Origin: a virus
Length of the DNA: 53,852 nt
Virus record (IMG/VR): IMGVR_UViG_3300001679_000055
Coordinates: 1-53,852 of that record
Direction: 5' to 3' (one strand)
The translations under genes and the position numbers were made by a program. The notes below the pieces were generated by a model. The model was not told the DNA's origin. It was given only the letters and a program-made list of their open reading frames with translations, and searched no databases. This document shows positions 1-53,852 of the stretch, piece after piece (positions within the stretch are counted from its first letter, which is position 1; each line of letters opens with the position of its first letter).

Positions 1-223
1 ACATCGCTGCCTGACCAGCTGATATCTGTGAAGCCCACCAAACTGCAACCACTGTTTGACCAAACACAGCGAAAATCAAAGCTACTGCTGTGGTTTTAAT
101 CCACTCAGGCGTCTCCATAGTGCTATTCAAGTGTTGAATATCTTTTGAAAGACTGGCGCTACACATATCCATGTCTGACCTTAGTTTTCTAAAATCATCT
201 TCTAAATCTTGCTTTCCTGCCAT
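1..223 (-). CDS. Coiled-coil plus single-TM protein, holin-accessory-like (partial)
   Basis: The reading frame starts at the ATG at 223 and runs off the left edge, so only the first 74 residues are visible. Residues 3-36 are charged and helical, as in a short coiled coil. Residues about 42-64 form one hydrophobic segment (motif WIKTTAVALIFAVFG). A charged N-terminal helix followed by one membrane span resembles XhlA-type holin-associated proteins, and lysis genes lie near the tail genes in N4-like phages. That role is inference from shape and position only. It follows the tailspike and a 147-residue gene in the late minus-strand operon. It could also be an unrelated tail-associated membrane protein. 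Confidence 0.6.
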   Translation of the reverse strand, partial: MAGKQDLEDDFRKLRSDMDMCSASLSKDIQHLNSTMETPEWIKTTAVALIFAVFGQTVVAVWWASQISAGQAAM

Positions 224-266
224 ACTTATATACCTATATTAATGCACCTAGCGAGATACCACACCA

Positions 267-710
267 CTACTCAGTAGTGTTGACATCCCATACATAATGA
301 GTATACAGGTACTCACCACTTGTTAAAGTACCTCTCAGTAAAAAATTATGGGTACCAGCCTCTGAAAACAGGCACTGTACTATCCCTGTATCACTGTCAA
401 GAATGAAAGGTTGTCGTATGGTGCCTACTATTACAAAGGCACTCAAGGTGATACCTGCATCTAAGTCTAGTTTAGTGTCATAGGTAGACGTTGCTCCTAC
501 AAATGCAGGAGTAGCAATCTTCGTATAGACACCACCAGTCTCAGAAGGTACTGTGTAGGGGATAACTTCTACCAAAACCCCCTGACTATTCATCATCCAG
601 GCTCCTGATATAAGCTTACCTTCATAGTACATCTTAGGCGGTATAGTGGTACTGCTAGATGAATCAGAACCTATCCTGTACTTACCATCATCGTGACCTA
701 TTCTATACAC
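267..710 (-). CDS. Hypothetical late protein next to tailspike
   Basis: A 147-residue protein of unknown function. The start is a GTG at 710, inside the last codons of the tailspike gene (8-base overlap), with a GGAG about 9 bases upstream; this points to translational coupling. The N-terminus has a small tandem pattern (YRIGHDDGKYRIGSD). The rest is rich in beta-prone and Gly/Thr residues, with no signal peptide or membrane span. Position and composition suggest a virion accessory protein, for example a tailspike chaperone or tip protein, but no family was recognised. Confidence 0.7.
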   Translation of the reverse strand: MYRIGHDDGKYRIGSDSSSSTTIPPKMYYEGKLISGAWMMNSQGVLVEVIPYTVPSETGGVYTKIATPAFVGATSTYDTKLDLDAGITLSAFVIVGTIRQPFILDSDTGIVQCLFSEAGTHNFLLRGTLTSGEYLYTHYVWDVNTTE

Positions 711-3700
711 TTAACTTAACTCCGTTAGGGATACAAAGTTTGGATACATTTGCAGTATCCGCTTTAATGTAGAGGTACATAGGTGTGTCTTTATTAACAG
801 TAACGCCATCAGGCATCTGATATGGAACCCCAGCTGTCCCTTGTCCTTCAGCTAGCGAAACCCATGACGATGGTTGAGCTATTTCGAACGCTTGTAACGC
901 CATCACTGCAATCTGCACACCCCCTCCTATAATAGCAAAAGGGAAACTTAGAGTTATCTGGCTTCCACTATCAAACCCTACCGACTTGGTATTTATTAAC
1001 ATTCTATAAATGTTATTCTTGCATTCAGCCATTATATGCAGCGTCATTTTTTGTTCGAAGTCATCACTGTTGTACAAAATAGCTGCCATACCAGCACTCC
1101 AAGGTATTAATACTTGGATCGGTCTACCTTCATCAGAAGTGGATAATATGTCAATAAGATTACCTCTGTAGTACTCGTTGCGGCGCAGGTCAGTACTGTT
1201 GCTAGTAGTAGACGTTGCATTAAAAGTAGTAAGGTCTTCTAACTTTTGCCCCAACGTATCCCAATACCCTAGTTTTCTATCTGCATTCAAAATGGATGTT
1301 TCCTTATACACCCTTTTGGTGGTCTCCGCACCAACTGAGTTTTCATAAGAATAATCATGTGTATAACCTACGTAGCTAAGAGTGAACCCATAACTACCGC
1401 CGTCAGGGAAATAATCAAGATGTTGTGGGATTAGGCCTTCAGCTGTGAACTCATTACTCAAAGTAACACTTGAGAAGTCTTCTGTTGGCCCATACTTGGC
1501 ATAGTTTCCCTTATCAATAGATCTGACTGTATGCAGGGGAGCCAGGTAACTAGTACTTGTATCACGGTAACTTGTATACTCTCTGCCCCCAGAAGACATG
1601 CGAACGCCACGGTAGTCGTTATATAAATAATTAATTATGACGTGTAGTCCTCCAAAAGAAATTGTATACGGTTCTTCGGTCCAGGTTTTACATACTCCCC
1701 AATTATTATCCAGGGGTGATCGGTATGGGTAGTTTTCCCAGTAATAACTGTAAATACCATCCGTAGGGGAATCCAGTGAGCCTAGCTCCGAAGTAAAGGC
1801 CTTCCCGTATAGTTGGTACGCAAAAATAGTTTCGATATCTGTTGAAGGATCTTTCATTCGCGAAGTAATAGGGCCTGCTGTATCCAAACTACTTGGATTT
1901 CCAAACACGTGGTGCGGGTACCTTTTTCCCGGAGCAATGAACCGTTTTACATAATACCCCTGCACGTGTTGTGCCTTAAAGTCTCCAGTACACCCTATAG
2001 CTATATCCCTACGCCCACAACAAGCTACAAGGTTATGTACTTCAACATCTTTTCCATACATCCAGATGTTGCCACCATAGTAGTTTCTCTGGGAAGTGCC
2101 TATGATAAGTTCTGGAGCAGCTACGTCCAAAAAACTCTCCCTTGGCAATCCTTTTATCATATCAGTGTTACTATAAAAGTTGTCCCACTTTTGCACTTTA
2201 GAAGCATCAAGATGTCCCCCCCAATACATAGGTTTATACTCACCTGCAACTGGTGGTGCGCCTAGCATCTTAAGCTCAAACTCCAAATCAGAATCAATAG
2301 GAATGTCTATATATAAAACCATGTAGCGCGCTTGATAACCAGAGGCTTTTCCTGTCACTCTAAATTGTTTTTGAGTTCCCCCAGTTCCAGAGGATAAACC
2401 ATCTTCATCCTTTAAATAATAAGTACCATAATAGGCGGAATACCACTTGGCTCCTGATATAGACCCTTTTGTTATGTTAAGAACCATAGTTACTTCATCG
2501 CCTGCACCCCAATTTCCGGCGGATGAATTATAATCAATGTAGTCACCATTCAACCAAATCTCCATTCTTGAAAGACGTGCTGGAAAAGCCGCAGTAGGTG
2601 TTAAGTTCCATTTATGGCCGGAGGGGTAATTAGCTGTACCCCATGTTGGGTTATCTTCATTAATTAAGTACGCATCCCTTGCTGCATTGTCAGGGAACAA
2701 TCGGTCCCCATTAGCGTCGTAAAAGTCATCAAAGATATAACGCCACTGTTGGTTGGTGGACAATCCATTGGCGGAATAGAAGTTAGCTTGGTACATGCTT
2801 ACAAATGGTGTCATATCTCCATTCTTGAGTATCCCGGTCTCACGCTCAGCTTCTGTTGGTACGTCCAATTCCGTATATCTAAACGGTGCAGTAAGCTCTT
2901 CGCTAAGTTGCATGTAGGTATATTGATAGTCATTCGGATAGGTCGAACCCGTTAAAACGTCTGATTCTCTGCTATCTGTGAAAAGCAATTGATGTTCCTG
3001 TGTATCATAATAGGACTGCTTCATCACTGATACTATATCCGGTCCCCCACGTACAGTTTCAGATATCCACCCCGAGGTTAGCGTTCCTCTCATATATGGG
3101 AAACAGTAATCCGTTTTTCCGGAATTCACCTTTGGTTCGGTGAAACCTCTAGGGTCATCACTCCTAGGCCATAGTACATAGTCGGAATGTAAGAACTGTG
3201 CTTGCGTTTCTGTATCCCCAGGTATAGGACCGTTAAGGTACTGATAAAAGCTAGTGCCTTTGTTGAGGCCCGGATATACTTTGCTGTAGTAAGAACTGGT
3301 AGTAGCATATGTGTAGTAAGTTTGATCACAGTAGTAGTACTTTCCACGATTATCTCTCCACCTAATAATTGAGGAGCCTGATGTCCGATTGCTGGAGTTT
3401 CTATATGCAGTAGCGTAGAACTCATCACCATAGCTCATCATATACCATTCAATGTTATAAGTATAGTTTGCACCACCGGTGTAGAGGTCACTAAGGTGTT
3501 TACGTATTTCTTTTCCAGTAACATACGGCAGTGTGTGGTCACTATATCCAGAGGTAGTTGTCCTGAACTTCAATGAATCACCTGTTGGTGTAATCCACGC
3601 CGCTTCTGGGGTAGCTTTAACACGGATTTCGTCAGTAGAAATTAGCCCCGGTATACTAGTGTATATATCGTAAGGATTGCTATACGAACCTTCTGTACCT

Positions 3701-3768
3701 ACACCTGTTGTTCCGTCAGAACCCCCAATTGGTGATGATAGGTGAATGTCTACCCAATATATTGCCAT
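703..3768 (-). CDS. Tailspike / receptor-binding protein
   Basis: A 1021-residue protein rich in Tyr, Ser, Thr and Gly. The first 40 residues (YWVDIHLSSPIGGSDGTTG, then a segment around SNPYDIYTSI) match the usual start of right-handed beta-helix tailspikes, where a WVD or YVD strand precedes a Gly-rich turn. The large size, the beta-rich and Tyr-rich composition and the place among appendage genes support a host-receptor or polysaccharide-binding spike. Catalytic residues for a depolymerase cannot be assigned by eye. The start is ATG at 3768, two bases after the stop of the 114-residue upstream gene. This is the gene most likely to vary with host range. Confidence 0.75.
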   Translation of the reverse strand: MAIYWVDIHLSSPIGGSDGTTGVGTEGSYSNPYDIYTSIPGLISTDEIRVKATPEAAWITPTGDSLKFRTTTSGYSDHTLPYVTGKEIRKHLSDLYTGGANYTYNIEWYMMSYGDEFYATAYRNSSNRTSGSSIIRWRDNRGKYYYCDQTYYTYATTSSYYSKVYPGLNKGTSFYQYLNGPIPGDTETQAQFLHSDYVLWPRSDDPRGFTEPKVNSGKTDYCFPYMRGTLTSGWISETVRGGPDIVSVMKQSYYDTQEHQLLFTDSRESDVLTGSTYPNDYQYTYMQLSEELTAPFRYTELDVPTEAERETGILKNGDMTPFVSMYQANFYSANGLSTNQQWRYIFDDFYDANGDRLFPDNAARDAYLINEDNPTWGTANYPSGHKWNLTPTAAFPARLSRMEIWLNGDYIDYNSSAGNWGAGDEVTMVLNITKGSISGAKWYSAYYGTYYLKDEDGLSSGTGGTQKQFRVTGKASGYQARYMVLYIDIPIDSDLEFELKMLGAPPVAGEYKPMYWGGHLDASKVQKWDNFYSNTDMIKGLPRESFLDVAAPELIIGTSQRNYYGGNIWMYGKDVEVHNLVACCGRRDIAIGCTGDFKAQHVQGYYVKRFIAPGKRYPHHVFGNPSSLDTAGPITSRMKDPSTDIETIFAYQLYGKAFTSELGSLDSPTDGIYSYYWENYPYRSPLDNNWGVCKTWTEEPYTISFGGLHVIINYLYNDYRGVRMSSGGREYTSYRDTSTSYLAPLHTVRSIDKGNYAKYGPTEDFSSVTLSNEFTAEGLIPQHLDYFPDGGSYGFTLSYVGYTHDYSYENSVGAETTKRVYKETSILNADRKLGYWDTLGQKLEDLTTFNATSTTSNSTDLRRNEYYRGNLIDILSTSDEGRPIQVLIPWSAGMAAILYNSDDFEQKMTLHIMAECKNNIYRMLINTKSVGFDSGSQITLSFPFAIIGGGVQIAVMALQAFEIAQPSSWVSLAEGQGTAGVPYQMPDGVTVNKDTPMYLYIKADTANVSKLCIPNGVKLSV

Positions 3769-3770
3769 AC

Positions 3771-4115
3771 TTATGTCTCCAGGTGTTCTGTGCTATTTGC
3801 CACGTAATTAGTTATTTCTGTTTGTGCTTCCTCAAGATGTTCTGTTATAGTATCTATTTTTACACTAACGTCATCTATGTTATTTAAGGTGCGTATGAAT
3901 TCGTCTATAAAGGCATTTAGCATATCCGTATGCTCCTTCAGGTCTGTTACACCATCTAAATACAAGCGCACTACATTAAACACGTTCACACGTATTTGTC
4001 CTGGGGTAACTTCACCACTCGCTTGTTGAATATCTACTTGTATATTGTAAGTAAAGTTTAGGTACGTATATTCCGCATCCTCTAGAGTAAATTTTTCGTT
4101 TTTTAATATTATCAT
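3771..4115 (-). CDS. Small helical tail-associated protein
   Basis: A 114-residue protein. The first half is beta-rich; the second half (from about residue 55) is strongly helical and acidic and probably forms a coiled coil. It sits between the collagen-like fibre gene and the tailspike gene, five bases or less from each. A connector or trimerisation partner between fibre and spike is plausible, but no family was recognised. Start ATG at 4115. Confidence 0.7.
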   Translation of the reverse strand: MIILKNEKFTLEDAEYTYLNFTYNIQVDIQQASGEVTPGQIRVNVFNVVRLYLDGVTDLKEHTDMLNAFIDEFIRTLNNIDDVSVKIDTITEHLEEAQTEITNYVANSTEHLET

Positions 4116-4119
4116 AATG

Positions 4120-6678
4120 TTATGCCTGTACTAAGTATAAAACTCCTGGTGTTGGATCATTAGGTGCGAAAGATACTGACTCTACTACAAGACCTGCTGG
4201 TCCCTGTACGCCTGTGTCGCCTGTATCTCCCGTGACTCCTATGGGGCCTATTGGTCCTATTGGCCCTATTGCGCCGTCTACAACACTGTAGGTAAACACA
4301 GATGCATCTGACATTTCAATCGTTACTGTAGGTCCGCTTTTAGTAATTCCAGTTATGGATTTACCATCAGGAATATGGAAAGTATCTGCAGGGTCCCCGT
4401 TGTCATAACTAATAGTTAATGTTTCGTTGACCTTGTCTATAGTAGTAATGCCTTTACCATCTAGGCCTTGTACTAGAGGGTAGTTATCTTCTGTACCATC
4501 TGTGTAATTAAATGTAAGCACATCGTTTTCATGTACTGCACCTGTCACACCTCTACCATCTACAACATTATAACCAAAGTTAGTTCCGTCCGACATTGCA
4601 ACTGTAACTGTACTAGCTGCTTTAGTAATGCTAGTAATCGCATTTCCTGGATCACCTTGTATTCCAGTAGCACCTGGTACCGACATATCTGTTAAGAATG
4701 TCCACGTACCCTCGCTAGTCATCATGTACAAGTTACCATGGTCTTCATGGTATGGATCTGAGTTCACCAACATGGCGAACTCTCCTTCTAAAGCTGTGCT
4801 AGCTTGTAACTCCACTAATGTAGTGTATGTACCTGACATAACAAAAGCTTTACCAGAAGGCCCAGTATCACCTATCTCACCTTTTAAGTTACCTGTAGTA
4901 AACCCTAGACCTTGGTAGGAATTGAATGTTATCTGGTGTGTGATATTGTCATAGCTCGCACTAGACCAACCATCACCATCCGACACTGCATACTGGAAGG
5001 TAGGAGTTGTAATACTGTTAGTATGTATTGTTACGATACCCTCTGTTTTAGTAATATCCGTAATCGTATTACCATCAACACCATCACTAGTCGGATATTC
5101 CATATCCGGTATGTTGTTGAACGAGAATACAACCTTACTTATGTCGCCAGAATCATCACGACGTACATTAGTTACGTTTGTTCCACGTAGGTCGCCTGTA
5201 AGTACAGAAGGCTCCGTACCAGTAGGATCTGAGAAGATCACCTTACCTACATGTTCTGAAGTCTCATCTGAAATGTACGTAGGAAAAAAGGTAAGTCCAT
5301 CATGCATGTTAACGCGATTTACATACGTACCATCTTCATCGAAAAATTCAAGAAAGTTGCCGAGGATAACGGTATTATAGGCGTCCACGTAGGAATCCGT
5401 ACGTAGAGCACTCTTTATTGAAGCTCCTCTGGCTCCATCGATACCATCTATACCGCCGCTAGGGCCGGTAGGTCCTGTTATAGACAAAAGTTCAGTGGGG
5501 CTTAGTTGATTAAAATAGAAGTTTTTTCCATCTACACCATCTTTACCTGCAGGACCACCTAGAAGTCTTAGATCATCTAGTTGTTCAGGGGTAAACATAG
5601 CAAAGGTGAATGCGTCACCATCCTGACCATCTATACCCGCAAGTTCAGCTTTTTGTGTTTTACTTAAATCATCGAATGTGACACTAGGATCCCCTGCAGG
5701 TCCTACAGGACCTGGTACTGTACTTTTTAGTTCGCTAATCTGCGTAACATTAAGGTCTGCGTACTTCATTGCAGGACCAACTGGGCCAGTAGGTCCATCT
5801 ACACCGATAGGGCCAATTGGGCCATTCTTTAAATCATTTAACTGATCTGCTGTGAAGTATTCATATAGAAAGCTTGCGCCTGGTGCACCATCTCTACCGT
5901 CTATACCATTGTTTCCTGCAACACCTGGGGGTCCACCATAGAAACTTTGCCCTGGAGGTCCCGGATCTCCATCTTTACCGTTGGTGCCTGGAGGTCCCTC
6001 TCCGCCTGTTGGGCCTGGAGGTCCGCCTGGGGTACCAGCGTCACCTTGAGGACCTGTAATTTCAGCTATTTGACTATCAGTTAATGTATCAAAGTTTAAA
6101 CCGCCTGGGCCAATAGGTCCTCTTAAGCTTTCTAATTCGGCTGGCGTAAAGTCTTCAAAGTTAAATCTTAGATCTTCAACTTCTTGTGCTGAAAAATCAG
6201 AGAACTTCATACCAGGTACGCCCGGGGCACCTGGAGGTCCTTGTAAATTATATAGTTGGTAGTCCGTAAAATCGGTGTACACAAAGTTCTTACCATTACT
6301 GCCATTTTCACCTGGAGTACCTTGTTGTCCATCTGCACCCGGCTGACCAGTACTTAATGCGACTAGCTGTGCTTCTGAAAAATCTTCGTACACAAATGCT
6401 GGGCCTAGTTCTCCCTGAGGGCCATAAGGTCCTATTGGTCCCTGTAGCGATGCTAAATTATCAGGGTCAATCGTACCACTTAGATTAGACAAATCTTGCT
6501 TAAGCATACCTATGCCTGCAATATCAGCTTGTGTTTGGTCAGCTGTAGCACCAGTTTCTATTGCATCAAGCTTAAGCTTATCATCTGCTGACATGAAACC
6601 AATTTTGGCTTCTGTAGCTACACGTACGTTACCTGCTGCATTTATTAGATCAGCTAGTTTTCTTCCATTACTGCTCAT
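4120..6678 (-). CDS. Collagen-like tail fibre
   Basis: An 852-residue fibre protein built from repeats. About residues 70-440 alternate collagen-type Gly-X-Y runs (GPIGPYGPQG, GPPGAPGVPG, GGPPGPTGGEGPPG) with about ten copies of a short helical unit of form F-x-D-F-T-x-x-Q-L-x-x-L-x-G-P-x-G. The C-terminal part has at least four copies of a beta unit of form ITxITKxxxTVTIxMSDGxxFxYxVxDG, and ends with another collagen run (GPIGPIGPIG) before a short cap. Collagen repeats in phage fibres form extended trimers. The start ATG at 6678 overlaps the stop of the upstream gene (ATGA). It is one continuous frame. Confidence 0.85.
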   Translation of the reverse strand: MSSNGRKLADLINAAGNVRVATEAKIGFMSADDKLKLDAIETGATADQTQADIAGIGMLKQDLSNLSGTIDPDNLASLQGPIGPYGPQGELGPAFVYEDFSEAQLVALSTGQPGADGQQGTPGENGSNGKNFVYTDFTDYQLYNLQGPPGAPGVPGMKFSDFSAQEVEDLRFNFEDFTPAELESLRGPIGPGGLNFDTLTDSQIAEITGPQGDAGTPGGPPGPTGGEGPPGTNGKDGDPGPPGQSFYGGPPGVAGNNGIDGRDGAPGASFLYEYFTADQLNDLKNGPIGPIGVDGPTGPVGPAMKYADLNVTQISELKSTVPGPVGPAGDPSVTFDDLSKTQKAELAGIDGQDGDAFTFAMFTPEQLDDLRLLGGPAGKDGVDGKNFYFNQLSPTELLSITGPTGPSGGIDGIDGARGASIKSALRTDSYVDAYNTVILGNFLEFFDEDGTYVNRVNMHDGLTFFPTYISDETSEHVGKVIFSDPTGTEPSVLTGDLRGTNVTNVRRDDSGDISKVVFSFNNIPDMEYPTSDGVDGNTITDITKTEGIVTIHTNSITTPTFQYAVSDGDGWSSASYDNITHQITFNSYQGLGFTTGNLKGEIGDTGPSGKAFVMSGTYTTLVELQASTALEGEFAMLVNSDPYHEDHGNLYMMTSEGTWTFLTDMSVPGATGIQGDPGNAITSITKAASTVTVAMSDGTNFGYNVVDGRGVTGAVHENDVLTFNYTDGTEDNYPLVQGLDGKGITTIDKVNETLTISYDNGDPADTFHIPDGKSITGITKSGPTVTIEMSDASVFTYSVVDGAIGPIGPIGPIGVTGDTGDTGVQGPAGLVVESVSFAPNDPTPGVLYLVQA

Positions 6679-7016
6679 AAGTTAAAATCCTGTATTAGTT
6701 GTAACCTAAACGTTGATAAAGCATCTGAGATTTGTTTTTCAACATCTAGCTTAGTATACACATTAGCTATCTCAAAAGCTTTTACACCCACTACATCTAT
6801 CTCAGTGCCCTCAACTAGACCTTCAGTAAACACAATAGAAACATTATCAATAGCTGTAAAATCTACGCCGTTCTTTAGTTTGATACCATTGGCGAATACA
6901 TCAATGTACCCAGCATTATAATTAAAGTTAATAATTGTCTGCTCCGCACCAGCTTCAAAGCTATATCTAAACTGATATCCTTCCGGTAATGGATCTTTAC
7001 CGATATATGTAGCCAC
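6675..7016 (-). CDS. Tail fibre N-terminal adaptor-like protein
   Basis: A 113-residue protein resembling the N-terminal attachment domain of many podovirus and cyanophage fibres: the pattern YSFEAGAEQTIINFNYNAGY then IDVFANGIKLKNGVDFTA, followed by an acidic beta segment ending in VDVVGV-like strands. A helical tail (about residues 88-113) may trimerise. Start GTG at 7016, sharing one base with the TAG of the upstream gene (TAGTG). It probably forms part of the fibre base with the next three small genes. The family match is from pattern memory. Confidence 0.7.
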   Translation of the reverse strand: MATYIGKDPLPEGYQFRYSFEAGAEQTIINFNYNAGYIDVFANGIKLKNGVDFTAIDNVSIVFTEGLVEGTEIDVVGVKAFEIANVYTKLDVEKQISDALSTFRLQLIQDFNL

Positions 7017-7339
7017 TAGTCAGATTCCATAATAGATATGTGTACATCTAGTTGATTAATATCAGAACCTTTAACTCGCATAATGTCGCCTGCTTGCATC
7101 ACCATCTTACCCTCTAAGAATGATAAGGCTGTACTTGGTGGTATTGGAGTGTCTACTCCGATAACATTAATATCAGACGCACCATCATTGATGATCACTT
7201 GAACATTAGCACTAATGGGGGTTAAGTTAGATATTACAGTTCCGATAACTACTGTTGTGATGCCCGCCGGTACTGTATACACATCGACAAGTGAGTTACT
7301 TATATTTTTTGATGTTACTCTTTTAAATGTATTAGCCAT
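7016..7339 (-). CDS. Small phage tail/appendage beta-sandwich protein
   Basis: A 107-residue protein with the pattern FKRVTSKNISNSLVDVYTVP and TTVVIGTVISNLT, then an alternating beta pattern. This resembles small tail proteins seen beside fibres in cyanophages and N4-like phages. Start ATG at 7339; it is tightly packed with its neighbours. It is probably a structural component of the tail appendage; the exact role is unknown. Confidence 0.65.
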   Translation of the reverse strand: MANTFKRVTSKNISNSLVDVYTVPAGITTVVIGTVISNLTPISANVQVIINDGASDINVIGVDTPIPPSTALSFLEGKMVMQAGDIMRVKGSDINQLDVHISIMESD

Positions 7340-7347
7340 GTGTTCTC

Positions 7348-7560
7348 CTAACTAAGTGCGATCACCATCGCAATAGCATTATTTGCAGCATCAGTGGGGC
7401 TCACAGCACCTAGGTTAGACCTGGCTGTAGTCGTATCAGTTAACTCACTTAAGTTATTACTGACTTCCAACTTTTCTGCATTGATATTTTCAAAGTTAGC
7501 ATCTAACTCAGCATTAGTTAGAGGTGCCCCTTTAGAGTTCCTAGTTACGATTACAGACAT
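7348..7560 (-). CDS. Short fibre-base protein
   Basis: A 70-residue protein containing KGAPLTNAELDANFENIN, a sequence typical of the N-terminal region of long phage tail fibres, here as a separate gene. It is mostly helical and Asn/Ala rich. It may assemble with the adjacent adaptor proteins rather than being fused to a fibre. Start ATG at 7560. Confidence 0.65.
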   Translation of the reverse strand: MSVIVTRNSKGAPLTNAELDANFENINAEKLEVSNNLSELTDTTTARSNLGAVSPTDAANNAIAMVIALS

Positions 7561-7574
7561 TAGTCTACCTCAAG

Positions 7575-8033
7575 TTAAAGTGAAGATAACGTAATAGTCC
7601 ACGTAATAATCATGGAGTCATCTGCGGCCTTGTTAACTACCGGGAACGACGTGCGTGACAACATAGTGCCTGCCTCTTCCTGTGCAAATATACCCGCTTC
7701 AGCAATAATACCTGTACCTACACCAGCACCAAATGCACAAGTATATGTAATTTGGTTGCTATCTGGTCCAACAATTTCTGATGATGTAAGCGCTTGCCTG
7801 ACACTTGAAGCAGCACCTAAGGCTATATCCCCTGCTTGCGCTGGTACCACATCACTACCAACGCCCATGAAGGACATTACACCTGAGTCACTCGATACCA
7901 TACGATCAATAATATAAGAAACACCTGAAGCTACCACGAGGTTAGTTTCTTTGCGATCCTCTTTAACCTTACCATTTTTATCTGTAAGTACAATACGTAG
8001 CTCACCTTTAATTCCTAATTGTTCATTTATCAT
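7575..8033 (-). CDS. Appendage/tail protein, possible N4 gp66 counterpart
   Basis: A 152-residue protein with a beta-rich, Gly/Ala-rich pattern (VVASGVSYIIDRM, then TYTCAFGAGVGTGIIAEAGI, ending ITWTITLSSL). The size and place next to the putative sheath gene fit the small appendage protein gp66 of N4, but the match is positional. It has no membrane span. Start ATG at 8033 after an AAGGAATT-like ribosome site. Confidence 0.55.
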   Translation of the reverse strand: MINEQLGIKGELRIVLTDKNGKVKEDRKETNLVVASGVSYIIDRMVSSDSGVMSFMGVGSDVVPAQAGDIALGAASSVRQALTSSEIVGPDSNQITYTCAFGAGVGTGIIAEAGIFAQEEAGTMLSRTSFPVVNKAADDSMIITWTITLSSL

Positions 8034-8048
8034 ATTAAATTCCTTTAT

Positions 8049-8825
8049 TTAAAATCTTACAGAAGCACCAACGTAATCCTCTGCTAAATAATCAGGGTTA
8101 CAATAACTCTGATTTGTTATTAAGCCTGCGCTGGTGATTGCGGGCTGGTCTAAAAATACTTTGTAGGTGTTCATTTGGTAATAGTCACGAGTCATCATGA
8201 ACTCAAGGATCGGAGCTTTCACTATTTCAATTTCAACTGGTCCTGAACTCACACTTGTGTACTCTGGAAATAACGTACGCCTAAACGTAGTAGCTGCAAT
8301 AACCTTATCAGTTATAGGCACTACGCTGTTTATGACCTTAGTTACGTGTATGGTTTGTTCGTCTAACGTAGAAGCAGCGCCATCTAAGTCATCGGTAATT
8401 ACTGCAGTGTCCTGTAGTCTCTTATACAACGACATACTGTCAACACCATCTGTTAATTCTAGGGATTCCCCAAAAACCTTAATCGGTGTTAAACTGTACT
8501 GATCAGTTGTAGATGATGCATCACTTAGCAGTTTGTGGGTATTTCGTTGTACAGCCTCAGTAACCTGGGCAATATCAGACAGTGGTTTGTTTATATCTAA
8601 CTCTGAAAACTCGGTTACTGCTATGTCATCTACTAGAAGTTTAGACGTAGCGAAAAACTGTACGTCATCTAATGTAACTGTGTTTCTCAGTCTCTTGTTA
8701 TCACTATCAGATACAACTGCAAAATCAGTCAGTGCGTATTTTCTGTAGTACGTATGTGCCGCCGGCACTCTACTAGCTGTAGAAGCCTGTAATTGTACTA
8801 AACTAATTGTAGCCCTGATAGCCAC
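8049..8825 (-). CDS. Appendage/sheath-like structural protein, possible N4 gp65 counterpart
   Basis: A 258-residue protein with four to six diverged copies of a short acidic unit, such as LTDFAVVSDSDN, TLDDVQFFATSK and SLYKRLQDTAVITDDL, which suggests a repetitive elongated fold. Size and place are near those of the N4 appendage sheath protein. Start GTG at 8825, two bases after the stop of the upstream gene. The sheath assignment is inference from length, repeats and order. Confidence 0.5.
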   Translation of the reverse strand: MAIRATISLVQLQASTASRVPAAHTYYRKYALTDFAVVSDSDNKRLRNTVTLDDVQFFATSKLLVDDIAVTEFSELDINKPLSDIAQVTEAVQRNTHKLLSDASSTTDQYSLTPIKVFGESLELTDGVDSMSLYKRLQDTAVITDDLDGAASTLDEQTIHVTKVINSVVPITDKVIAATTFRRTLFPEYTSVSSGPVEIEIVKAPILEFMMTRDYYQMNTYKVFLDQPAITSAGLITNQSYCNPDYLAEDYVGASVRF

Positions 8826-8827
8826 GG

Positions 8828-9205
8828 TTAGAAGCCTGCTCTAACCTTAAACTTTAGCTTATCGAATAGGGTTTGCTTGCGCCCATCAAAATCTTCTAAT
8901 TCTATTTCACCTTCATAGGTGCCTGCGGAGACGTCTAAAGTTGTATCTCCCCATTGCATGACACACTTACCATCTTCAAAAGGCGCGTATTTGGAGCACG
9001 TCATAGTATCTAGGATAGTGTCGCTGCCTAGAGTTCTAAAATGAACTCTTATAGTTTCATTAGTTAGATCAATAGGGCTCCACGTTTCAGGGTTGTCTTC
9101 ATCTAAGGTAACGCCCGTAGGTGAATTGTTAGAATCGCGCAATGTGAAATTTAATTCAGGTTTATCATCCCCTGCAACGAGGTTGATTGTATCGTAATAA
9201 GCCAT
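8828..9205 (-). CDS. Baseplate BppU-N-like domain protein
   Basis: A 125-residue protein that resembles the N-terminal domain of phage BppU-type proteins: an opening with DDKPELNFTLRDSNN, a central DLTNETIRVHFR, and an ending AGTYEGEIELEDFDGRKQTL. In other phages this domain attaches receptor-binding parts to the tail tip. Start ATG at 9205 with a strong GGAGGAG ribosome site, and a sigma-70-like promoter candidate lies 50-60 bases upstream, so it may lead its own late transcript. Confidence 0.65.
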   Translation of the reverse strand: MAYYDTINLVAGDDKPELNFTLRDSNNSPTGVTLDEDNPETWSPIDLTNETIRVHFRTLGSDTILDTMTCSKYAPFEDGKCVMQWGDTTLDVSAGTYEGEIELEDFDGRKQTLFDKLKFKVRAGF

Positions 9206-9255
9206 TATTTAACTCCTCCTGGAGGTTGTTCTCAGCATTTGGCATGCAATAAATT

Positions 9256-9274
9256 TATCTTTAGTATAACAGCG
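9256..9274 (-). promoter_or_regulatory. Candidate late sigma-70 promoter, extended -10
   Basis: On the minus strand TATACT (9268 down to 9263) is preceded by TGT, giving an extended -10 TGnTATACT. No good -35 is present. The predicted start is about 9256, leaving a leader of about 50 bases before the strong ribosome site of the 9205 gene. N4 late genes use host sigma-70 polymerase with help from phage SSB, which fits an extended -10 without a -35. The element lies just inside the region downstream of the gp67-like gene. Confidence 0.5.
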
Positions 9275-9279
9275 TTGTC

Positions 9280-9951
9280 TCAGACAAACCCGCTATCTAT
9301 TAATTTAATATTAGTATCAAGATTGTCCGGGTTACGTAAACCTAACAGATTGATTTGCTTACAACTCTCATTGAATCTTAAGTAATAAGTGTTGTTCTGG
9401 TCTTTCATATCACCACTAATTGTAGCGTGTGATTTGTACGCTACATAGTTGATTAGTGCCTCTGTGTATATCTGAGGTAAACCTACATTACTGGTAATCT
9501 TTCTAGCTAATTCGGGTGCAGCTGCATAGGTAAGTATCATATCTTTCCTACCATCTTCGTCAGTGCCTTTGATAGTTACTTTAGTGGGGTCTTTAAACAA
9601 TACAGATACATTTACATCTATACCATTTACGAAATTAGTTCTTTCGTTATTGATAGTGACTTCATCCCCATCTTTAAAAGTACAACTGATAGCATGTAGG
9701 AAGTTATCATCTAGACTGAACTCCTCGCCATTAAGTGCAAAGTCTAATTCCATATCTACCTGTCGGATATTAAACTTCTTATGCAGCTCAATGTTAGCTA
9801 AGTTAATGAATGTACGAATCTTATCCCTGTTTTTTAGTTGTACAGCAGTAGGTTCATCAGTAGCACCTAATGTCATGTCTCCCACATCAGATGTAGCTAA
9901 CTGGCTAATCTCACCATTGACTAAGAATTCTATATATTCGTAAACTTTCAA
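9280..9951 (-). CDS. N4 gp67-like head-tail connector / virion protein
   Basis: A 223-residue acidic protein directly downstream of the large terminase gene. Size, order and the general pattern (helical N-terminus, internal beta strands around DLIYAAAPELARK-like sequence, C-terminal QIYTEALINYVAYKSH helix) resemble podovirus head-completion/connector proteins, and N4 gp67 holds this position. The start appears to be a TTG at 9951, with GGGGA six bases upstream; no ATG lies near. A stem-loop with a T-run (9967-9985) precedes it. Confidence 0.65.
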   Translation of the reverse strand: MKVYEYIEFLVNGEISQLATSDVGDMTLGATDEPTAVQLKNRDKIRTFINLANIELHKKFNIRQVDMELDFALNGEEFSLDDNFLHAISCTFKDGDEVTINNERTNFVNGIDVNVSVLFKDPTKVTIKGTDEDGRKDMILTYAAAPELARKITSNVGLPQIYTEALINYVAYKSHATISGDMKDQNNTYYLRFNESCKQINLLGLRNPDNLDTNIKLIDSGFV

Positions 9952-9966
9952 GAGGTTTCCCCAAAA

Positions 9967-9985
9967 ATAAATACTGTGTATTTAT
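9967..9985 (-). terminator. AT-rich stem-loop between terminase and gp67-like genes
   Basis: A perfect 8-base inverted repeat (ATAAATAC / GTATTTAT) with a 3-base loop. On the minus strand it is followed by TTTT. It lies between the large terminase and the gp67-like gene, so it could attenuate terminase readthrough. An AT-only stem is weak, so partial termination or mRNA end protection is more likely than a full stop. Confidence 0.45.
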
Positions 9986-9999
9986 CATACCACTTTTTA

Positions 10000-11586
10000 C
10001 TATACGAAGTAAGAACTTTCTCCTACATCTTCAGGATCATCATCCCATAACATACTTCCATCTGAGCTTTCTGTATCAGAAGATACCTCACTAGGTTTCC
10101 ATGCCTTAAACTCTCCCAACATAGAAATATTATCTATCTGATCATCATGTTTAGACTTAAACCCTTTAGGAGTGGCTAGGTGTAGCTCATTCAACATCTC
10201 GGATAGCTCTGCAGAGTCTCTAAGCTCCTCAGGAAACCATATCTTTCCTGATTTAAATAGTGGTACTGCCATTTGCTGGAATCGGCTCATCTTGTCCTTA
10301 TTTGGACGTATACCAGGACTAGTCTTCCCGCGGCCTGAAGCTAAGGTGAAGTAAATATTACGATTCATCATCTCATTCTGAATCCATGAAATAAAGCCCC
10401 CCTGCTGCCCCGTCACCTCAACGCCTACTTCTTGTGGGTTGTATTTCTGACATAATCTAAATAATTCATTGATAGATTCATCCATTAAAGCATGTTTACA
10501 AAAACCATCTACCCATAACCAATCCCCGTTATTATTGTAAGCCCAAACGTTAATAGTACTAAAGTCTGCGGATTCCTTCGCACTAGTTGCAAAGTCAGTG
10601 GTAATGTAGAAGTTAAACGCTCCAGGGTTAGATTTAACGTTTGCATGTTTATACCAGGTAAAATCACCATCTTTGATTAGGCGTTCTTCGTCAGACATAA
10701 TACGAAGCATAAGCTCTTGATTAAAACCGTCTAACTTGCCAGTTTTAATGGCCTTCTCATATTGGGCGCTAACATATCTATAGTCGAATCTATCACCCCA
10801 AGCACCTTTAAACTCCTCTTTAGAACATGGAAACTTCTCACATACAGGGTAAACATTGACATGCCAGGCACCAGATTCCACTGCCTTGTATAAAGGATCT
10901 TTAGCATTGAAGGGGGTTCCTGACCATATAGTCTTCTTTTTAGTTGGGTGTAATGCATAATCTACAGCTTTATAGACTGTATCCTCGATAGAGGCAATTA
11001 CTGTGGGTGATCTAGCGTCATCATCACTGATCAAGTCATCTAGCACTGCCAGGGTAGGACGTTGCCCCATTTCTTTCGCTCCACGAACACCAGTTTTAGC
11101 GCCATACATCTTAACAATAAATTGTTTTCCAGAAGCATTCTCAAATTCCATTCTAGAATCAGTGAATCTAATCCTAGGTATGTACTTCATTAGGAAGTCA
11201 GAGTTATGATAACGATACTCAACGTTTTTACGCATATTTTTAACACCATTCTCCATGGAGTCAGATACGTAGATCGCCAAGTTTACTCTACCAAATCCAG
11301 GGATTGAGCCGTAAGTAGCTATATATAGGAACAAATACTCACCCAGTACTGTAGTCTTAGCTAAACCTCGTGAACACATATTGGCAATGTTTTCTTTCAT
11401 GCCTCCTACGTTATCTAGCATTTTGTAGTGTATTACAGGTGATTTGTGTTCCTCACCATCTTCTCCATTAACTAACTTGATAAAGCTAATGAATTCTAGT
11501 GCAAACTCTGTAGGTGTGTAGGTGGGGTCCTCTGCGTAATTTATACTATTTAACCAATCATCTACATCTTTTTTAACTAATCCCAA
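10000..11586 (-). CDS. Terminase large subunit (N4 gp68 type)
   Basis: A 528-residue protein, the usual size for N4-like large terminases. It packages DNA into proheads using an ATPase and cuts concatemers with an RNase H-fold nuclease. The ATP site is an atypical Walker A, CSRGLAKTT (residues 71-79), with a Walker B-like segment PTLAVLDDL. The nuclease part shows YITTDFAT with Asp331 and a late acidic motif KHDDQIDN (Asp481, Asp482, Asp485). The start is a TTG at 11586 with GGGAGG eight bases upstream, overlapping the small gene before it by ten bases. The C-terminal 25 residues are Ser/Asp/Glu rich. Confidence 0.93.
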   Translation of the reverse strand: MGLVKKDVDDWLNSINYAEDPTYTPTEFALEFISFIKLVNGEDGEEHKSPVIHYKMLDNVGGMKENIANMCSRGLAKTTVLGEYLFLYIATYGSIPGFGRVNLAIYVSDSMENGVKNMRKNVEYRYHNSDFLMKYIPRIRFTDSRMEFENASGKQFIVKMYGAKTGVRGAKEMGQRPTLAVLDDLISDDDARSPTVIASIEDTVYKAVDYALHPTKKKTIWSGTPFNAKDPLYKAVESGAWHVNVYPVCEKFPCSKEEFKGAWGDRFDYRYVSAQYEKAIKTGKLDGFNQELMLRIMSDEERLIKDGDFTWYKHANVKSNPGAFNFYITTDFATSAKESADFSTINVWAYNNNGDWLWVDGFCKHALMDESINELFRLCQKYNPQEVGVEVTGQQGGFISWIQNEMMNRNIYFTLASGRGKTSPGIRPNKDKMSRFQQMAVPLFKSGKIWFPEELRDSAELSEMLNELHLATPKGFKSKHDDQIDNISMLGEFKAWKPSEVSSDTESSDGSMLWDDDPEDVGESSYFV

Positions 11587-11789
11587 TGTGATTCCTCCCT
11601 GTCATTTCGTAGAAAGCTGTCCCCGGAGTTTGCATCTGATTCCGCCTCAACTATCAGATAGCTAACTTCCATTGATATTTGTTCAAATGTATTTCTTTCA
11701 GGCTGGTCACTAACCTCGTGCATACCACTTTGTGCCAACTTTTTAATGGCTCGTAATTTAGTTAGACAATCACTCATGCAATGTATCAT
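11577..11789 (-). CDS. Small hypothetical protein upstream of terminase
   Basis: A 70-residue protein, mostly helical, with an acidic C-terminus. The start ATG at 11789 overlaps the stop of the preceding micro-protein (ATGA), and its own end overlaps the terminase start, so the three are translationally coupled. Two Cys are near the N-terminus. No family was recognised. An accessory role in packaging is suggested only by position. Confidence 0.65.
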   Translation of the reverse strand: MIHCMSDCLTKLRAIKKLAQSGMHEVSDQPERNTFEQISMEVSYLIVEAESDANSGDSFLRNDREESHWD

Positions 11790-11875
11790 TTATCATCCCC
11801 ATATTTATCTATAAGTCTAAGAATAGCCCCGCCCAATATCAACGAAAGTAGCAAGATAAGATGGTCTATTTCCAT
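11786..11875 (-). CDS. 29-residue membrane micro-protein
   Basis: A very short frame: ATG at 11875, 29 residues, stop overlapping the ATG of the 70-residue gene. It reads MEIDHLILLLSLILGGAILR and then a charged tail (LIDKYGDDK). Residues 6-20 form a single hydrophobic helix. The tight ATGA overlap downstream and the overlap with another membrane micro-protein upstream support real translation. A lysis or inhibitor role is possible, but nothing in the sequence decides this. Confidence 0.55.
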   Translation of the reverse strand: MEIDHLILLLSLILGGAILRLIDKYGDDK

Positions 11876-11970
11876 TTAGTAGCTTTAATGTGATCGGAAA
11901 ATATACTATAAAGCACACCTACCCCAAACAATATTCCAACTAGTATTAGCGCTATTATTATTTCTCCCAC
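11866..11970 (-). CDS. 34-residue membrane micro-protein (GTG start)
   Basis: The frame starts at a GTG at 11970 inside the end of the gp69-like gene and codes for 34 residues. Residues about 4-24 are a continuous hydrophobic helix (EIIIALILVGILFGVGVL), followed by a polar tail (IFSDHIKATKWK). It overlaps the 29-residue membrane frame by ten bases in another phase. Without a Shine-Dalgarno of its own, translation would depend on coupling to the gp69-like gene. Confidence 0.45.
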   Translation of the reverse strand: MGEIIIALILVGILFGVGVLYSIFSDHIKATKWK

Positions 11971-12695
11971 CGCACTTCTTCATATTCTGTTTCTATAGCT
12001 GTATTTTTTCTAGCAATAATATCTGAGTGTGCCATAGCCTCAGCAGTAACAGCTCCACTCTGAATTAGTTTCAGTTGTTGTTGAGCTAATGCTCTAGTAG
12101 TGTCTCTCAGCTCTTCGATAGAGTCTGATGAATAATTGACAGCTACTTCAATTTTAGCTGTTTCTGGGGCTTTTAATTGCATAATCAAGCACTCAGCTGC
12201 CTTCTGCCTAACCGTCTCTGATTTGGCACTCCTCATGAGCTCAGCCTGTGTATTGATGGCTTCCTGATGTACATCCATATTAAGAATATGCACAGGCACT
12301 AATGTACGCTCTAGGATCTTATGAACTAAATCAGTTTTATTGAATGCTGTGGCAAAGCTTGATATGTTCTTAGATGGTGTGCCTTTATCTATTTGTCTCT
12401 GGTATCTTTCAGGAAAGACCTTAGCGTACGCCATAAGATTAGTAGAACCCAATAGTTTGAAACTAACGAACTTCACTGCATCTACGTAACTCGTCATTTT
12501 GTACTTGCCAGTCTGGATAACATCAGCAAAACCTAATAGATTATCTTTATAGATTTGTCTGAAATCTTCATCAGGCTCAGAGTTGATCATTGTGATCATG
12601 TCTTCAGTAACATTATGTCTCCACTTTTTAGGCACGCTTGCCTGAAGTTGATCCATAGTTAAAATACTGGCGTTGTTTTTAGTCTCTAATTTCAT
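11958..12695 (-). CDS. N4 gp69-like protein, possible small terminase
   Basis: A 245-residue, mostly helical protein upstream of the terminase large subunit, at the place of N4 gp69. The N-terminal part is basic/polar with WRHNVTEDMI. The C-terminal part has a long helix rich in Gln/Ala/Leu (ELRDTTRALAQQQLKLIQ), as is common in oligomeric small terminases. No clear helix-turn-helix is visible by eye. The small-terminase role is inference from position. Start ATG at 12695, overlapping the end of the upstream winged-helix gene by 17 bases. Confidence 0.6.
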   Translation of the reverse strand: MKLETKNNASILTMDQLQASVPKKWRHNVTEDMITMINSEPDEDFRQIYKDNLLGFADVIQTGKYKMTSYVDAVKFVSFKLLGSTNLMAYAKVFPERYQRQIDKGTPSKNISSFATAFNKTDLVHKILERTLVPVHILNMDVHQEAINTQAELMRSAKSETVRQKAAECLIMQLKAPETAKIEVAVNYSSDSIEELRDTTRALAQQQLKLIQSGAVTAEAMAHSDIIARKNTAIETEYEEVRWEK

Positions 12696-13041
12696 GTTTC
12701 TCCAATTTACGTTTATCCCACTCCTCTCTAGCTTTTAATTTACGAACAGGTAGACCATACCACCAGTTATATGGATTAACATGGAAGTGTATACCTTCAC
12801 GTTGAATATGCTCATTTTTAACTAACCAAGAAATGGATCTGCTGATGTTTGCTTTGTCTACATTGAGATGCTCACCAATTTCTTTATTCGTAGTAGCCAC
12901 ATGTCCATCTAAATCACGCATATCAAATAAACTTTTCCACACCCTACCATGAGGCTTGGGCATAGCTAGTAATAAATCTATAGGGTCTTGGCCTTCTTCA
13001 AATAAAATATCCATACATGCTTGTTCAAATTCTCTATTCAT
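12679..13041 (-). CDS. Winged-helix DNA-binding protein, RepL/MarR-like
   Basis: A 120-residue protein with a clear winged helix. The region VATTNKEIGEHLNVDKANIS is the helix-turn-helix (about residues 47-70), followed by RSISWLVKNEHIQREG as recognition helix and wing, then HFHVNPYNWWYGLP. The latter resembles the NP-x-x-x-x-G ending of RepL-type replication proteins. It is the first gene of the late minus-strand operon and lies at the presumed genome terminus, so it could be a late regulator, a replication/terminus-binding protein or a DNA-recognition partner of the terminase. The ATG at 13041 lies one base from the predicted transcription start. Confidence 0.7.
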   Translation of the reverse strand: MNREFEQACMDILFEEGQDPIDLLLAMPKPHGRVWKSLFDMRDLDGHVATTNKEIGEHLNVDKANISRSISWLVKNEHIQREGIHFHVNPYNWWYGLPVRKLKAREEWDKRKLEKHEIRD

Positions 13042-13076
13042 GACCGCAAGTATAGCATCTTGTATGATCTACACAA
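13042..13076 (-). promoter_or_regulatory. Late promoter candidate giving a leaderless mRNA
   Basis: On the minus strand, TTGTGT (13076-13071) as -35, 16-base spacer, TGC then TATACT (13054-13049) as extended -10. The predicted start is 13042, and the ATG of the winged-helix gene begins at 13041. No Shine-Dalgarno is present between. This matches a sigma-70 promoter for the late terminase-side operon. Confidence 0.6.
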
Positions 13077-13120
13077 CAGTAATTGTAGGATTATGCCATA
13101 TTAAGCTAAAATAAGCAAAA

Positions 13121-13154
13121 AAGTATACAACAACGTCTGCAGGAAGTATACAAC
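13121..13154. repeat. Direct repeat AAGTATACAAC x2
   Basis: AAGTATACAAC occurs at 13121-13131 and again at 13144-13154, a 23-base period. Each copy contains the palindrome GTATAC and, on the minus strand, a TATACT -10-like hexamer. They could be operator sites or tandem late promoter elements upstream of the 13041 gene. Confidence 0.55.
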
Positions 13155-13305
13155 TTTTTCCCAGTAAGAATGCGGGTTGTAGCGATTCCCTATTAAGGGC
13201 CTTAGAGAGCGCAGCGAACAGGAGCTTGCTCCCCTAGGTTTTTAGCTACAGAAGATACGTAGTATTGAGTTAATAGATACTCACATACTTACCCCCATCC
13301 CTGGC

Positions 13306-13321
13306 GAGAGCTGAAGCTCTC
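13306..13321 (+). promoter_or_regulatory. Small-loop hairpin in the early control region
   Basis: A perfect 6-base inverted repeat (GAGAGC / GCTCTC) with loop TGAA. Its shape equals that of the elements at 13490 and 13983 (6-base stem, 4-base loop), which sit before early genes. No gene starts directly downstream; a role as an additional early promoter or as terminus structure is open. Confidence 0.35.
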
Positions 13322-13489
13322 TTGGGCGCGGGACGTATGCTCGTATTAGAAAGAGGTTAGAAATGGACTATTTGGTATTAGTAGAAATTTCAATAATAGT
13401 TTTAGGTTAGTAACTTACTGTGGGGAGTGTGGAATTTGGAAGGTACCCCCCCTATGCGTTATGGGTAACTATCTTTTTTGCTAAGACAC

Positions 13490-13505
13490 AAGCGAAGTCT
13501 CGCTT
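13490..13505 (+). promoter_or_regulatory. Candidate vRNAP hairpin promoter P-E1
   Basis: A perfect 6-base inverted repeat (AAGCGA / TCGCTT) with loop AGTC, followed by AACAGGCA, 40 bases before the 13546 gene. The same loop and inner stem (GCGAAGTCTCGC) and the following CAGGCA recur at 13983 before the next early gene. N4 virion polymerase recognises promoters as small template-strand hairpins a few bases before the start site. Sequence recurrence plus position support this; loop size differs from N4's 3 bases. Confidence 0.6.
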
Positions 13506-13545
13506 AACAGGCAATTTTGTCATTTAATTTAAGGATATATATATT

Positions 13546-13848
13546 ATGAGCGACGCTATCAATACAACAGATACAACTAAAACTAAAATGCAATCAGTAA
13601 AGTTTCCTTTCCGTATGTACAACAAGAACACTATGGAATGGGACGCTATTGCTTACGGTAATATCCCTGAGTCTGGTACATCTCTAGATCATTTCAAGAT
13701 GTTCGAAGGGTGGTTACAGCAGGCTATCGATGGTGGTGCTATCTTAATCGATGAGGCTAAACTGAAGGAGCTGGGTATTCCGAATATCAAACTTACAGCA
13801 GAGTCACTATTTCAAAAGACTGAACGCCTATCCAACGCATACATCTAA
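13546..13848 (+). CDS. Early protein, hypothetical
   Basis: A 100-residue acidic soluble protein, the first plus-strand gene. It has no recognised motif; MFEGWLQQAIDGGAILIDEAKLKELG looks helical. A ribosome site (AAGGA) lies about 10 bases upstream of the ATG. It has its own hairpin promoter candidate before it and a strong terminator after it, so it is probably a separately expressed, abundant immediate-early protein. Confidence 0.8.
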   Translation: MSDAINTTDTTKTKMQSVKFPFRMYNKNTMEWDAIAYGNIPESGTSLDHFKMFEGWLQQAIDGGAILIDEAKLKELGIPNIKLTAESLFQKTERLSNAYI

Positions 13849-13864
13849 CCTAAACATTAACCTT

Positions 13865-13909
13865 GCTATACCTTCATCCCATATCGGGTGTTGGTGTAGC
13901 TCTTTTTTT
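13865..13909 (+). terminator. Rho-independent terminator after first early gene
   Basis: The stem GCTATACC (13865-13872) pairs with GGTGTAGC (13893-13900), with one G-U pair. Inside it CCC pairs with GGG, and a run of seven T follows (13903-13909). It would stop the first early transcript 17 bases after the 13848 stop codon. Confidence 0.8.
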
Positions 13910-13982
13910 GACACAGACACAGGTCAACGGCCACCAGACAGTAACCAACCAAAGCCAGCAAATATTCAGTTCACCGTGCCCT

Positions 13983-13998
13983 ACGCGAAGTCTCGCGT
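13983..13998 (+). promoter_or_regulatory. Candidate vRNAP hairpin promoter P-E2
   Basis: A perfect 6-base inverted repeat (ACGCGA / TCGCGT) with loop AGTC, followed by TTCAGGCA, 49 bases before the 14047 gene. The loop, inner stem and downstream CAGGCA are shared with the element at 13490, while outer stem bases covary (AA/TT versus AC/GT), which indicates that the pairing itself is conserved. Confidence 0.65.
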
Positions 13999-14046
13999 TT
14001 CAGGCATATTCATCTTGTATATGTTAATTAAAATAAGGTAAACATC

Positions 14047-14304
14047 ATGAAAGTAATCAGCAATATTAGTAACACTATAGGGGCATTAGCTCAAGCAACA
14101 CAGTCAGCCGCAATGCTTATTGAAAAAGTAGTAGGTGATAATGGGTTAGGTAGATTCGTAGACCAAATATCAGAAATGTCAGCAGAAGGTTTAGACGAAA
14201 ATTTAGAAGATATGCGACTAGACAGACAAGAACGTCAAATTGAAAGAACTCATAGAATCGCAGAACTTAAAGAAAAATTCAAGGTAGATACAAATGTCGA
14301 ATAA
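14047..14304 (+). CDS. Early protein with charged helical C-terminus
   Basis: An 85-residue protein. The N-terminal 35 residues are Ala/Ser/Ile rich and amphipathic; residues 45-80 are a highly charged helix (LEDMRLDRQERQIERTHRIA). No family was recognised. ATG at 14047 with AAGGTAA upstream. It overlaps the next membrane micro-gene, which begins inside its last four codons. Confidence 0.75.
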   Translation: MKVISNISNTIGALAQATQSAAMLIEKVVGDNGLGRFVDQISEMSAEGLDENLEDMRLDRQERQIERTHRIAELKEKFKVDTNVE

Positions 14305-14392
14305 CACTAAAGCATTCTTAGAAGTACTAATCGATACCATTACCTTTGCCATAATAGCTATAGGTTTCATCTTGTTAATTACTGCCATCTGA
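14294..14392 (+). CDS. 32-residue membrane micro-protein
   Basis: The frame starts at ATG 14294, inside the end of the preceding gene, and codes for 32 residues. Residues about 14-32 (ITFAIIAIGFILLITAI) form a single membrane helix; the N-terminus is polar. Overlapping placement suggests translational coupling. An early membrane role (for example in exclusion) is possible but not shown by sequence. Confidence 0.55.
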   Translation: MSNNTKAFLEVLIDTITFAIIAIGFILLITAI

Positions 14393-14479
14393 TCAACTCT
14401 TACATGTACCTAGTTGGGTATGTGTTGGACTTTTTACCTTGTGATAGTAGACAGAAAACTATACAAACGATAACACCCT

Positions 14480-14490
14480 CATTTATTTAA
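14480..14490 (+). promoter_or_regulatory. Possible middle (RNAPII) promoter core
   Basis: CATTTATTTAA lies about 70 bases before the 14560 gene. A near-identical core, CATTTATTTT, is at 15001-15010 before the RNA polymerase gene, and CATTTAATTT is at 13521-13530. N4 RNAPII promoters are AT-rich, but the match here rests only on recurrence upstream of genes. Confidence 0.3.
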
Positions 14491-14559
14491 ACCGAGTATT
14501 CACAGAAGCTACCCTGTGACTATTCTTTCATTCCAGGTAGCATTAAAACGGAGAATATT

Positions 14560-14964
14560 ATGGGCTTACTAGCTATTAATAACACAGAAACAACTAAAGC
14601 TTACAACAACGATAAAGTAATCTACATCAAGATTACTGGTCAAGAGAAGTCAGCACAATTTAAACCAAGTAAGGCATTTGAGAACATTGTATCTAACGCA
14701 GACGTGTTGAAGATTATTACTAAGGGTGACATTCGTCCTACTAAAGCTAATGACAAGGGTTATGTTAACTTTGTACTAGGTAATGGTACTAATCAATTTG
14801 GTTTCATTAATTACTTAGAAAACTCTCTAGGTAATGACTCAACTGATGATGATAAGACAGAAGCTTTATTCGCTGTAGAGGCTAAGCTATCACAAGTAAC
14901 TCTTGATGATATCAGCAGACCACTAACTGCAGATGAAGCACGTAACGCACTAGACATGCTGTAA
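14560..14964 (+). CDS. Conserved-looking hypothetical protein before RNA polymerase
   Basis: A 134-residue soluble protein with a mixed alpha/beta pattern (KVIYIKITGQEKSAQFKPSK, then GYVNFVLGNGTNQFGFINYL). It is separated from the RNA polymerase gene by a hairpin with T-rich tail, so it may be made in excess over the polymerase. N4 RNAPII needs a small partner that binds single-stranded DNA (gp2); this protein is one candidate by position, with no motif to prove it. Confidence 0.75.
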   Translation: MGLLAINNTETTKAYNNDKVIYIKITGQEKSAQFKPSKAFENIVSNADVLKIITKGDIRPTKANDKGYVNFVLGNGTNQFGFINYLENSLGNDSTDDDKTEALFAVEAKLSQVTLDDISRPLTADEARNALDML

Positions 14965-14980
14965 TACAACTATACATGGG

Positions 14981-15009
14981 TACATCAGAAATGATGTATT
15001 CATTTATTT
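14981..15009 (+). terminator. Hairpin with T-rich tail before RNA polymerase gene
   Basis: A perfect 7-base stem TACATCA / TGATGTA with a GAAA tetraloop (14981-14998), then a T-rich tail. It lies between the 14964 stop and the polymerase gene, suggesting (partial) termination that lowers polymerase expression. Confidence 0.6.
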
Positions 15010-15051
15010 TTTAATATATCTAAAACTATAAACAATTCTTGGGAATACATT

Positions 15052-16833
15052 ATGAACTTTCAATTACACAACGAGTTAGAATACTCAAAGAGACAACGTA
15101 ACAACTTAATACTGTTAGACATATTAGATGAAGTGCCTACTGAGGTTACTGATCATCTTACCAATGCTATTGATACCTATAGATCTGGAGAATACTATGC
15201 CTCTAAGCAAACTAGAGTACGTAACCTACCTAATACTATGGAGATCGTAAGTAAGATCTTAGCTATTGTTTTATCTAATGATAGTAAGCAACCCATTCAA
15301 GGCCCAGCTACTGAATTAGGTTTGTCTATGGGGTATAGGAACCCAGTAGATGCTGTTAAGACTGGTGCTGAAATATTAGCTATTGTACATGGTAGTCTAT
15401 TTGACATCTCTATGCACTCTGAAGGAACTGACATACTTCCTAAATTAAAGTTAGATGACAATACTATGGATAAGTTAAAAGTATTACAATTCCTGCCACC
15501 TATGCTGCAAGAACCTGAAGACTGGGTCTCTAACGTCCAAGGAGGGTGGTTGTGGGAACGTAAATCAATTATCTTAGGCAAAGGTAATCATCATGAAGAG
15601 TATCAGTCGTATGACGCTGTTAATCTAATGCAGATGGTACCTTGGACTATCGATATACCTACGTACATTAATCATGATAATCCTAATGAGAATATGGATA
15701 GAGATCAATACAACCGTGTCATTACAGACAACCTAGGTAAACCATTCTACTTTGTATGGCGATTTGATAAACGTGGGAGGAGTTATTCTTCAGGTTATGA
15801 CTTAAATATTCAATCTAATGAGTATGGTAAAGCTATGTTGTCGCTAACTAACAAACGCCCTGTTAACAAGGTTGATAACCTTAAGATTGCTGTTGCAAAT
15901 CATGCTGGACATGATAAGTTAACTTGGCAAGGACGTATTGACTGGTTTAATAAACAGTTAAGCTTTGATATGGGGCAGTTTAATGAACCTATTCTTGGTG
16001 CTAAGGCATTAAGAGCTTATCATGAAGTTAAACAAGGTCATAAGACTGGTTACGTTATGTCTATTGATGCTACTGCCTCTGGTTTACAGATAATGAGTGC
16101 ATTATCAGGCTGTAAAGATACTGCTAGAGTTTGTAACATGATCGATACAGGTGATAGAGAAGATGTTTACCAAATGATAGCTGATAGAATGAACAAACGC
16201 TTGAATAGTAGAGACTCAGTCAGTAGGAACATGGTTAAGAAGCCTACCATGACAACATTTTATAACTCTAAAGCTAATCCTAAGCAGGTGTTTAATGAGG
16301 AACAGTTAGAGGCATTTTATGTTACGTTAGATGGGTTAATGCCAGGTGCTATGCATATTATGGAGGATATCAATACATGTTGGCAATATGATAGTGATTT
16401 TCATCAGTGGACATTGCCTGATACACACGTAGCACGTGTACCAGTTACTGAAATGGTTGATATTAGGGTAGAAATCGATGAGTTAGACCATAGAACGTTT
16501 ACCTATCGGTATAACAAGCAACAACCTAGTGAGAACTATAGAAGTTTAGTTGCTAATATCATTCACAGTGTAGATGGGTATGTTGCTAGGGAGATGGTTA
16601 GACGAAATCATTATGAAGGTACTGAATTAGTACATATTCATGACTGTTTTGTATTTACACCAGATGCTATGCAAGATGTAGCTAGACATTACAGAGAAAT
16701 ACTAGCTGAAATAGCTGATAGTAATTTACTAGAAGACATTTTGTCTGAAGTCACGGGGACTAAGTTAACCATAAATAAGATGTCTAGTGATCTTTCTAAA
16801 GATATCCTAAACAGTCAATACATGCTATCTTAA
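15052..16833 (+). CDS. T7-like DNA-directed RNA polymerase (RNAPII), single chain
   Basis: A 593-residue single-subunit polymerase that should transcribe middle genes. Motifs in order: D/TxxGR as FDKRGRSY (Asp239 to Arg243); motif A as SIDATASGLQ with catalytic Asp339; motif B with Arg392, Lys396 and Tyr404 (R-x3-K-x7-Y); motif C as HIHDCF with His530 and catalytic Asp531. The Tyr of motif B is followed by Asn, where T7 has Gly. In N4 this enzyme is split into gp15 and gp16 (about 670 residues in sum); here all motifs are in one frame with no stop. Start ATG at 15052; a GGGAA lies 7 bases upstream. A T-rich terminator follows. Confidence 0.93.
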   Translation: MNFQLHNELEYSKRQRNNLILLDILDEVPTEVTDHLTNAIDTYRSGEYYASKQTRVRNLPNTMEIVSKILAIVLSNDSKQPIQGPATELGLSMGYRNPVDAVKTGAEILAIVHGSLFDISMHSEGTDILPKLKLDDNTMDKLKVLQFLPPMLQEPEDWVSNVQGGWLWERKSIILGKGNHHEEYQSYDAVNLMQMVPWTIDIPTYINHDNPNENMDRDQYNRVITDNLGKPFYFVWRFDKRGRSYSSGYDLNIQSNEYGKAMLSLTNKRPVNKVDNLKIAVANHAGHDKLTWQGRIDWFNKQLSFDMGQFNEPILGAKALRAYHEVKQGHKTGYVMSIDATASGLQIMSALSGCKDTARVCNMIDTGDREDVYQMIADRMNKRLNSRDSVSRNMVKKPTMTTFYNSKANPKQVFNEEQLEAFYVTLDGLMPGAMHIMEDINTCWQYDSDFHQWTLPDTHVARVPVTEMVDIRVEIDELDHRTFTYRYNKQQPSENYRSLVANIIHSVDGYVAREMVRRNHYEGTELVHIHDCFVFTPDAMQDVARHYREILAEIADSNLLEDILSEVTGTKLTINKMSSDLSKDILNSQYMLS

Positions 16834-16876
16834 AATATATAATCAAGTTGAACCACAAGTAAAGTTATAATAGACG

Positions 16877-16908
16877 TGCCCATTACGGGTATTTCTATTA
16901 TTTTTTTT
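16877..16908 (+). terminator. Terminator after RNA polymerase gene
   Basis: A short stem TGCCC / GGGTA (16877-16881 with 16887-16891) with a 5-base loop, followed by TTTCTATTA and a run of eight T (16901-16908). It ends the RNA polymerase transcript. The sequence CCCATTACGGG resembles the inner part of the terminator at 13880 (CCCATATCGGG). Confidence 0.6.
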
Positions 16909-16931
16909 ACTGTTTTTTTTACTATCTTAAA

Positions 16932-16944
16932 CGTCCTCCGGACG
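16932..16944 (+). promoter_or_regulatory. Candidate vRNAP hairpin promoter with TCC loop (P-E3)
   Basis: CGTCC - TCC - GGACG: a 5-base stem with a 3-base loop, 84 bases before the 17029 gene. On the template strand the loop reads GGA, the same shape and loop reported for N4 early promoters. The same TCC loop is at 21305 and 34958. A CTTTTTT run follows, so a second reading as an intrinsic terminator is possible. Confidence 0.5.
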
Positions 16945-17028
16945 CTTTTTTAAATGTATTAGAACTGTTTATTAAATCCAGGATTAATACAGATAACACT
17001 GGGGTTGACTTAAGGAGAACACTAAAAA

Positions 17029-17223
17029 ATGGAAAACAAATTTCATATAGTAAATTGCCAACTAAAAGGATGTCACCATAATAGAAAAAGTATTTGTCGA
17101 TTAGATACTTTACCAATTATGGGATTCGCGGACAGTATGCAATTTTTTAGAGATAGTAAGACGTGTCAAGTAAGACATCAGATAAGTATTCACCGAACAG
17201 AACAATTAATAGGAAAAGATTAA
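17029..17223 (+). CDS. Small four-Cys protein, paralogue of the 19306 gene
   Basis: A 64-residue protein with Cys at positions 10, 15, 23 and 47, spaced as a possible zinc knuckle (NCQLKGC, then SICRLDTLPI). The 75-residue protein at 19306 shares the C-x4-C-x(6-7)-C-x(4)-LPI pattern and the ending RT-x-x-LI-G, so the two are duplicates. It has a strong ribosome site (AAGGAG) 12 bases before ATG. The stop shares a base with the helicase start (TAATG). Confidence 0.75.
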   Translation: MENKFHIVNCQLKGCHHNRKSICRLDTLPIMGFADSMQFFRDSKTCQVRHQISIHRTEQLIGKD

Positions 17224-18623
17224 TGGATTTAAGTAGATTATCAGGGGTTACTTCCCCAAAAATTGTACTAACTAGTAAACAGCAAGCTATCGTAGATAGT
17301 AAAGCTAAAGCTATACTTGTAAACGCTGTGGCAGGTAGTGGTAAGACCGCTACTTTAATGGAATTAGCAAAGAATTATAATAACGGACTATACATAGCCT
17401 TTAACAAAGCTATTGTTACTGATGTAATTGATAAGCTTCCTATTGGTTGGAGTTGTAAAACCTTCAATGCACTAGGATTAGCTATTACAAGGCAACATCT
17501 ATTGAATGCTAAAGTAGATTTTAGTAAATATAGACAAAAAGGTAGTACATACAGTAAATCTTGTGATTTAGCAGTTCACCATATGAGTATGAATGGTGCA
17601 CCTACACAAGATTCTTGGGAAGTTACAGCTAAAAGATTTTCAATACCTAAGTTACATATTAGAGAGGCTTCCAGTATATTAACTGAAGGTAAAGCTGACA
17701 CTAGTGCAATTAGTGGAGAGGATATGCTTCAATACCCAATTGATAATGGTTGGAAAACTGATCATTATGATATTGTTCTAGTAGATGAGTGCCAAGATCT
17801 TAACCCACAGCAAATAGCATTTTTAGCCTGTATTCCTACTGAGAAAATTGTGTTTGTAGGTGATAGAAATCAAGCTATATATGGCTTTAGAGGTAGTGAT
17901 CCTAAAGCATTAACTAAGATCGTTGATGATTACCAGCCTGTTGAATTCGAGATGTCTGAAAGCTTCAGATGTCCTACTGCTGTTGTTGAAAGAGTTAATC
18001 ACGTAGCTCCTAGAATGATGAGTAGTAAAGTAGGTGGGCAAATAGAACGTATTAGTTACGATGATGCCATCTATGATGATGAATGTTTTATTTTGAGCAG
18101 GAGTAATGGCAAACTTATCTCACTAGCTTATAGCTTCATGAAAACTAATAAACATTTCTCTATTGGAACTAACTTTATTAAACAATTAGAACGTGATTTA
18201 AATCCTCATTTAAAAAACGCTACGAATCTGCAACAAGTACATGATAGAGTAATACAAACGTTTAAGCTTGCGCTCAACAAAGCTCAACAAAATAACTGGT
18301 CAACTATAACACTGGATAATAAGTATCAAGCTTTATTAGAATTGATAACCACTGTAGACACTCTACAAGAGGTTAAACTTTTTGCTAATTCATTAAAGAT
18401 GCATACTGATGGTGCTAGTGAACGAAAGCTTATGACTATTCACGCAGCTAAAGGCTTAGAAACTGATCATGTTTACTTTTTAGAACCCGACATGATAGAA
18501 TTTATGAAAAGAAAAGCTACGGATCAGTGGCAACGACAAGAAGAGGATAATCTCTACTATGTTGCATGTACTAGATCCTTATCTAAATTGACATTCATAC
18601 AAAAGAACTCATGGAGAAATTAG
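17223..18623 (+). CDS. Superfamily 1 DNA helicase (UvrD/Dda-like)
   Basis: A 466-residue helicase. Start chosen at ATG 17223, with AGGA eight bases upstream and TAATG coupling to the preceding gene; an upstream in-frame start at 17163 lies within that gene. Motifs: Walker A AGSGKT (residues 37-42), DExx motif VDECQD (Asp188, Glu189), motif III FVGDRNQAIYGFRG, motif V TIHAAKGLE and motif VI YVACTRS. It unwinds DNA with ATP, probably in replication or recombination. It is shorter than UvrD (about 720) and close to phage Dda-type helicases. Confidence 0.92.
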   Translation: MDLSRLSGVTSPKIVLTSKQQAIVDSKAKAILVNAVAGSGKTATLMELAKNYNNGLYIAFNKAIVTDVIDKLPIGWSCKTFNALGLAITRQHLLNAKVDFSKYRQKGSTYSKSCDLAVHHMSMNGAPTQDSWEVTAKRFSIPKLHIREASSILTEGKADTSAISGEDMLQYPIDNGWKTDHYDIVLVDECQDLNPQQIAFLACIPTEKIVFVGDRNQAIYGFRGSDPKALTKIVDDYQPVEFEMSESFRCPTAVVERVNHVAPRMMSSKVGGQIERISYDDAIYDDECFILSRSNGKLISLAYSFMKTNKHFSIGTNFIKQLERDLNPHLKNATNLQQVHDRVIQTFKLALNKAQQNNWSTITLDNKYQALLELITTVDTLQEVKLFANSLKMHTDGASERKLMTIHAAKGLETDHVYFLEPDMIEFMKRKATDQWQRQEEDNLYYVACTRSLSKLTFIQKNSWRN

Positions 18624-18865
18624 CATTTAAAGACATAGTTAAAGACATGCTGGTTTTAGTTAAGATACCTAATGAAGATACTTTATTTTTGTCTAGGGTA
18701 GTAGAAACATCTCTTGGACACCCATCTATACCTAAATTAAGATTAGGTACTGGACACTCTGTTATCTATGGGCAGTCCTGGATTATTTATGCTAATAATA
18801 ATGTTAATCGTACAGAGGTACTATTAACCCAAACGACAATTCAAGAAAACCCAACAATGCTCTAA
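18611..18865 (+). CDS. Hypothetical protein overlapping helicase end
   Basis: An 84-residue, beta-rich soluble protein with no recognised family. The ATG at 18611 overlaps the helicase end by 13 bases, which suggests coupled translation. It is followed by a strong AGGAGG site for the next gene. Confidence 0.7.
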   Translation: MEKLAFKDIVKDMLVLVKIPNEDTLFLSRVVETSLGHPSIPKLRLGTGHSVIYGQSWIIYANNNVNRTEVLLTQTTIQENPTML

Positions 18866-18873
18866 GGAGGCTT

Positions 18874-19089
18874 ATGAACGACCTAAATGAAATATTATTA
18901 CTAAAAAGTGTGTGTCAATACATTGATGTAAAAGGAAATATCTACCCTATGGATGACAGTGGTAATATTGATGACATGTCTATTTCAACTATAGGAAATA
19001 TCTCAAATGCACCATTAGATTGGTGGAAAGAATTATCAAATTACGATACAAAATTAGCAGACATTCTTTATGGAGGCCTCATGCAATGA
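18874..19089 (+). CDS. Small acidic protein, paralogue of the 19888 gene
   Basis: A 71-residue acidic protein. It shares with the 71-residue protein at 19888 the segments KS-x-x-x-YID, D/NS-GNI-D/E-D and DWW-x-x-LS-x-YD-x-KLADI-x-YG, so the two are clear duplicates that have diverged. The family has an invariant-looking C-terminal DWW...KLADI block. Function unknown. ATG at 18874 with AGGAGG seven bases upstream. Confidence 0.8.
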   Translation: MNDLNEILLLKSVCQYIDVKGNIYPMDDSGNIDDMSISTIGNISNAPLDWWKELSNYDTKLADILYGGLMQ

Positions 19090-19199
19090 TATGTAACTGT
19101 GGCTGCATAATGCTAAAACGTGCACATTTTTGGGAATGTCCTACTAAACCTTTCGGAGAACCTGGAGGGTGTGGACGAGTTGAATTTTTCAAGTTGTAA
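19086..19199 (+). CDS. 37-residue Cys-rich micro-protein
   Basis: A short frame starting at ATG 19086, overlapping the stop of the preceding gene (ATGA). It codes for 37 residues beginning MICNCGCIMLKRAHFWECP, with Cys at 3, 5, 7, 18 and 29 and a Gly-rich end (EPGGCGRVEFFKL). The Cys and aromatic pattern suggests a mini zinc ribbon. Start overlap and Cys pattern support it; no homologue is recalled. Confidence 0.6.
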   Translation: MICNCGCIMLKRAHFWECPTKPFGEPGGCGRVEFFKL

Positions 19200-19210
19200 A
19201 AATATTTTAA

Positions 19211-19287
19211 GCCCCTTTAGCTCAGTTGGTTAGAGCATCCGACTCATAATCGGCAGGTCGTTAGTTCAAGTCTAACAAGGGGCACCA
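19211..19287 (+). tRNA. tRNA with CAU anticodon, probably tRNA-Ile2
   Basis: A full cloverleaf of 77 bases with an encoded CCA end. Acceptor GCCCCTT / AAGGGGC, D stem GCTC/GAGC, anticodon loop CTCATAA (anticodon CAT), variable AGGTC, T arm GTTAG-TTCAAGT-CTAAC, discriminator A. The lowest anticodon-stem pair is T27-C43, a mismatch. The body (CGACTCATAATCG, then GGTCG and TTCAAGTC) is closer to the E. coli minor isoleucine tRNA (CAU, lysidine-modified, reads AUA) than to elongator Met. AUA-rich phage genes would profit from it. Confidence 0.9.
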
Positions 19288-19305
19288 AATTAAATAGGAA
19301 ATATA

Positions 19306-19533
19306 ATGGAACATTTTGATATTGCTTCATGTAAAGATGAAGCATGTATAAATTATATTAGTGGTACTTGTGTTTTAAATAAATTACCAATAATACGCTG
19401 GGTATGGGCAGATGAAGCTCTTGGAGGAGCTAGAAGGTTTCAACTACCTACTACTACTGGTAATTGCGCAGCACAACCACAAGTTAATGTATTTCGCACA
19501 CATAAGCTAATTGAAGGTACCACTCATGGGTAG
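19306..19533 (+). CDS. Small four-Cys protein, paralogue of the 17029 gene
   Basis: A 75-residue protein with Cys at 9, 14, 22 and near 53, in the same layout as the 17029 protein (C-x4-C-x7-C-x4-LPI, later RTHKLIEG). It starts 18 bases after the tRNA, with AGGAAA upstream. A small metal-binding role is likely; no partner is known. The stop overlaps the start of the next gene by 8 bases. Confidence 0.75.
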   Translation: MEHFDIASCKDEACINYISGTCVLNKLPIIRWVWADEALGGARRFQLPTTTGNCAAQPQVNVFRTHKLIEGTTHG

Positions 19534-19885
19534 ATATTATCAAGGTGATATTGAAGGTAAGTTCTGGTTCGGAGTACAAAACTCAGATGACGGTGAATTC
19601 TTCGGAGCTAAAGAGCTACAAAGTACTCTAATTGACTATGAAATCAATGTCAATGATGTACAGGTAGTTAAAGAAGGAATTATGATGTGTAAGAAACGGT
19701 TAAGACACGCTCTACTAGAGTATGACCCTGATGTGGGCTTCAAGCCATCTTTTTGGAAGCATCTAACTGGAGAAGAACAACGTTATTATTCTGAATGGAT
19801 GGCTAGACTAGAAATGGGTATGAAAATACTCATATTTTTTAACGACAATCCCGACAATGATTGTTACTTTACTGCGGAGACATAG
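19526..19885 (+). CDS. Uncharacterised small protein (GRYYxGDIEGKFWF family)
   Basis: A 119-residue protein beginning MGRYYQGDIEGKFWFGVQNS, a start I recall from uncharacterised small phage and bacterial proteins. It is acidic, with Trp/Tyr-rich centre (FWKHLTGEEQRYYSEWMARL). Start chosen at ATG 19526 rather than the in-frame TTG at 19511; AAGG lies 8 bases upstream. Function unknown. Confidence 0.75.
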   Translation: MGRYYQGDIEGKFWFGVQNSDDGEFFGAKELQSTLIDYEINVNDVQVVKEGIMMCKKRLRHALLEYDPDVGFKPSFWKHLTGEEQRYYSEWMARLEMGMKILIFFNDNPDNDCYFTAET

Positions 19886-19887
19886 AT

Positions 19888-20103
19888 ATGGTGAACAATT
19901 ACGTATACGTAAAAAGCATTAATAAGTACATTGATACAACTACTGGAATTATCTTTAACGTTAACTCTAATGGAAATATAGAAGATGCTGATAAAAGCAA
20001 TAATTTAAGTGAAATGTCACAAGATTGGTGGGATTCGCTATCAACATATGACTTGAAACTGGCAGACATTATTTATGGTGAGTTAATTGAAAAGGAGAAA
20101 TAA
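19888..20103 (+). CDS. Small acidic protein, paralogue of the 18874 gene
   Basis: A 71-residue protein, the same length as its paralogue at 18874, with the shared DWW-x-x-LS-x-YD-x-KLADI-x-YG block and N-terminal VKS-x-x-x-YID. Start at ATG 19888 with GGAGA eight bases upstream; the longer frame from 19861 would begin in the preceding gene. Function unknown. Confidence 0.8.
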   Translation: MVNNYVYVKSINKYIDTTTGIIFNVNSNGNIEDADKSNNLSEMSQDWWDSLSTYDLKLADIIYGELIEKEK

Positions 20104-20247
20104 ATGACAAGCTGGATAATTACTTATTATGATGCAATTCAAGATCAAAAAATGTGGGTTGAAATCTTTGCTAACACAGTTGACCAGGCTTCTGATCAAT
20201 TTCAAAAAATGTATGGCACTTCAATGCCAATCGTTAACATTCGATAA
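20104..20247 (+). CDS. 47-residue hypothetical protein
   Basis: A short frame with ATG at 20104, directly after the preceding stop, with AAGGAGAAATAA upstream. It reads MTSWIITYYDAIQDQKMWVE and continues to 47 residues with a basic C-terminus. The pattern (beta strand, acidic turn, W-V-E-I-F-A, helix) looks like a folded ferredoxin-like half domain. No family was recognised. The strong ribosome site and packed context support it. Confidence 0.65.
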   Translation: MTSWIITYYDAIQDQKMWVEIFANTVDQASDQFQKMYGTSMPIVNIR

Positions 20248-20255
20248 GGAGAAAT

Positions 20256-20633
20256 ATGGGAAAAGTTAAAGCACAACTATTAGACGAACAAGAACATGAT
20301 CAATTTATGAGAGATCAGGAACCTGACTTCGATGATTATGCACTAGCTACTAAGGATAAAGCTTTAGATATAAATGCTCTCCTTAAATTGATAGATGCTT
20401 TTGCAGCTAAAAAGGATATTAATGTCTTACTGTACAAAAAGCTGATCAAAATAATAGAAGAGTCAGTTAATAAGGACGATCAACGTGAGATGGAGGCTGT
20501 ATTCGAGGAAGGTGTGTATTGCCAGACTTGTGAGCACTGTGAACTTACACGTGACGCATATGGCACTGGTGACAGTCCTACATTACGTGAGTGTACTGCA
20601 GATGATCCATCTGAATGTCCAGGACTACTATGA
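20256..20633 (+). CDS. Protein with C-terminal Cys-rich zinc-like motif
   Basis: A 125-residue protein. The first 85 residues are helical and acidic. The C-terminal part has five Cys (CQTCEHC, then LRECTADDPSECPG), a CxxCxxC-x(n)-C-x(n)-C layout typical of small zinc-binding phage proteins. AAGGAG is 5 bases before the ATG. It overlaps the next gene by ATGA. Function unknown. Confidence 0.75.
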   Translation: MGKVKAQLLDEQEHDQFMRDQEPDFDDYALATKDKALDINALLKLIDAFAAKKDINVLLYKKLIKIIEESVNKDDQREMEAVFEEGVYCQTCEHCELTRDAYGTGDSPTLRECTADDPSECPGLL

Positions 20634-20815
20634 GTAATACAATAGCAGTACATCAAGCATACACAGATATGCAGAAAGTAACTACTAAACACCCCAAACT
20701 AAAAGAAAGAATCGAAGATGCATTCGATTTAATGCGTCAAGAAATTGATGATGGAGAATGGGAAGATTTAGAGGTAGATAGATTTTATAACTATATGGTG
20801 GAACTAACAACATGA
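20630..20815 (+). CDS. Small acidic helical protein
   Basis: A 61-residue protein, ATG at 20630 overlapping the preceding stop (ATGA). It is helical and acidic (ERIEDAFDLMRQEIDDGEWE). The C-terminus overlaps the ATG of the exported protein gene. Function unknown. Confidence 0.65.
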   Translation: MSNTIAVHQAYTDMQKVTTKHPKLKERIEDAFDLMRQEIDDGEWEDLEVDRFYNYMVELTT

Positions 20816-21297
20816 TTAAATTAACAAATAAGAACATCAAACTATTAGGGGCATCACTTTTAATCTTAACTTATGTATCACCAGTTAAAGCCAAATCCTT
20901 ATATCAAGATAGGGGGTTAATCTTTAATGGGTCTGGAGAGGGTTGTTATTTCACTCAAGAAGATGAGATAGGTTCTTCGTATTTCTCTAACTTTACGTCA
21001 AATGTAGGTACTGTAACCTTTAAAAATCCTGAGTGTATGTATAAAAATACTCAGATAGGTCAGATGGTTAACATCAACCAAATCAATAGAAAAATCGCAC
21101 AATGGTATACCAATACTCATTTTAATTTTTACACTTCCGCTTTATATACAACTAGTGCTTTACAAAAAACCGGGGTATGTATGCAATCTAAGTTGAGCAA
21201 AAATTCAGCTATAACAATAAGTTACATAACAAACACGAGTGGTTCTATATATAAATTCAAACATGGACCAGCTTTAGGCGGATGCACTTCTAAATAA
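20812..21297 (+). CDS. Exported (periplasmic) phage protein with signal peptide
   Basis: A 161-residue protein with a Sec signal peptide: basic start (residues 1-10), hydrophobic core LLGASLLILTYV (11-22) and a V-K-A cleavage site after residue 27. The mature part of about 134 residues has four Cys (in GCYF, ECMY, VCMQ, GCTS), enough for two disulfides, and is rich in Asn/Ser/Tyr. It overlaps the preceding gene by ATGA. An exported early/middle phage protein may act in superinfection exclusion or envelope change; that is inference. Confidence 0.75.
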   Translation: MIKLTNKNIKLLGASLLILTYVSPVKAKSLYQDRGLIFNGSGEGCYFTQEDEIGSSYFSNFTSNVGTVTFKNPECMYKNTQIGQMVNINQINRKIAQWYTNTHFNFYTSALYTTSALQKTGVCMQSKLSKNSAITISYITNTSGSIYKFKHGPALGGCTSK

Positions 21298-21304
21298 CTT
21301 AAAA

Positions 21305-21319
21305 GTGGTCTCCGACCAC
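21305..21319 (+). promoter_or_regulatory. Candidate vRNAP hairpin promoter with TCC loop (P-E4)
   Basis: GTGGTC - TCC - GACCAC: a perfect 6-base stem with 3-base loop, 36 bases before the 21355 gene, between two plus-strand genes. It is not followed by a T-run, so it is not an intrinsic terminator. The template-strand loop GGA equals that of N4 early promoters. Confidence 0.65.
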
Positions 21320-21354
21320 CTATATGAATGATTACATAATCCAAGGAGATTAAT

Positions 21355-21762
21355 ATGCCAACAGGCAAAAGACTAACGCTGAAACAGCGTGCAGAAATAA
21401 TGGAAGTTTACAAAACAGGAAACTTAACTCAATCAGAAATTGCTAGCTTAGTAGACCTAGGAATCTCTACAGTTAGTAGAGTTATTGCACAAGAGCAAGG
21501 ATTTAAACCCATGCCTGAACCTAGGAAACTAAAAACTAAGTTTAAAACCACAGTATCTATAGCTGCAACAAATGCAGATCATGCTAAAGTAGCTGCGTAT
21601 GCTAAGCTACATGATTTGGCTATGCATAATGCTCTACATATCATGTTGAGTGATAGTGCCCATACCAACCTAATAAATACTATTCAACGTGAAGTTGAAA
21701 TTATGGTATCAGCAGCTAAGACTGAAGTTGCGATCATTAAAAAGAAATGGTGGCATCTATGA
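21355..21762 (+). CDS. Helix-turn-helix DNA-binding regulator
   Basis: A 135-residue protein with an N-terminal helix-turn-helix (residues about 8-45: LTLKQRAEIMEVYKTGNLTQ then SEIASLVDLGISTVSRV) like that of transposase/resolvase-type HTH. The remainder is Ala/His-rich helix. It has AAGGAG upstream of ATG and its own hairpin promoter candidate, so it is a likely early regulator. It overlaps the next gene by ATGA. Confidence 0.75.
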   Translation: MPTGKRLTLKQRAEIMEVYKTGNLTQSEIASLVDLGISTVSRVIAQEQGFKPMPEPRKLKTKFKTTVSIAATNADHAKVAAYAKLHDLAMHNALHIMLSDSAHTNLINTIQREVEIMVSAAKTEVAIIKKKWWHL

Positions 21763-22361
21763 AACTAAGTATTGTAAAAAAGAGTGAAATCACACATAAC
21801 ATTTTAGATATCTACGAAAAGCCAATGGATCTACTGGATAAAGAACGTCAGCATGTAGTTCTTGAAAATTACCTATTGTGGATTGCCCAATATCAAACAG
21901 ACATTGACAATTTGCCTATTGAATTTTTTAATACGTCTTCTGTTTTAAAAACATTAATAGAGGTTGACTCTTCAGGCCTTAAACACCTTAATACTGTTTG
22001 GCACTATTCTCATGATGTTAAAGTTCCAGTAATGTCCCAAGACTCAGGATATTATGCTGAACCTGAAGCTCAAGAATTACATCCAACATTACAAAGCAAG
22101 GTTGAAGACATCCTGCAACGTTTCGATAAGCTAATTTCCGAAAAGAGTAATTTACGTACATTCGTAGACGAAAGTCTAGATCAGGTAACTACAACTAAGC
22201 AGTTGCGTGACTTATGGGCTAATTATGGGGCGTTACTTAAACATATCCCACCTGAACCTTCTAGAGTTAAAAAATCAAAACAAACAGTTTTAAACCTTAA
22301 AACTAAATTGGATATTCAGGCGATAAATCAAAGATTAACAGAACATTTATTAGAAGGATAA
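21759..22361 (+). CDS. Hypothetical helical protein
   Basis: A 200-residue protein, mostly helical, with a basic linker near the C-terminus (SRVKKSKQTVLNLKTKLD). Start chosen at ATG 21759, overlapping the preceding stop, rather than a frame start at 21747 inside the regulator gene. It could work with the HTH protein it is coupled to. No family was recognised. Confidence 0.7.
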   Translation: MKLSIVKKSEITHNILDIYEKPMDLLDKERQHVVLENYLLWIAQYQTDIDNLPIEFFNTSSVLKTLIEVDSSGLKHLNTVWHYSHDVKVPVMSQDSGYYAEPEAQELHPTLQSKVEDILQRFDKLISEKSNLRTFVDESLDQVTTTKQLRDLWANYGALLKHIPPEPSRVKKSKQTVLNLKTKLDIQAINQRLTEHLLEG

Positions 22362-22362
22362 T

Positions 22363-22542
22363 ATGCCTAAACCTACATATGATGATAATCGAATAGAGCG
22401 TGAATACGCCATGGAAGTGCACGATTACTTAGCTATACAGTTACAACGAGCTAAAGTGCGCCACTACAATGTTAAAGAAAAATTCTTTCAAGACCTTGTT
22501 GACAAACAAGACATGGTTATTGAGTACATGGAGAAAACATGA
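22363..22542 (+). CDS. 59-residue hypothetical protein
   Basis: A short frame, ATG at 22363 with AAGGAT upstream, coding for 59 residues; highly charged and helical (NRIEREYAMEVHDYLAIQLQ). The stop overlaps the next ATG (ATGA). Function unknown. Packed, overlapping context supports translation. Confidence 0.6.
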   Translation: MPKPTYDDNRIEREYAMEVHDYLAIQLQRAKVRHYNVKEKFFQDLVDKQDMVIEYMEKT

Positions 22543-22706
22543 ATGTGTTAGATTCATTGACCTGCGATAGGTATGCACTAGTTAACCGCCTATCTCTAGC
22601 TATAGATGTAAAGGATAGAGAGGTGACAAAAGAAATTCTTGATAATCTAATCAAAATAAACAAAGTAATTAAAGAAATTAACCCTCTAGAGGAGTATGAC
22701 ACATGA
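22539..22706 (+). CDS. 55-residue hypothetical protein
   Basis: A short frame, ATG at 22539, coding for 55 residues; helical (RYALVNRLSLAIDVKDREVT). Its stop overlaps the ATG of the MoxR-type ATPase (ATGA), and an AGAGGAG site for that gene lies in its end. Function unknown. Confidence 0.6.
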   Translation: MNVLDSLTCDRYALVNRLSLAIDVKDREVTKEILDNLIKINKVIKEINPLEEYDT

Positions 22707-23734
22707 GTATTGAAATTTCAGCAACAGAGATGATAGAAGCTTTGAATAGCGTATTAACTTCTGGGCTAACCCCTATGTTAGTGGGGTCACCTGGTATAGG
22801 TAAATCAGATATCGTTAGATCGGTAGCTAAAATGCACAATCTTAAACTGATTGATATGCGCTTAGCCCAGTCAGATCCTACTGACCTAAATGGTTTCCCT
22901 ACGTTACAGCAGGATGGTACTCGCATGGACTATGCGCCACCAATGACATTTCCTTTACAGGATATGGACGAAGTTCCTGATGGATACGATGGTTGGTTAC
23001 TATTCTTAGATGAGATTAATGCAGCACCACCGGCTATTCAAGCAGCAGCTTACAAGCTAGTATTAGATAGACAAATCGGTGCTCATGACATACATAAACG
23101 AGTAGCTATTGTATGTGCTGGTAATAAGGCTACAGATAAGGCTATTGTTAATAGGTTATCTACGGCAATGCAGTCTCGCATGATTCATCTTAATCTAATG
23201 GTAGACACAGCTAGCTGGTTAGACTGGGGTAATTCTAACGGTATTGACCACAGAGTCATATCATTTATTAAATATAGGCCTGAGTTGTTGCATAAGTTTA
23301 ACCCCAATCATTCAGATGACACATTTGCATCACCTAGAACCTGGGAATTCTTATCTAAAATCATCAAAGGCAAGGAAACGTTCAATAGAACTGATCATGC
23401 AGTATTAGTTGGTACAGTGGGTGAGGGTGCAGCAACAGAGTTCAGAGCATTCTGTGCAGTATACAAAGATTTGCCTGATATTGAGACTATGATTAAACAT
23501 CCTGAAATCATTAAAATACCTAAGGAACCAGGCCATCAATACGCTATTACAACTTTAATCAGCCATAATGCATCATCTGATACGGTCAAACCATTAATGA
23601 TAATCATTAAAAAACTGCCAGTAGAATTTCAGGTAGTTGTGTTAAAAGACATTTATGCTCTTAAACCTGAACTCAAAACTCACCCAGTAATCCAAGATTG
23701 GATTCAAAAAAACGCAGACAAACTATTTGGATAA
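22703..23734 (+). CDS. MoxR-family AAA+ ATPase (N4 gp24/gp25 pair)
   Basis: A 343-residue ATPase with Walker A GSPGIGKS (residues 28-35), Walker B LLFLDEIN (Asp103, Glu104), and a sensor region with VAIVCAGNKATDKA. MoxR-type ATPases act with VWA proteins as chaperones that remodel or activate complexes. The next gene codes for such a VWA protein. The pair is conserved in N4-like phages, where its role is not established as far as I know. ATG at 22703 with GAGGAG upstream. Confidence 0.88.
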   Translation: MSIEISATEMIEALNSVLTSGLTPMLVGSPGIGKSDIVRSVAKMHNLKLIDMRLAQSDPTDLNGFPTLQQDGTRMDYAPPMTFPLQDMDEVPDGYDGWLLFLDEINAAPPAIQAAAYKLVLDRQIGAHDIHKRVAIVCAGNKATDKAIVNRLSTAMQSRMIHLNLMVDTASWLDWGNSNGIDHRVISFIKYRPELLHKFNPNHSDDTFASPRTWEFLSKIIKGKETFNRTDHAVLVGTVGEGAATEFRAFCAVYKDLPDIETMIKHPEIIKIPKEPGHQYAITTLISHNASSDTVKPLMIIIKKLPVEFQVVVLKDIYALKPELKTHPVIQDWIQKNADKLFG

Positions 23735-23738
23735 TACT

Positions 23739-24845
23739 ATGGAAAACAAGAAAGTAGAGGATTACCTTAGGCATGCTAAGATTGAACTTATGACTAAATC
23801 AGTATTTTTATCTACTGTCTGCCTAAGTTTAAAACATAAATTCTCAGACTCATTGCCTACTGCAGGTACTGATGGTATTTCTATTATTTACAATCCTAAG
23901 TTCTTTGAAGAACTAACAGCTCCTGAAAGAGCCGGGCTACTGGCACATGAAGTGTGGCATGTAGCATTCAATCACTTTGCTAGAGTAAATGGGCGTGATA
24001 AGCGTACATGGAACCTGGCAGGAGACTACGTAATTAACTACATGCTAACTGAAACAGGTTACTCACTGCCTAAGGGTGGTTTATATGATGAACGTTTTAA
24101 AGATATGTCAACAGAGGAAGTCTACGACATTATTAAAGACGAGGACGAAAATGACCAAGGTAGAGGTGATTTCTTAGAAGACTTACTTGATTCACCAGAT
24201 GGAATTAAAGAGGCTGATATATTTGATAAAGTTACAGACATTATCATTCAAGCCCAAATACAATCTAAAGCAGCAGGTAAAGAACATGGTGAAATACCTG
24301 GAGAAATAGCTAGAGCTATTGATGAGTTAATCAACCCTAAGCTACCATGGAATCAGTTACTTACCCGATTCTTAACTAATATGATTAAGGATGATTACAC
24401 TTGGACTAAGCCCAATAGACGCTTTTTCCCACAACATTACTTACCTAGCCAACACTCTCCGACTATCGGAGATATAGTTGTAGCTATAGACACCAGTGGT
24501 AGTGTTACAGATGAAGACCTACTAGAGATGTTGTCTGAAATACAAGACATCAGAAACGTGTACAAACCAGACTCACTCAAGATAATTGATTGTGACTGGG
24601 AAATACATAATGTTTTTGATGTAGATAAACATGATAACATTCTAGACTTAAAGTTTACGGGAGGTGGAGGAACTAGTTTCGACCCTGTTATAAAGTATTG
24701 TGATGCTCACCAGCCACAACTACTAATCTACTTTACTGACCTATACGCTGAAGAACTTAACGAGGAAACATCGTACCCTATTATGTGGATATGCAATTCA
24801 GATCATGAACCTGCACCATATGGGGAGACGGTTTATATTAAATAA
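23739..24845 (+). CDS. VWA-like metallopeptidase-domain protein, MoxR partner
   Basis: A 368-residue protein in DUF2201 style. The N-terminal part has a zincin-type motif, LLAHEVWHVAFNH (His70, Glu71, His74). The C-terminal part has a VWA domain with a MIDAS motif AIDTSGSV (Asp251). Between them is an acidic linker. It probably works with the upstream MoxR ATPase. Start chosen at ATG 23739, five bases after the ATPase stop, rather than the in-frame TTG at 23727. Whether the HExxH site is active cannot be seen. Confidence 0.85.
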   Translation: MENKKVEDYLRHAKIELMTKSVFLSTVCLSLKHKFSDSLPTAGTDGISIIYNPKFFEELTAPERAGLLAHEVWHVAFNHFARVNGRDKRTWNLAGDYVINYMLTETGYSLPKGGLYDERFKDMSTEEVYDIIKDEDENDQGRGDFLEDLLDSPDGIKEADIFDKVTDIIIQAQIQSKAAGKEHGEIPGEIARAIDELINPKLPWNQLLTRFLTNMIKDDYTWTKPNRRFFPQHYLPSQHSPTIGDIVVAIDTSGSVTDEDLLEMLSEIQDIRNVYKPDSLKIIDCDWEIHNVFDVDKHDNILDLKFTGGGGTSFDPVIKYCDAHQPQLLIYFTDLYAEELNEETSYPIMWICNSDHEPAPYGETVYIK

Positions 24846-24846
24846 T

Positions 24847-25068
24847 ATGGCAGCAATACAATTGGACTTCTTAGTTGAAGTCATCTCTAAAGCTTTATGC
24901 TTTGAATATTATGTAGCTTTACAAGGTATAGATGACCCTGAAGATATTGATATTGAAGAAGCCTTAAAGTTTTACGAAGAACGCACTGAAGAATACGTAT
25001 CTAAAGCAACTTCTCTACTAATAATGGTAGAAAGTTCAGACGACTTACTAAACGAAACATTCCATTAA
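24847..25068 (+). CDS. Small acidic hypothetical protein
   Basis: A 73-residue acidic, helical protein. Start at ATG 24847, one base after the VWA gene stop; a longer frame from 24805 would overlap that gene. It lies before DNA polymerase. No family was recognised. Confidence 0.7.
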   Translation: MAAIQLDFLVEVISKALCFEYYVALQGIDDPEDIDIEEALKFYEERTEEYVSKATSLLIMVESSDDLLNETFH

Positions 25069-25077
25069 GGAGCACCT

Positions 25078-27579
25078 ATGCGTAATATCCAGTTTGGGGA
25101 CGGAGATGTAACTACGCTTATCTTAATTAAGGATGACGCTGTTATTACAACAGAATTAACCAAATATTATGTAAACCCTTTATTGGACAGGGGCTTGATT
25201 AAAGGCGAGATAGCCGCATTAGGTCTACTATATGAAAATAATAAGATTAAAGCTGATTTAGGTAAAAACTATCTACGGATGTTATTACCTAAGCTAGCTA
25301 AACTAGCTAAATTAAAGAGGATTATCGTTGCTGACACTAATTACTTTAAGTGGTTAACTAAGCAAACAAAAGTAACAAATTGTTATGGCGAAACTTTTAA
25401 AGGTCAACTAGAAGGTTTTACAGAGTATGACATTGTTATAGTTCCCAATCATAAATCTTTGTTTTATAATCCGGCTAACCATGAGTTAATCGATGAAGGC
25501 ATCACAGCTATTACTGGATTTAAAAAACCAGGAATTATACATAGTGCTGAATACCTACATACACCTGAAGAAGCTTCTAAGTTCTTTATGAAGTTGTTCA
25601 AGTACCCAGCTCTTACAGTGGATATTGAAACAACAGGATTAAACTTGGGAATAGAAATATTATCTATAGCATTTGCTTGGAATAAACATAATGGTGGTGT
25701 GTTTTACTTACGTGACACTGGGACAGAATACCTAAAAGGCTTTTTTGAGTCTTATGAGGGTGATTTAATCTTTCATAACGCGCTATTTGACTGTAAACAC
25801 TTAATCTACAACCTATTTATGCGCCAAGAAGATGACTTCGAAGGTATGCATAAAGGTTGTACTGTCTTCGCTAACGTAGAAGATAGTTTAATTTATACGT
25901 ATCTGGCTAAAAATAGTACAGCAGAAGTAAAATTAGATTTGAAATCTAATTCATTAGAATTCGCAGGTAATTATGGTTTAGATATAAGAAATGCAGATGC
26001 ATTGCCTGTTAAAGATCTTCTAGAATACAATTTAAAGGACTGCTTAGCCACTTGGTTTGTTTATGATAAATATAAAGCTATCGTAACTGATCAGAAGCTA
26101 TTACAGCCCTACAATACGATATTTCAGCCGTCTATTAAGGTTATGCTTAAGATGATGCTCACAGGGCTTCCTTTGGATGCTAAGCGGGTAGATGAAGTAT
26201 CAATTGAATTATCAATTAAGTATGATGAGCACTTTAAAACATTGCGTAAATACTCTGAAATTAACAAATTTAATGAGGAATTACGTATTCGTAAGATGCT
26301 CGAGGCTAATGCTCAATTAAAAAAGAAAGTTAGGCCTGTAAGTGACTTTACTCACGAAGAATTTAATCCTAAGTCTAACAATCACATACGTCATTTGATG
26401 TATGAGCAGTTAGGCTATGAACCTATTGATTACACAGACACTAATCAAGCAGCTACTGGTGCTAAAACATTGAAGAAACTTCTTAATGTAAGCACCCACC
26501 AAAATCATACTGAGATATTAGAACATCTTATAGGTATTGGACAAACTAGTAAGATACTAGGTACCTTTATTAAAGCTTTTAAAAAGCACAATATTAGAGG
26601 TAATCTACACGGTAGTTTAAAGCTAGGTGGTACACAATCAGGACGTCTAAGTTCTAGCGATCCTAATCTACAAAACTTACCTAGTGGAAGTCTATATGGA
26701 AAAGCAATTAAGTCTTGTTTTAAGGCACCTAAAGGGTGGCTATGGGCAGGTGCTGACTTTGCATCTCTAGAAGATAGGGTTAATGCAATCCTAACTAAAG
26801 ACCCTAACAAAATTAAAGTCTACACAGACGGATATGATGGACATTGTTTGAGAACTTTTGCATACTTCAAAGATCAGATGCCTGATATTGAAGATACTGT
26901 TGAAAGTATTAATTCAATAGACACTAAATACCCTAAGCTAAGACAAAAATCTAAAGGACCTACTTTTGCGTTAACGTATAACGGTACATGGAATACTTTA
27001 GTAGCGAATAGTGGATTTACTCCAAAAGAAGCTAAACAAATTGAATCTAATTATCATAAACTTTATACAGTATCTGATAAGTTTAGTAACAAGAATGTAA
27101 AATTCGCTAGTAAAAACGGTTACATGAAACTGGCGTTCGGAATGGTAATAAAGTGCCCAATGTTGTCTATAGTCGTCAATAGAGACCCATCAGGGAGAAA
27201 CACACCCTATGCAGCTATAGCAGAAGCTAGAAGTGCAAACAATGCTGTGACACAGTCCTGGGGTATGTTAATTAATAGAGCTCTAATTGCAACAAATGAT
27301 GCTATAGAGTCTTCAAATTTCCTATATGATATACGTCCTATCAATACAATTCATGATGCTGCTTATTTTCTAGTTAGAGATACACCTGAAGCTATTCAGT
27401 TTCTAAATGACACTTTAATTAAAGAGATGCAATGGAATGCTCATCCGAGCATTCAATCGAAAAATGTTTTTATGGAGGCTGACCTAGAAATAGGTAAGTC
27501 TTGGGATAAACAAACTAGTCTACCTAATGGAGCTAGTTTAGAACAAATTAAAGAAACACTAAACACCCTGGGAGGGTAA
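25078..27579 (+). CDS. Family A DNA polymerase with 3'-5' exonuclease (N4 gp39 type)
   Basis: An 833-residue replicative polymerase. Exonuclease: ExoI VDIETTG (Asp182, Glu184), ExoII FHNALFDCKHL, ExoIII YNLKD (Tyr317, Asp321). Polymerase: SGRLSSSDPNLQNLPSG, motif A GADFASLEDR with Asp560, motif B around RQKSKGPTFALTYNG, motif C IHDAAYF with Asp760. Motif C is HDA where T7 and Pol I have HDE. An N-terminal extension of about 180 residues precedes the exonuclease. ATG at 25078 with AAGGAG upstream. It starts the replication block. Confidence 0.95.
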   Translation: MRNIQFGDGDVTTLILIKDDAVITTELTKYYVNPLLDRGLIKGEIAALGLLYENNKIKADLGKNYLRMLLPKLAKLAKLKRIIVADTNYFKWLTKQTKVTNCYGETFKGQLEGFTEYDIVIVPNHKSLFYNPANHELIDEGITAITGFKKPGIIHSAEYLHTPEEASKFFMKLFKYPALTVDIETTGLNLGIEILSIAFAWNKHNGGVFYLRDTGTEYLKGFFESYEGDLIFHNALFDCKHLIYNLFMRQEDDFEGMHKGCTVFANVEDSLIYTYLAKNSTAEVKLDLKSNSLEFAGNYGLDIRNADALPVKDLLEYNLKDCLATWFVYDKYKAIVTDQKLLQPYNTIFQPSIKVMLKMMLTGLPLDAKRVDEVSIELSIKYDEHFKTLRKYSEINKFNEELRIRKMLEANAQLKKKVRPVSDFTHEEFNPKSNNHIRHLMYEQLGYEPIDYTDTNQAATGAKTLKKLLNVSTHQNHTEILEHLIGIGQTSKILGTFIKAFKKHNIRGNLHGSLKLGGTQSGRLSSSDPNLQNLPSGSLYGKAIKSCFKAPKGWLWAGADFASLEDRVNAILTKDPNKIKVYTDGYDGHCLRTFAYFKDQMPDIEDTVESINSIDTKYPKLRQKSKGPTFALTYNGTWNTLVANSGFTPKEAKQIESNYHKLYTVSDKFSNKNVKFASKNGYMKLAFGMVIKCPMLSIVVNRDPSGRNTPYAAIAEARSANNAVTQSWGMLINRALIATNDAIESSNFLYDIRPINTIHDAAYFLVRDTPEAIQFLNDTLIKEMQWNAHPSIQSKNVFMEADLEIGKSWDKQTSLPNGASLEQIKETLNTLGG

Positions 27580-27581
27580 AC

Positions 27582-27788
27582 ATGAACATTGAATACAAAA
27601 AATTACACACATTATCTTTACACGCTTCAATAACTGTAAGTGAACGTTTAACCGTTACACGCGTACCTGGAGGCCTTATTTACTATTTTAAAGATCTTGA
27701 TTTTACAACTGAAGGATTTAATGTAGCAAATAGTGTATTCGTCCCTTTTACTGATTTTGAAAGTAATGGTAAAGGTGTATTCGGATAA
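27582..27788 (+). CDS. Small hypothetical protein between polymerase and nuclease
   Basis: A 68-residue beta-rich protein, ATG at 27582 with GGGAGGG upstream in the end of the polymerase gene; the stop shares a base with the nuclease start (TAATG). Function unknown; coupling suggests a replication accessory. Confidence 0.7.
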   Translation: MNIEYKKLHTLSLHASITVSERLTVTRVPGGLIYYFKDLDFTTEGFNVANSVFVPFTDFESNGKGVFG

Positions 27789-28771
27789 TGGCTTTTACAT
27801 ACACAAACAACAGTAATGTCAGTCTTCCATTAGCCGTATGGTTAATGCATGATGACTATGACTACGATAGTAGACCTAATGTAATTAGCGCTACATCATT
27901 ATTAAAACCCACTAGAGCATTAGTCCTCAAACGTCAGAACGCAGGGTTAGATAAGTCAGTAGATATCACAGATTTAGTTAGCGCTCGTATGGGATCAGCT
28001 ATTCATGCTATTGCTGAAGAAGCATGGTTAAATAAAGATAATATTAAGAAAGCCTTATCAGCTATGGGAACGTCGAACTTATTTGATAAGTTTGTTATTA
28101 ACTCTGACACACCAGTAAGTGGAGACCAAATTCCTGTATACATAGAACAACGCCATGAAACTGCCGTAGACGATTACATCATCTCAGGTAAATATGACCT
28201 TGTACTAGATGGCACTATCTCAGATTATAAGAGTACGTCTGTATGGACATATATCTATGATTCTAATGCTCTTAAGTACACCCAACAGGGCAGTATATAC
28301 AAGTGGTTAGCTCCAGATAGAATTACCGATAACAAGATCAGTATTCAATTTATTTTTACAGATTGGTCAGGTGCTAATGCTAAAAGAGACTCTAAATACC
28401 CTCAATCACGCGTTCTAACTAAAGATTACCCATTATGGTCTGTTGAACAAACGGATAAGTTTATTAAAGATAAGCTTAAGTTAATTTCTGAGTTGAAATC
28501 GCTGCCACAGGATGCACTTCCTGAATGCACTTCCGAAGAGTTATGGGAATCTCAAACTAAGTATAAATATTTTAAGAATCCTACCAAAATGACGAGAGCA
28601 ACTAAAAACTTTGACACTATGGACGAAGCAAGCGCTAGATTATCAGCTGATGGAAATATTGGTGTAATTCAAACTGTGCGTGGAGAAGTTAAAGCATGCC
28701 GCTACTGTGAAGTAGTAGACATTTGTACACAAGCAAAAAATTTACAAGCACAAGGGAGACTAGTATTATGA
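27788..28771 (+). CDS. PD-(D/E)XK (Cas4/RecB-like) nuclease
   Basis: A 327-residue protein. Motif ISGKYDLVLDGTISDYKS is the usual PD-(D/E)XK core (Asp ... D-Y-K), preceded by a helical segment with RMGSAIHAIAE, where the His fits motif I of RecB-like nucleases. Near the C-terminus ACRYCEVVDIC gives three Cys, as in Cas4/AddB Fe-S sites, but the fourth is not clear. It probably trims or resects DNA ends in replication or recombination. It overlaps the next gene by ATGA. Confidence 0.8.
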   Translation: MAFTYTNNSNVSLPLAVWLMHDDYDYDSRPNVISATSLLKPTRALVLKRQNAGLDKSVDITDLVSARMGSAIHAIAEEAWLNKDNIKKALSAMGTSNLFDKFVINSDTPVSGDQIPVYIEQRHETAVDDYIISGKYDLVLDGTISDYKSTSVWTYIYDSNALKYTQQGSIYKWLAPDRITDNKISIQFIFTDWSGANAKRDSKYPQSRVLTKDYPLWSVEQTDKFIKDKLKLISELKSLPQDALPECTSEELWESQTKYKYFKNPTKMTRATKNFDTMDEASARLSADGNIGVIQTVRGEVKACRYCEVVDICTQAKNLQAQGRLVL

Positions 28772-29145
28772 ATTTAGACGCTAAATTACTAAAACATCTA
28801 GCTATATTTTGTGAAAATGTTGCATTAGATATTGATGCACATCTAAATACTCCTAAAAGCACAGTTATCATACCTTCAGATAAACTAGGTACCACTATAG
28901 CCACACTAAAAAGTATGACTAAAGAAAAACCTAAAATTAAAACTAAACGTAAGAGACGAGATACAACTCGACTCACAGTCAAGCAATGTGCTCTAGTTAA
29001 ACAAATGCGTAAAGCTAATCCTCATTTATTTGATGATCAATTCGGTGAAAGGATGAATCAAGAATTCGGTCTTAGTAAATCAACAACTACCTGGCGTAAT
29101 GTTGTATCAAGAAATACTGAATATTTTAAATCACTAGACTACTAA
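28768..29145 (+). CDS. Hypothetical basic protein
   Basis: A 125-residue protein. The middle is very basic (KTKRKRRDTTRL), and the C-terminal half could be a DNA-binding helix-turn-helix (MNQEFGLSKSTTTWRNVVS). Start chosen at ATG 28768, overlapping the nuclease stop. Possibly a DNA-binding accessory of replication; no family was recognised. Confidence 0.65.
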   Translation: MNLDAKLLKHLAIFCENVALDIDAHLNTPKSTVIIPSDKLGTTIATLKSMTKEKPKIKTKRKRRDTTRLTVKQCALVKQMRKANPHLFDDQFGERMNQEFGLSKSTTTWRNVVSRNTEYFKSLDY

Positions 29146-29148
29146 ATT

Positions 29149-31299
29149 ATGGACGATCCTAAATATAATAAATTATCTGAAGAGATAGTCGATATTCTTG
29201 TCGCTAAAACTCAGTCGCAGAATAGACACTTCTTCCGAATTTTAGTAGCATACTATCTTTCAAAAGTAGCATCTATGATGCGTTGTAACATTGAAACTAA
29301 AGATAGAGGTGTCATCCCAGTTAATACCTATGTATTAAACTTAATGCCCTCTGGAGCTGGTAAGGGTTTTTCAACTAACATTATTGAAGAAGATATTATT
29401 GAGGGTTTCAGATTAAACTTTTTGACACATATCTTGCCTGAAGAAAGTGCTAATGAGTTATCTATATTAGCTAATTTAAGAGCTGCTAGAGATCCTGAAT
29501 TGTCACAAGAAGAGGCTATGACAGATGTGCAAAAAGAATATGACGCACTCGGCAATCTAGCATTCAGTTTTGATAGTGGAACATCCCCAGCTGTAAAGCA
29601 GATGAGACAAAAATTGCTTATGTCTAATTGTGGATCTATGAATCTAGAATTGGATGAGGTAGGGTCTAACCTAACTAACAATGCTGAAATGCTAAATACC
29701 TTTTTAGAACTTTATGATGTAGGTAAAGTTAAACAGAAATTAACAAAGAATACTGCTGATAATAAGCGTGGGGAAGAGCTTACAGGTAGAACTCCTACCA
29801 ACATGATGTTATTTGGTACTCCTACTAAATTACTTGATGGTAGTCGAGTAGAAGACGAATTCAAACAAATGCTGGAAACGGGCTATGCTCGTAGAATGTT
29901 ATTTGGCTATGACACCACAGTCAATAATGTACACCAGCAAACAGCTGAAGAGTTGTATGATGCCTTAACTAATACCAATGTATCTAAAGATACTTTACGT
30001 ATTGAAAGTCTCATAACTAATCTTGCAGACAGGGCTAAGTTTAATACTGTGCTTACTATGAGTAAGGTAGATACCATACACTTACTGCAATATAAAATAA
30101 CCTGCGAAAGTTTATCCAGAGATCTTAAACCTCATGAAGAAACCCAGAAGGCTGAACTCGCACACAGATACTATAAAGCTTTAAAGTTAGCAGGAGCTTA
30201 TGCTTTTGCTGAAGGATCCTCTGTAATTGCTAAGGAACATCTAGACAGTGCTATACAACTAGTCGAAGACTCAGGTGAGCATTTCAAACGCATTATGTGT
30301 AAAGAAGGGCCTTATGCTAGATTAGCTAGATACATTGCTGATGTGGGGCGTGAGATTACTCAAGTTGATCTTGTAGAGGAACTGCCATTTTATAAAGGGC
30401 AGGAATCCCAAAAGAAAGAAATGTTGAAACTGGCAATTGCGTATGGGTATAAGAATAATATTATTATTCGTAAAACCTACGTGGATGACATTGAGTTCTT
30501 ATCAGGAGAAGCTCTACAAGAGACTGACCTAGATAACGTACATGTTAGTTATAGTACTGATATCACTACAGGTTACGTTGAGGGTGTTGGTGCGTTTAGC
30601 GCATTAAATAACCTAGTATGTACTACAGGACACCATTACACAGCTCACAACTTCTTAGATGGTTACAGATCATCAGAGAAAGCTATTCCAGGCTTTGACC
30701 TACTAATCTTAGACATTGATAGCGGTACAAGCGTTAATACAGCTATGGAGCTGTTAAGCGACTTCACAGCGATGTACGCAACTACAAAACGACACACTGA
30801 AGATAAGCACCGATTTAGAGTTATATTGCCTATGTCTCACTACATTAAGTTAAGTCCTAAGGACTATTCAAAATTTATGGAGAATGTGTTTAATTGGTTA
30901 CCTTTCGAAACTGACACAGCTACTAAAGATATTGCACGTAAGTGGATGTCCCATAATGGAGAATGTCACTTCAACACAGGTGAATTAATTGATGCTACGT
31001 TATTTATACCTCAGACTAAAAAAGCTATGGAGCAGGAAAAGATCCTGTTAGATGCTAAAGGTATGGATAATATGGAAAGGTGGTTTGCTTCACGTATTGA
31101 AGTAGGCAACAGAGCCACTATGGTTATCCGTTATGGTTTTATGTTGGTAGATAATGAACTACCTCTAGACTTTATTATGTCTAAGCTTCATGGCTTTAAT
31201 GATAAGTTACCTGATCCATTGACCAGGGAAGAACTAGACACAAAGATACAAATCTCAATATCGAGAAAGATGATTCAAAAGGAGAGTATGCATGAATAA
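29149..31299 (+). CDS. Primase/ATPase (N4 gp43 type)
   Basis: A 716-residue protein, the size of N4 gp43. An N-terminal ATPase of DUF3987 style has a Walker A-like PSGAGKG (residues 67-73). The C-terminal part shows archaeo-eukaryotic primase-type marks: LILDIDSG (Asp522, Asp524) and KHRFRVILP (His554). So one protein may prime synthesis and drive a helicase-like ATPase. It starts 4 bases after the preceding gene and overlaps the RecA-like gene by 8 bases. Confidence 0.82.
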   Translation: MDDPKYNKLSEEIVDILVAKTQSQNRHFFRILVAYYLSKVASMMRCNIETKDRGVIPVNTYVLNLMPSGAGKGFSTNIIEEDIIEGFRLNFLTHILPEESANELSILANLRAARDPELSQEEAMTDVQKEYDALGNLAFSFDSGTSPAVKQMRQKLLMSNCGSMNLELDEVGSNLTNNAEMLNTFLELYDVGKVKQKLTKNTADNKRGEELTGRTPTNMMLFGTPTKLLDGSRVEDEFKQMLETGYARRMLFGYDTTVNNVHQQTAEELYDALTNTNVSKDTLRIESLITNLADRAKFNTVLTMSKVDTIHLLQYKITCESLSRDLKPHEETQKAELAHRYYKALKLAGAYAFAEGSSVIAKEHLDSAIQLVEDSGEHFKRIMCKEGPYARLARYIADVGREITQVDLVEELPFYKGQESQKKEMLKLAIAYGYKNNIIIRKTYVDDIEFLSGEALQETDLDNVHVSYSTDITTGYVEGVGAFSALNNLVCTTGHHYTAHNFLDGYRSSEKAIPGFDLLILDIDSGTSVNTAMELLSDFTAMYATTKRHTEDKHRFRVILPMSHYIKLSPKDYSKFMENVFNWLPFETDTATKDIARKWMSHNGECHFNTGELIDATLFIPQTKKAMEQEKILLDAKGMDNMERWFASRIEVGNRATMVIRYGFMLVDNELPLDFIMSKLHGFNDKLPDPLTREELDTKIQISISRKMIQKESMHE

Positions 31300-32011
31300 C
31301 AACCTAGTATTGTTATGCGGTAAATCCGCAACAGGAAAATCAGCCAGTTTGGTTGATATCAAAAACCCAAAAGGGGTAATGTACTTAAATTGTGAAAACA
31401 ATAAGAAGTTACCTTTCAACTCTAAATTTCAAGAATATACAATTACGGATCCTACAGATGTGCCTGATGCTATTGACTCAGTACAAGATAATGGTGACAT
31501 TCACACTATCGTCATCGATAGTTTGACATACCTAATGGATATGTTTGAAAGTACCAAAGTGCTAACTTCATCTAATACGATGAAAGCCTGGGGTAGCTAT
31601 GCCCAGTTCTTAAAGAATCTGATGGCACAAAATGTAGCCAACTCTAACAAGAACATCATTTTCATTGCACATACATCAGATGTATTTAATGAATCTGAAA
31701 TGGTAAATGAAACTATGGTTAAAGTTAAAGGTTCTTTAATGAACACAGGTATTGAGAGCTTTTTTAGTACGGTGATCGCATGTAAGAAATTACCTTTAAA
31801 AAGTATTGAAGATTCTAAATCTAAAATGCTCAAGGTTAACGATGAAGAGGAGTTACTTGGATTTAAATACGTGTATCAGACACGTCTAACAAAAGACACT
31901 GTAAATGAGCGTATTAGAAGTCCTATGCGTATGTGGGGTATTGAAGAAACCTATGTTGATAATAACTTACAGCATGTGCTAGATAAATTACACACTTACT
32001 ACGATGCCTAG
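31292..32011 (+). CDS. RecA/AAA-like ATPase (N4 gp44 type)
   Basis: A 239-residue ATPase with Walker A GKSATGKS (residues 10-17) and Walker B TIVIDSLTY. The pattern resembles Sak4/AAA_24 single-strand annealing or recombination ATPases found in phages. N4 gp44 holds this place between primase and SSB. It overlaps both neighbours by 8 bases. Confidence 0.82.
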   Translation: MNNNLVLLCGKSATGKSASLVDIKNPKGVMYLNCENNKKLPFNSKFQEYTITDPTDVPDAIDSVQDNGDIHTIVIDSLTYLMDMFESTKVLTSSNTMKAWGSYAQFLKNLMAQNVANSNKNIIFIAHTSDVFNESEMVNETMVKVKGSLMNTGIESFFSTVIACKKLPLKSIEDSKSKMLKVNDEEELLGFKYVYQTRLTKDTVNERIRSPMRMWGIEETYVDNNLQHVLDKLHTYYDA

Positions 32012-32204
32012 AGCATTAAACAAAAAACAGAAGCAAATACTTAATAGGTATAACTACTGTACTCACGAAAGTGATCTCCCTAAAGACGTTTTAGGTCAAA
32101 TAATTGACTTAAACAACTATGATGAGGTGTACATGGATGTAACAAGGTATTTATATGATACTTACGTACAACTGAATGGTACACCTCTCAAAAAACACTC
32201 GTGA
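32004..32204 (+). CDS. Small hypothetical protein after gp44-like gene
   Basis: A 66-residue basic protein, ATG at 32004 overlapping the preceding gene by 8 bases. N-terminal KKQKQILNRYNYC is basic; the rest is helical and acidic. Probably part of the replication operon; function unknown. Confidence 0.7.
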   Translation: MPRALNKKQKQILNRYNYCTHESDLPKDVLGQIIDLNNYDEVYMDVTRYLYDTYVQLNGTPLKKHS

Positions 32205-32332
32205 AGGGGTGTAGGTGTTTATGTGTAAGCACATGGTTTAGCCTGTAATCTCTGGGAGGGTATTACGAAGTAAACTTAAGAGGCATGTCATAGGTATGGA
32301 CATTAACTTACCTACCAAATTACGGAGAAAAA
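32205..32332 (+). other. Non-coding leader with small hairpins
   Basis: 128 bases without a gene. ATGTG-TAAG-CACAT forms a hairpin (32221-32234) and ATGTC / GACAT another (32285-32303). The sequence CTGGGAGGGTATT here resembles TTGGGAGGGTTTA at 34538-34551 in the structured region before SSB. It may be an RNA leader or a promoter region for the 32333 gene. Confidence 0.4.
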
Positions 32333-32494
32333 ATGAACGATACTAAACTAGTAACAATCAAAACTTTAGTTGAGATGTTGGATAAAAACACACCTGAACT
32401 AAATTGCACACTAATAGCTGTGGTAGATAAAGAAGGACGTCATATAGAGTCTCCAGACAGTATCGAAGCAGTAATACAATTTGAGAATAAATAA
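32333..32494 (+). CDS. 53-residue hypothetical protein
   Basis: A short frame, ATG at 32333 with CGGAGA upstream, coding for 53 residues with a helix, a beta strand CTLIAVVDKEG, and an acidic end. The stop shares a base with the ATG of the next gene (TAATG). Function unknown. Confidence 0.65.
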   Translation: MNDTKLVTIKTLVEMLDKNTPELNCTLIAVVDKEGRHIESPDSIEAVIQFENK

Positions 32495-32790
32495 TGTTAA
32501 AACATATGTTAGAAAATGCCGCACAGACGTGGCGGAAAAAACAACTAATTAGAGCTGAGGTAGCTTCAGCTATAGGTGAATATAACCTTTCTGAAACAGC
32601 TGAAGACATTTACATATTTGCAGCAGCTAGTAAAGCAAATATTTCAAATATACGTCAGCACAGTTATTTTGCTAATAAGTCCCACTCAACCATTAAACGA
32701 GCAGTTATTGAGCTAAAAACTCATAACTTATTGAAATCCGTAGAAGATACAATAGACAGGCGTGTTCAGTGGTTAATCCCTACTGATTAG
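32494..32790 (+). CDS. Winged-helix-like small regulator
   Basis: A 98-residue protein. Residues about 45-90 look like a winged helix: ISNIRQHSYFANKSHSTIKR, then AVIELKTHNLL and a wing. Possible transcription regulator in the middle region. ATG at 32494 by TAATG coupling. Confidence 0.65.
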   Translation: MLKHMLENAAQTWRKKQLIRAEVASAIGEYNLSETAEDIYIFAAASKANISNIRQHSYFANKSHSTIKRAVIELKTHNLLKSVEDTIDRRVQWLIPTD

Positions 32791-32794
32791 TTTT

Positions 32795-33205
32795 ATGGGA
32801 AACAGGAAAATAAGAGACTACGTACTTTCAGATGGATCTATAACTAATGCTCCTAAGGTCGCAGCCAAAGCTAATTTACACATAACCACAGCAAGGTGTC
32901 GACTAGCCAGAACAGACGATCCTAAATTGATTTACGCTGCTAAAAGCGAGAACAATAAAAAAGGTAAGTTTAAATCCTACATTCTAGATGATGGTAGTGT
33001 TTGGACCATTCCTGAGATCGTAAAAAAAGCAGGCATAACTAAGCAATGTGCAGCGGCTAGATTACATGTGTCTAAGGACGCAGCAAAGGTATTACGCCCA
33101 AAAGTATTTGTGGAAGGTGAATCTTCTAAAATAGCCAGTAGGGCCATCACACGCCGTATGTACTTTGACCCAGATGGTTTTTGGAAGATATTTAACAGAA
33201 TTTAG
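32795..33205 (+). CDS. Protein with duplicated HTH-like unit
   Basis: A 136-residue basic protein with an internal repeat: YVLSDGSITNAPKVAAKANL (residues 8-27), and YILDDGSVWTIPEIVKKAGI (about residues 55-74), each followed by a second helix. Each copy looks like a small DNA-binding unit that begins with a D-G-S turn. Similar DGS-start units occur in phage DNA-binding proteins. ATG at 32795, 4 bases after the preceding gene. Confidence 0.7.
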   Translation: MGNRKIRDYVLSDGSITNAPKVAAKANLHITTARCRLARTDDPKLIYAAKSENNKKGKFKSYILDDGSVWTIPEIVKKAGITKQCAAARLHVSKDAAKVLRPKVFVEGESSKIASRAITRRMYFDPDGFWKIFNRI

Positions 33206-33339
33206 TAAGAATGAGGGCAACGGGGGAAGTCCCACTGATGAAGCAGCCTTAAACTAATTATCCAAATACTACGGTTTGGGTGTTAATGAAAGATAACTAC
33301 TGTGAAGATCCCAACTAATTATTTATAACAAAGGTAAAA

Positions 33340-33663
33340 ATGAAAAATAAGATTAAAGAGTTTTTTACGAGTGAACCTGACTATGACCTAAGATGGTTAT
33401 TTATTACTGTTGTGTTACTGGTACTAATTACCTTAAGCACTAAATCAAAAGCTTATGAACCATTCCCCGCTGATGTTATAACCATGGATGTCACTAAATC
33501 ATATGGTGGCGGTGGTACTTTTTTATGTCCTACTGTACGAGATTGTTTTGTATACACACGCTACGCAGAGCAACGCGGTGCTAATCAGTACTGTGAGTCA
33601 GTTGTTATTAAACGTAATGGTGTAGTCGTTTGGTCAAAATATTTTTACAAAAACAAATACTAA
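33340..33663 (+). CDS. Membrane-anchored periplasmic protein
   Basis: A 107-residue protein. Residues 18-34 are a strong hydrophobic helix (LRWLFITVVLLVLITLS) after an acidic cytoplasmic start, followed by KSKA, which could also be a cleavage site. The outer part has three Cys and beta-prone segments. It is a candidate envelope modifier. The region 33206-33339 before it is non-coding (direct repeat AACTAATTAT at 33252 and 33313). ATG at 33340. Confidence 0.7.
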   Translation: MKNKIKEFFTSEPDYDLRWLFITVVLLVLITLSTKSKAYEPFPADVITMDVTKSYGGGGTFLCPTVRDCFVYTRYAEQRGANQYCESVVIKRNGVVVWSKYFYKNKY

Positions 33664-33800
33664 TGAGCAATCTACTAGAACTTCCTGAGGATTATTGGGA
33701 TAGACAAGCTAGACAAAATAACTTATTAGAAAAGCTGCGTAAGCTTAAGCGGGAAGAAAATGAACAAAGGCAAATTCTGTTGGCCAGACGGTACAGGTAA
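33663..33800 (+). CDS. 45-residue charged helical protein
   Basis: A short frame, ATG at 33663 by TAATG coupling, coding for 45 residues. It is a single charged helix (DRQARQNNLLEKLRKLKREE). It overlaps the next frame by 41 bases, which lowers confidence in one of the two. Confidence 0.45.
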   Translation: MSNLLELPEDYWDRQARQNNLLEKLRKLKREENEQRQILLARRYR

Positions 33801-33969
33801 ACAATATTGTATATCTGCAGAAGATATGTTTGATGAGGATGTAGGAATTATTCTTGCAGACGTTTGGGAAGAAGAGTATCCTATTCAAGATAGCTTAAAA
33901 ATTCTTGAGGAGATTACCAATAATGAAAGTAGTATTTCATGTAACACCTGTACCAGCAGCAAGACCTAG
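33760..33969 (+). CDS. 69-residue acidic hypothetical protein
   Basis: A 69-residue acidic protein, ATG at 33760 with GGGAAG upstream. It overlaps both neighbours (41 and 47 bases), which is unusual in this genome. The sequence (CWPDGTGKQYCISAEDMFDE) looks like a folded protein. The overlap with RusA is out of frame. Confidence 0.5.
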   Translation: MNKGKFCWPDGTGKQYCISAEDMFDEDVGIILADVWEEEYPIQDSLKILEEITNNESSISCNTCTSSKT

Positions 33970-34315
33970 AGTGACTAGATGGTCTACCTTCTACCCAAAG
34001 AAATATACAGAATTCAAAGCAGCTATGGAAATAGCTAAAAGTGATATACATTGTGTACCTTTAGAGAACAACGTATACGCTAAATTAGACTTCTTTGTTA
34101 AGATCCCTATGTCGTGGTCTAAAAAGAAAAAAGAGTCGAAACTGGGTAAATATTGTGATAATAATGCAGATATTGATAATTACTGTAAAGCCATAATGGA
34201 TTCCTTAAACGGGAAATATTATTTAGATGACAGGCAGGTAGTAATGTTACGTGCCCGTATGTTTTGGTCTAACACCCCAAGAATCCAATGTGAGTTTTTA
34301 CCAATACAAGAGTAG
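33923..34315 (+). CDS. rusA: RusA-type Holliday junction resolvase
   Basis: A 130-residue endonuclease. It carries the RusA signature NADIDNYCKAIMDSLNG and YYLDDRQV, in which the three catalytic Asp of the family lie; the N-terminal PVPAARPRVTRW is also typical. It would resolve branched replication intermediates before packaging. Start chosen at ATG 33923 with GAGGAG 11 bases upstream, rather than an in-frame start at 33905. Confidence 0.9.
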   Translation: MKVVFHVTPVPAARPRVTRWSTFYPKKYTEFKAAMEIAKSDIHCVPLENNVYAKLDFFVKIPMSWSKKKKESKLGKYCDNNADIDNYCKAIMDSLNGKYYLDDRQVVMLRARMFWSNTPRIQCEFLPIQE

Positions 34316-34318
34316 ATT

Positions 34319-34510
34319 ATGAAAAACTTATCTAGAGAAGAATTATGCGAAGCACTAGCTGAAGACTATGCAGATAGAGCAGCAAAAGGTGGAAACGATT
34401 ACACTAAGTCATACGTACATTACTTAGAAAGGTGTTTATTACGCAAAACTACAGATTTACTACAACAATATAAAGTACAAGGATTACATAATTTAGGCTT
34501 TATATTTTAA
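34319..34510 (+). CDS. Small hypothetical protein after rusA
   Basis: A 63-residue helical protein (REELCEALAEDYADRAAKGG), ATG at 34319 three bases after the rusA stop. The family is not recognised. It is the last clear gene before the structured region upstream of SSB. Confidence 0.65.
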   Translation: MKNLSREELCEALAEDYADRAAKGGNDYTKSYVHYLERCLLRKTTDLLQQYKVQGLHNLGFIF

Positions 34511-34517
34511 ATTCGGT

Positions 34518-34976
34518 ATGTAGATGGTGAAACGTCTTTGGGAGGGTTTACTCTTGAGGAATAGAGCCCACCTACATGCTGAGAATGTTAACACATTAGT
34601 TGAAGATGAATACGCCATCTCTAGCCCGAAGACTAAACTTCCTAGGGCCAGGTTCATAAGACGGTAAAGGTTGCTACCGTGCGTATAAGTAACCACTTAA
34701 GCCAAGGTTCCGAGTGGATTACTTTCATTTACACTCTCCCACCTTAATGAAGGTTCGTATGTTTCCTAAGATGCTGTAAAACATACCCCCCTTTCTTTTA
34801 ACTCTCAGGAGCATAAAGCAAAGTTGACGGCCTGGCTCACTCCGATATGGAGCCTCTAATTTAAGAACACATAAGTACGTCGGTCCTGTTGGCCAACTCC
34901 TTGTTAAGAGCTAGTTTGAGAGTACTAGTGTGTACAAACTCTCACCAAACTATAACTAAGGGTTCTCCGAACCCTT
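34518..34976 (+). ncRNA. Candidate structured non-coding RNA before SSB
   Basis: A 459-base stretch with no convincing gene but many stems: 34518-34527 with 34568-34577 (9 of 10 paired); ACGGTA / TACCGT at 34661-34680; AAGGT / ACCTT enclosing GAGTG / CACTC at 34704-34745; GTATGTTT / AAACATAC at 34757-34786; GGCTC / GAGCC at 34834-34854; the palindrome GTTGGCCAAC at 34888; TGAGAGT / ACTCTCA at 34917-34944; and a final 8-base stem with TCC loop at 34958-34976. A 47-codon ATG frame at 34524-34667 lacks a ribosome site. Density of stems suggests an RNA gene or long leader. No known RNA family was recognised. Confidence 0.5.
34958..34976 (+). promoter_or_regulatory. Candidate vRNAP hairpin promoter with TCC loop before SSB (P-E5)
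   Basis: AAGGGTTC - TCC - GAACCCTT: a perfect 8-base stem with 3-base loop, 88 bases before the SSB ATG. No T-run follows, so it is not a standard terminator. The loop equals those at 16937 and 21311. If active, SSB would be made from entry onward by the virion polymerase. Confidence 0.6.
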
Positions 34977-35064
34977 TGTAAGAAATTAATTTAAAACGCT
35001 ATAGAGTATGTTGTCAACTTTATGGTTTTCTATTATCGACAACAATTACAAAAAGGAAAATATT

Positions 35065-35778
35065 ATGAATTTTGGAAACCTAAAAATTGATGATGATGTT
35101 AAATTAGATGAAGATACCGTTGGTGGTGGTTCATTTACGTGGGACTCTGGTGTATACGATTGTATCGTGGACATGGCATACTTAGACGAGTCTAAAGGTG
35201 GAGCTATGGGCTTACATGTAACTTTGTTAAATGGCACTAAGAAGATGAAAGAAACTTTATGGATCACTTCAGGTGAACTAAAAGGTCAGAAATCTACATA
35301 CATTGATGCTAAAGGCACTAAACGCCCATTGCCTGGATATACACAAGGTTTAAACCTTTGTATGTCTGCTATTGATTTAACTTTAGAAGACGCAGCTAAT
35401 GCATCTGAAGCTAAAACAATCAACATATACAACTTTGATGCTAAAAAAGAGATGCCTACTGCTAAAGAACATGTAATGACTAACCTAATTGGTAAAAAAG
35501 TTAAAGTTGGTATTATTAAGCGTATCGAGAATAAGCGCGGTAATGATGGTACTGGTAAATACGTTGACTTACCTGAAACTCGTGAAGTAAATGTAATCTC
35601 ACAATTCTTTTATGCTGACACTGGCTTATCCGTAATGGAAAAAGCTAAAGGTGATACTGAAGCTAAGTTTATTGAAACGTGGACAGCGGCTAATGCAGGT
35701 AAAACTCATGACCGTTCTAAAAAAGTTAAAGATTCTGTAGCTACTCCAGCAGCAGGCACTAAAAAACTATTCGGTTAA
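35065..35778 (+). CDS. Single-stranded DNA-binding protein (N4 gp45 type)
   Basis: A 237-residue protein similar in size, order and pattern to N4 SSB: FGNLKIDDDVKLDEDTVGGG near the N-terminus, then a beta-rich OB-like core (YDCIVDMAYLDESKGGAMGL, VTLLNGTKKMKETLWI), and a basic/Ala C-terminal tail ending KKLFG. In N4 this protein is needed for replication and recombination and activates late transcription by host polymerase. Start chosen at ATG 35065, with AAAGGA upstream, rather than an in-frame start at 35008. Confidence 0.88.
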   Translation: MNFGNLKIDDDVKLDEDTVGGGSFTWDSGVYDCIVDMAYLDESKGGAMGLHVTLLNGTKKMKETLWITSGELKGQKSTYIDAKGTKRPLPGYTQGLNLCMSAIDLTLEDAANASEAKTINIYNFDAKKEMPTAKEHVMTNLIGKKVKVGIIKRIENKRGNDGTGKYVDLPETREVNVISQFFYADTGLSVMEKAKGDTEAKFIETWTAANAGKTHDRSKKVKDSVATPAAGTKKLFG

Positions 35779-35788
35779 GGGGTTAGGT

Positions 35789-36028
35789 ATGAAAATTAGT
35801 TTAAATAGACATGATCTTCATACTGCTATCCGCGAGTATCTAACTCACCGTAATATCGCTACAGATACTACAGAGTTAGATATTTCTATTAAAGCTGTTA
35901 AGGGTGGTCAACCCTCAGCTGATATTAGTGTCGTGGATAACGTATCAACTAATCATAACCCAATAGATACTACTGAAAGCACCCAGAAGACGGACTCACC
36001 ATTTGGTGATCGCCTGAAAGGTGTGTAG
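35789..36028 (+). CDS. Small hypothetical protein after SSB
   Basis: A 79-residue protein; residues 1-35 look folded, the rest is Ser/Thr/Asp-rich and probably disordered, ending FGDRLKGV. AAGGGG upstream. The TAG stop shares a base with the following GTG start. Function unknown. Confidence 0.7.
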   Translation: MKISLNRHDLHTAIREYLTHRNIATDTTELDISIKAVKGGQPSADISVVDNVSTNHNPIDTTESTQKTDSPFGDRLKGV

Positions 36029-36201
36029 TGAGTAACTGGTTAGAACACGTTAAGCTACTACTGTTCACAATTTTGTTATCTGGGGTAGTGATCGCTGGCA
36101 TTGTATTAGCAGCGATTGCCATCCCTATAGTGATAGGTATAGGTATTGTATTAGCTAGTTACGTAACTATACGAGTCTTAAATGAAGACTCAAAACACTA
36201 A
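36028..36201 (+). CDS. 57-residue membrane protein (GTG start)
   Basis: A short frame starting GTG at 36028, coupled to the preceding stop. Residues about 9-45 are a long hydrophobic stretch, enough for two closely spaced membrane helices (LLLFTILLSGVVIAGIVLAA, then IAIPIVIGIGIVLASYV), and the tail is charged. It is the last plus-strand gene, one base from the end of the convergent virion polymerase gene. A holin-like or membrane-remodelling role is possible by shape only. Confidence 0.65.
   Translation: MSNWLEHVKLLLFTILLSGVVIAGIVLAAIAIPIVIGIGIVLASYVTIRVLNEDSKH
36173..36191. terminator. Hairpin at convergent operon ends
   Basis: GAGTCTT - AAATG - AAGACTC: a perfect 7-base stem with 5-base loop, inside the last codons of the membrane gene and 12 bases from the vRNAP stop. 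No T-run on either side, so if it terminates it does so weakly; it may mark or protect both convergent mRNA ends. Confidence 0.4.
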
Positions 36202-36202
36202 C

Positions 36203-39200
36203 TTACCAACCCTCACCCATACTGATTTCCCATGCTGGTGGAATAATAACTTCTTTTAAGATTTTAGCTATTCCACCATCAGTAGGTAATAACTTACCTC
36301 CAAGTATTGAGGAATCTGTTATATCAGCAAAGTCTGCATCTAGAGCCACTTCAGTAGCTAAGTAAGCCATTAAGTTCAACGGCTCTTTTCTAGCTAAATT
36401 CGTAACCATTGATTGAATTCTTAAGAAGTATCTAACAAACATGATAATTCCTAGGTCATTCATATATTGAATATTACGATTCATAGGCTGATCATAGTTT
36501 ACGAATAATCTAGTGATTAGACTCCAAGCTTCTGTGTGTGATGCACCTTGCTGTTCAGTTTTATGCTTATACATAGCGTATCTAAATAGAAAATCAGATA
36601 TCTGTGTTGCATGCATGGCTGATTTACCCAACTTACTATCAGGTGACATGTACGCCATACTAATTACATTTGATATGGACTTAGGTACTGTTACGCCTGT
36701 TTTGTCTTTTATCCACTTTCCTGTCTTAGAACGGGTTTGCATGTCAAATCCATGTATATCCTCTGTAATACTTGAAAATAGGCCTGAACTCATAAACATG
36801 TGCATATCACTGGTATTAACGTCACTTGCTAGTTGCTTCATTTTTTTGATGATAGCTGGTTTAGTGGCCAACTCAGGTCTAGCTGCTACTCTGTGACGGA
36901 GTTCAGCTAGTTCCTCCATATTATCACGGTAAGCTTCTAAATCTTGCCAACCTCTGTTTATATGCTTAGTTAAGTATGTAGGCGGTATACCATGAACTAT
37001 ACTTGCAATAACATTACTCGTAATGTTCTCACGAATTACCATAGGAATTTTAACAACGATGGCTACAACAGCTGTTTTAACTAAGCCCTTGATAGCTTTC
37101 TCTACTATTCCCGTGATTCTGCGTACAGCATGTGTATCTCTAATCAGAGGTAAATTCATCAAGGTTCTATGCTTGTAGCCAAATATTGTGTCCAACAAGC
37201 CTTCTTGAACCCAAAACTCTTTTCCACCCTCTTTGTTATACGTAATATTTTTTTCAATATCATAACGCATTTGTTTGGGTAATGTATCAAAGTATTCCTC
37301 TTTATGATCACCATCAAAGATGTTTACCCATTTCTTAGCATTCTTAGTCGTACGATTTTTATCTGCATCAGCCATCATAAGCTGGACACTTCTAGCATTC
37401 ACTTTAAGTGTAGCTGCTTTGTCTGCTTTACGCATAAACATTGAAGATAGTATCTCAATACTATTCATATCTTGGTTTAAATGCTGTTTAACTAGAGCAT
37501 GTGACATGCTAACTCTATAATCTACAATTTCATTATTGGAGTTAGTGATTGGTATAAGTTGTTTCTTACCAGTGCGTTGACCTGTCTTAAGCTGCTTTGT
37601 TTCTTTTTTGTTTTCTTGTATGAAGAAGTCACTAAGCACTTTTTTGATCATACCTTCATACTTTGGATTTCTAGCAATAATAGATTTAAGTGAAGTACCC
37701 TTAGCTTTGCGCGCAGTAACTGAGTTAATACCTTTGGTTCGTGGAGTTTCTACAATATTAGTTCCCACAAATAAAGCCAACTCTACTTGATCAATGCCTT
37801 TGATACCTTTTAAAGTCTCAACCATCTTGTAACCTTTACGTTTAAGTATGGCTGCATTGTCAATCATCTTAGGGTTACCATTAGAATCAGTACGTGGGAA
37901 ACCATTGCCATCTAGCTCTGGTACGTATAAAGGTTCAACAATGATGTCTGTGTCTGTATCCGTAATCACTGTGATATATCCCTTATCCATCAAAGCTCTA
38001 TCTTTACCAAACAACTCTATAACTGCTTCTTGTTTAAATGATCTGTGTTGTGATAACATTTCGGTAAAGCCATTAAACTCTTTATCAACATCCATTTCAC
38101 GTTTAGCAAGATTTACTAATGATTCTTGCATTGATTTACTATTGTTAATAGTCTTCTGTATTGCTTGTAGCGATGCTAATATGTCAATAGCATGTTCATC
38201 TTTAGTATCACCTTTAGGATCTAAAGTAATACTGTAAGCATTCAAGTACTGATGTGCTGTTTCAGTTTCACCGAAAACCATGTAGTCAGATAACCCATCA
38301 ATTTCTAGTCGGTAGAAAGAATTATTTGCAGTTCCAAGAAGCTTCTCGTATATATTAATAGCTGAAGCTAGCTTTTTAGGGTCTTCGATTAATTTAACAA
38401 TATGCTCCATGCTGTACTTACCTTCATCAAGCAATGAAACAGCATCTGTTTTTAATAATAACAAAGTCATAGCCTCTAATTCTAGCTCTGTAGGCTCTGT
38501 GTCTGATATAAAGCTATTACGTAAGATCTTAGCTATAGACTCTTTAGTTTGGGCTCTGTTAGCATCAACAGCCTGCCTAGACTCTAATACCATATCCAAA
38601 AATTCTTGTGGTGTTATCCCTGCAACTTCACGGAGTACAGATCGCATAGTCTTAGCTATCTCACCTTTAAATACATAATGTGCATTAGTTATGTATCTAC
38701 GCATCTCTTTAGGTGTTAGGTGTAGTGCTGCTAGTGGTACGTTAACTAGCACACCTCTAATAATTTTAGAGAACAGGCTGTCTGAAGGTAGAATTTTATC
38801 TTTTAGCTCATCTCTACGTCTCTGTGCTACTTCATGTAACTTAGGTATGCCTTTATTAATCACTAAATTTTGGAAATCAATAATCTTTTGGTTAGCTGCA
38901 CTATGTTTAGCTGATACACCCTTTCTAAACAGGTATCTAGATAATGCATTACGGCGATCAGTATTAATAGCCACAATCTCTTCAGCTAAATTAGTTATCT
39001 GGTCATGAACAGTAGCGCTGTGCTTTCTATTCTCGAACATATTTTCTTGGAAAGAGGTCAGTATTCTATTTAGTAAATTAAAGAATCGTTGTAGTAAACC
39101 TGTGGACTCATCGCTAGTATGTCTTTTAGCTTCAGTACTCTTAAGCTTACGTATCATGCCTGGATTAGTTAAAGCATAGGCTAGAAATTCGTAAGGTGCG

Positions 39201-42200
39201 TGCTTCGTTTTACCTTTATCACCAAATAAATAATCATAAAGCTCTTTCGCTGCTTTTTCCTCCGCCTTTATATCAGCTGAGGCTTCCGGGTGCATAAAGT
39301 CTTCCCAAGTAACTTCTTTACTCATTTCACGATGTAATCTATCTAGATCACCTCTAATCTTCGTATCAGTATTAATTACCCGATATGAGATAGCGTGTAT
39401 AAGCTCATGGATATAAACCTCTTGAGGTGTCTGTTGTGTAAATGACTTTGGCTTAAATCTTCCAATGTTAACTTCAACATGTCCTGTTACAGGATTATAC
39501 TCACCACCTGATTTATCAGTCTTACGTGTAATCACCTCAACAGATGTGCTATCAAGAATTGAAGCACTAGGAATAATAAACTTTTGTAAGATACGTTCTA
39601 GGTGCTCACGTTGTTCTCTGGACGCTTCAGGGGACGAATAATTGTCCTTAAACACATCATTAAGATTGTCAAAGATATCTTGTGTAAGGTGGCTTATCGA
39701 GCTCCTACTAAAAGTCTGTTCTATCTCAGCTGAAGCGCTTTCGTTGCTTGAACCTAAACTACCATTGTTTGTCTTTACTTTCCCTAGGTCTGCCCAATTC
39801 ATTTGATTAACAACTAGTTCGTTTTTCGCAAACAAATCTTTAACTTCTTGTAGGTCTTTCAATGCACCTTGATGTGCATAATCTAATGCTTTAATTTGTT
39901 TGTTGATATTGAGTGAATACCTAATTTTAAGATTACCTGTGTTAACAGCCTGGTGGGACTTTTCACGGTACGCATCAGTAGCCCTCTTTATCCTATTTTC
40001 TTTAAGCGCTAGAGCTGCAACTGCTTTAAGCTCCTCCAACACAACACCTAAAACATTGTTCTCTAAATTGGTTTTAATGAAGTCATCATTATAAGTTTTA
40101 CTGCCCTTATCTAAATCAGATATTGAGAACTGTCCAGCATCATACAATGACAGGAATTCAAAGCGCATAGATACAGCAGCTATATGATGCGCATCTAAAT
40201 TCTGAATAACGTTAGCTTGTACTTTAGAACCGCCGCTTGCTGGGTCAGTATTAACAGAAGGGGCTGACATTGATAGACGGCTAGTTTTAGTTTGGTCAAG
40301 AGTCATAACGCCGTCAGCACTTGTAGTGTGCTCATACACATAATGCCCCAGCTTAACTGGTATACGTGATTCTGCATCCGGAGATTTCTTCTGCGAAATC
40401 ATAGCAATAAAAGAATCTGCTTCTGTATCAGATTGATGTACTGGGCCTTTATACCTTGGGTAGTAAGTGCCTAGTAAGCTACGTGCTATTTCACGTTTTT
40501 GTTCAGGGCTGATTTTATTAGTATCTGAAGCGTCACGAATAGCCTTAACTTTTTCCTCATAGGCATCGAGATAAAAGAAGTATATCCACTCAAAAGCATT
40601 ACCTAATTCTGTACGTCTACCCATCATGCTATTCTTATCTTCAGGATCACCTAGTAAAGATTTAAGACCAGCATCCATCATAGGACCGTAAACGAATTCA
40701 ATACCCTCTTGTACTTCACGTAATATTTTTTCGTTAGTACGGGTGTGCTCAGTACTCTTACCTGAAGGTTCAGTAACGTTTAACGTTGCATCTAGGTTTC
40801 CTTTTTCTAAAATTTCAACAAAACCCAGTTTGGCAGTTCCACCACGAAGTTCGCTTATAGCATTATCTAAACGTTGGGCATCTTTAGAGGCCTCTTCGGT
40901 ATTTCCATCATTAAAGTTTCTTTGTATCGCAGCCATCTTGTCCAGTAAACCATCCATTGCTGATGCTGATACTTTACGTAGAACAGACGCTAGGGCTGCA
41001 CCATAGTTAGTAGTCATTAGTGGGTCTTTTGCCAGATCTCTGGCAAAGTCAGTCAATGTACCATCTTTGAGAATCTCTCCATGAACTTCCTCTAATGCAT
41101 GTAATACATTTACTTTAAGTTCTGCATTTTTGGTCATCCTATCGTAGATTTTGCCTTTATATAGGCCTGCGTCTTTATTTTTCTTTTGTGCTTTTAGCAT
41201 CGCTTCCAGTTGGAAGTTTGCAATAGCACTAACATCCCTAGCATCATTCATAGATTTAGCTAGTTCTTGGTACACGTCTAAGTTTTCTGGGTCTGTAATC
41301 CATTCACCAAATTCTGTACCTAATTTAGCATCGTAAACACCTACACGCTGTAGACTGGCCATTAAATTATGTCCACCGAACTGTAATAATGCAATAGCAT
41401 AACCATTAGTAATGCCATCTATCTCAGCAGTCATATCAGTAGTGAATTGGGTAGACGCTCCAGGACGGTAATCAGCTAAGCCAGCTAAGCCTTCAATCAA
41501 ATGTACTTTATTAGCGAATACAGGCTTACCTTTATCATCCTTTAGGTTATGCACTGACATAACAGCTTCACGTATCTCAACATCTGTAGCGCTATTATTC
41601 TTAAATACCTCTACCGCAGCTTCAACAACAGGATTCTCGTATACTTCATTAAAGAATCTAATTGAGGTTACTGCGCTCTGTTTATCAATAGGTGCTCCAA
41701 ATGCAGCTGCTACTGCAACTTTAAATGCATTACGCAATCTTGGTGTATCTACAACAGTAGGGTTAGATAGTGCTGCTACTAAGTGTCTATGAATCTTACT
41801 ATTCATCGGATTAATACCTGCACTCTTAATCATCATACGGCCTTGCTTCTGTACGCCGTACTTGTAGTAGAATATGCCATCAGCATACTCATCCATAGCT
41901 TCAATTTCAGCTCTTAATGCTGAATTAGCTGCTTCAAAAGAGTCCCTTCGATCCCAGTGTTCACTATCTTTATTCACTACACCGGCTATATCTTCCTTCT
42001 GTTTTATAGATAGTGCTCGCCATAGACGTAATGGGCCTTTCATTCCTGTCTGTGGGGTATCTTGTAGTTTGCGTATCAATTTTTGATCTGCAGTTGATAC
42101 TGCTGATAAGCTTCCGGCTACCTTGGTTTGTACTTCTTTTAATGGCTCAGAATACACACCCGACTTACTAACCACCATTCCTGTAATTGCTTCTAAATGC

Positions 42201-45200
42201 TCTACCTCACCTCGTAAGAATTTTAAAGCTTCAGCATGTTCTTTAGGGTTGATACCTTTTGGTTTAGCATTGGATTGAATAGTATTTACATTTTTATCAC
42301 CAAGGAATACATTATTACCCTCTGTTCGTTTTTTGATGACAGGTTTACCATGTCTTAATATAACAAACGGTTGAGAGCTAGCTTGTTTAGATATACGTTT
42401 AGGTAGAATGCTTGAAGCATCTACTTGAGATAACAAAGTTATTGCTAAGATGCCTAAGGCATTAGATAAAGTATCTTGTAATTCTAGTGGCGATAGAGGG
42501 TAGTCTTTAAGTTCCTCACTACGTTTATTTACAGCTTTGACATTTAGAGCATTAAGCACGTTTGCACCTATGTCTGTGTGCATCATATAAATAGGTATAC
42601 CTATCATTTTAATGGTGGATCTTTCTTGGTTAGTCAATTTGTCTTTTTGATTTAATCCTAGTACGCGCTTAACCATTACGTCATCTAAATTTTTAATAGC
42701 AGAAGCATCTGTACTAATGAAAGCCAGTGCCTGTGTAGCTAAAGCAAACAATACCTCATCAGGTAAAGTCTCAACACCTCTAGGGTCAACAATATGTAAT
42801 ATGTTTAATATATTACTGGAGCTAACACCCTCTTCTTCATTAATTTTGTGCCTGATAGGTTTCTTGTTGCCTTTAGAATCTAAATTAGCTGTCTTATAGA
42901 TTTCCTTAAACTGTTTGAAAGTTTCAGTTAATGTTTCAATATACTCTGGGCTAGCAACAATAGGCTCCATATTATTAGATAATCTGGTTTCATTGACTTT
43001 AGCCACTGCATTTTCTGCTTGCGTTTTAATAGTGTCAGCTGTTACTTCACCTGTAGGAGTAAATACTCGTACCACTTCCCGTTTCTTATCTTTAACTTCA
43101 AGTAAGTTAGCAGCATTGCCTCCCTTGGTTTTAAATACAGGGACAAATTCTTGTATGTTATTAGACAAGATAGTGTCACCAGTTAAACCAACTACAAAAG
43201 TTTCAGAGGTTACTTCTGATTCTAACTCTTGTTGTACAACAGGGACAGGCTTAGCTTTAGTTACTGACTTAGTCTTAACAGCTTTGCGCATACGGGTAAC
43301 TTCACGCATAGCTACAGCATTAGCATGGTTTTCCCTTTTATGTCCTTGAGGGCGTTTTAAATTAGCTTCAGTGAAATGGGCCCTTTCGTGAGCTACAACA
43401 AACGTTTCCCATTCTTCATACGTCTTAAACGCATCTTCAGCATACGGGGTAACACCTTCCATCTTAGGATTAGTCCAAGCCTTTCTATCAAATGTAGCTT
43501 TAAGCTCAGCTTTATCTATAAGTATTTGGTTATTCTTTCTATCTGCTTGCGCACCAATACGTCGTTTACCATCAACAGATGAAGTAATGTTATCTACGTA
43601 CTTAATAGTCACAGCTGCTGCTAAATCTTTACTAATACCTTTGGCTGTAGAAGTTTCAGGATCAGTACCGAACATAATAGTATCTTCTTCCACACTTTTA
43701 GAAGTCTCATCCTTTACAGACTCCGTCTGCCCGGCTTCGTCTTCAACTTTACCTTTATTAGAGGTATTTGCTACTATCTTATCAACGTCATTTACATTAT
43801 CAGAGTTACTAGATTCTGTATTAGCTTTACCTATGTCACTTAAACTACCTATATTATCTTTTTGTTCCTTTAACAGGTTTGTAATACTGGCTTCATCAGC
43901 AGATGTGTAGTTATTAGGATCTAATTTAACTTGTTCTTTAGCTGCGACAACCTGTGTAATCACTTCTTGAGTGGCCATACCATAGGCTGCTTCATTCTGT
44001 ACGGACTCTACAAAAGGTTTACTGTAATCTGAAAGAAACTTTTTGTTTGTATCTGTTTGAGATATGGCGTAATGACTTTTAGATTTATTAAAGTCCTGAG
44101 CATCTGTCAATACAACATCTTTAGGAAGTGCTTCACCATCTCTCATAATAAGAGGTTCAGCAGTTAAATCAGTCTTGTTAACGTAAACAATAGCAACGCC
44201 ATCTTCTTTAGAAGTTTCTAGAGCTTTAGTTAGAACTTCAGCCTTAGTATTCATGTGTTTAACAAAATTATCTAAGCGATTAAGTACTCGCTTAGTTGCT
44301 GTACCTTCGTCTGCCTGATTAGCATACATGTCGAAACTTTGATTAATACCTGATTCAGCATCTATAATCTCATGACTAACTATTTCAGTAGTCTTATCAC
44401 GGTTACTATCTAAATCTAAACGCTTCTTTTGGGACTTTAATAAAGCCTGTTGTTCAGTAGTAAGCTCTTCAGATTTATTTGCAAGTTCATCAAGGGCTGT
44501 AACATCAATTTCATTGATATTTAGTGATTGAAGTACATAGTCATTAGGATTTAGTTTATCGGCAGAACCATCTTTTAAACGTGTCACCTGTTCAGCAGCT
44601 ATATCTTCTAACACATATTGTGATTCATCTAGGATATCTACGTAGTCTTGGATATCAGCGTCTGTTTTGCCTTCTCTTTTCATTCCAGCAACAACTGTCT
44701 TAAGGTTCTTGTGGTGCTTTAACAAGCTAATGGCAGTGTCAGCACCTATAGCCTTATTGTTATCCATTTCACTTAATATAGTTAACACAGAAGTGTATGG
44801 GTTGTAATCCGTGGATTTAACATCCATTCCAGTTACAGCTGAAAAGTTTAGCCTGTTAGTCTCTTTAGACTTCTGGACAGTGTCAGTTTTTGCTTTAAGA
44901 CCCACTTCGATGTTTTCGCCGATAGTGTCTAGAGCTTGCTGTAAATCTTCTTTGATTGTAGCAATATGTTCGTCACGTTGAGTAGTGAATAAACCCTCTT
45001 TATGTGGCTCTTTATCAATACGTTCTTGAAAGTCTTCAGTAGTGTACTTAATATTAATATTTGCATTATCCTGCTCAAAGGATCTAACACGTTCTTTGGC
45101 TGCATTTACTGTGTCTACTGATTTTGCATTCGCTGATGTAAAGTTGCCAGCAGTAGCAAGAGCTCTATCAAGCTCAATCTGCTGCTCATACATTTTGATA

Positions 45201-47614
45201 CCTCTCTCGAGGCCTTTAATTAACCTAAAGTCAATGTCTGTCTGACTATTACCTTGCTTTAATGTCTCCAATAAAGCATAACTTAGATTAGCTACATGGG
45301 TAGTGTCTAGGATTTTTTTATCTAAAGACTTCTCTGCAATAGCTAATACGTTTATTTCGTCTAAATACGCGTCTATATCCATCCACTCAGTTCTAGCATC
45401 ACCATACTTAGGTTGAAATGCTTTTATCTTATCGCCACGTTTGGAAATTAATTTATCGACTAACTTATCTCTAGACTTTTCAACGTTAACTTTTTGCTTG
45501 TCACTTAGTGTCTCATCTTTTAATACTTCAGCACGTTTAGCTATCTTGTCTACCGTAGTCTTAAGACTAGGTGAGATAGTGTTTTTAGCTGCTTTAATTG
45601 CAGATACCGGAGCTGAGATTGAAAGACCACCCATAGCTTCATTAACGAAACCTTCACTAGCTTCAAAACCAGTAGGTGTTACTACACTACCGTCTTCCTG
45701 GATACCATGCTTAGCAATAGTCTCAGCAGTAGTAGACGTTAGACCTGAAATACCTTCAATAGTCGCAGGTACAAGTACTGCTGCAACAGGTTTAACTACC
45801 ATAGATACTAGAGGATTCTTAATACCTATTTCACTTACCCATGTAGTCAGGTTTGGAAGCCTGCCTGTAATGGCTTTAACACCCAATTTCTCTGCAGCGA
45901 TACTAACTACTGCCATAGAGTTTAATAATGCTAAATCAGATCCCTCTGGGACCTCACCATGTATGTCTGTGTACTCACGCTTGAAGTTCTCTTGCGCAGA
46001 TGCAATAGCAGCAGCTACACCTACATAAGGGATCATTAATTCACCCATGAATGCTGCAGATTCAACTAAGCTATGTACAGCAGATACTTTACGATTCTGT
46101 AAAGAATATACTAAGTAATCCCAACCACTATCATCGTAAATCTTCTCAGCTACTTTCTTTTCAAATCCTGACTGTCTACGGTTAACTTTACTGGCAGCTT
46201 CAGCTTCTTTAGCTAATGACTTATTGTCTCTAGCTACTCTGTTAATTACTTTAGAGTCTAAGCTTGATAAGTAAGTAAACTTAGGTTGTTGACTGAACAG
46301 TATTTCATCTTCTGATAGTTGATCACCTAATGCCAATTTAGTTTCAATGGCTCTATGGTTAGCTTGGTCTTCTTTAGAGATCACATCGTTTTCAGTAATG
46401 ACCTTGGAGTCACCGGTGTGGCCTAGCGCTTTTAAATCTCTATTCTGTGGGGATTGCCACCAGTTAGTGTGTGTACCTACTAATTGGTTCCATTGATCTA
46501 CACCTTCTAACTTTGTTAGTGGTCCATCATCTAGAGCTCTTTTGAATCCTTGATTTACAGATACTCCGCCTGAAGCTAGTTCGTTACCTACATTTGTCCA
46601 TGAGTTAACATCTGCTTCTGCATCTGGGTTAGCTTCAATTTCTTGCTTGTACCAACGAGCTTCTTCAAGTGTTAATTCTGTTTTGTAGAAACCTACTTTG
46701 TCTTTTCGTGCTGGGTAGTAAACAGAGAAACTGTTCTTACCAGTTACTATATTAACCTGCCCGTCTCTACCAGCTGCCTTAACATCTTTGGGAATCTCTG
46801 CAGTTTGTTCTTCAGGCATTGGGGTGCCCATAGCTCGTGCGTAACTAGCTCTCTTGTCTACATCGAGCATACGCTTTGATGCAACAGTGGGTATATCGTA
46901 ACCCTTCTTAAACTCTTCGTACTTATTGCCATTCGTAGCTTCATACGATTCACGAATAGCTGTTTGTTTATCGTTGTTGTCGAACCATCTGGTATTAAAC
47001 TCAGGTGTATTCATAGCAGCGTATAAATCTACACCTGTTTCTGGGTTAGATAATGTACTCTTTACACGCTTAGAACCGGCACGTTTCATATCACTTGGAT
47101 CGTATGAAACATCAACTTCAGGTAGGTACCATTGAGGCTCCATACCTTCATAGTCTGAGCGTTCCACAACACCCATTTCAGCGTCATAAACACCTTGACC
47201 TTCTGTAGCTAAAGCATTGAACTTAACGTCTGCTTTCTTACCCATCTCATAGACCATAGCACTGTTAACTTGGCTAACATCTATGTCCCATAATCTAGCG
47301 TAGTGTTCTTTTTGGTAGGGTCTTAATGTAGATTCGTTGCGGTAAGCACTGTGCTCTGCAGTATCGATATCATTAGCACGAGCACCGAAAGAAACACCTT
47401 CATCTGTAGTTAGATATCCAGAGTCAGCATCAGTACCTTTGCCTGCCATGTCATCAAACGTAGCATTAGTAGTATTCCATTCATCTAAGAATGGGACATT
47501 GCCTTGGCTTATTCGTTCTTGTTTCTCTTTTGACTTTTTGGCTATATCACTACGTTTCTTACGTATAACTTCATCGAAGCCTTTAAATTGGTCTTCGCCA
47601 GCATATATAGCCAT
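36203..47614 (-). CDS. Giant virion RNA polymerase (N4 gp50 type)
   Basis: A 3803-residue protein (N4: about 3500) packaged in the head and injected to transcribe early genes. The central T7-like domain shows QGRMMI (Arg1926, D/TxxGR-like), motif A AEIDGITNGYA with Asp2066, motif B RDLAKDPLMTTNYG (Arg2192, Lys2196, Tyr2204), and a probable motif C, NLDAHH with Asp2474. The spacing from A to C (408) is close to that of N4 (392). N-terminal and C-terminal regions serve entry. It also carries two zincin motifs: HERAH at 1409-1413 and HELIH at 2736-2740, the latter followed by YEFLAYALTNP (Glu2809). Hydrophobic segments near residues 530-640 and 3400-3450 may meet membrane. Start ATG at 47614 with AAGGA upstream. 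Confidence 0.95.
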   Translation of the reverse strand: MAIYAGEDQFKGFDEVIRKKRSDIAKKSKEKQERISQGNVPFLDEWNTTNATFDDMAGKGTDADSGYLTTDEGVSFGARANDIDTAEHSAYRNESTLRPYQKEHYARLWDIDVSQVNSAMVYEMGKKADVKFNALATEGQGVYDAEMGVVERSDYEGMEPQWYLPEVDVSYDPSDMKRAGSKRVKSTLSNPETGVDLYAAMNTPEFNTRWFDNNDKQTAIRESYEATNGNKYEEFKKGYDIPTVASKRMLDVDKRASYARAMGTPMPEEQTAEIPKDVKAAGRDGQVNIVTGKNSFSVYYPARKDKVGFYKTELTLEEARWYKQEIEANPDAEADVNSWTNVGNELASGGVSVNQGFKRALDDGPLTKLEGVDQWNQLVGTHTNWWQSPQNRDLKALGHTGDSKVITENDVISKEDQANHRAIETKLALGDQLSEDEILFSQQPKFTYLSSLDSKVINRVARDNKSLAKEAEAASKVNRRQSGFEKKVAEKIYDDSGWDYLVYSLQNRKVSAVHSLVESAAFMGELMIPYVGVAAAIASAQENFKREYTDIHGEVPEGSDLALLNSMAVVSIAAEKLGVKAITGRLPNLTTWVSEIGIKNPLVSMVVKPVAAVLVPATIEGISGLTSTTAETIAKHGIQEDGSVVTPTGFEASEGFVNEAMGGLSISAPVSAIKAAKNTISPSLKTTVDKIAKRAEVLKDETLSDKQKVNVEKSRDKLVDKLISKRGDKIKAFQPKYGDARTEWMDIDAYLDEINVLAIAEKSLDKKILDTTHVANLSYALLETLKQGNSQTDIDFRLIKGLERGIKMYEQQIELDRALATAGNFTSANAKSVDTVNAAKERVRSFEQDNANINIKYTTEDFQERIDKEPHKEGLFTTQRDEHIATIKEDLQQALDTIGENIEVGLKAKTDTVQKSKETNRLNFSAVTGMDVKSTDYNPYTSVLTILSEMDNNKAIGADTAISLLKHHKNLKTVVAGMKREGKTDADIQDYVDILDESQYVLEDIAAEQVTRLKDGSADKLNPNDYVLQSLNINEIDVTALDELANKSEELTTEQQALLKSQKKRLDLDSNRDKTTEIVSHEIIDAESGINQSFDMYANQADEGTATKRVLNRLDNFVKHMNTKAEVLTKALETSKEDGVAIVYVNKTDLTAEPLIMRDGEALPKDVVLTDAQDFNKSKSHYAISQTDTNKKFLSDYSKPFVESVQNEAAYGMATQEVITQVVAAKEQVKLDPNNYTSADEASITNLLKEQKDNIGSLSDIGKANTESSNSDNVNDVDKIVANTSNKGKVEDEAGQTESVKDETSKSVEEDTIMFGTDPETSTAKGISKDLAAAVTIKYVDNITSSVDGKRRIGAQADRKNNQILIDKAELKATFDRKAWTNPKMEGVTPYAEDAFKTYEEWETFVVAHERAHFTEANLKRPQGHKRENHANAVAMREVTRMRKAVKTKSVTKAKPVPVVQQELESEVTSETFVVGLTGDTILSNNIQEFVPVFKTKGGNAANLLEVKDKKREVVRVFTPTGEVTADTIKTQAENAVAKVNETRLSNNMEPIVASPEYIETLTETFKQFKEIYKTANLDSKGNKKPIRHKINEEEGVSSSNILNILHIVDPRGVETLPDEVLFALATQALAFISTDASAIKNLDDVMVKRVLGLNQKDKLTNQERSTIKMIGIPIYMMHTDIGANVLNALNVKAVNKRSEELKDYPLSPLELQDTLSNALGILAITLLSQVDASSILPKRISKQASSQPFVILRHGKPVIKKRTEGNNVFLGDKNVNTIQSNAKPKGINPKEHAEALKFLRGEVEHLEAITGMVVSKSGVYSEPLKEVQTKVAGSLSAVSTADQKLIRKLQDTPQTGMKGPLRLWRALSIKQKEDIAGVVNKDSEHWDRRDSFEAANSALRAEIEAMDEYADGIFYYKYGVQKQGRMMIKSAGINPMNSKIHRHLVAALSNPTVVDTPRLRNAFKVAVAAAFGAPIDKQSAVTSIRFFNEVYENPVVEAAVEVFKNNSATDVEIREAVMSVHNLKDDKGKPVFANKVHLIEGLAGLADYRPGASTQFTTDMTAEIDGITNGYAIALLQFGGHNLMASLQRVGVYDAKLGTEFGEWITDPENLDVYQELAKSMNDARDVSAIANFQLEAMLKAQKKNKDAGLYKGKIYDRMTKNAELKVNVLHALEEVHGEILKDGTLTDFARDLAKDPLMTTNYGAALASVLRKVSASAMDGLLDKMAAIQRNFNDGNTEEASKDAQRLDNAISELRGGTAKLGFVEILEKGNLDATLNVTEPSGKSTEHTRTNEKILREVQEGIEFVYGPMMDAGLKSLLGDPEDKNSMMGRRTELGNAFEWIYFFYLDAYEEKVKAIRDASDTNKISPEQKREIARSLLGTYYPRYKGPVHQSDTEADSFIAMISQKKSPDAESRIPVKLGHYVYEHTTSADGVMTLDQTKTSRLSMSAPSVNTDPASGGSKVQANVIQNLDAHHIAAVSMRFEFLSLYDAGQFSISDLDKGSKTYNDDFIKTNLENNVLGVVLEELKAVAALALKENRIKRATDAYREKSHQAVNTGNLKIRYSLNINKQIKALDYAHQGALKDLQEVKDLFAKNELVVNQMNWADLGKVKTNNGSLGSSNESASAEIEQTFSRSSISHLTQDIFDNLNDVFKDNYSSPEASREQREHLERILQKFIIPSASILDSTSVEVITRKTDKSGGEYNPVTGHVEVNIGRFKPKSFTQQTPQEVYIHELIHAISYRVINTDTKIRGDLDRLHREMSKEVTWEDFMHPEASADIKAEEKAAKELYDYLFGDKGKTKHAPYEFLAYALTNPGMIRKLKSTEAKRHTSDESTGLLQRFFNLLNRILTSFQENMFENRKHSATVHDQITNLAEEIVAINTDRRNALSRYLFRKGVSAKHSAANQKIIDFQNLVINKGIPKLHEVAQRRRDELKDKILPSDSLFSKIIRGVLVNVPLAALHLTPKEMRRYITNAHYVFKGEIAKTMRSVLREVAGITPQEFLDMVLESRQAVDANRAQTKESIAKILRNSFISDTEPTELELEAMTLLLLKTDAVSLLDEGKYSMEHIVKLIEDPKKLASAINIYEKLLGTANNSFYRLEIDGLSDYMVFGETETAHQYLNAYSITLDPKGDTKDEHAIDILASLQAIQKTINNSKSMQESLVNLAKREMDVDKEFNGFTEMLSQHRSFKQEAVIELFGKDRALMDKGYITVITDTDTDIIVEPLYVPELDGNGFPRTDSNGNPKMIDNAAILKRKGYKMVETLKGIKGIDQVELALFVGTNIVETPRTKGINSVTARKAKGTSLKSIIARNPKYEGMIKKVLSDFFIQENKKETKQLKTGQRTGKKQLIPITNSNNEIVDYRVSMSHALVKQHLNQDMNSIEILSSMFMRKADKAATLKVNARSVQLMMADADKNRTTKNAKKWVNIFDGDHKEEYFDTLPKQMRYDIEKNITYNKEGGKEFWVQEGLLDTIFGYKHRTLMNLPLIRDTHAVRRITGIVEKAIKGLVKTAVVAIVVKIPMVIRENITSNVIASIVHGIPPTYLTKHINRGWQDLEAYRDNMEELAELRHRVAARPELATKPAIIKKMKQLASDVNTSDMHMFMSSGLFSSITEDIHGFDMQTRSKTGKWIKDKTGVTVPKSISNVISMAYMSPDSKLGKSAMHATQISDFLFRYAMYKHKTEQQGASHTEAWSLITRLFVNYDQPMNRNIQYMNDLGIIMFVRYFLRIQSMVTNLARKEPLNLMAYLATEVALDADFADITDSSILGGKLLPTDGGIAKILKEVIIPPAWEISMGEGW

Positions 47615-47636
47615 GTTATGTCCTTAGTTGAAATTT

Positions 47637-49235
47637 TTAATTAGAGTTGAATCTTTTATAATAGTTTTGTAAGCTGCCTGTAGATGCCTTGTTAACCTCA
47701 CTATCACGTTTAAAGCCATTAGCTCTTAGGATATCTTCCCAATCACTTCTTGCGACATCGCTGATAGAACCTTCACCACCTGGTACTAGTGTATTTCCAG
47801 AATCACCTGATTGATCACCTAGATGGAACTCATCTGCACCAGCTTCATCAAATCTAACAATGTTAGCTAAGATGTAGTAAGCTCTGTTTCTCTCAGCTAC
47901 AGTGTACTGAGTATCACCTGGAGTGGTAACACCATCTTTTACAGTTTCTTCAACATGTCCAGCTCTAACAGCGAATAGGTTTCTATCTAGAACTTCAAAG
48001 AACTTAGTTATTGGGCTAGCATTTGGAGACCATTCATTAGAAACAGTAGCGTAGTTTTTAGTGAAGAAATCAATAGTCTTAGATTTATCCCATTGCTTAT
48101 TACTAGAACCCCAGTTTGAAACACCATTCTTAGCGCGATTTTCAGCTTTTTTAACCTCAATCTCTGCAAATGTATCAACAGCCTTTTCTTTCTTGTATTT
48201 ATCGAAGGTCTTAACAGCGTCTAAACGTGACTTAATTGATTTAAGACCTGAGTCTTCCATAAGTTGGTTAACAAACATCTTTCTAGCTTCAGTATCTGCA
48301 CCAGGAAAACTAGCTGCTGCTTCATTTATTAACCTAACACCCTCCATAAGATCTTGTTCTGTAATGTTTTCACTACCTAAATCAAATTTAGGCGATGTTG
48401 TTCTTAGGTGGTCTAACTTGTACGCATTAAGTTGATTGTAGAATGCCTTATCTTTAACGCCTGTAGCTACTGCTCCCTGTGTCAGTTGCTTAAGTATGTC
48501 TGCATTCTGGTAATTATTATTTTCCGTCAGACCAGATAAACTAGCATTAACAAAATTTTCTCTATTTACTTGTGCGACTTCTGCAGTTTTTTTAATTTCA
48601 TCACGACTTAAATTTAGTTTATCGTGATCTATATTTACAAGAAATTTGGCTAACTCCAACGGATTCTTTTTATTATTGTAGTTGTACGTTTGCATAGCAG
48701 TTAAGACTTTTTGGTCTGTTGCTTTATTATCTAATTTAAGCTTATCTAATAAATAAGGTCTCTGTTCAGCCCTAATCGAATTAGATTGTTTTGCATTTAC
48801 AGTTGTTTGTTTTGTAGCTTCTGCATCTAAGTTTAACTGCTCTAGAGATATAGCTCGTTGTTCTTCAGCAATCTGCATAGCTTGCGTTGTTTGTTCACGG
48901 GCTTGTAAATTAGAAGCTAACAAGTCTTCATGTGTAGCTATGTCTCTAAACGTTTGATTTTGTTCTTTAAATGACTGACCTAAAGTATCATTATTTATAA
49001 AACCATTGCCTTGTGTAGAGTAGTCAGTGTATAGAGCTTTAGCTTCCTCTTGGGTATTTGCACCCATAATAGCTGCAGTAGCTTTATCTGTTTGTAACTT
49101 AGAGTAGTCGTCACCGAAGCCTGTAATAGAGTCTAAAATTTGCTGTCTACCTGCGTTAGCCAACTTATCTGAATCATTCATAGCATTAAGAATGCCTGAG
49201 CTATTTGCGTACTGTACATTCTTCCAGTTATACAT
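47637..49235 (-). CDS. Internal virion/ejection protein (N4 gp51 position)
   Basis: A 532-residue, helical, Gln/Asn-rich protein directly upstream of the virion polymerase gene. The long helical regions (residues about 95-200 with EEQRAISLEQLNLDAEATKQ) suggest coiled coils, as in podovirus ejection proteins that form a channel. No catalytic motif was seen. The role is inferred from order. ATG at 49235. Confidence 0.65.
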   Translation of the reverse strand: MYNWKNVQYANSSGILNAMNDSDKLANAGRQQILDSITGFGDDYSKLQTDKATAAIMGANTQEEAKALYTDYSTQGNGFINNDTLGQSFKEQNQTFRDIATHEDLLASNLQAREQTTQAMQIAEEQRAISLEQLNLDAEATKQTTVNAKQSNSIRAEQRPYLLDKLKLDNKATDQKVLTAMQTYNYNNKKNPLELAKFLVNIDHDKLNLSRDEIKKTAEVAQVNRENFVNASLSGLTENNNYQNADILKQLTQGAVATGVKDKAFYNQLNAYKLDHLRTTSPKFDLGSENITEQDLMEGVRLINEAAASFPGADTEARKMFVNQLMEDSGLKSIKSRLDAVKTFDKYKKEKAVDTFAEIEVKKAENRAKNGVSNWGSSNKQWDKSKTIDFFTKNYATVSNEWSPNASPITKFFEVLDRNLFAVRAGHVEETVKDGVTTPGDTQYTVAERNRAYYILANIVRFDEAGADEFHLGDQSGDSGNTLVPGGEGSISDVARSDWEDILRANGFKRDSEVNKASTGSLQNYYKRFNSN

Positions 49236-49243
49236 AACTACTC

Positions 49244-49687
49244 CTAAGTATTAGCTACACTAAGTTTTTCTAAATCATAATCTCTGAATCTGTTTGAACG
49301 TTGGCTCTCACTTAAGAAACCACCAGCGTGAGCATTACGTTTATCTTCGACCTCTCGTATAGTAGCTAACTGTAAGCCTGCATTAATATCAAAAGACTTA
49401 GCATTTTGAGCTAACTGTTGTTCAGTAATTCGATTACGTTTTTCAGCTGCTTTGGTAGCTTCCATACCCTGCCACCAACCTAATGCTGCTGTACCTGCGT
49501 CAAGTGTACCCTTATTGAACCCAAAATCAAAGTCTTGGTTTAAACTATTACTATCCACAAAGCTGCCATCCAGGAATGAGTTTTGATCTGACCCTAACCC
49601 CATAAATTGTTGTCTGTTTGCTAATTGTAAGGCGTTAGCGTTCGTACCGCCCCAATAATTATTAAATTTGTTTTGATTGAATGCCAT
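49244..49687 (-). CDS. Small virion protein (N4 gp52 type)
   Basis: A 147-residue protein at the place and size of N4 gp52. Asn/Gln-rich N-terminus, a central Gly/Ala/Trp segment (TLDAGTAALGWWQGMEATKA) that could touch membrane, then a charged helix. It resembles small internal virion proteins such as T7 gp14 in layout. ATG at 49687. Confidence 0.65.
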   Translation of the reverse strand: MAFNQNKFNNYWGGTNANALQLANRQQFMGLGSDQNSFLDGSFVDSNSLNQDFDFGFNKGTLDAGTAALGWWQGMEATKAAEKRNRITEQQLAQNAKSFDINAGLQLATIREVEDKRNAHAGGFLSESQRSNRFRDYDLEKLSVANT

Positions 49688-49700
49688 AATTGGTCTCCTA

Positions 49701-52013
49701 TTATGTGTAATTGTATTGTAGTCTATAAGTGTGTCTAGGTGAAGTTGTTTTCAATACCCTCTGGAAGTACTGTGCAGAAGGCATAGGATCGAAAGTATCT
49801 ACCTTCTGAATATTAAGTAAACCTTGTTGAACGTAGCGTCTATTAATCGCACTATAGTAGTAACCAGAAGCTTCATACTCAGCATCTAGGTCATCTTGCA
49901 ACTCCTCTATTAGTAATCCTTGGCTTATAGTAGCTGAAGCCATTTGCTCTGCATCACTGATAAGATGCTGCATTTTGTAAGTGTTCATAATGTTTACTAC
50001 ATCTAAAGCTAGCATAGCTGTATACGAATTAGCACCTAGAGTAGAACCACTGGTACCCATAGTAATCAGCAACATACCTACCTGGCCTAAGACTACGTAA
50101 TCTTCACCAAATACTCCCATAGAAGCTAAGAGTACAACTGCTATGATTACGTAAGCGGTAGACACAGTTATACCTAATGTAGCTGCTAACGTGGCAGCAG
50201 TAGCACTTAAGTAAGCTGTTCCTGCGGTAGCTGCCCCTCCTCCAGCGGCCGCACTCGCACTTCCCGCAGCGGGGGCGGCTGTACCTGCAGAGAGTATTAT
50301 TACTATAATAGTAAGCACGAGGATAATAAATTGAAAATCCCACTCTTCCTTTTGTTCCCAGAATGCATAATACATTTCTAGGTGTAAGCTACTAGTAGCT
50401 ATAGAAGTCATTGCTTGGTTATTATAGGACTTAATAATACGCCAATCTAAGGGTAGATATACACCTCCGTCATCTGAAGTTAGGTCTATGTATACTATCT
50501 TGTGTTGTTGTGATTGAACGTCTCTAACATAGTGTGTTATAACAGGGCTAACTATCATATAACTATCTACACTACCATCTGCATTGATCTTATAGTAAGT
50601 CATAGTAGATACTGTAGCATTCAACGCATTTTCATAGGCTATATTCAGGAAATCACGTATCTCATCAGGTATATCAATACCTGTTATAGTTGATGTTAGA
50701 TCAAGGGTCCCTTGTATAGACTTATATGTAGTTGGCCCCTGTAACCTACCATACTCCCGTAAGTTAATAGGATCCTCACGTACCCCTTTTAATACACTAT
50801 TAGAGTCTACATCAGCTTTACTATGGTGCTGTATGTCAATATGAGAGTACCTTAAACCATATGCAGATTCATCGAAGGAGACAATTAAATCTATTCCTGT
50901 TACATCTATAAGCTCTGTGGCTACGTTACTCTGTTCCATGACATATACAGGAAGACTGTCTATATCTTGCTCGACTGTAAAACCTCTAGTAGATCTAGTA
51001 TTGAAACTGCCTACGATATTGTCATTAGCACCATCTACTTCATAGTTAAAGGTATGTGTATCGGCTAAAGCTTTAAGCTTAGTAATAAATTCTATACAGT
51101 ATTTTAAGCTATGCTTATCTTTAGCTTTTAGGTCTACTCCTTGACTAACTGCGACATGATCTAACTTATCCATATCAGGGTGCTCTGCAAAAGCTTCAGC
51201 AAGATCCTTAGAGTTAATTCCTAAGAAATTTGCGTAGTCATCATAATCCTTATGTCTATTTTCATCATCATGGAGGTATTTACCATCTCTGCGTATATCT
51301 AGTGGTGGCATTATCTGAAATACCGTAGGGTCATTTTCCGGAAGAGTAGTATACGTATCCAGTTCTGGGTATACCCCTGAACCTATATCATAAGTCCAAG
51401 TACGTGTAGAGGATGCTTTAGGCCCATCTGGAGTAGCTATATCTACAGTGTAAGTAACATTGTAAGCAGAGCCTAGAGGCTCTGGAGGTAAGTCGAGTGT
51501 ATAAGAATTACTTGTTACTGTGTTAGTAACCTCAACAGTGTTAGCTACATCATCAGCTGTAGTGAGATCTACATAGAACTCTACGTTGTCCCTTCTAAAT
51601 GTATTTGTAGAGGTATCTAGATTAAACTCATTAACTAAATAGGCAGACACCCACTCTGCATAATCTAAGTCAATAACAGAGCTATTAAGAATAGTTACTG
51701 CACTAGGGTTGCTCGGATTAATTCTAGCTTTAACTAAGCTAGCAGGGACATAGTTGTTACCTATGTTAATCTCAGCAAAACCCTCGTAGTAATCCTTAGT
51801 AGCGAACTTCTTAGTTAACTGTCTATATTTACGTCTACTGCCTGCATTATATTCTAGGTATTCTAAACTCTTAAAGTAGTCAATGCCATTAACAGCTTCA
51901 TTAATAATTGCAAAGTCATGATACCCATCAGGAAGAGCATCATCCGTTAGAGGTGTAGTCACTACATTCCAGTACTGATAAGTTCTAGTAGTTTTAAAAG
52001 GGTTCCATCCCAT
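49701..52013 (-). CDS. Virion protein with hydrophobic C-terminal region (N4 gp53 type)
   Basis: A 770-residue protein. The first about 550 residues are soluble, beta-rich and Asp/Tyr-rich. About residues 557-660 hold several hydrophobic segments (FIILVLTIIVIILSAG, VSTAYVIIAVVLLASMG, VLGQVGMLLITMG) separated by an Ala/Gly-rich run, as expected of a membrane-pore ejection protein. Size and place match the roughly 83 kDa virion protein gp53 of N4. ATG at 52013, ten bases from its neighbour. Confidence 0.75.
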   Translation of the reverse strand: MGWNPFKTTRTYQYWNVVTTPLTDDALPDGYHDFAIINEAVNGIDYFKSLEYLEYNAGSRRKYRQLTKKFATKDYYEGFAEINIGNNYVPASLVKARINPSNPSAVTILNSSVIDLDYAEWVSAYLVNEFNLDTSTNTFRRDNVEFYVDLTTADDVANTVEVTNTVTSNSYTLDLPPEPLGSAYNVTYTVDIATPDGPKASSTRTWTYDIGSGVYPELDTYTTLPENDPTVFQIMPPLDIRRDGKYLHDDENRHKDYDDYANFLGINSKDLAEAFAEHPDMDKLDHVAVSQGVDLKAKDKHSLKYCIEFITKLKALADTHTFNYEVDGANDNIVGSFNTRSTRGFTVEQDIDSLPVYVMEQSNVATELIDVTGIDLIVSFDESAYGLRYSHIDIQHHSKADVDSNSVLKGVREDPINLREYGRLQGPTTYKSIQGTLDLTSTITGIDIPDEIRDFLNIAYENALNATVSTMTYYKINADGSVDSYMIVSPVITHYVRDVQSQQHKIVYIDLTSDDGGVYLPLDWRIIKSYNNQAMTSIATSSLHLEMYYAFWEQKEEWDFQFIILVLTIIVIILSAGTAAPAAGSASAAAGGGAATAGTAYLSATAATLAATLGITVSTAYVIIAVVLLASMGVFGEDYVVLGQVGMLLITMGTSGSTLGANSYTAMLALDVVNIMNTYKMQHLISDAEQMASATISQGLLIEELQDDLDAEYEASGYYYSAINRRYVQQGLLNIQKVDTFDPMPSAQYFQRVLKTTSPRHTYRLQYNYT

Positions 52014-52022
52014 AACTTTAAG

Positions 52023-52973
52023 TTATGCAGTGGTTACAGTGTCAGATGTTTCCTTAGACGAAGGGGCTACATTTGCATCATCAGGGTAGATGTCGAGTAA
52101 ATGCCCTACATCCAGGTACATATCTGCATCAAAGTCGCCAGCAGTGTTGATCTGCATCTTGATGATATCTGCAACGTTCCTATTAAAGGCGTTTTTAGCA
52201 TCATTCACAAAACCTTGAGCTTGTTGAGTAAACAATGATGATTGTTTGCCCATGATGCTGTCGACATGAATAGTCTGTGCATCAGTATTACCCGTCAAGG
52301 TTTGAGCATGCTCAGTAATACGTTTCTGTTTAAGTAAATCAACCTCTTCCTGTGTCTTAGCAATTGTAGTAGCTGATAATGAAACACCTTTATGTTGTAA
52401 GTTGTTAGTCTGGTTAAGAGTCACAGCGTTAACTACAGGGTAAGCTGCGTCATGTGGATCAGCTGTCATCAAGGCTACGACATCATTCTCAGTCAAGTTC
52501 TGTATAGTCACATACGTATATGTATTACCTAGATTACCTACATACTCAATCTCCCAGAGATACTCATTAACTTCCATTCCGTTCTGGAAATGTTCATTAA
52601 TAACTTGTTGGCGCTTAATGGCTAAGTCAGCATCACTAGACTGGACACCGCTAACTGTCTGAAAAGATAGTTGGGTAGCTTTCTTTTCTTCAGTTACAAT
52701 TTGTTTAGTTAGTAAGTCAGCTTGCTTGTCTGCTTGCTGCTTACCTAAAACAAACTGTACAGAGTTCTGTAGAGAGCTCTGAATAGCTCCTAAGTACACC
52801 GTAGCGTAATCGGTACCTGTTAGTCTACCTAAACTAAACTGGGCGCTTAGATGGGCGTTAACGGCCTCCATAAGGTCATCAAATACTCCAGTACCCGTTA
52901 CAGTGTATTTACCGTCTGTACTAGTAGTTACGCCACTAGCTTGCGTTAAATCTGAAGTATTGATTATTGCCAT
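52023..52973 (-). CDS. Virion protein (N4 gp54 type)
   Basis: A 316-residue protein, mostly helical, Gln/Asp/Thr-rich, at the place and size of N4 gp54 (about 30 kDa). The central part QADKQADLLTKQIVTEEKKA is a probable coiled coil. Probably an internal head/ejection or connector component. ATG at 52973 with AGGA eight bases upstream. Confidence 0.7.
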   Translation of the reverse strand: MAIINTSDLTQASGVTTSTDGKYTVTGTGVFDDLMEAVNAHLSAQFSLGRLTGTDYATVYLGAIQSSLQNSVQFVLGKQQADKQADLLTKQIVTEEKKATQLSFQTVSGVQSSDADLAIKRQQVINEHFQNGMEVNEYLWEIEYVGNLGNTYTYVTIQNLTENDVVALMTADPHDAAYPVVNAVTLNQTNNLQHKGVSLSATTIAKTQEEVDLLKQKRITEHAQTLTGNTDAQTIHVDSIMGKQSSLFTQQAQGFVNDAKNAFNRNVADIIKMQINTAGDFDADMYLDVGHLLDIYPDDANVAPSSKETSDTVTTA

Positions 52974-52977
52974 ATTG

Positions 52978-53559
52978 TTATCCTACTGAGTTAGTTGCCT
53001 TTTGCTTTATTGCAATCTTGTCGATTTCAGCTTGTGTAAGTGGAGGTAACACCTCAACGTTATAAGCCTTAATTGTAGTTGACTCCATAGAGTCTTGACC
53101 ATTACGTGTAGTCTTCTTAAAGATCTGACACTCTGCAGCCTTGATATTTTCAAAGATAATATTAGGGATGTGCCAACCCTCATCATTATTGAAAGGTACA
53201 TACTTACGTACAGATTTACCACGATTAGCTGTGCTATTACCAAATGTAAAAATCTCACCATTAGCATCTAACTTAAGTGGATCGTTAGGCCTAACTACTA
53301 CTCTAATTAACTTCATCGCGTCCTGGTCACGAAGACCTTCTAGCTCTACACCATTAATTTTAAAATCTTGTAGCATGTTTGGAGTGATTTCTGTCACACC
53401 TGTATCTGTTGTTTGTACTTCCATAATGTTATCCTCATTATTACTTAAATTAGTCAAAGCTTCCTCAAGCTTTGATCTACTTGAATTATAGTGCATCTTA
53501 ATACCGTTTTCGGCTAGCTTATCGCTGATCTGTTTAGATGTCATTTCATTCATGTTCAT
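52978..53559 (-). CDS. Virion protein (N4 gp55 type)
   Basis: A 193-residue protein between the major capsid gene and the gp54-like gene. N-terminal 40 residues look like a SAP/LEM-like helix-extended-helix (MTSKQISDKLAENGIKMHYN, then SSRSKLEEAL), a small nucleic-acid-binding form. The rest is beta-rich. ATG at 53559 with GGGAGGA five bases upstream; the alternative ATGs at residues 3 and 6 have poorer spacing. Confidence 0.65.
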   Translation of the reverse strand: MNMNEMTSKQISDKLAENGIKMHYNSSRSKLEEALTNLSNNEDNIMEVQTTDTGVTEITPNMLQDFKINGVELEGLRDQDAMKLIRVVVRPNDPLKLDANGEIFTFGNSTANRGKSVRKYVPFNNDEGWHIPNIIFENIKAAECQIFKKTTRNGQDSMESTTIKAYNVEVLPPLTQAEIDKIAIKQKATNSVG

Positions 53560-53585
53560 AGTTCCTCCCGGGAATTAGTGAGGCA

Positions 53586-53614
53586 GCCCGCACCGCACTT
53601 ACGTGCTAACGGGC
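53586..53614 (-). promoter_or_regulatory. Stem-loop after major capsid gene
   Basis: Nested stems: GCCCG / CGGGC outside and GCAC-GTAA-GTGC inside, 20 bases after the capsid stop. No T-run follows, so this is more likely an mRNA-stabilising or weak attenuating structure that raises capsid expression over downstream virion genes. Confidence 0.5.
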
Positions 53615-53634
53615 CACCAAAACCAAAGCTCTAA

Positions 53635-53852
53635 TTAAGCAGCTTTAGTCCAAATGATACCTAAACGTTCAGGGCGTAATGCCATGAAGCCGTAGTACCA
53701 TTTGATAGAGTAGAAACCTTTCTCGCCGTAAGGGTCGTTAAGGTCTGCAATCTCTTTACCAGGCTTCTTGTGAGTAGTAGTGAACTTCACAGTCTTACCA
53801 TCAGTTTGGAAACCAATAGTAGTAAATGAGCCATCACCTACAACAAGCATAG
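53635..53852 (-). CDS. Major capsid protein, C-terminal end (partial; N4 gp56 type)
   Basis: The last 72 or so residues of a protein cut by the right edge. The ending [20 protein letters not shown] followed by IWTKAA is typical of N4-like major capsid proteins, and order (upstream of gp55/gp54/gp53-like genes) agrees. Start lies outside the window. Confidence 0.82.

Follow-up and report, generated by a model that had tools for sequence, protein, structure and literature searches.

Two classes of small-loop hairpins as candidate promoters in an N4-like phage genome

Layout of the locus

The window analyzed here, a DNA stretch of 53,852 nucleotides, belongs to an N4-like (Schitoviridae-type) phage and encodes an intact virion RNA polymerase (vRNAP) domain. 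A BLAST search of the window against isolate phages gave no match at the DNA level, and uncultured relatives were therefore taken for comparison; Rfam gave no match at any of the hairpins. The features concerned are as follows, with positions marked + counted past the hairpin loop and RA standing for a purine followed by A.

13490..13511 (+): class A site A1; hairpin 13490-13505, AAGCGA-AGTC-TCGCTT, spacer AACA, proposed start GG at 13510-13511
13546..13848 (+): early gene 1, 100 aa, no family
13983..14004 (+): class A site A2; hairpin 13983-13998, ACGCGA-AGTC-TCGCGT, spacer TTCA, proposed start GG at 14003-14004
14047..14304 (+): early gene 2, 85 aa, no family
15052..16833 (+): RNAPII, a single 593-aa chain matching N4 gp15-like and gp16-like families
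16868..16908 (+): rho-independent terminator-like hairpin with T-run just before B1, RNA fold -14.3 kcal/mol, also in relatives
16932..16953 (+): class B site B1; hairpin 16932-16944, CGTCC-TCC-GGACG, T at +7, proposed start region +13/+14 at 16952-16953
21305..21327 (+): class B site B2; hairpin 21305-21319, GTGGTC-TCC-GACCAC, RA at 21326-21327, upstream of an HTH gene (21355-21762)
34958..34982 (+): class B site B3; hairpin 34958-34976, AAGGGTTC-TCC-GAACCCTT, upstream of the SSB gene
35065..35778 (+): gene of the single-stranded DNA-binding protein, SSB (phrog_743, 2e-57); the ATG at 35065 is the likely true start, from alignment to relatives
36203..47614 (-): vRNAP, 3803 aa, polymerase domain at about residues 1640-2550, phrog_2206

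All five hairpins described in a first-pass annotation were found at the positions given there, with counts far above chance expectation. The statistics refer to the 2,239 bp of intergenic sequence in the rightward half, where a triloop screen (stem of at least 5, with at least 3 G/C) returned exactly three hairpins, B1-B3, all with a TCC loop; three were observed against 0.0065 expected, none of 2000 dinucleotide shuffles reached three and the antisense count was 0. With AGTC loops on stems of at least 6, two were observed against 0.001 expected. The annotation had regarded an equal frequency inside genes as speaking against promoters; on the sense strand inside the early and middle genes (21,303 bp) there is no hairpin with either a TCC or an AGTC loop.

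A1 and A2 lie at the left genome end, preceding genes 1 and 2, with RNAPII 1.1-1.6 kb further on. Theirs is the sole hairpin class upstream of RNAPII in the window, and the only other hairpin upstream of gene 1 is one with a TGAA loop at 13306. At both sites a 4-nt spacer separates the hairpin from GGCA, and the stretch CAGGCA, which had been noted downstream of both, is real and belongs to repeat family D7. The second stem pair is C-G in A2 where A1 has A-T and, since this swap keeps the pairing, the outer pairs are indeed compensatory, as had been claimed. When the last loop base is numbered -10, the class A template has G at -8, G at -10 and A at -11, that is, the bases contacted by vRNAP (A or G at -11, G at -10 and G at -8; PMC4496689). 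Hairpins of the N4 type have a stem of 5-7 bp, a C:G closing pair and a 3-nt loop that on the template begins with G (5') and ends with A (3'). Class A, with its 6-bp stem, departs from this in having a 4-nt template loop (GACT) closed by A:T; of the two loop ends it keeps the 5' G.

The class B sites are found at middle genes, between 2 and 21 kb past the early region; the distance from gene 1 is about 8 kb for B2 and about 21 kb for B3. In all three the template loop reads C-GGA-G, with a triloop, a C:G closing pair, G at -10, a purine at -11 and A at -12. The -8 G and +1 C are missing: there is no C at +2 past the loop, and a G at +10 is found only in B3.

The hairpins in relatives

Of the two loops that the annotation had singled out for a scan of the genome and its relatives, TCC recurs at conserved places, whereas an AGTC-loop hairpin occurs in none of the relatives examined. 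A class B hairpin follows the RNAPII gene in all 15 of the distinct relatives whose RNAPII identity is at least 57%, and the sites number three per genome in a conserved order (after RNAPII, mid-region and upstream of SSB); among triloops upstream of SSB in relatives, TCC accounts for 16 of 34. Alignment of 34 class B sites revealed 24 different stems, with the loop TCC in 34/34 and a C-G closing pair in 31/34, followed by C at +4 (30/34), T at +7 (32/34), a purine at +13 (33/34) and A at +14 (28/34), and with no GG start. Positions -7 to +2 around +13, the start site that we infer, are AT-rich. In distant family members the class B signature is located 27-120 nt before genes such as a Sak4-like gene.

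When relatives are aligned by position before genes 1 and 2, the loop changes from phage to phage (TGCC, TGAC, TGGC, TTC, TAC and AGTC among the phages), and the two sites within one phage mostly have the same loop. At the same place upstream of gene 1, relatives have a hairpin and then GG 8-9 nt past the loop, compared with 10 nt at both sites in the window. On the sense strand upstream of RNAPII in relatives, a loop ending in C followed by 8 nt and GG was counted 12 times with a triloop and 14 times with a tetraloop, against two and one, respectively, on the antisense strand. In the relative L006/L170 a TCC loop occupies a class A position, and the closest relative, L002, has no clear class A counterpart at gene 2.

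Polymerases and the reading of the two classes

The polymerase domain of vRNAP was placed via intermediate relatives, a Phmmer search of the middle region against the PDB having returned no match. Equivalents of mini-vRNAP R424, D559, K670, Y678 and D951 are all present; for the promoter-contact residues K114, R119, W129, D901 and R904 no confident alignment was obtained. RNAPII matches phrog_2166 over residues 3-207 and phrog_2051 over residues 272-522, and its predicted model (pLDDT 82) matches T7-like and mitochondrial RNAPs as well as N4 RNAPII (6dt7_B). These matches speak neither for nor against hairpin binding by RNAPII, and no hairpin-binding element was apparent in the model. The 134-aa protein before RNAPII has no detectable relation to N4 gp2.

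The best explanation, and probably the correct one, is that the hairpins constitute two families of DNA-hairpin promoters that share out the rightward half of the genome, with class A read early by vRNAP and class B read with a different specificity; promoter activity, start sites and the assignment of polymerases are what we infer from the sequence features described above. Class A is best read as a set of early promoters for vRNAP that in this phage have a 4-base loop; no other hairpin class stands before RNAPII, which must be made early if the phage follows N4. The class A hairpins would extrude on entering DNA, and the injected vRNAP would bind the template-strand hairpin, start at the GG about 10 nt past the loop and transcribe genes 1 and 2 through to RNAPII. 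The terminator after RNAPII would separate this early transcription unit from that of B1. Each of B1-B3 would start one middle operon, that of the helicase, that running from the HTH gene to primase and that of SSB, respectively; initiation would probably fall on the purine 13 nt past the loop (approximately 16952, 21326 and 34981). The class B reader would most likely be RNAPII with cofactors and, less likely, vRNAP in a second mode, so that RNAPII is slightly favoured over vRNAP.

The difference in loops is not the main support for two classes. A scan of the N4 genome (NC_008720) gave a TTC loop for P1 and TCC for P2 and P3, all followed by 9 nt and then GG, and since N4 itself has two loop types, a second loop does not by itself point to a second polymerase. 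The differences in spacing, start signature and position are stronger evidence. The suggestion in the annotation of two start specificities is well supported by the separate downstream signatures, spacing and positions in relatives. Its proposed fit to vRNAP promoters holds for the general look of N4-type hairpin promoters, but class B, with its GGA loop, is not the best vRNAP fit: the -8 G and +1 C are absent, its sites extend to 21 kb along the genome, and the genes served are middle ones.

The alternative that survives best, possible rather than probable, is that both classes are promoters of one loop-tolerant vRNAP, class B being extra early or delayed-early promoters. To our knowledge, vRNAP is the only polymerase that reads hairpins, which favors this alternative. 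The N4 loops themselves differ between P1 (GAA) and P2/P3 (GGA), vRNAP, whose contacts include -8 G and +1 C, accepts A or G at -11 (PMC4496689), and the C:G closing pair and the loop-end G and A required for extrusion are all present in class B. However, class B is without the -8 G and an N4-spaced GG, has its own C+4, T+7 and RA+13/14, and is found at middle genes 2-21 kb past the early region; furthermore, its loop stays TCC, whereas the class A loops drift among phages. There is also evidence against the reading as two promoter families: class A in the window is an outlier in GG spacing, loop size, closing pair and its AGTC loop, we know of no hairpin use at N4 RNAPII promoters, the class B template loop equals that of N4 P2/P3, and L006/L170 has TCC at a class A position.

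It is unlikely that the class B hairpins are RNA elements, such as terminators, processing sites or protein-binding sites on the transcript, for which their intergenic location and the T-rich sequence after the hairpin in B1 and several relatives could be taken to speak. Class B as an intrinsic terminator was rejected: B2, B3 and most relatives have no T-run, and a separate strong terminator precedes B1, in relatives as in the window. Past the hairpin come conserved bases (+7 and +13/14), then a ribosome-binding site with its gene. No G-T pairs were seen in B1 stems, compared with 25/158 (16%) in the adjacent terminators, an absence which, given that the search for class B sites and B1 stems required perfect pairs, is informative only since every near-relative locus had a hairpin. 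Together, the terminator before B1 and the lack of G-T pairs argue for a DNA-level promoter, and selection on the B1 stems appears to act on DNA.

That class A is instead a repeated structure serving some other function (for example, left-end packaging or replication), the true vRNAP promoters having been missed, is improbable: AGTC hairpins are unique to the window phage among the phages compared and depart from the N4 rules in loop size and closing pair, but they stand before both first genes with a GG at set spacing, have similarly arranged counterparts in most relatives and leave only the TGAA hairpin as an alternative upstream of gene 1.

Comparison with known systems

N4 P1-P3, which precede gene 1, gene 2 and RNAPII, resemble the present DNA hairpins in their small size, perfect pairing and position and in the 5' G of the template loop; class A shares with them a GG start at fixed spacing, and the C-GGA-G template loop of class B is exactly that of P2/P3. 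Class A differs in that its loop has 4 nt, its closing pair is A:T and its GG lies one nucleotide further on, and class B in lacking -8 G/GG, in having C+4, T+7 and RA+13/14, and in serving middle operons up to 21 kb downstream. Hairpin promoters have been predicted for the Pseudomonas phages LIT1/LUZ7/PEV2 (PMC3715699) and the Pectobacterium CB1-like phages (PMC6027278), with three 3-nt-loop hairpins in the early region; their main-text descriptions give one early hairpin class, whereas two classes are present here. Our scan of LIT1 located TCC hairpins downstream of RNAP2 and ahead of the Sak4/SSB genes, without the RA+13/14 signature, and these later sites receive no mention in the main-text account of hairpin promoters (PMC3715699).

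The middle promoters of N4 RNAPII are AT-rich from -7 to +2, which is the minimal promoter (PMC4496689). Class B resembles them in serving middle genes in the left half and in being AT-rich around the proposed start; however, no hairpin has been described for the N4 promoters, and N4 RNAPII is a gp15/gp16 heterodimer, whereas that of the window is a single chain. The published model of N4 middle-promoter recognition requires a protein X (PMC4496689), and the class B hairpin and its signature across the family are a concrete candidate for another route to recognition of this type.

It is put forward tentatively, as falling not far short of an even chance, that Schitoviridae-type phages have two orthogonal hairpin codes, of which the early one evolves fast and is read by the injected vRNAP, and the one at middle operons is a conserved TCC-hairpin code read by RNAPII. 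If this is true, DNA hairpins also serve as start sites for a second single-subunit polymerase, one that is not carried in the virion. The early loops, which vary while the layout stays constant, would provide a natural series for specificity change in a hairpin-reading polymerase, and the variety of class A loops may offer orthogonal promoter pairs for tools.

Two more TCC hairpins, without the downstream signature, are present in the window at 5092-5108 and 43717-43729; both lie inside late genes on the opposite strand.

Genome layout and occurrence of the hairpins

The window, a single IMG/VR record of a virus (53,852 bases), is an N4-like phage. It encodes a virion RNA polymerase (vRNAP) of 3803 aa (phrog_2206), a primase, and an RNAPII and a single-stranded DNA-binding protein (SSB) that are both of N4 type, in the gene order of N4. 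Stretches tested at the DNA level against the phage collection matched no isolate, and the RNAPII is <60% identical to that of every isolate. A tRNA gene lies within the middle region.

Features of the window
36203-53559 and 267-13041, leftward, late genes
13546-36201, rightward, early and middle genes
13490-13505, plus strand, AGTC-loop hairpin A1 (class A), before early gene 1
13983-13998, plus strand, AGTC-loop hairpin A2 (class A), before early gene 2
16932-16944, plus strand, TCC-loop hairpin B1 (class B)
21305-21319, plus strand, TCC-loop hairpin B2 (class B)
34958-34976, plus strand, TCC-loop hairpin B3 (class B), upstream of the SSB gene
15052-16833, RNAPII
36203-47614, vRNAP
19211-19284, tRNA gene (Rfam RF00005, 71.3 bits)

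All five hairpins reported in the first-pass annotation were located as described, and all form when folded as single-stranded DNA. In the rightward half, the 2,239 bases between genes contain three TCC triloop hairpins where dinucleotide shuffling predicts 0.0065, and two AGTC hairpins where it predicts 0.001; none of 2000 shuffles reached either count. The TCC hairpins are the only triloops in this intergenic DNA with a stem of at least 5 bp including at least three G/C. Equal frequency inside genes, named beforehand as speaking against the proposal, was not observed: the sense strand of 21.3 kb of rightward genes contains no TCC or AGTC hairpin. Two more TCC hairpins in the window lie within late genes, on the strand opposing them.

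Class A and the N4 early promoters

A scan of the N4 genome gave three hairpins with GG after exactly 9 nt: [TTC] at 90, ahead of gene 1, [TCC] at 557, ahead of gene 2, and [TCC] at 4546, ahead of RNAPII. We take these as the early promoters P1, P2 and P3. They agree with the vRNAP rule published in a 2015 review (PMC4496689), by which the enzyme requires a C:G closing pair and a loop with G and A at its ends, and contacts the template at -11 (A/G), -10 (G), -8 (G) and +1 (C). N4 itself thus has two kinds of loop at a single spacing.

RNAPII served as bait to retrieve related loci, first 34 and then 66, and most near relatives carry a hairpin followed by GG ahead of early genes 1 and 2. A loop-to-GG distance of 8 nt is the peak over all spacings, on the sense strand only (triloops, 12 sense versus 2 antisense; tetraloops, 14 versus 1); at 9 nt, triloops number 8 versus 2. 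The loop type is mostly common to the two or three sites of one phage and differs between phages (two TGCC sites in each of the relatives' loci L003, L004 and L169; two sites with TGGC in L171, two with TGAC in L175 and two with TTC in L178; TAC in L176; three sites with TCC in L197 and three with GTC in L192). For tetraloops (n = 11) the consensus reads C[TGNC]G followed by T at +5 and GG at +9/+10 after the loop, invariant (11/11) except for the first loop base (10/11) and the variable third.

The A1/A2 pair, with an AGTC loop closed by A:T and 10 nt between loop and GG, is an outlier in detail that matches the relatives in position, within-genome pairing and GG. Of the bases contacted by vRNAP it retains -8G, -10G and a purine at -11; the structural features (closing pair, 3' A and loop size) are lost. 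Because no other hairpin class lies ahead of RNAPII, which would necessarily be made early if this phage follows N4, we infer that class A is read by vRNAP.

Two further elements were noted upstream of gene 1: a hairpin at 13306-13321 (GAGAGC-TGAA-GCTCTC) followed by TTGGGCGCGGGACG, with a similar hairpin and flank in L003 and L004, and a block at 13445-13481, CCCCCCCTAT..N..TAACTATCTTTTTT, conserved in nearly all near relatives and possibly connected with the left end of the genome.

Class B and its candidate polymerases

On complete or long contigs of relatives, TCC hairpins are intergenic, on the sense strand and in conserved order: first 1.8-1.9 kb past the RNAPII start, then at 4.6-6.9 kb, then ahead of SSB. 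The hairpin after RNAPII is present in 15/15 distinct relatives at RNAPII identity of at least 57% and in 3/32 more distant loci; class B is absent from both long genomes checked (G016 and G020) of a sister group with 46-48% identity. Of 34 triloops ahead of SSB, 16 have the TCC loop; four of these share one shorter, T-closed stem in LIT1-type phages and may be unrelated to class B.

The 34 aligned sites have 24 different 6-bp stems, yet the loop is always TCC (34/34), with a closing C-G in 31, C at +4 in 30, T at +7 in 32, a purine at +13 in 33 and A at +14 in 28; at the sixth stem position 33 sites have a Watson-Crick pair, at the seventh only nine. A search with this base pattern also gave palindromic sites in distant members of the family; several lie 27-120 nt ahead of genes that have a ribosome-binding site, among them Sak4-like genes, which precede SSB in N4-like phages. 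In LIT1, TCC hairpins likewise follow RNAP2 and precede Sak4, but lack the RA signature.

In relatives, an ordinary terminator directly precedes B1. G-U pairs account for 25/158 in these terminators, with none seen in the B1 stems of the same loci (13 sites); although the B1 stems were found by a perfect-pairing search, the contrast is still informative because every near-relative locus has such a hairpin. Together with the conserved bases outside the hairpin and the downstream ribosome-binding sites, this favours class B as a putative DNA-level promoter rather than an RNA element.

Comparison with relatives thus supports well the earlier suggestion of two start specificities, while the polymerase reading each class is a matter of inference. 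For class B, RNAPII seems slightly ahead of vRNAP, given the middle-operon position, the preceding terminator, an AT-rich region around the presumed start and the missing -8G and GG. The C-GGA-G loop, identical to that of N4 P2/P3, favours vRNAP. The vRNAP has all five catalytic residues checked; among relatives it ranges from 2707 to 4506 aa, with the C-terminal part best conserved and the N-terminal part poorly, and no alignment was obtained for the residues contacting the N4 hairpin, even among known phages. The RNAPII, 593 aa long, combines in one chain the counterparts of both N4 subunits (gp15-like and gp16-like families), whereas the review found a heterodimer in nearly all vRNAP-bearing phages (PMC4496689); the predicted structure of the window's RNAPII is T7-like and also matches N4 RNAPII. 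N4-type hairpin promoters are known; the sequence comparisons would add a second conserved class at middle operons, of which no description was found in main-text passages of PMC4496689, PMC3715699 and PMC6027278.

Putative structured mRNA leaders

The gene at 14560, which precedes RNAPII and encodes 134 aa, has an H-type pseudoknot directly ahead of its ribosome-binding site.

14500-14541, H-type pseudoknot
14500-14505/14514-14519, stem S1
14508-14513/14536-14541, stem S2

It has no Rfam match and looks like an autoregulatory mRNA leader; of 13 loci checked, 12 have it in their leaders, with stems that differ but are compensated. Between B3 and the SSB start codon, an inverted repeat (35010-35043, GTTGTC...GACAAC) possibly serves translational control.

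Follow-up and report, generated by a model that had tools for sequence, protein, structure and literature searches.

Two candidate structured RNA elements of separate inheritance between RusA-p63 and ssb in an uncultured N4-like phage

On balance, we favour the view that two neighbouring RNA elements, each inherited on its own, lie in the gap at 34511-35064 in the phage genome analysed here and belong to its rightward replication transcript: element A (34511-34950, + strand), a modular RNA that goes with RusA-p63, and element B, a putative operator of ssb composed of a hairpin (34958-34976) and a pseudoknot (34999-35043). The window is the whole of IMG/VR virus record IMGVR_UViG_3300001679_000055, 53,852 bases from an uncultured phage. 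The initial annotation had singled out positions 34518-34976 as a phage ncRNA, a replication origin or a long regulatory leader. The first proposal holds for 34511-34950 only, as a structured RNA inherited with RusA-p63; the leader proposal applies to 34958-35043 only, inherited with ssb, and is largely refuted for 34511-34950. The interval as drawn stops short of the pseudoknot at 34999-35043, which has the strongest support of any structure in the gap. An origin found no support, as conserved G-U pairs and H-type pseudoknots indicate + strand RNA and not a DNA cruciform.

Genome setting and structure of the gap

Judged by its genes, the window phage is N4-like (Schitoviridae-type): it carries DNA polymerase A, an N4-type primase, Sak4, RusA, an N4-type SSB and an N4-like RNA polymerase. 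A leftward ORF of 3803 aa is a candidate giant virion RNA polymerase, a label resting on its size, its place and its relatives. The gap lies within the rightward replication operon, with p63 upstream and ssb downstream. The gene for a RusA-like Holliday junction resolvase (33926-34315, +; PF05866, 1.6e-26; phrog_140) is followed by the 63-aa gene p63 (34319-34510, +; phrog_28972), and at every locus examined, across several phage kinds, RusA is immediately upstream of p63. The predicted fold of p63 has three helices (AlphaFold2 pLDDT 88.6), and comparison of this predicted structure with the PDB gave no match at E <= 0.001. The downstream gene encodes an N4-type single-strand DNA-binding protein (ssb, 35065-35778, +; phrog_743, 1.6e-57), its start (ATG 35065) having been fixed by homolog alignment. 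No conserved gene was found within 34511-35064, and the gap is non-coding as originally claimed.

Relatives were gathered from IMG/VR through protein and DNA-motif searches. Clade I consists of L003, L006, L007, L021 and L024, all with element A right after p63; clade II consists of L048, L049, L050, L052, L058 and L062, with a related structured RNA between RusA-p63 and ssb. A further record, L002, is identical to the window across the gap. The counts given below draw on four to eight distinct sequences per element, the permutation shuffles leave common ancestry in, and helix arms were placed by hand in several counts (the P1/module B/pseudoknot set, the C-TCC-G hairpin and the 14560 leader).

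The description of the gap as highly structured was borne out by comparison with homologs, through covariation, and not by folding energy, which is unexceptional. For the whole stretch z is -2.3 (+ strand) and -1.8 (- strand). In a composition-corrected window scan most of the gap region was ordinary; its best 200-nt stretch (34451-34650) reached z = -2.55, and over 25 further 200-nt stretches in the window, most of them coding, deviate more strongly. The G+C content of the region is 43% vs 38%, and 3.7% of 450-nt stretches reach 43%. As far as the alignments tell, above-chance structure in the reported interval is a matter of covariation, which was found in helix P1, the outer helix of module B and the 3' pseudoknot. 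The + strand stretch of the window most stable for its composition is 36001-36200 (z -4.1), where rightward and leftward operons meet, perhaps a two-way terminator.

Rfam/Infernal searches gave zero matches at gathering and permissive thresholds, blastn against cultured phages found no similar DNA, and nothing was found in the prokaryote genomes searched. Motif scans of IMG/VR returned the same phages plus chance matches, most of them in coding-like DNA. The cultured Schitoviridae N4, LIT1, Pollock, VBP47, SBP1, Philippe and pYD6-A are without a comparable gap or leader at ssb, and the literature search found no description of such RNAs in Schitoviridae. Going by Rfam and the literature searched, the RusA-p63-linked RNA is undescribed.

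Element A and its modules

Element A starts 1-10 nt past the p63 stop. Its first helix, P1 (34517-34527 with 34568-34578, +), showed two-sided changes in 5 of 10 pairs by the tool count and in 6 of 11 with hand-set arms; its covariation score was reached by none of 500 shuffles, and pairing collapsed in shifted registers. Enclosed by it is an inner hairpin, TTTGGGAG/CTCTTGAG (34537-34544 with 34551-34558, +), with three conserved G-U pairs, which argue for + strand RNA. Stop-codon readthrough at p63 was considered and rejected by eye: the stop codons vary and the following frame is not kept. A P1-like hairpin stands alone behind p63 in ten loci of other, non-N4 phages, and nine of these ten were among the 13 sub-threshold matches of the P1 model R1 (built on clade I) in 330 kb. 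These nine lie at that one place, which supports homology by position, though none is individually significant. Non-N4 phages (L025, L026, L028, L031, L036, L046, L053-L055 and L057) have, behind RusA-p63-P1, a TATAAT-like promoter, a small gene that is ribbon-helix-helix-like by eye, and then leftward genes.

Module B (34603-34690, +) is a three-way junction. Its outer helix, ATACGC/GCGTAT (34610-34615 with 34681-34686, +), has two-sided changes in 5 of 6 pairs (7 sequences, both clades); its hairpin ACGGTA/TACCGT (34661-34666 with 34675-34680, +) is too invariant for covariation. A model of the module built on clade II only, R2, detected the second L021 copy at E 2.9e-4 and the L003 copy at E 0.046, and placed the window copy correctly yet non-significantly (E 6.3). 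Module X (34704-34786, +) combines nested AAGGT/ACCTT and GAGTG/CACTC pairings with a hairpin, GTATGTTT/AAACATAC (34757-34764 with 34779-34786, +), and is confined to the window and L003, two sequences being too few for covariation. Module D (34797-34859, +) has a conserved CTCNNAGGAGCATAAAGCAAAGTTGAC and an H-type pseudoknot, formed by CGG/CCG with GGCTC/GAGCC in the window and by CTAG/CTAG with GGACA/TGTCC in other phages.

Module C (34879-34946, +) contains a hairpin GGTC/GGCC (34882-34894), the segment CTCCTTGTT and the 3' H-type pseudoknot, in which CTAG 34911-34914 pairs with 34925-34928 and GAGAGT 34918-34923 with ACTCTC 34938-34943. All cells of this pseudoknot are paired, 3 of 10 pairs show two-sided changes, and register slides give 28-50%; its H-type layout recurs, with different sequences, in modules D and E. 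Modules D and C may also pair at long range through AGGAG/CTCCT, with no two-sided change seen by eye. The stems named in the initial annotation are all present: AAGGT/ACCTT within 34704-34745, GTATGTTT/AAACATAC at 34757-34786 and TGAGAGT/ACTCTCA at 34917-34944. ACTCTCA does occur at both 34801 and 34938, as had been noted, but the switch proposed between the two copies is rejected because the first copy does not covary: it ignores the changes of TGAGAGT in L006, L021 and L007, and the second copy tracks them.

The order of modules is P1-B-X-D-C in the window and L003, P1-D-C in L006, P1-hairpin-D-C in L024, P1-D-E in L007 and P1-B-B-C-D-E in L021. This comparison shows, at the level of aligned sequence, that the parts of element A (P1, three-way junctions and H-type pseudoknots) have been gained, lost and duplicated between phages. 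In clade II a further structured stretch (L048:3570-3640, same place in L050, L058 and L062) lies between a small basic gene and the C-TCC-G hairpin, with GTTAGGGCA...TGTCCTAAC and GCTAGTCCTAGAGGCTAGCAAGGCTACAGCC showing compensating changes by eye.

Element A follows p63 before ssb in the window, L003, L006 and L007. In L021 and L024 the element and the RusA-p63 cassette sit before an exonuclease gene, which is without a pseudoknot leader. The L021 genome has ssb elsewhere, with a leader that has the C-TCC-G hairpin and a pseudoknot and is without element A. The comparison of loci thus shows element A to be a modular structured RNA inherited with RusA-p63 and not with ssb; it is probably not the ssb leader because ssb in the L021 genome has B without A, and A precedes the exonuclease gene in L021 and L024. 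Within the middle transcript, element A probably forms a stable, structured RNA. It may persist as a stable, perhaps processed RNA with its 5' end at P1, and might act with the RusA-p63 products or in trans, not as an ssb leader; these steps of the proposed mechanism are weaker than those for element B.

The ssb leader and a second pseudoknot leader

Element B begins with a hairpin, AAGGGTTC-TCC-GAACCCTT (34958-34976, +), in which the C-TCC-G loop is constant and the stem changes. Its stem ends on the + strand with just TTTG, and a terminator scan flagged the - strand only; T runs after the hairpin are longer in L006 and L021, and a weak terminator is an alternative reading of it. Further intergenic + strand C-TCC-G hairpins were seen in the window at 16932-16944 and 21305-21319 and in LIT1 (L009) at 1695-1711; possibly they are terminators or polymerase promoters.

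Behind the hairpin lies an H-type pseudoknot (34999-35043, +), with S1 formed by 34999-35007 and 35017-35025 and S2 by 35010-35015 and 35038-35043. Among H-type candidates on the + strand of the window it scores highest; since scores of this size can also arise in shuffled sequence, the case is carried by covariation. Across 8 phages 95% of cells are paired; two-sided changes occur in 8 of 15 pairs and in both stems, none of 500 shuffles matches and register slides give 33-48%. The conserved G-U pairs of element A and of the ssb leader indicate + strand RNA. The ssb leader of the L021 genome (L068) is less certain, since an equally good pseudoknot turned up in 4% of shuffled leaders. Combined, the alignments show that hairpin and pseudoknot constitute the ssb leader and are inherited with ssb.

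Autoregulation of the T4 SSB through an RNA pseudoknot is textbook biology. At T4 gene 32, cooperative binding of SSB is nucleated by the operator pseudoknot and blocks initiation (PMC535899). Element B shares with the T4/RB69 gene 32 operator an H-type pseudoknot in a phage ssb leader, upstream of the ribosome site (PMC535899), and its layout of pseudoknot, short A/U-rich segment, ribosome site and ssb suggests, by analogy, autogenous repression. The T4 protein belongs to the gp32 family, whereas the window SSB is of an unrelated family (phrog_743, N4 type); the pseudoknot measures about 28 nt in T4 and 45 nt in the window; and more than 40 unstructured nt with UUAAA/UAAA repeats separate pseudoknot and start in T4, compared with 21 nt (AATTACAAAAAGGAAAATATT) and no UAAA in the window, some relatives' ssb leaders having one UUAAA. 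The window also differs from T4 gene 32 in having a second gene, at 14560, with a like leader. Most likely, element B works like the T4 gene 32 operator, through SSB autorepression; we say "works like" and not "is a" T4 operator because spacing, UUAAA repeats and SSB family differ. As a translational operator it would be bound, at the pseudoknot beside the ribosome site, by a protein, most likely SSB, and bound SSB would stop translation of ssb when the single-stranded DNA has been covered, in the manner of T4 gp32. N4 SSB redirects the host polymerase to late promoters (PMC3715699); because it activates late transcription its dose matters, which gives a reason for control.

The model of the ssb-leader pseudoknot recovered the ssb leaders; it also gave a weak match (E 2.6), whose end coincides with the 14560 start codon. 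Here a second leader pseudoknot (14500-14541, +) is formed by S1 14500-14505 with 14514-14519 and S2 14508-14513 with 14536-14541, before ATG 14560. In the window and five related records (L080-L084) 12 of 12 pairs form and 11 of 12 show two-sided changes. The conserved pseudoknot of like layout means that leaders of this kind stand before at least two genes. The gene behind it, p134 (134 aa, 14560-14964, +), lies just upstream of the N4-like RNA polymerase gene (15052) and has homologs in the 5 related records; it had no PHROG match, its AlphaFold2 model (pLDDT 35.6) is unusable, and identity with N4 gp2 was rejected for want of profile similarity. The 14560 leader may be under the same control as the ssb leader or a sister control; that p134 and ssb share one regulator is a guess, because p134 is not known as an ssDNA-binding protein.

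Alternative readings and implications

That the stretch encodes a small protein, or is untranslated filler with chance stems, is barely credible: a frame of 47 codons (34524-34667) does occur and the folding energy is unremarkable, but the frame, rightly called weak in the initial annotation, is not kept in homologs (stop after 10 codons in L003, no ATG in L006), and sequence changes track base pairs. It is very improbable, too, that the gap is a DNA element, whether a replication origin, a cruciform or, at the 34958 hairpin, a promoter of the virion RNA polymerase. C-TCC-G hairpins are on the + strand and mostly intergenic, and the 34958 hairpin resembles N4 vRNAP promoters in its 3-nt loop, template-strand GGA and C-G closing pair (criteria in PMC4496689), giving the template-strand C-GGA-G loop that these require (PMC4496689, PMC3715699). 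It differs in lying in a mid-genome middle operon, N4 vRNAP promoters being located in the early region (PMC4496689), and in its 8-bp stem. The -8G of these promoters is essential (PMC3715699); template -8 is T in the window, -8G being present in clade II, and a vRNAP promoter at 34958 was rejected on this ground. The G-U pairs and pseudoknots of A and B suit RNA, not DNA.

A single long regulatory leader of ssb would fit the position of the whole gap upstream of ssb in the window, L003, L006 and L007, and the element B part is an ssb leader; we nevertheless find this improbable, and for element A the comparison of loci largely refutes it, given the exonuclease gene behind A in L021 and L024, the ssb with B and without A in the L021 genome, and a small gene between A and ssb in L003, L006 and L007. 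Element A could instead serve the small gene that follows as its operator: the last pseudoknot of A, the UAAUUAAA segment and the ribosome site would copy the T4 gene 32 layout, and SSB would repress the small gene too. The order of last pseudoknot, ACC(U/A)AAUUA... (UAAUUAAA-like), ribosome site and small gene is found in L003, L006, L007, L021 and L024. We judge this unlikely: the small genes are of two unrelated kinds (42 aa and 59 aa), the window has lost the small gene and kept the RNA, and upstream modules and P1-only versions are left unexplained. Doubtful, if a shade less so, is the idea that A belongs with ornate phage RNAs such as ROOL and GOLLD, standing free and forming, during infection, a particle of RNA alone or of RNA and protein. 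Like these large pseudoknotted phage RNAs (PMC12286853), element A is large, multi-domain, pseudoknotted and phage-encoded, with variable 5' modules and without a fixed downstream gene. It is, however, shorter (about 240 to 550 nt by eye), has shuffled modules, is linked to RusA-p63, gave no match to the ROOL/GOLLD Rfam covariance models, and varies in module make-up beyond what a particle would suggest. ROOL/GOLLD are often encoded near a tRNA island (PMC12286853), and A is away from one, the sole window tRNA being a tRNA-Met (CAT) at 19211-19287, between early genes and 15 kb from the gap. Several H-type pseudoknots in a row also recall tmRNA, for which ARAGORN and Rfam searches found none; element A has no tRNA-like end and no tag frame.

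In phage N4 itself, the 1.5-kb gap between gp47 and gp48 (L013:4114-5632, phage N4 32113-33631) contains four tRNAs and, between them, non-tRNA stretches with long perfect stems, e.g. TTAGTGAACACACTA...TAGTGTGTTCACTAA, possibly structured RNAs.

Beyond the two-element reading, we put forward more tentatively, and at somewhat less than even chances, a pseudoknot-leader regulon, in which one phage protein (SSB or other) would read the alike, sequence-unrelated H-type pseudoknots before ssb and 14560 and so tie replication to the transcription programme, with RusA-p63 accompanied by a new RNA class evolving by module shuffling. The natural deletions and duplications of element A are ready-made constructs for finding its function, and the natural leader variants could be used to test recognition of RNA by shape by SSB. 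If the reading is true, a second, unrelated phage group would have pseudoknot leaders at ssb and at a further gene, a convergent use of such leaders.

Follow-up and report, generated by a model that had tools for sequence, protein, structure and literature searches.

The vRNAP gene and its HExxH motifs

The window, a virus record of 53,852 bases, carries a gene for an N4-type virion RNA polymerase (vRNAP; Table 1) whose reading frame is uninterrupted over all of its residues. Nearby genes gave matches to families of the terminase large subunit, of DNA polymerase and DNA primase, and of N4-like RNA polymerase. By analogy with its N4 counterpart, this vRNAP is presumably packaged and ejected. 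Public records name such proteins inconsistently, as 'ribonuclease E' (JSF3, 12VC501), 'coil containing protein' (Vibrio 1.224.A), or 'metallopeptidase' (Pantoea phage G19). The catalytic Asp pair of the polymerase is present. A sequence-only reading of this DNA had placed it at Asp2066 and Asp2474; in our alignment with N4, Asp2066 (DGITNG) does correspond to the catalytic Asp, but Asp2474 gives way to Asp2492 (LSLYDAGQ), which aligns opposite IFDGMNIG of N4.

The same reading had pointed to two HExxH motifs, HERAH and HELIH, and these are indeed the only two in the protein. Composition-preserving shuffles of the vRNAP contain on average 0.124 HExxH per protein, against the two observed; this rarity, together with the conservation of the motifs in related domains, led us to reject a chance origin of both. 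The further suggestion that both motifs lie in zincin domains such as those of injected polyvalent proteins is supported by the homologous domains described below.

Table 1. Features of the vRNAP gene in the window.
Feature	Coordinates	Strand	Evidence
N4-type vRNAP gene, 3803 aa	36203..47614	minus	PHROG 2206 'virion RNA polymerase', E=2.6e-254; N4 vRNAP structures by sequence, E=1.8e-25
T7-like polymerase region, residues about 1850-2560 (boundaries approximate)	39935..42067	minus	alignment with N4 and other vRNAPs
Conserved C-terminal part	36245..37606	minus	anchor for family searches; alignment A6 and tree
Putative N-terminal zincin module, residues 1322-1437	43304..43651	minus	homology to giant proteins; AF2 core pLDDT above 90; structural matches
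HERAH, residues 1409-1413	43376..43390	minus	HExxH invariant in six-member alignment A3; predicted helix, model residues 90-103
Glu1428, proposed third metal ligand	43331..43333	minus	invariant in A3, followed by invariant Asn and Ala; next long predicted helix
Putative C-terminal zincin, Z2 copy, residues 2652-2877	38984..39661	minus	Z2 profile i-E 9.7e-76; independent Z1 profile i-E 4e-16; AF2 pLDDT 84
HELIH, residues 2736-2740	39395..39409	minus	HExxH at homologous Z2 site in 14/55 distinct vRNAPs
Glu2809, proposed third metal ligand	39188..39190	minus	Glu in 14/14 Z2-active, 1/41 Z2-decayed copies; predicted helix 177-187 of model

The C-terminal zincin

HELIH and Glu2809, the latter located in YEFLAYALTN, are kept in relatives at 15-25% identity; His2736, His2740, and Glu2809 would be the zinc ligands of this domain and Glu2737 its general base. 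Its AF2 model presents the elements in the order H33-58, E62-68, E74-78, E83-89, H101-118, and, further on, H177-187, that is, an N-terminal helix, three strands, the HExxH helix, and the Glu helix, which matches the layout described for the MPTases of polyvalent proteins; one of the structure-prediction alignments was confined to the fetched viral-contig loci and left out rows from named phage records. In both domain models the HExxH and the proposed third-ligand Glu lie on predicted helices, as a zincin would require, but the Foldseek matches in the PDB are weak (best E 0.07 for the HERAH domain and 0.2 for Z2). For Z2 the top matches were PprI, anthrax LF, YfcM, and M61, all at E>0.1, and N4 chains were absent among the matches listed. 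Though weak, the top PDB matches of both models are mostly zincins or HExxH metalloproteins. When the two domains were scanned against Pfam and PHROG, no zincin family came up significantly; SprT-like reached E 0.015 only.

Tandem zincin copies in N4-type vRNAPs

The fetched N4-type vRNAPs possess one or two zincin copies downstream of the polymerase domain, which we call Z1 and Z2. We fetched 80 loci via the C-terminal region, and 55 deduplicated vRNAPs cover both sites; the 26.6-kb contig L003 (IMGVR_UViG_3300001515_000210) was not counted as an independent relative because its vRNAP sequence is identical to that of the window. With hhalign, active Z2 copies match Z1 at 99% (E 3e-18) and decayed Z2 copies at 91% (E 1e-6), while column-shuffled decoys stay at 0.1-0.3%. 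These profile comparisons show that Z1 and Z2 are homologous; we read them as two ancestral tandem copies placed after the polymerase, which have been retained alternatively: the HExxH is intact in Z1 only in 41 of the 55 vRNAPs, in Z2 only in 11 (the window, which is without any Z1 copy, included), and in both in three (VibPG11, L024, and L032), while no vRNAP has neither. For L032 we assigned the Z1 state manually, its Z1 motif having been misplaced in the multiple alignment. If the states of Z1 and Z2 were independent, about 8 of the 55 would be expected to have neither. In a tree built on the region from vRNAP residue 3001 to the end, the pattern of retention is clustered and implies about five state changes; it therefore goes back to few independent events, with one copy surviving intact in each. 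The vRNAPs L064 and L065 have an additional HExxH (HELHH) 355 residues before the C-terminal anchor, seen in none of the other vRNAPs fetched.

Two observations bear on the role of the conserved residues. First, the third-ligand Glu at Z2 is present in all 14 active copies and in one of the 41 decayed ones (Fisher p about 3e-12, a value that is only indicative because related sequences are not independent), which agrees with the earlier proposal of Glu2809 as the likely third ligand. Second, across the 44 Z1 copies the only invariant columns are those of the HExxH, whose invariance follows from the definition of the set, and that of the third-ligand Glu, where it does not. The decayed copies have remained in place in N4-type vRNAPs. 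It has been reported with the N4 structure that the C2 region (2376-3500) has no structural homologues, and a profile built from active Z2 copies alone finds N4 residues 2442-2599 at i-E 4e-17; on this profile evidence, C2 begins with a decayed zincin, Z2.

The persistence of decayed Z2 copies as parts of C2, along with the reported need for the zincin-containing region in N4 encapsidation, would suit a purely structural role of these domains in translocation, packaging, or regulation, their HExxH motifs being relics. We consider this improbable, since at least one site is intact in 55 of 55 vRNAPs and the third ligand is lost together with the HExxH, a pattern not expected of purely structural domains. 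The retention of at least one intact copy in every lineage examined argues that selection maintains a peptidase there, and that one full site is always kept while the ligands of spare copies are lost jointly argues that catalysis matters. The absence of vRNAPs with neither copy intact thus speaks for the need of a working peptidase and indicates which residues to mutate. A natural pair for comparison exists: L032, taken as Vibrio phage phi1 and holding both copies, and L085, taken as VCO139, have vRNAPs that are 96% identical apart from a 218-aa stretch, Z1, that has been cleanly deleted in L085, so that the need for the peptidase is directly testable.

A probably exchangeable N-terminal module

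The HERAH domain is 47-50% identical to isolated domains in the giant proteins L018 and L019 and 30-38% identical to domains in the giant proteins L015, L016, and L020. This similarity is limited to an isolated block of about 100-120 aa, the rest of the giant proteins having no detected similarity to the window vRNAP, and within the block HERAH and Glu1428 are conserved in all five. His1409, His1413, and Glu1428 would be the ligands of this module; Glu1428 as third ligand of the first domain had been overlooked in the sequence-only reading. As for the giant proteins themselves, those of L015, L016, and L020 have about 3750-3960 aa, two HExxH sites, and DxDxD motifs; L020 has two DxDxD motifs, one with a conserved surround, and L015 has a C-terminal SF1 helicase. 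That they are polymerases could not be shown, despite these motifs, and it is possible that they are ejected multidomain proteins of other phages. The L019 protein (6827-16909; 3361 aa) combines DUF7831 with a HERAH-type zincin, and convergent genes come after its gene, an arrangement also seen in N4-type phages.

Could HERAH be a chance match outside any zincin? The domain is absent from all other vRNAPs fetched, had no significant Pfam or PHROG match, and resembles PDB folds only weakly (best selecase and abylysin, E 0.07-0.8; selecase prob 0.87); neither tblastn against named phages nor a scan of bacterial and archaeal genomes turned up a match. We regard a chance match as very improbable, given the identity of 47-50% and the invariance of HExxH and Glu1428 in otherwise unrelated giant proteins, the matches of the model among viral structures, where large phage proteins are best (E 3e-6) and weaker ones are named SprT-like, IrrE-like, and PolyVal metallopeptidase, and the fact that the nearest relative has a motif of zincin type at this position.

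This relative, L022, is about 45-80% identical to the window vRNAP over most of the protein and has in the same slot, between conserved flanks, a longer segment with a zincin-type HELGH...EIAANNYA. Lack of conservation in close relatives had been named as one ground for giving up the earlier proposal. The Z2 HExxH site is shared (14/55 vRNAPs), but HERAH, taken literally, is not conserved in L022; since L022 has another zincin in its place, this reads as an exchange and not as a chance motif. Moreover, the HERAH domain is closer to domains of unrelated proteins than to its L022 counterpart, which argues for module exchange; this is the simplest reading of the N-terminal slot, resting on two lineages. 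We looked for additional members of the window/L022 clade and for further carriers of the HELGH domain and found none. Because the HERAH profile matched neither Z2 nor the L022 HELGH domain significantly, we claim no common origin within vRNAPs for the three.

Proposed function

We propose, with a probability of roughly 0.6, that the ejected vRNAP of the window carries two working zinc metallopeptidases that act after ejection and are likelier to cut other proteins than the vRNAP itself. Both domains are predicted to bind zinc and to be catalytic, and the substrates would be host or co-ejected proteins. The N-terminal module would be an exchangeable extra peptidase of this lineage.

The sequence-only reading had suggested that the zincins might process the giant protein itself or cut host targets early. 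Self-processing after ejection, which might release the polymerase from an autoinhibitory C-terminal or a membrane-anchored N-terminal domain, has some appeal, since the zincin sits between the polymerase and the remaining C-terminal domain, which in N4 inhibits transcription, and since P1 DdrB is processed, with its own MPTase proposed as the processing enzyme. As originally stated, self-processing is not supported: N4 vRNAP has been reported to be packaged unprocessed, and purified full-length gp50 shows no degradation. Self-processing triggered in the cell is possible. In addition, either tandem place suffices and the N-terminal module has been exchanged, findings that agree less well with a fixed cut site inside the protein; this positional tolerance and the exchange appear to fit the cutting of other proteins better. 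Overall, we consider self-processing unlikely, though it deserves more weight than the two alternatives above.

Turning back to the cutting of other proteins, a zincin is kept in every relative examined and a second one seems to have been acquired from unrelated phages; proteolysis by the predicted zincins is therefore probably part of the start of infection in these phages. More tentatively, and at somewhat less than even odds, the Schitoviridae vRNAP may be regarded as a delivery chassis with an obligatory metallopeptidase, whose tandem copies are alternatively kept, and swappable N-terminal proteases that it shares with unrelated giant ejected proteins and that are aimed at host proteins. 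The N4 vRNAP is the model for ejected giant enzymes.

Comparison with known systems

The sequence-only reading knew of no peptidase activity for N4 gp50. We likewise found no tested function for the N4 vRNAP zincin in the open-licence literature searched, but the domain itself was known before: in 2017 a zincin was predicted to follow the polymerase domain of N4 (Iyer et al., PMC5512222), the prediction was repeated in a 2021 review (PMC8472413), and its HExxH motif was noted in a 2025 preprint on the N4 structure (PMC12633501). In the open-licence literature we found no report of the tandem Z1/Z2 pair with alternative retention, of a decayed zincin in C2, or of the HERAH domain as a lineage-specific, exchanged N-terminal module.

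Coliphage N4 gp50 (PDB 9pnr, 11fw, 11gp), which is ejected into the host, belongs to the same family as the window vRNAP and shares with it the T7-like polymerase followed by a zincin and the conserved C-terminal region. However, in N4 it is the first copy whose site is intact (HELVH at 2228, third-ligand Glu within NEFMAWG) and the second that is decayed (2442-2599), whereas the window has its intact site in the second copy, no first copy, and an extra N-terminal zincin. The zincin-like MPTases of polyvalent proteins (PMC5512222) likewise have an HExxH helix with the Glu on the next helix and a three-stranded sheet, and occur in giant ejected multidomain proteins; we found no mention of a tandem Z1/Z2 pair with alternative decay in that work, and with the tools used the HERAH module could not be assigned to any of its 12 MPTase clades. 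Selecase and abylysin, the minigluzincins that best match the fold of the HERAH model in the PDB, are stand-alone enzymes with no detected sequence relation to it. A homologous zincin is found in the phiKMV/LUZ19-type internal virion protein gp37 (PDB 9sfn_G, residues 420-557, E 5e-16 with the Z1 profile), which, unlike the window vRNAP, has 1337 aa and no N4-type polymerase and is annotated only with an endolysin domain. The same zincin family also occurs in a DarB-like protein of Serratia phage Parlo, and both cases fit a general role of these zincins in ejected proteins.
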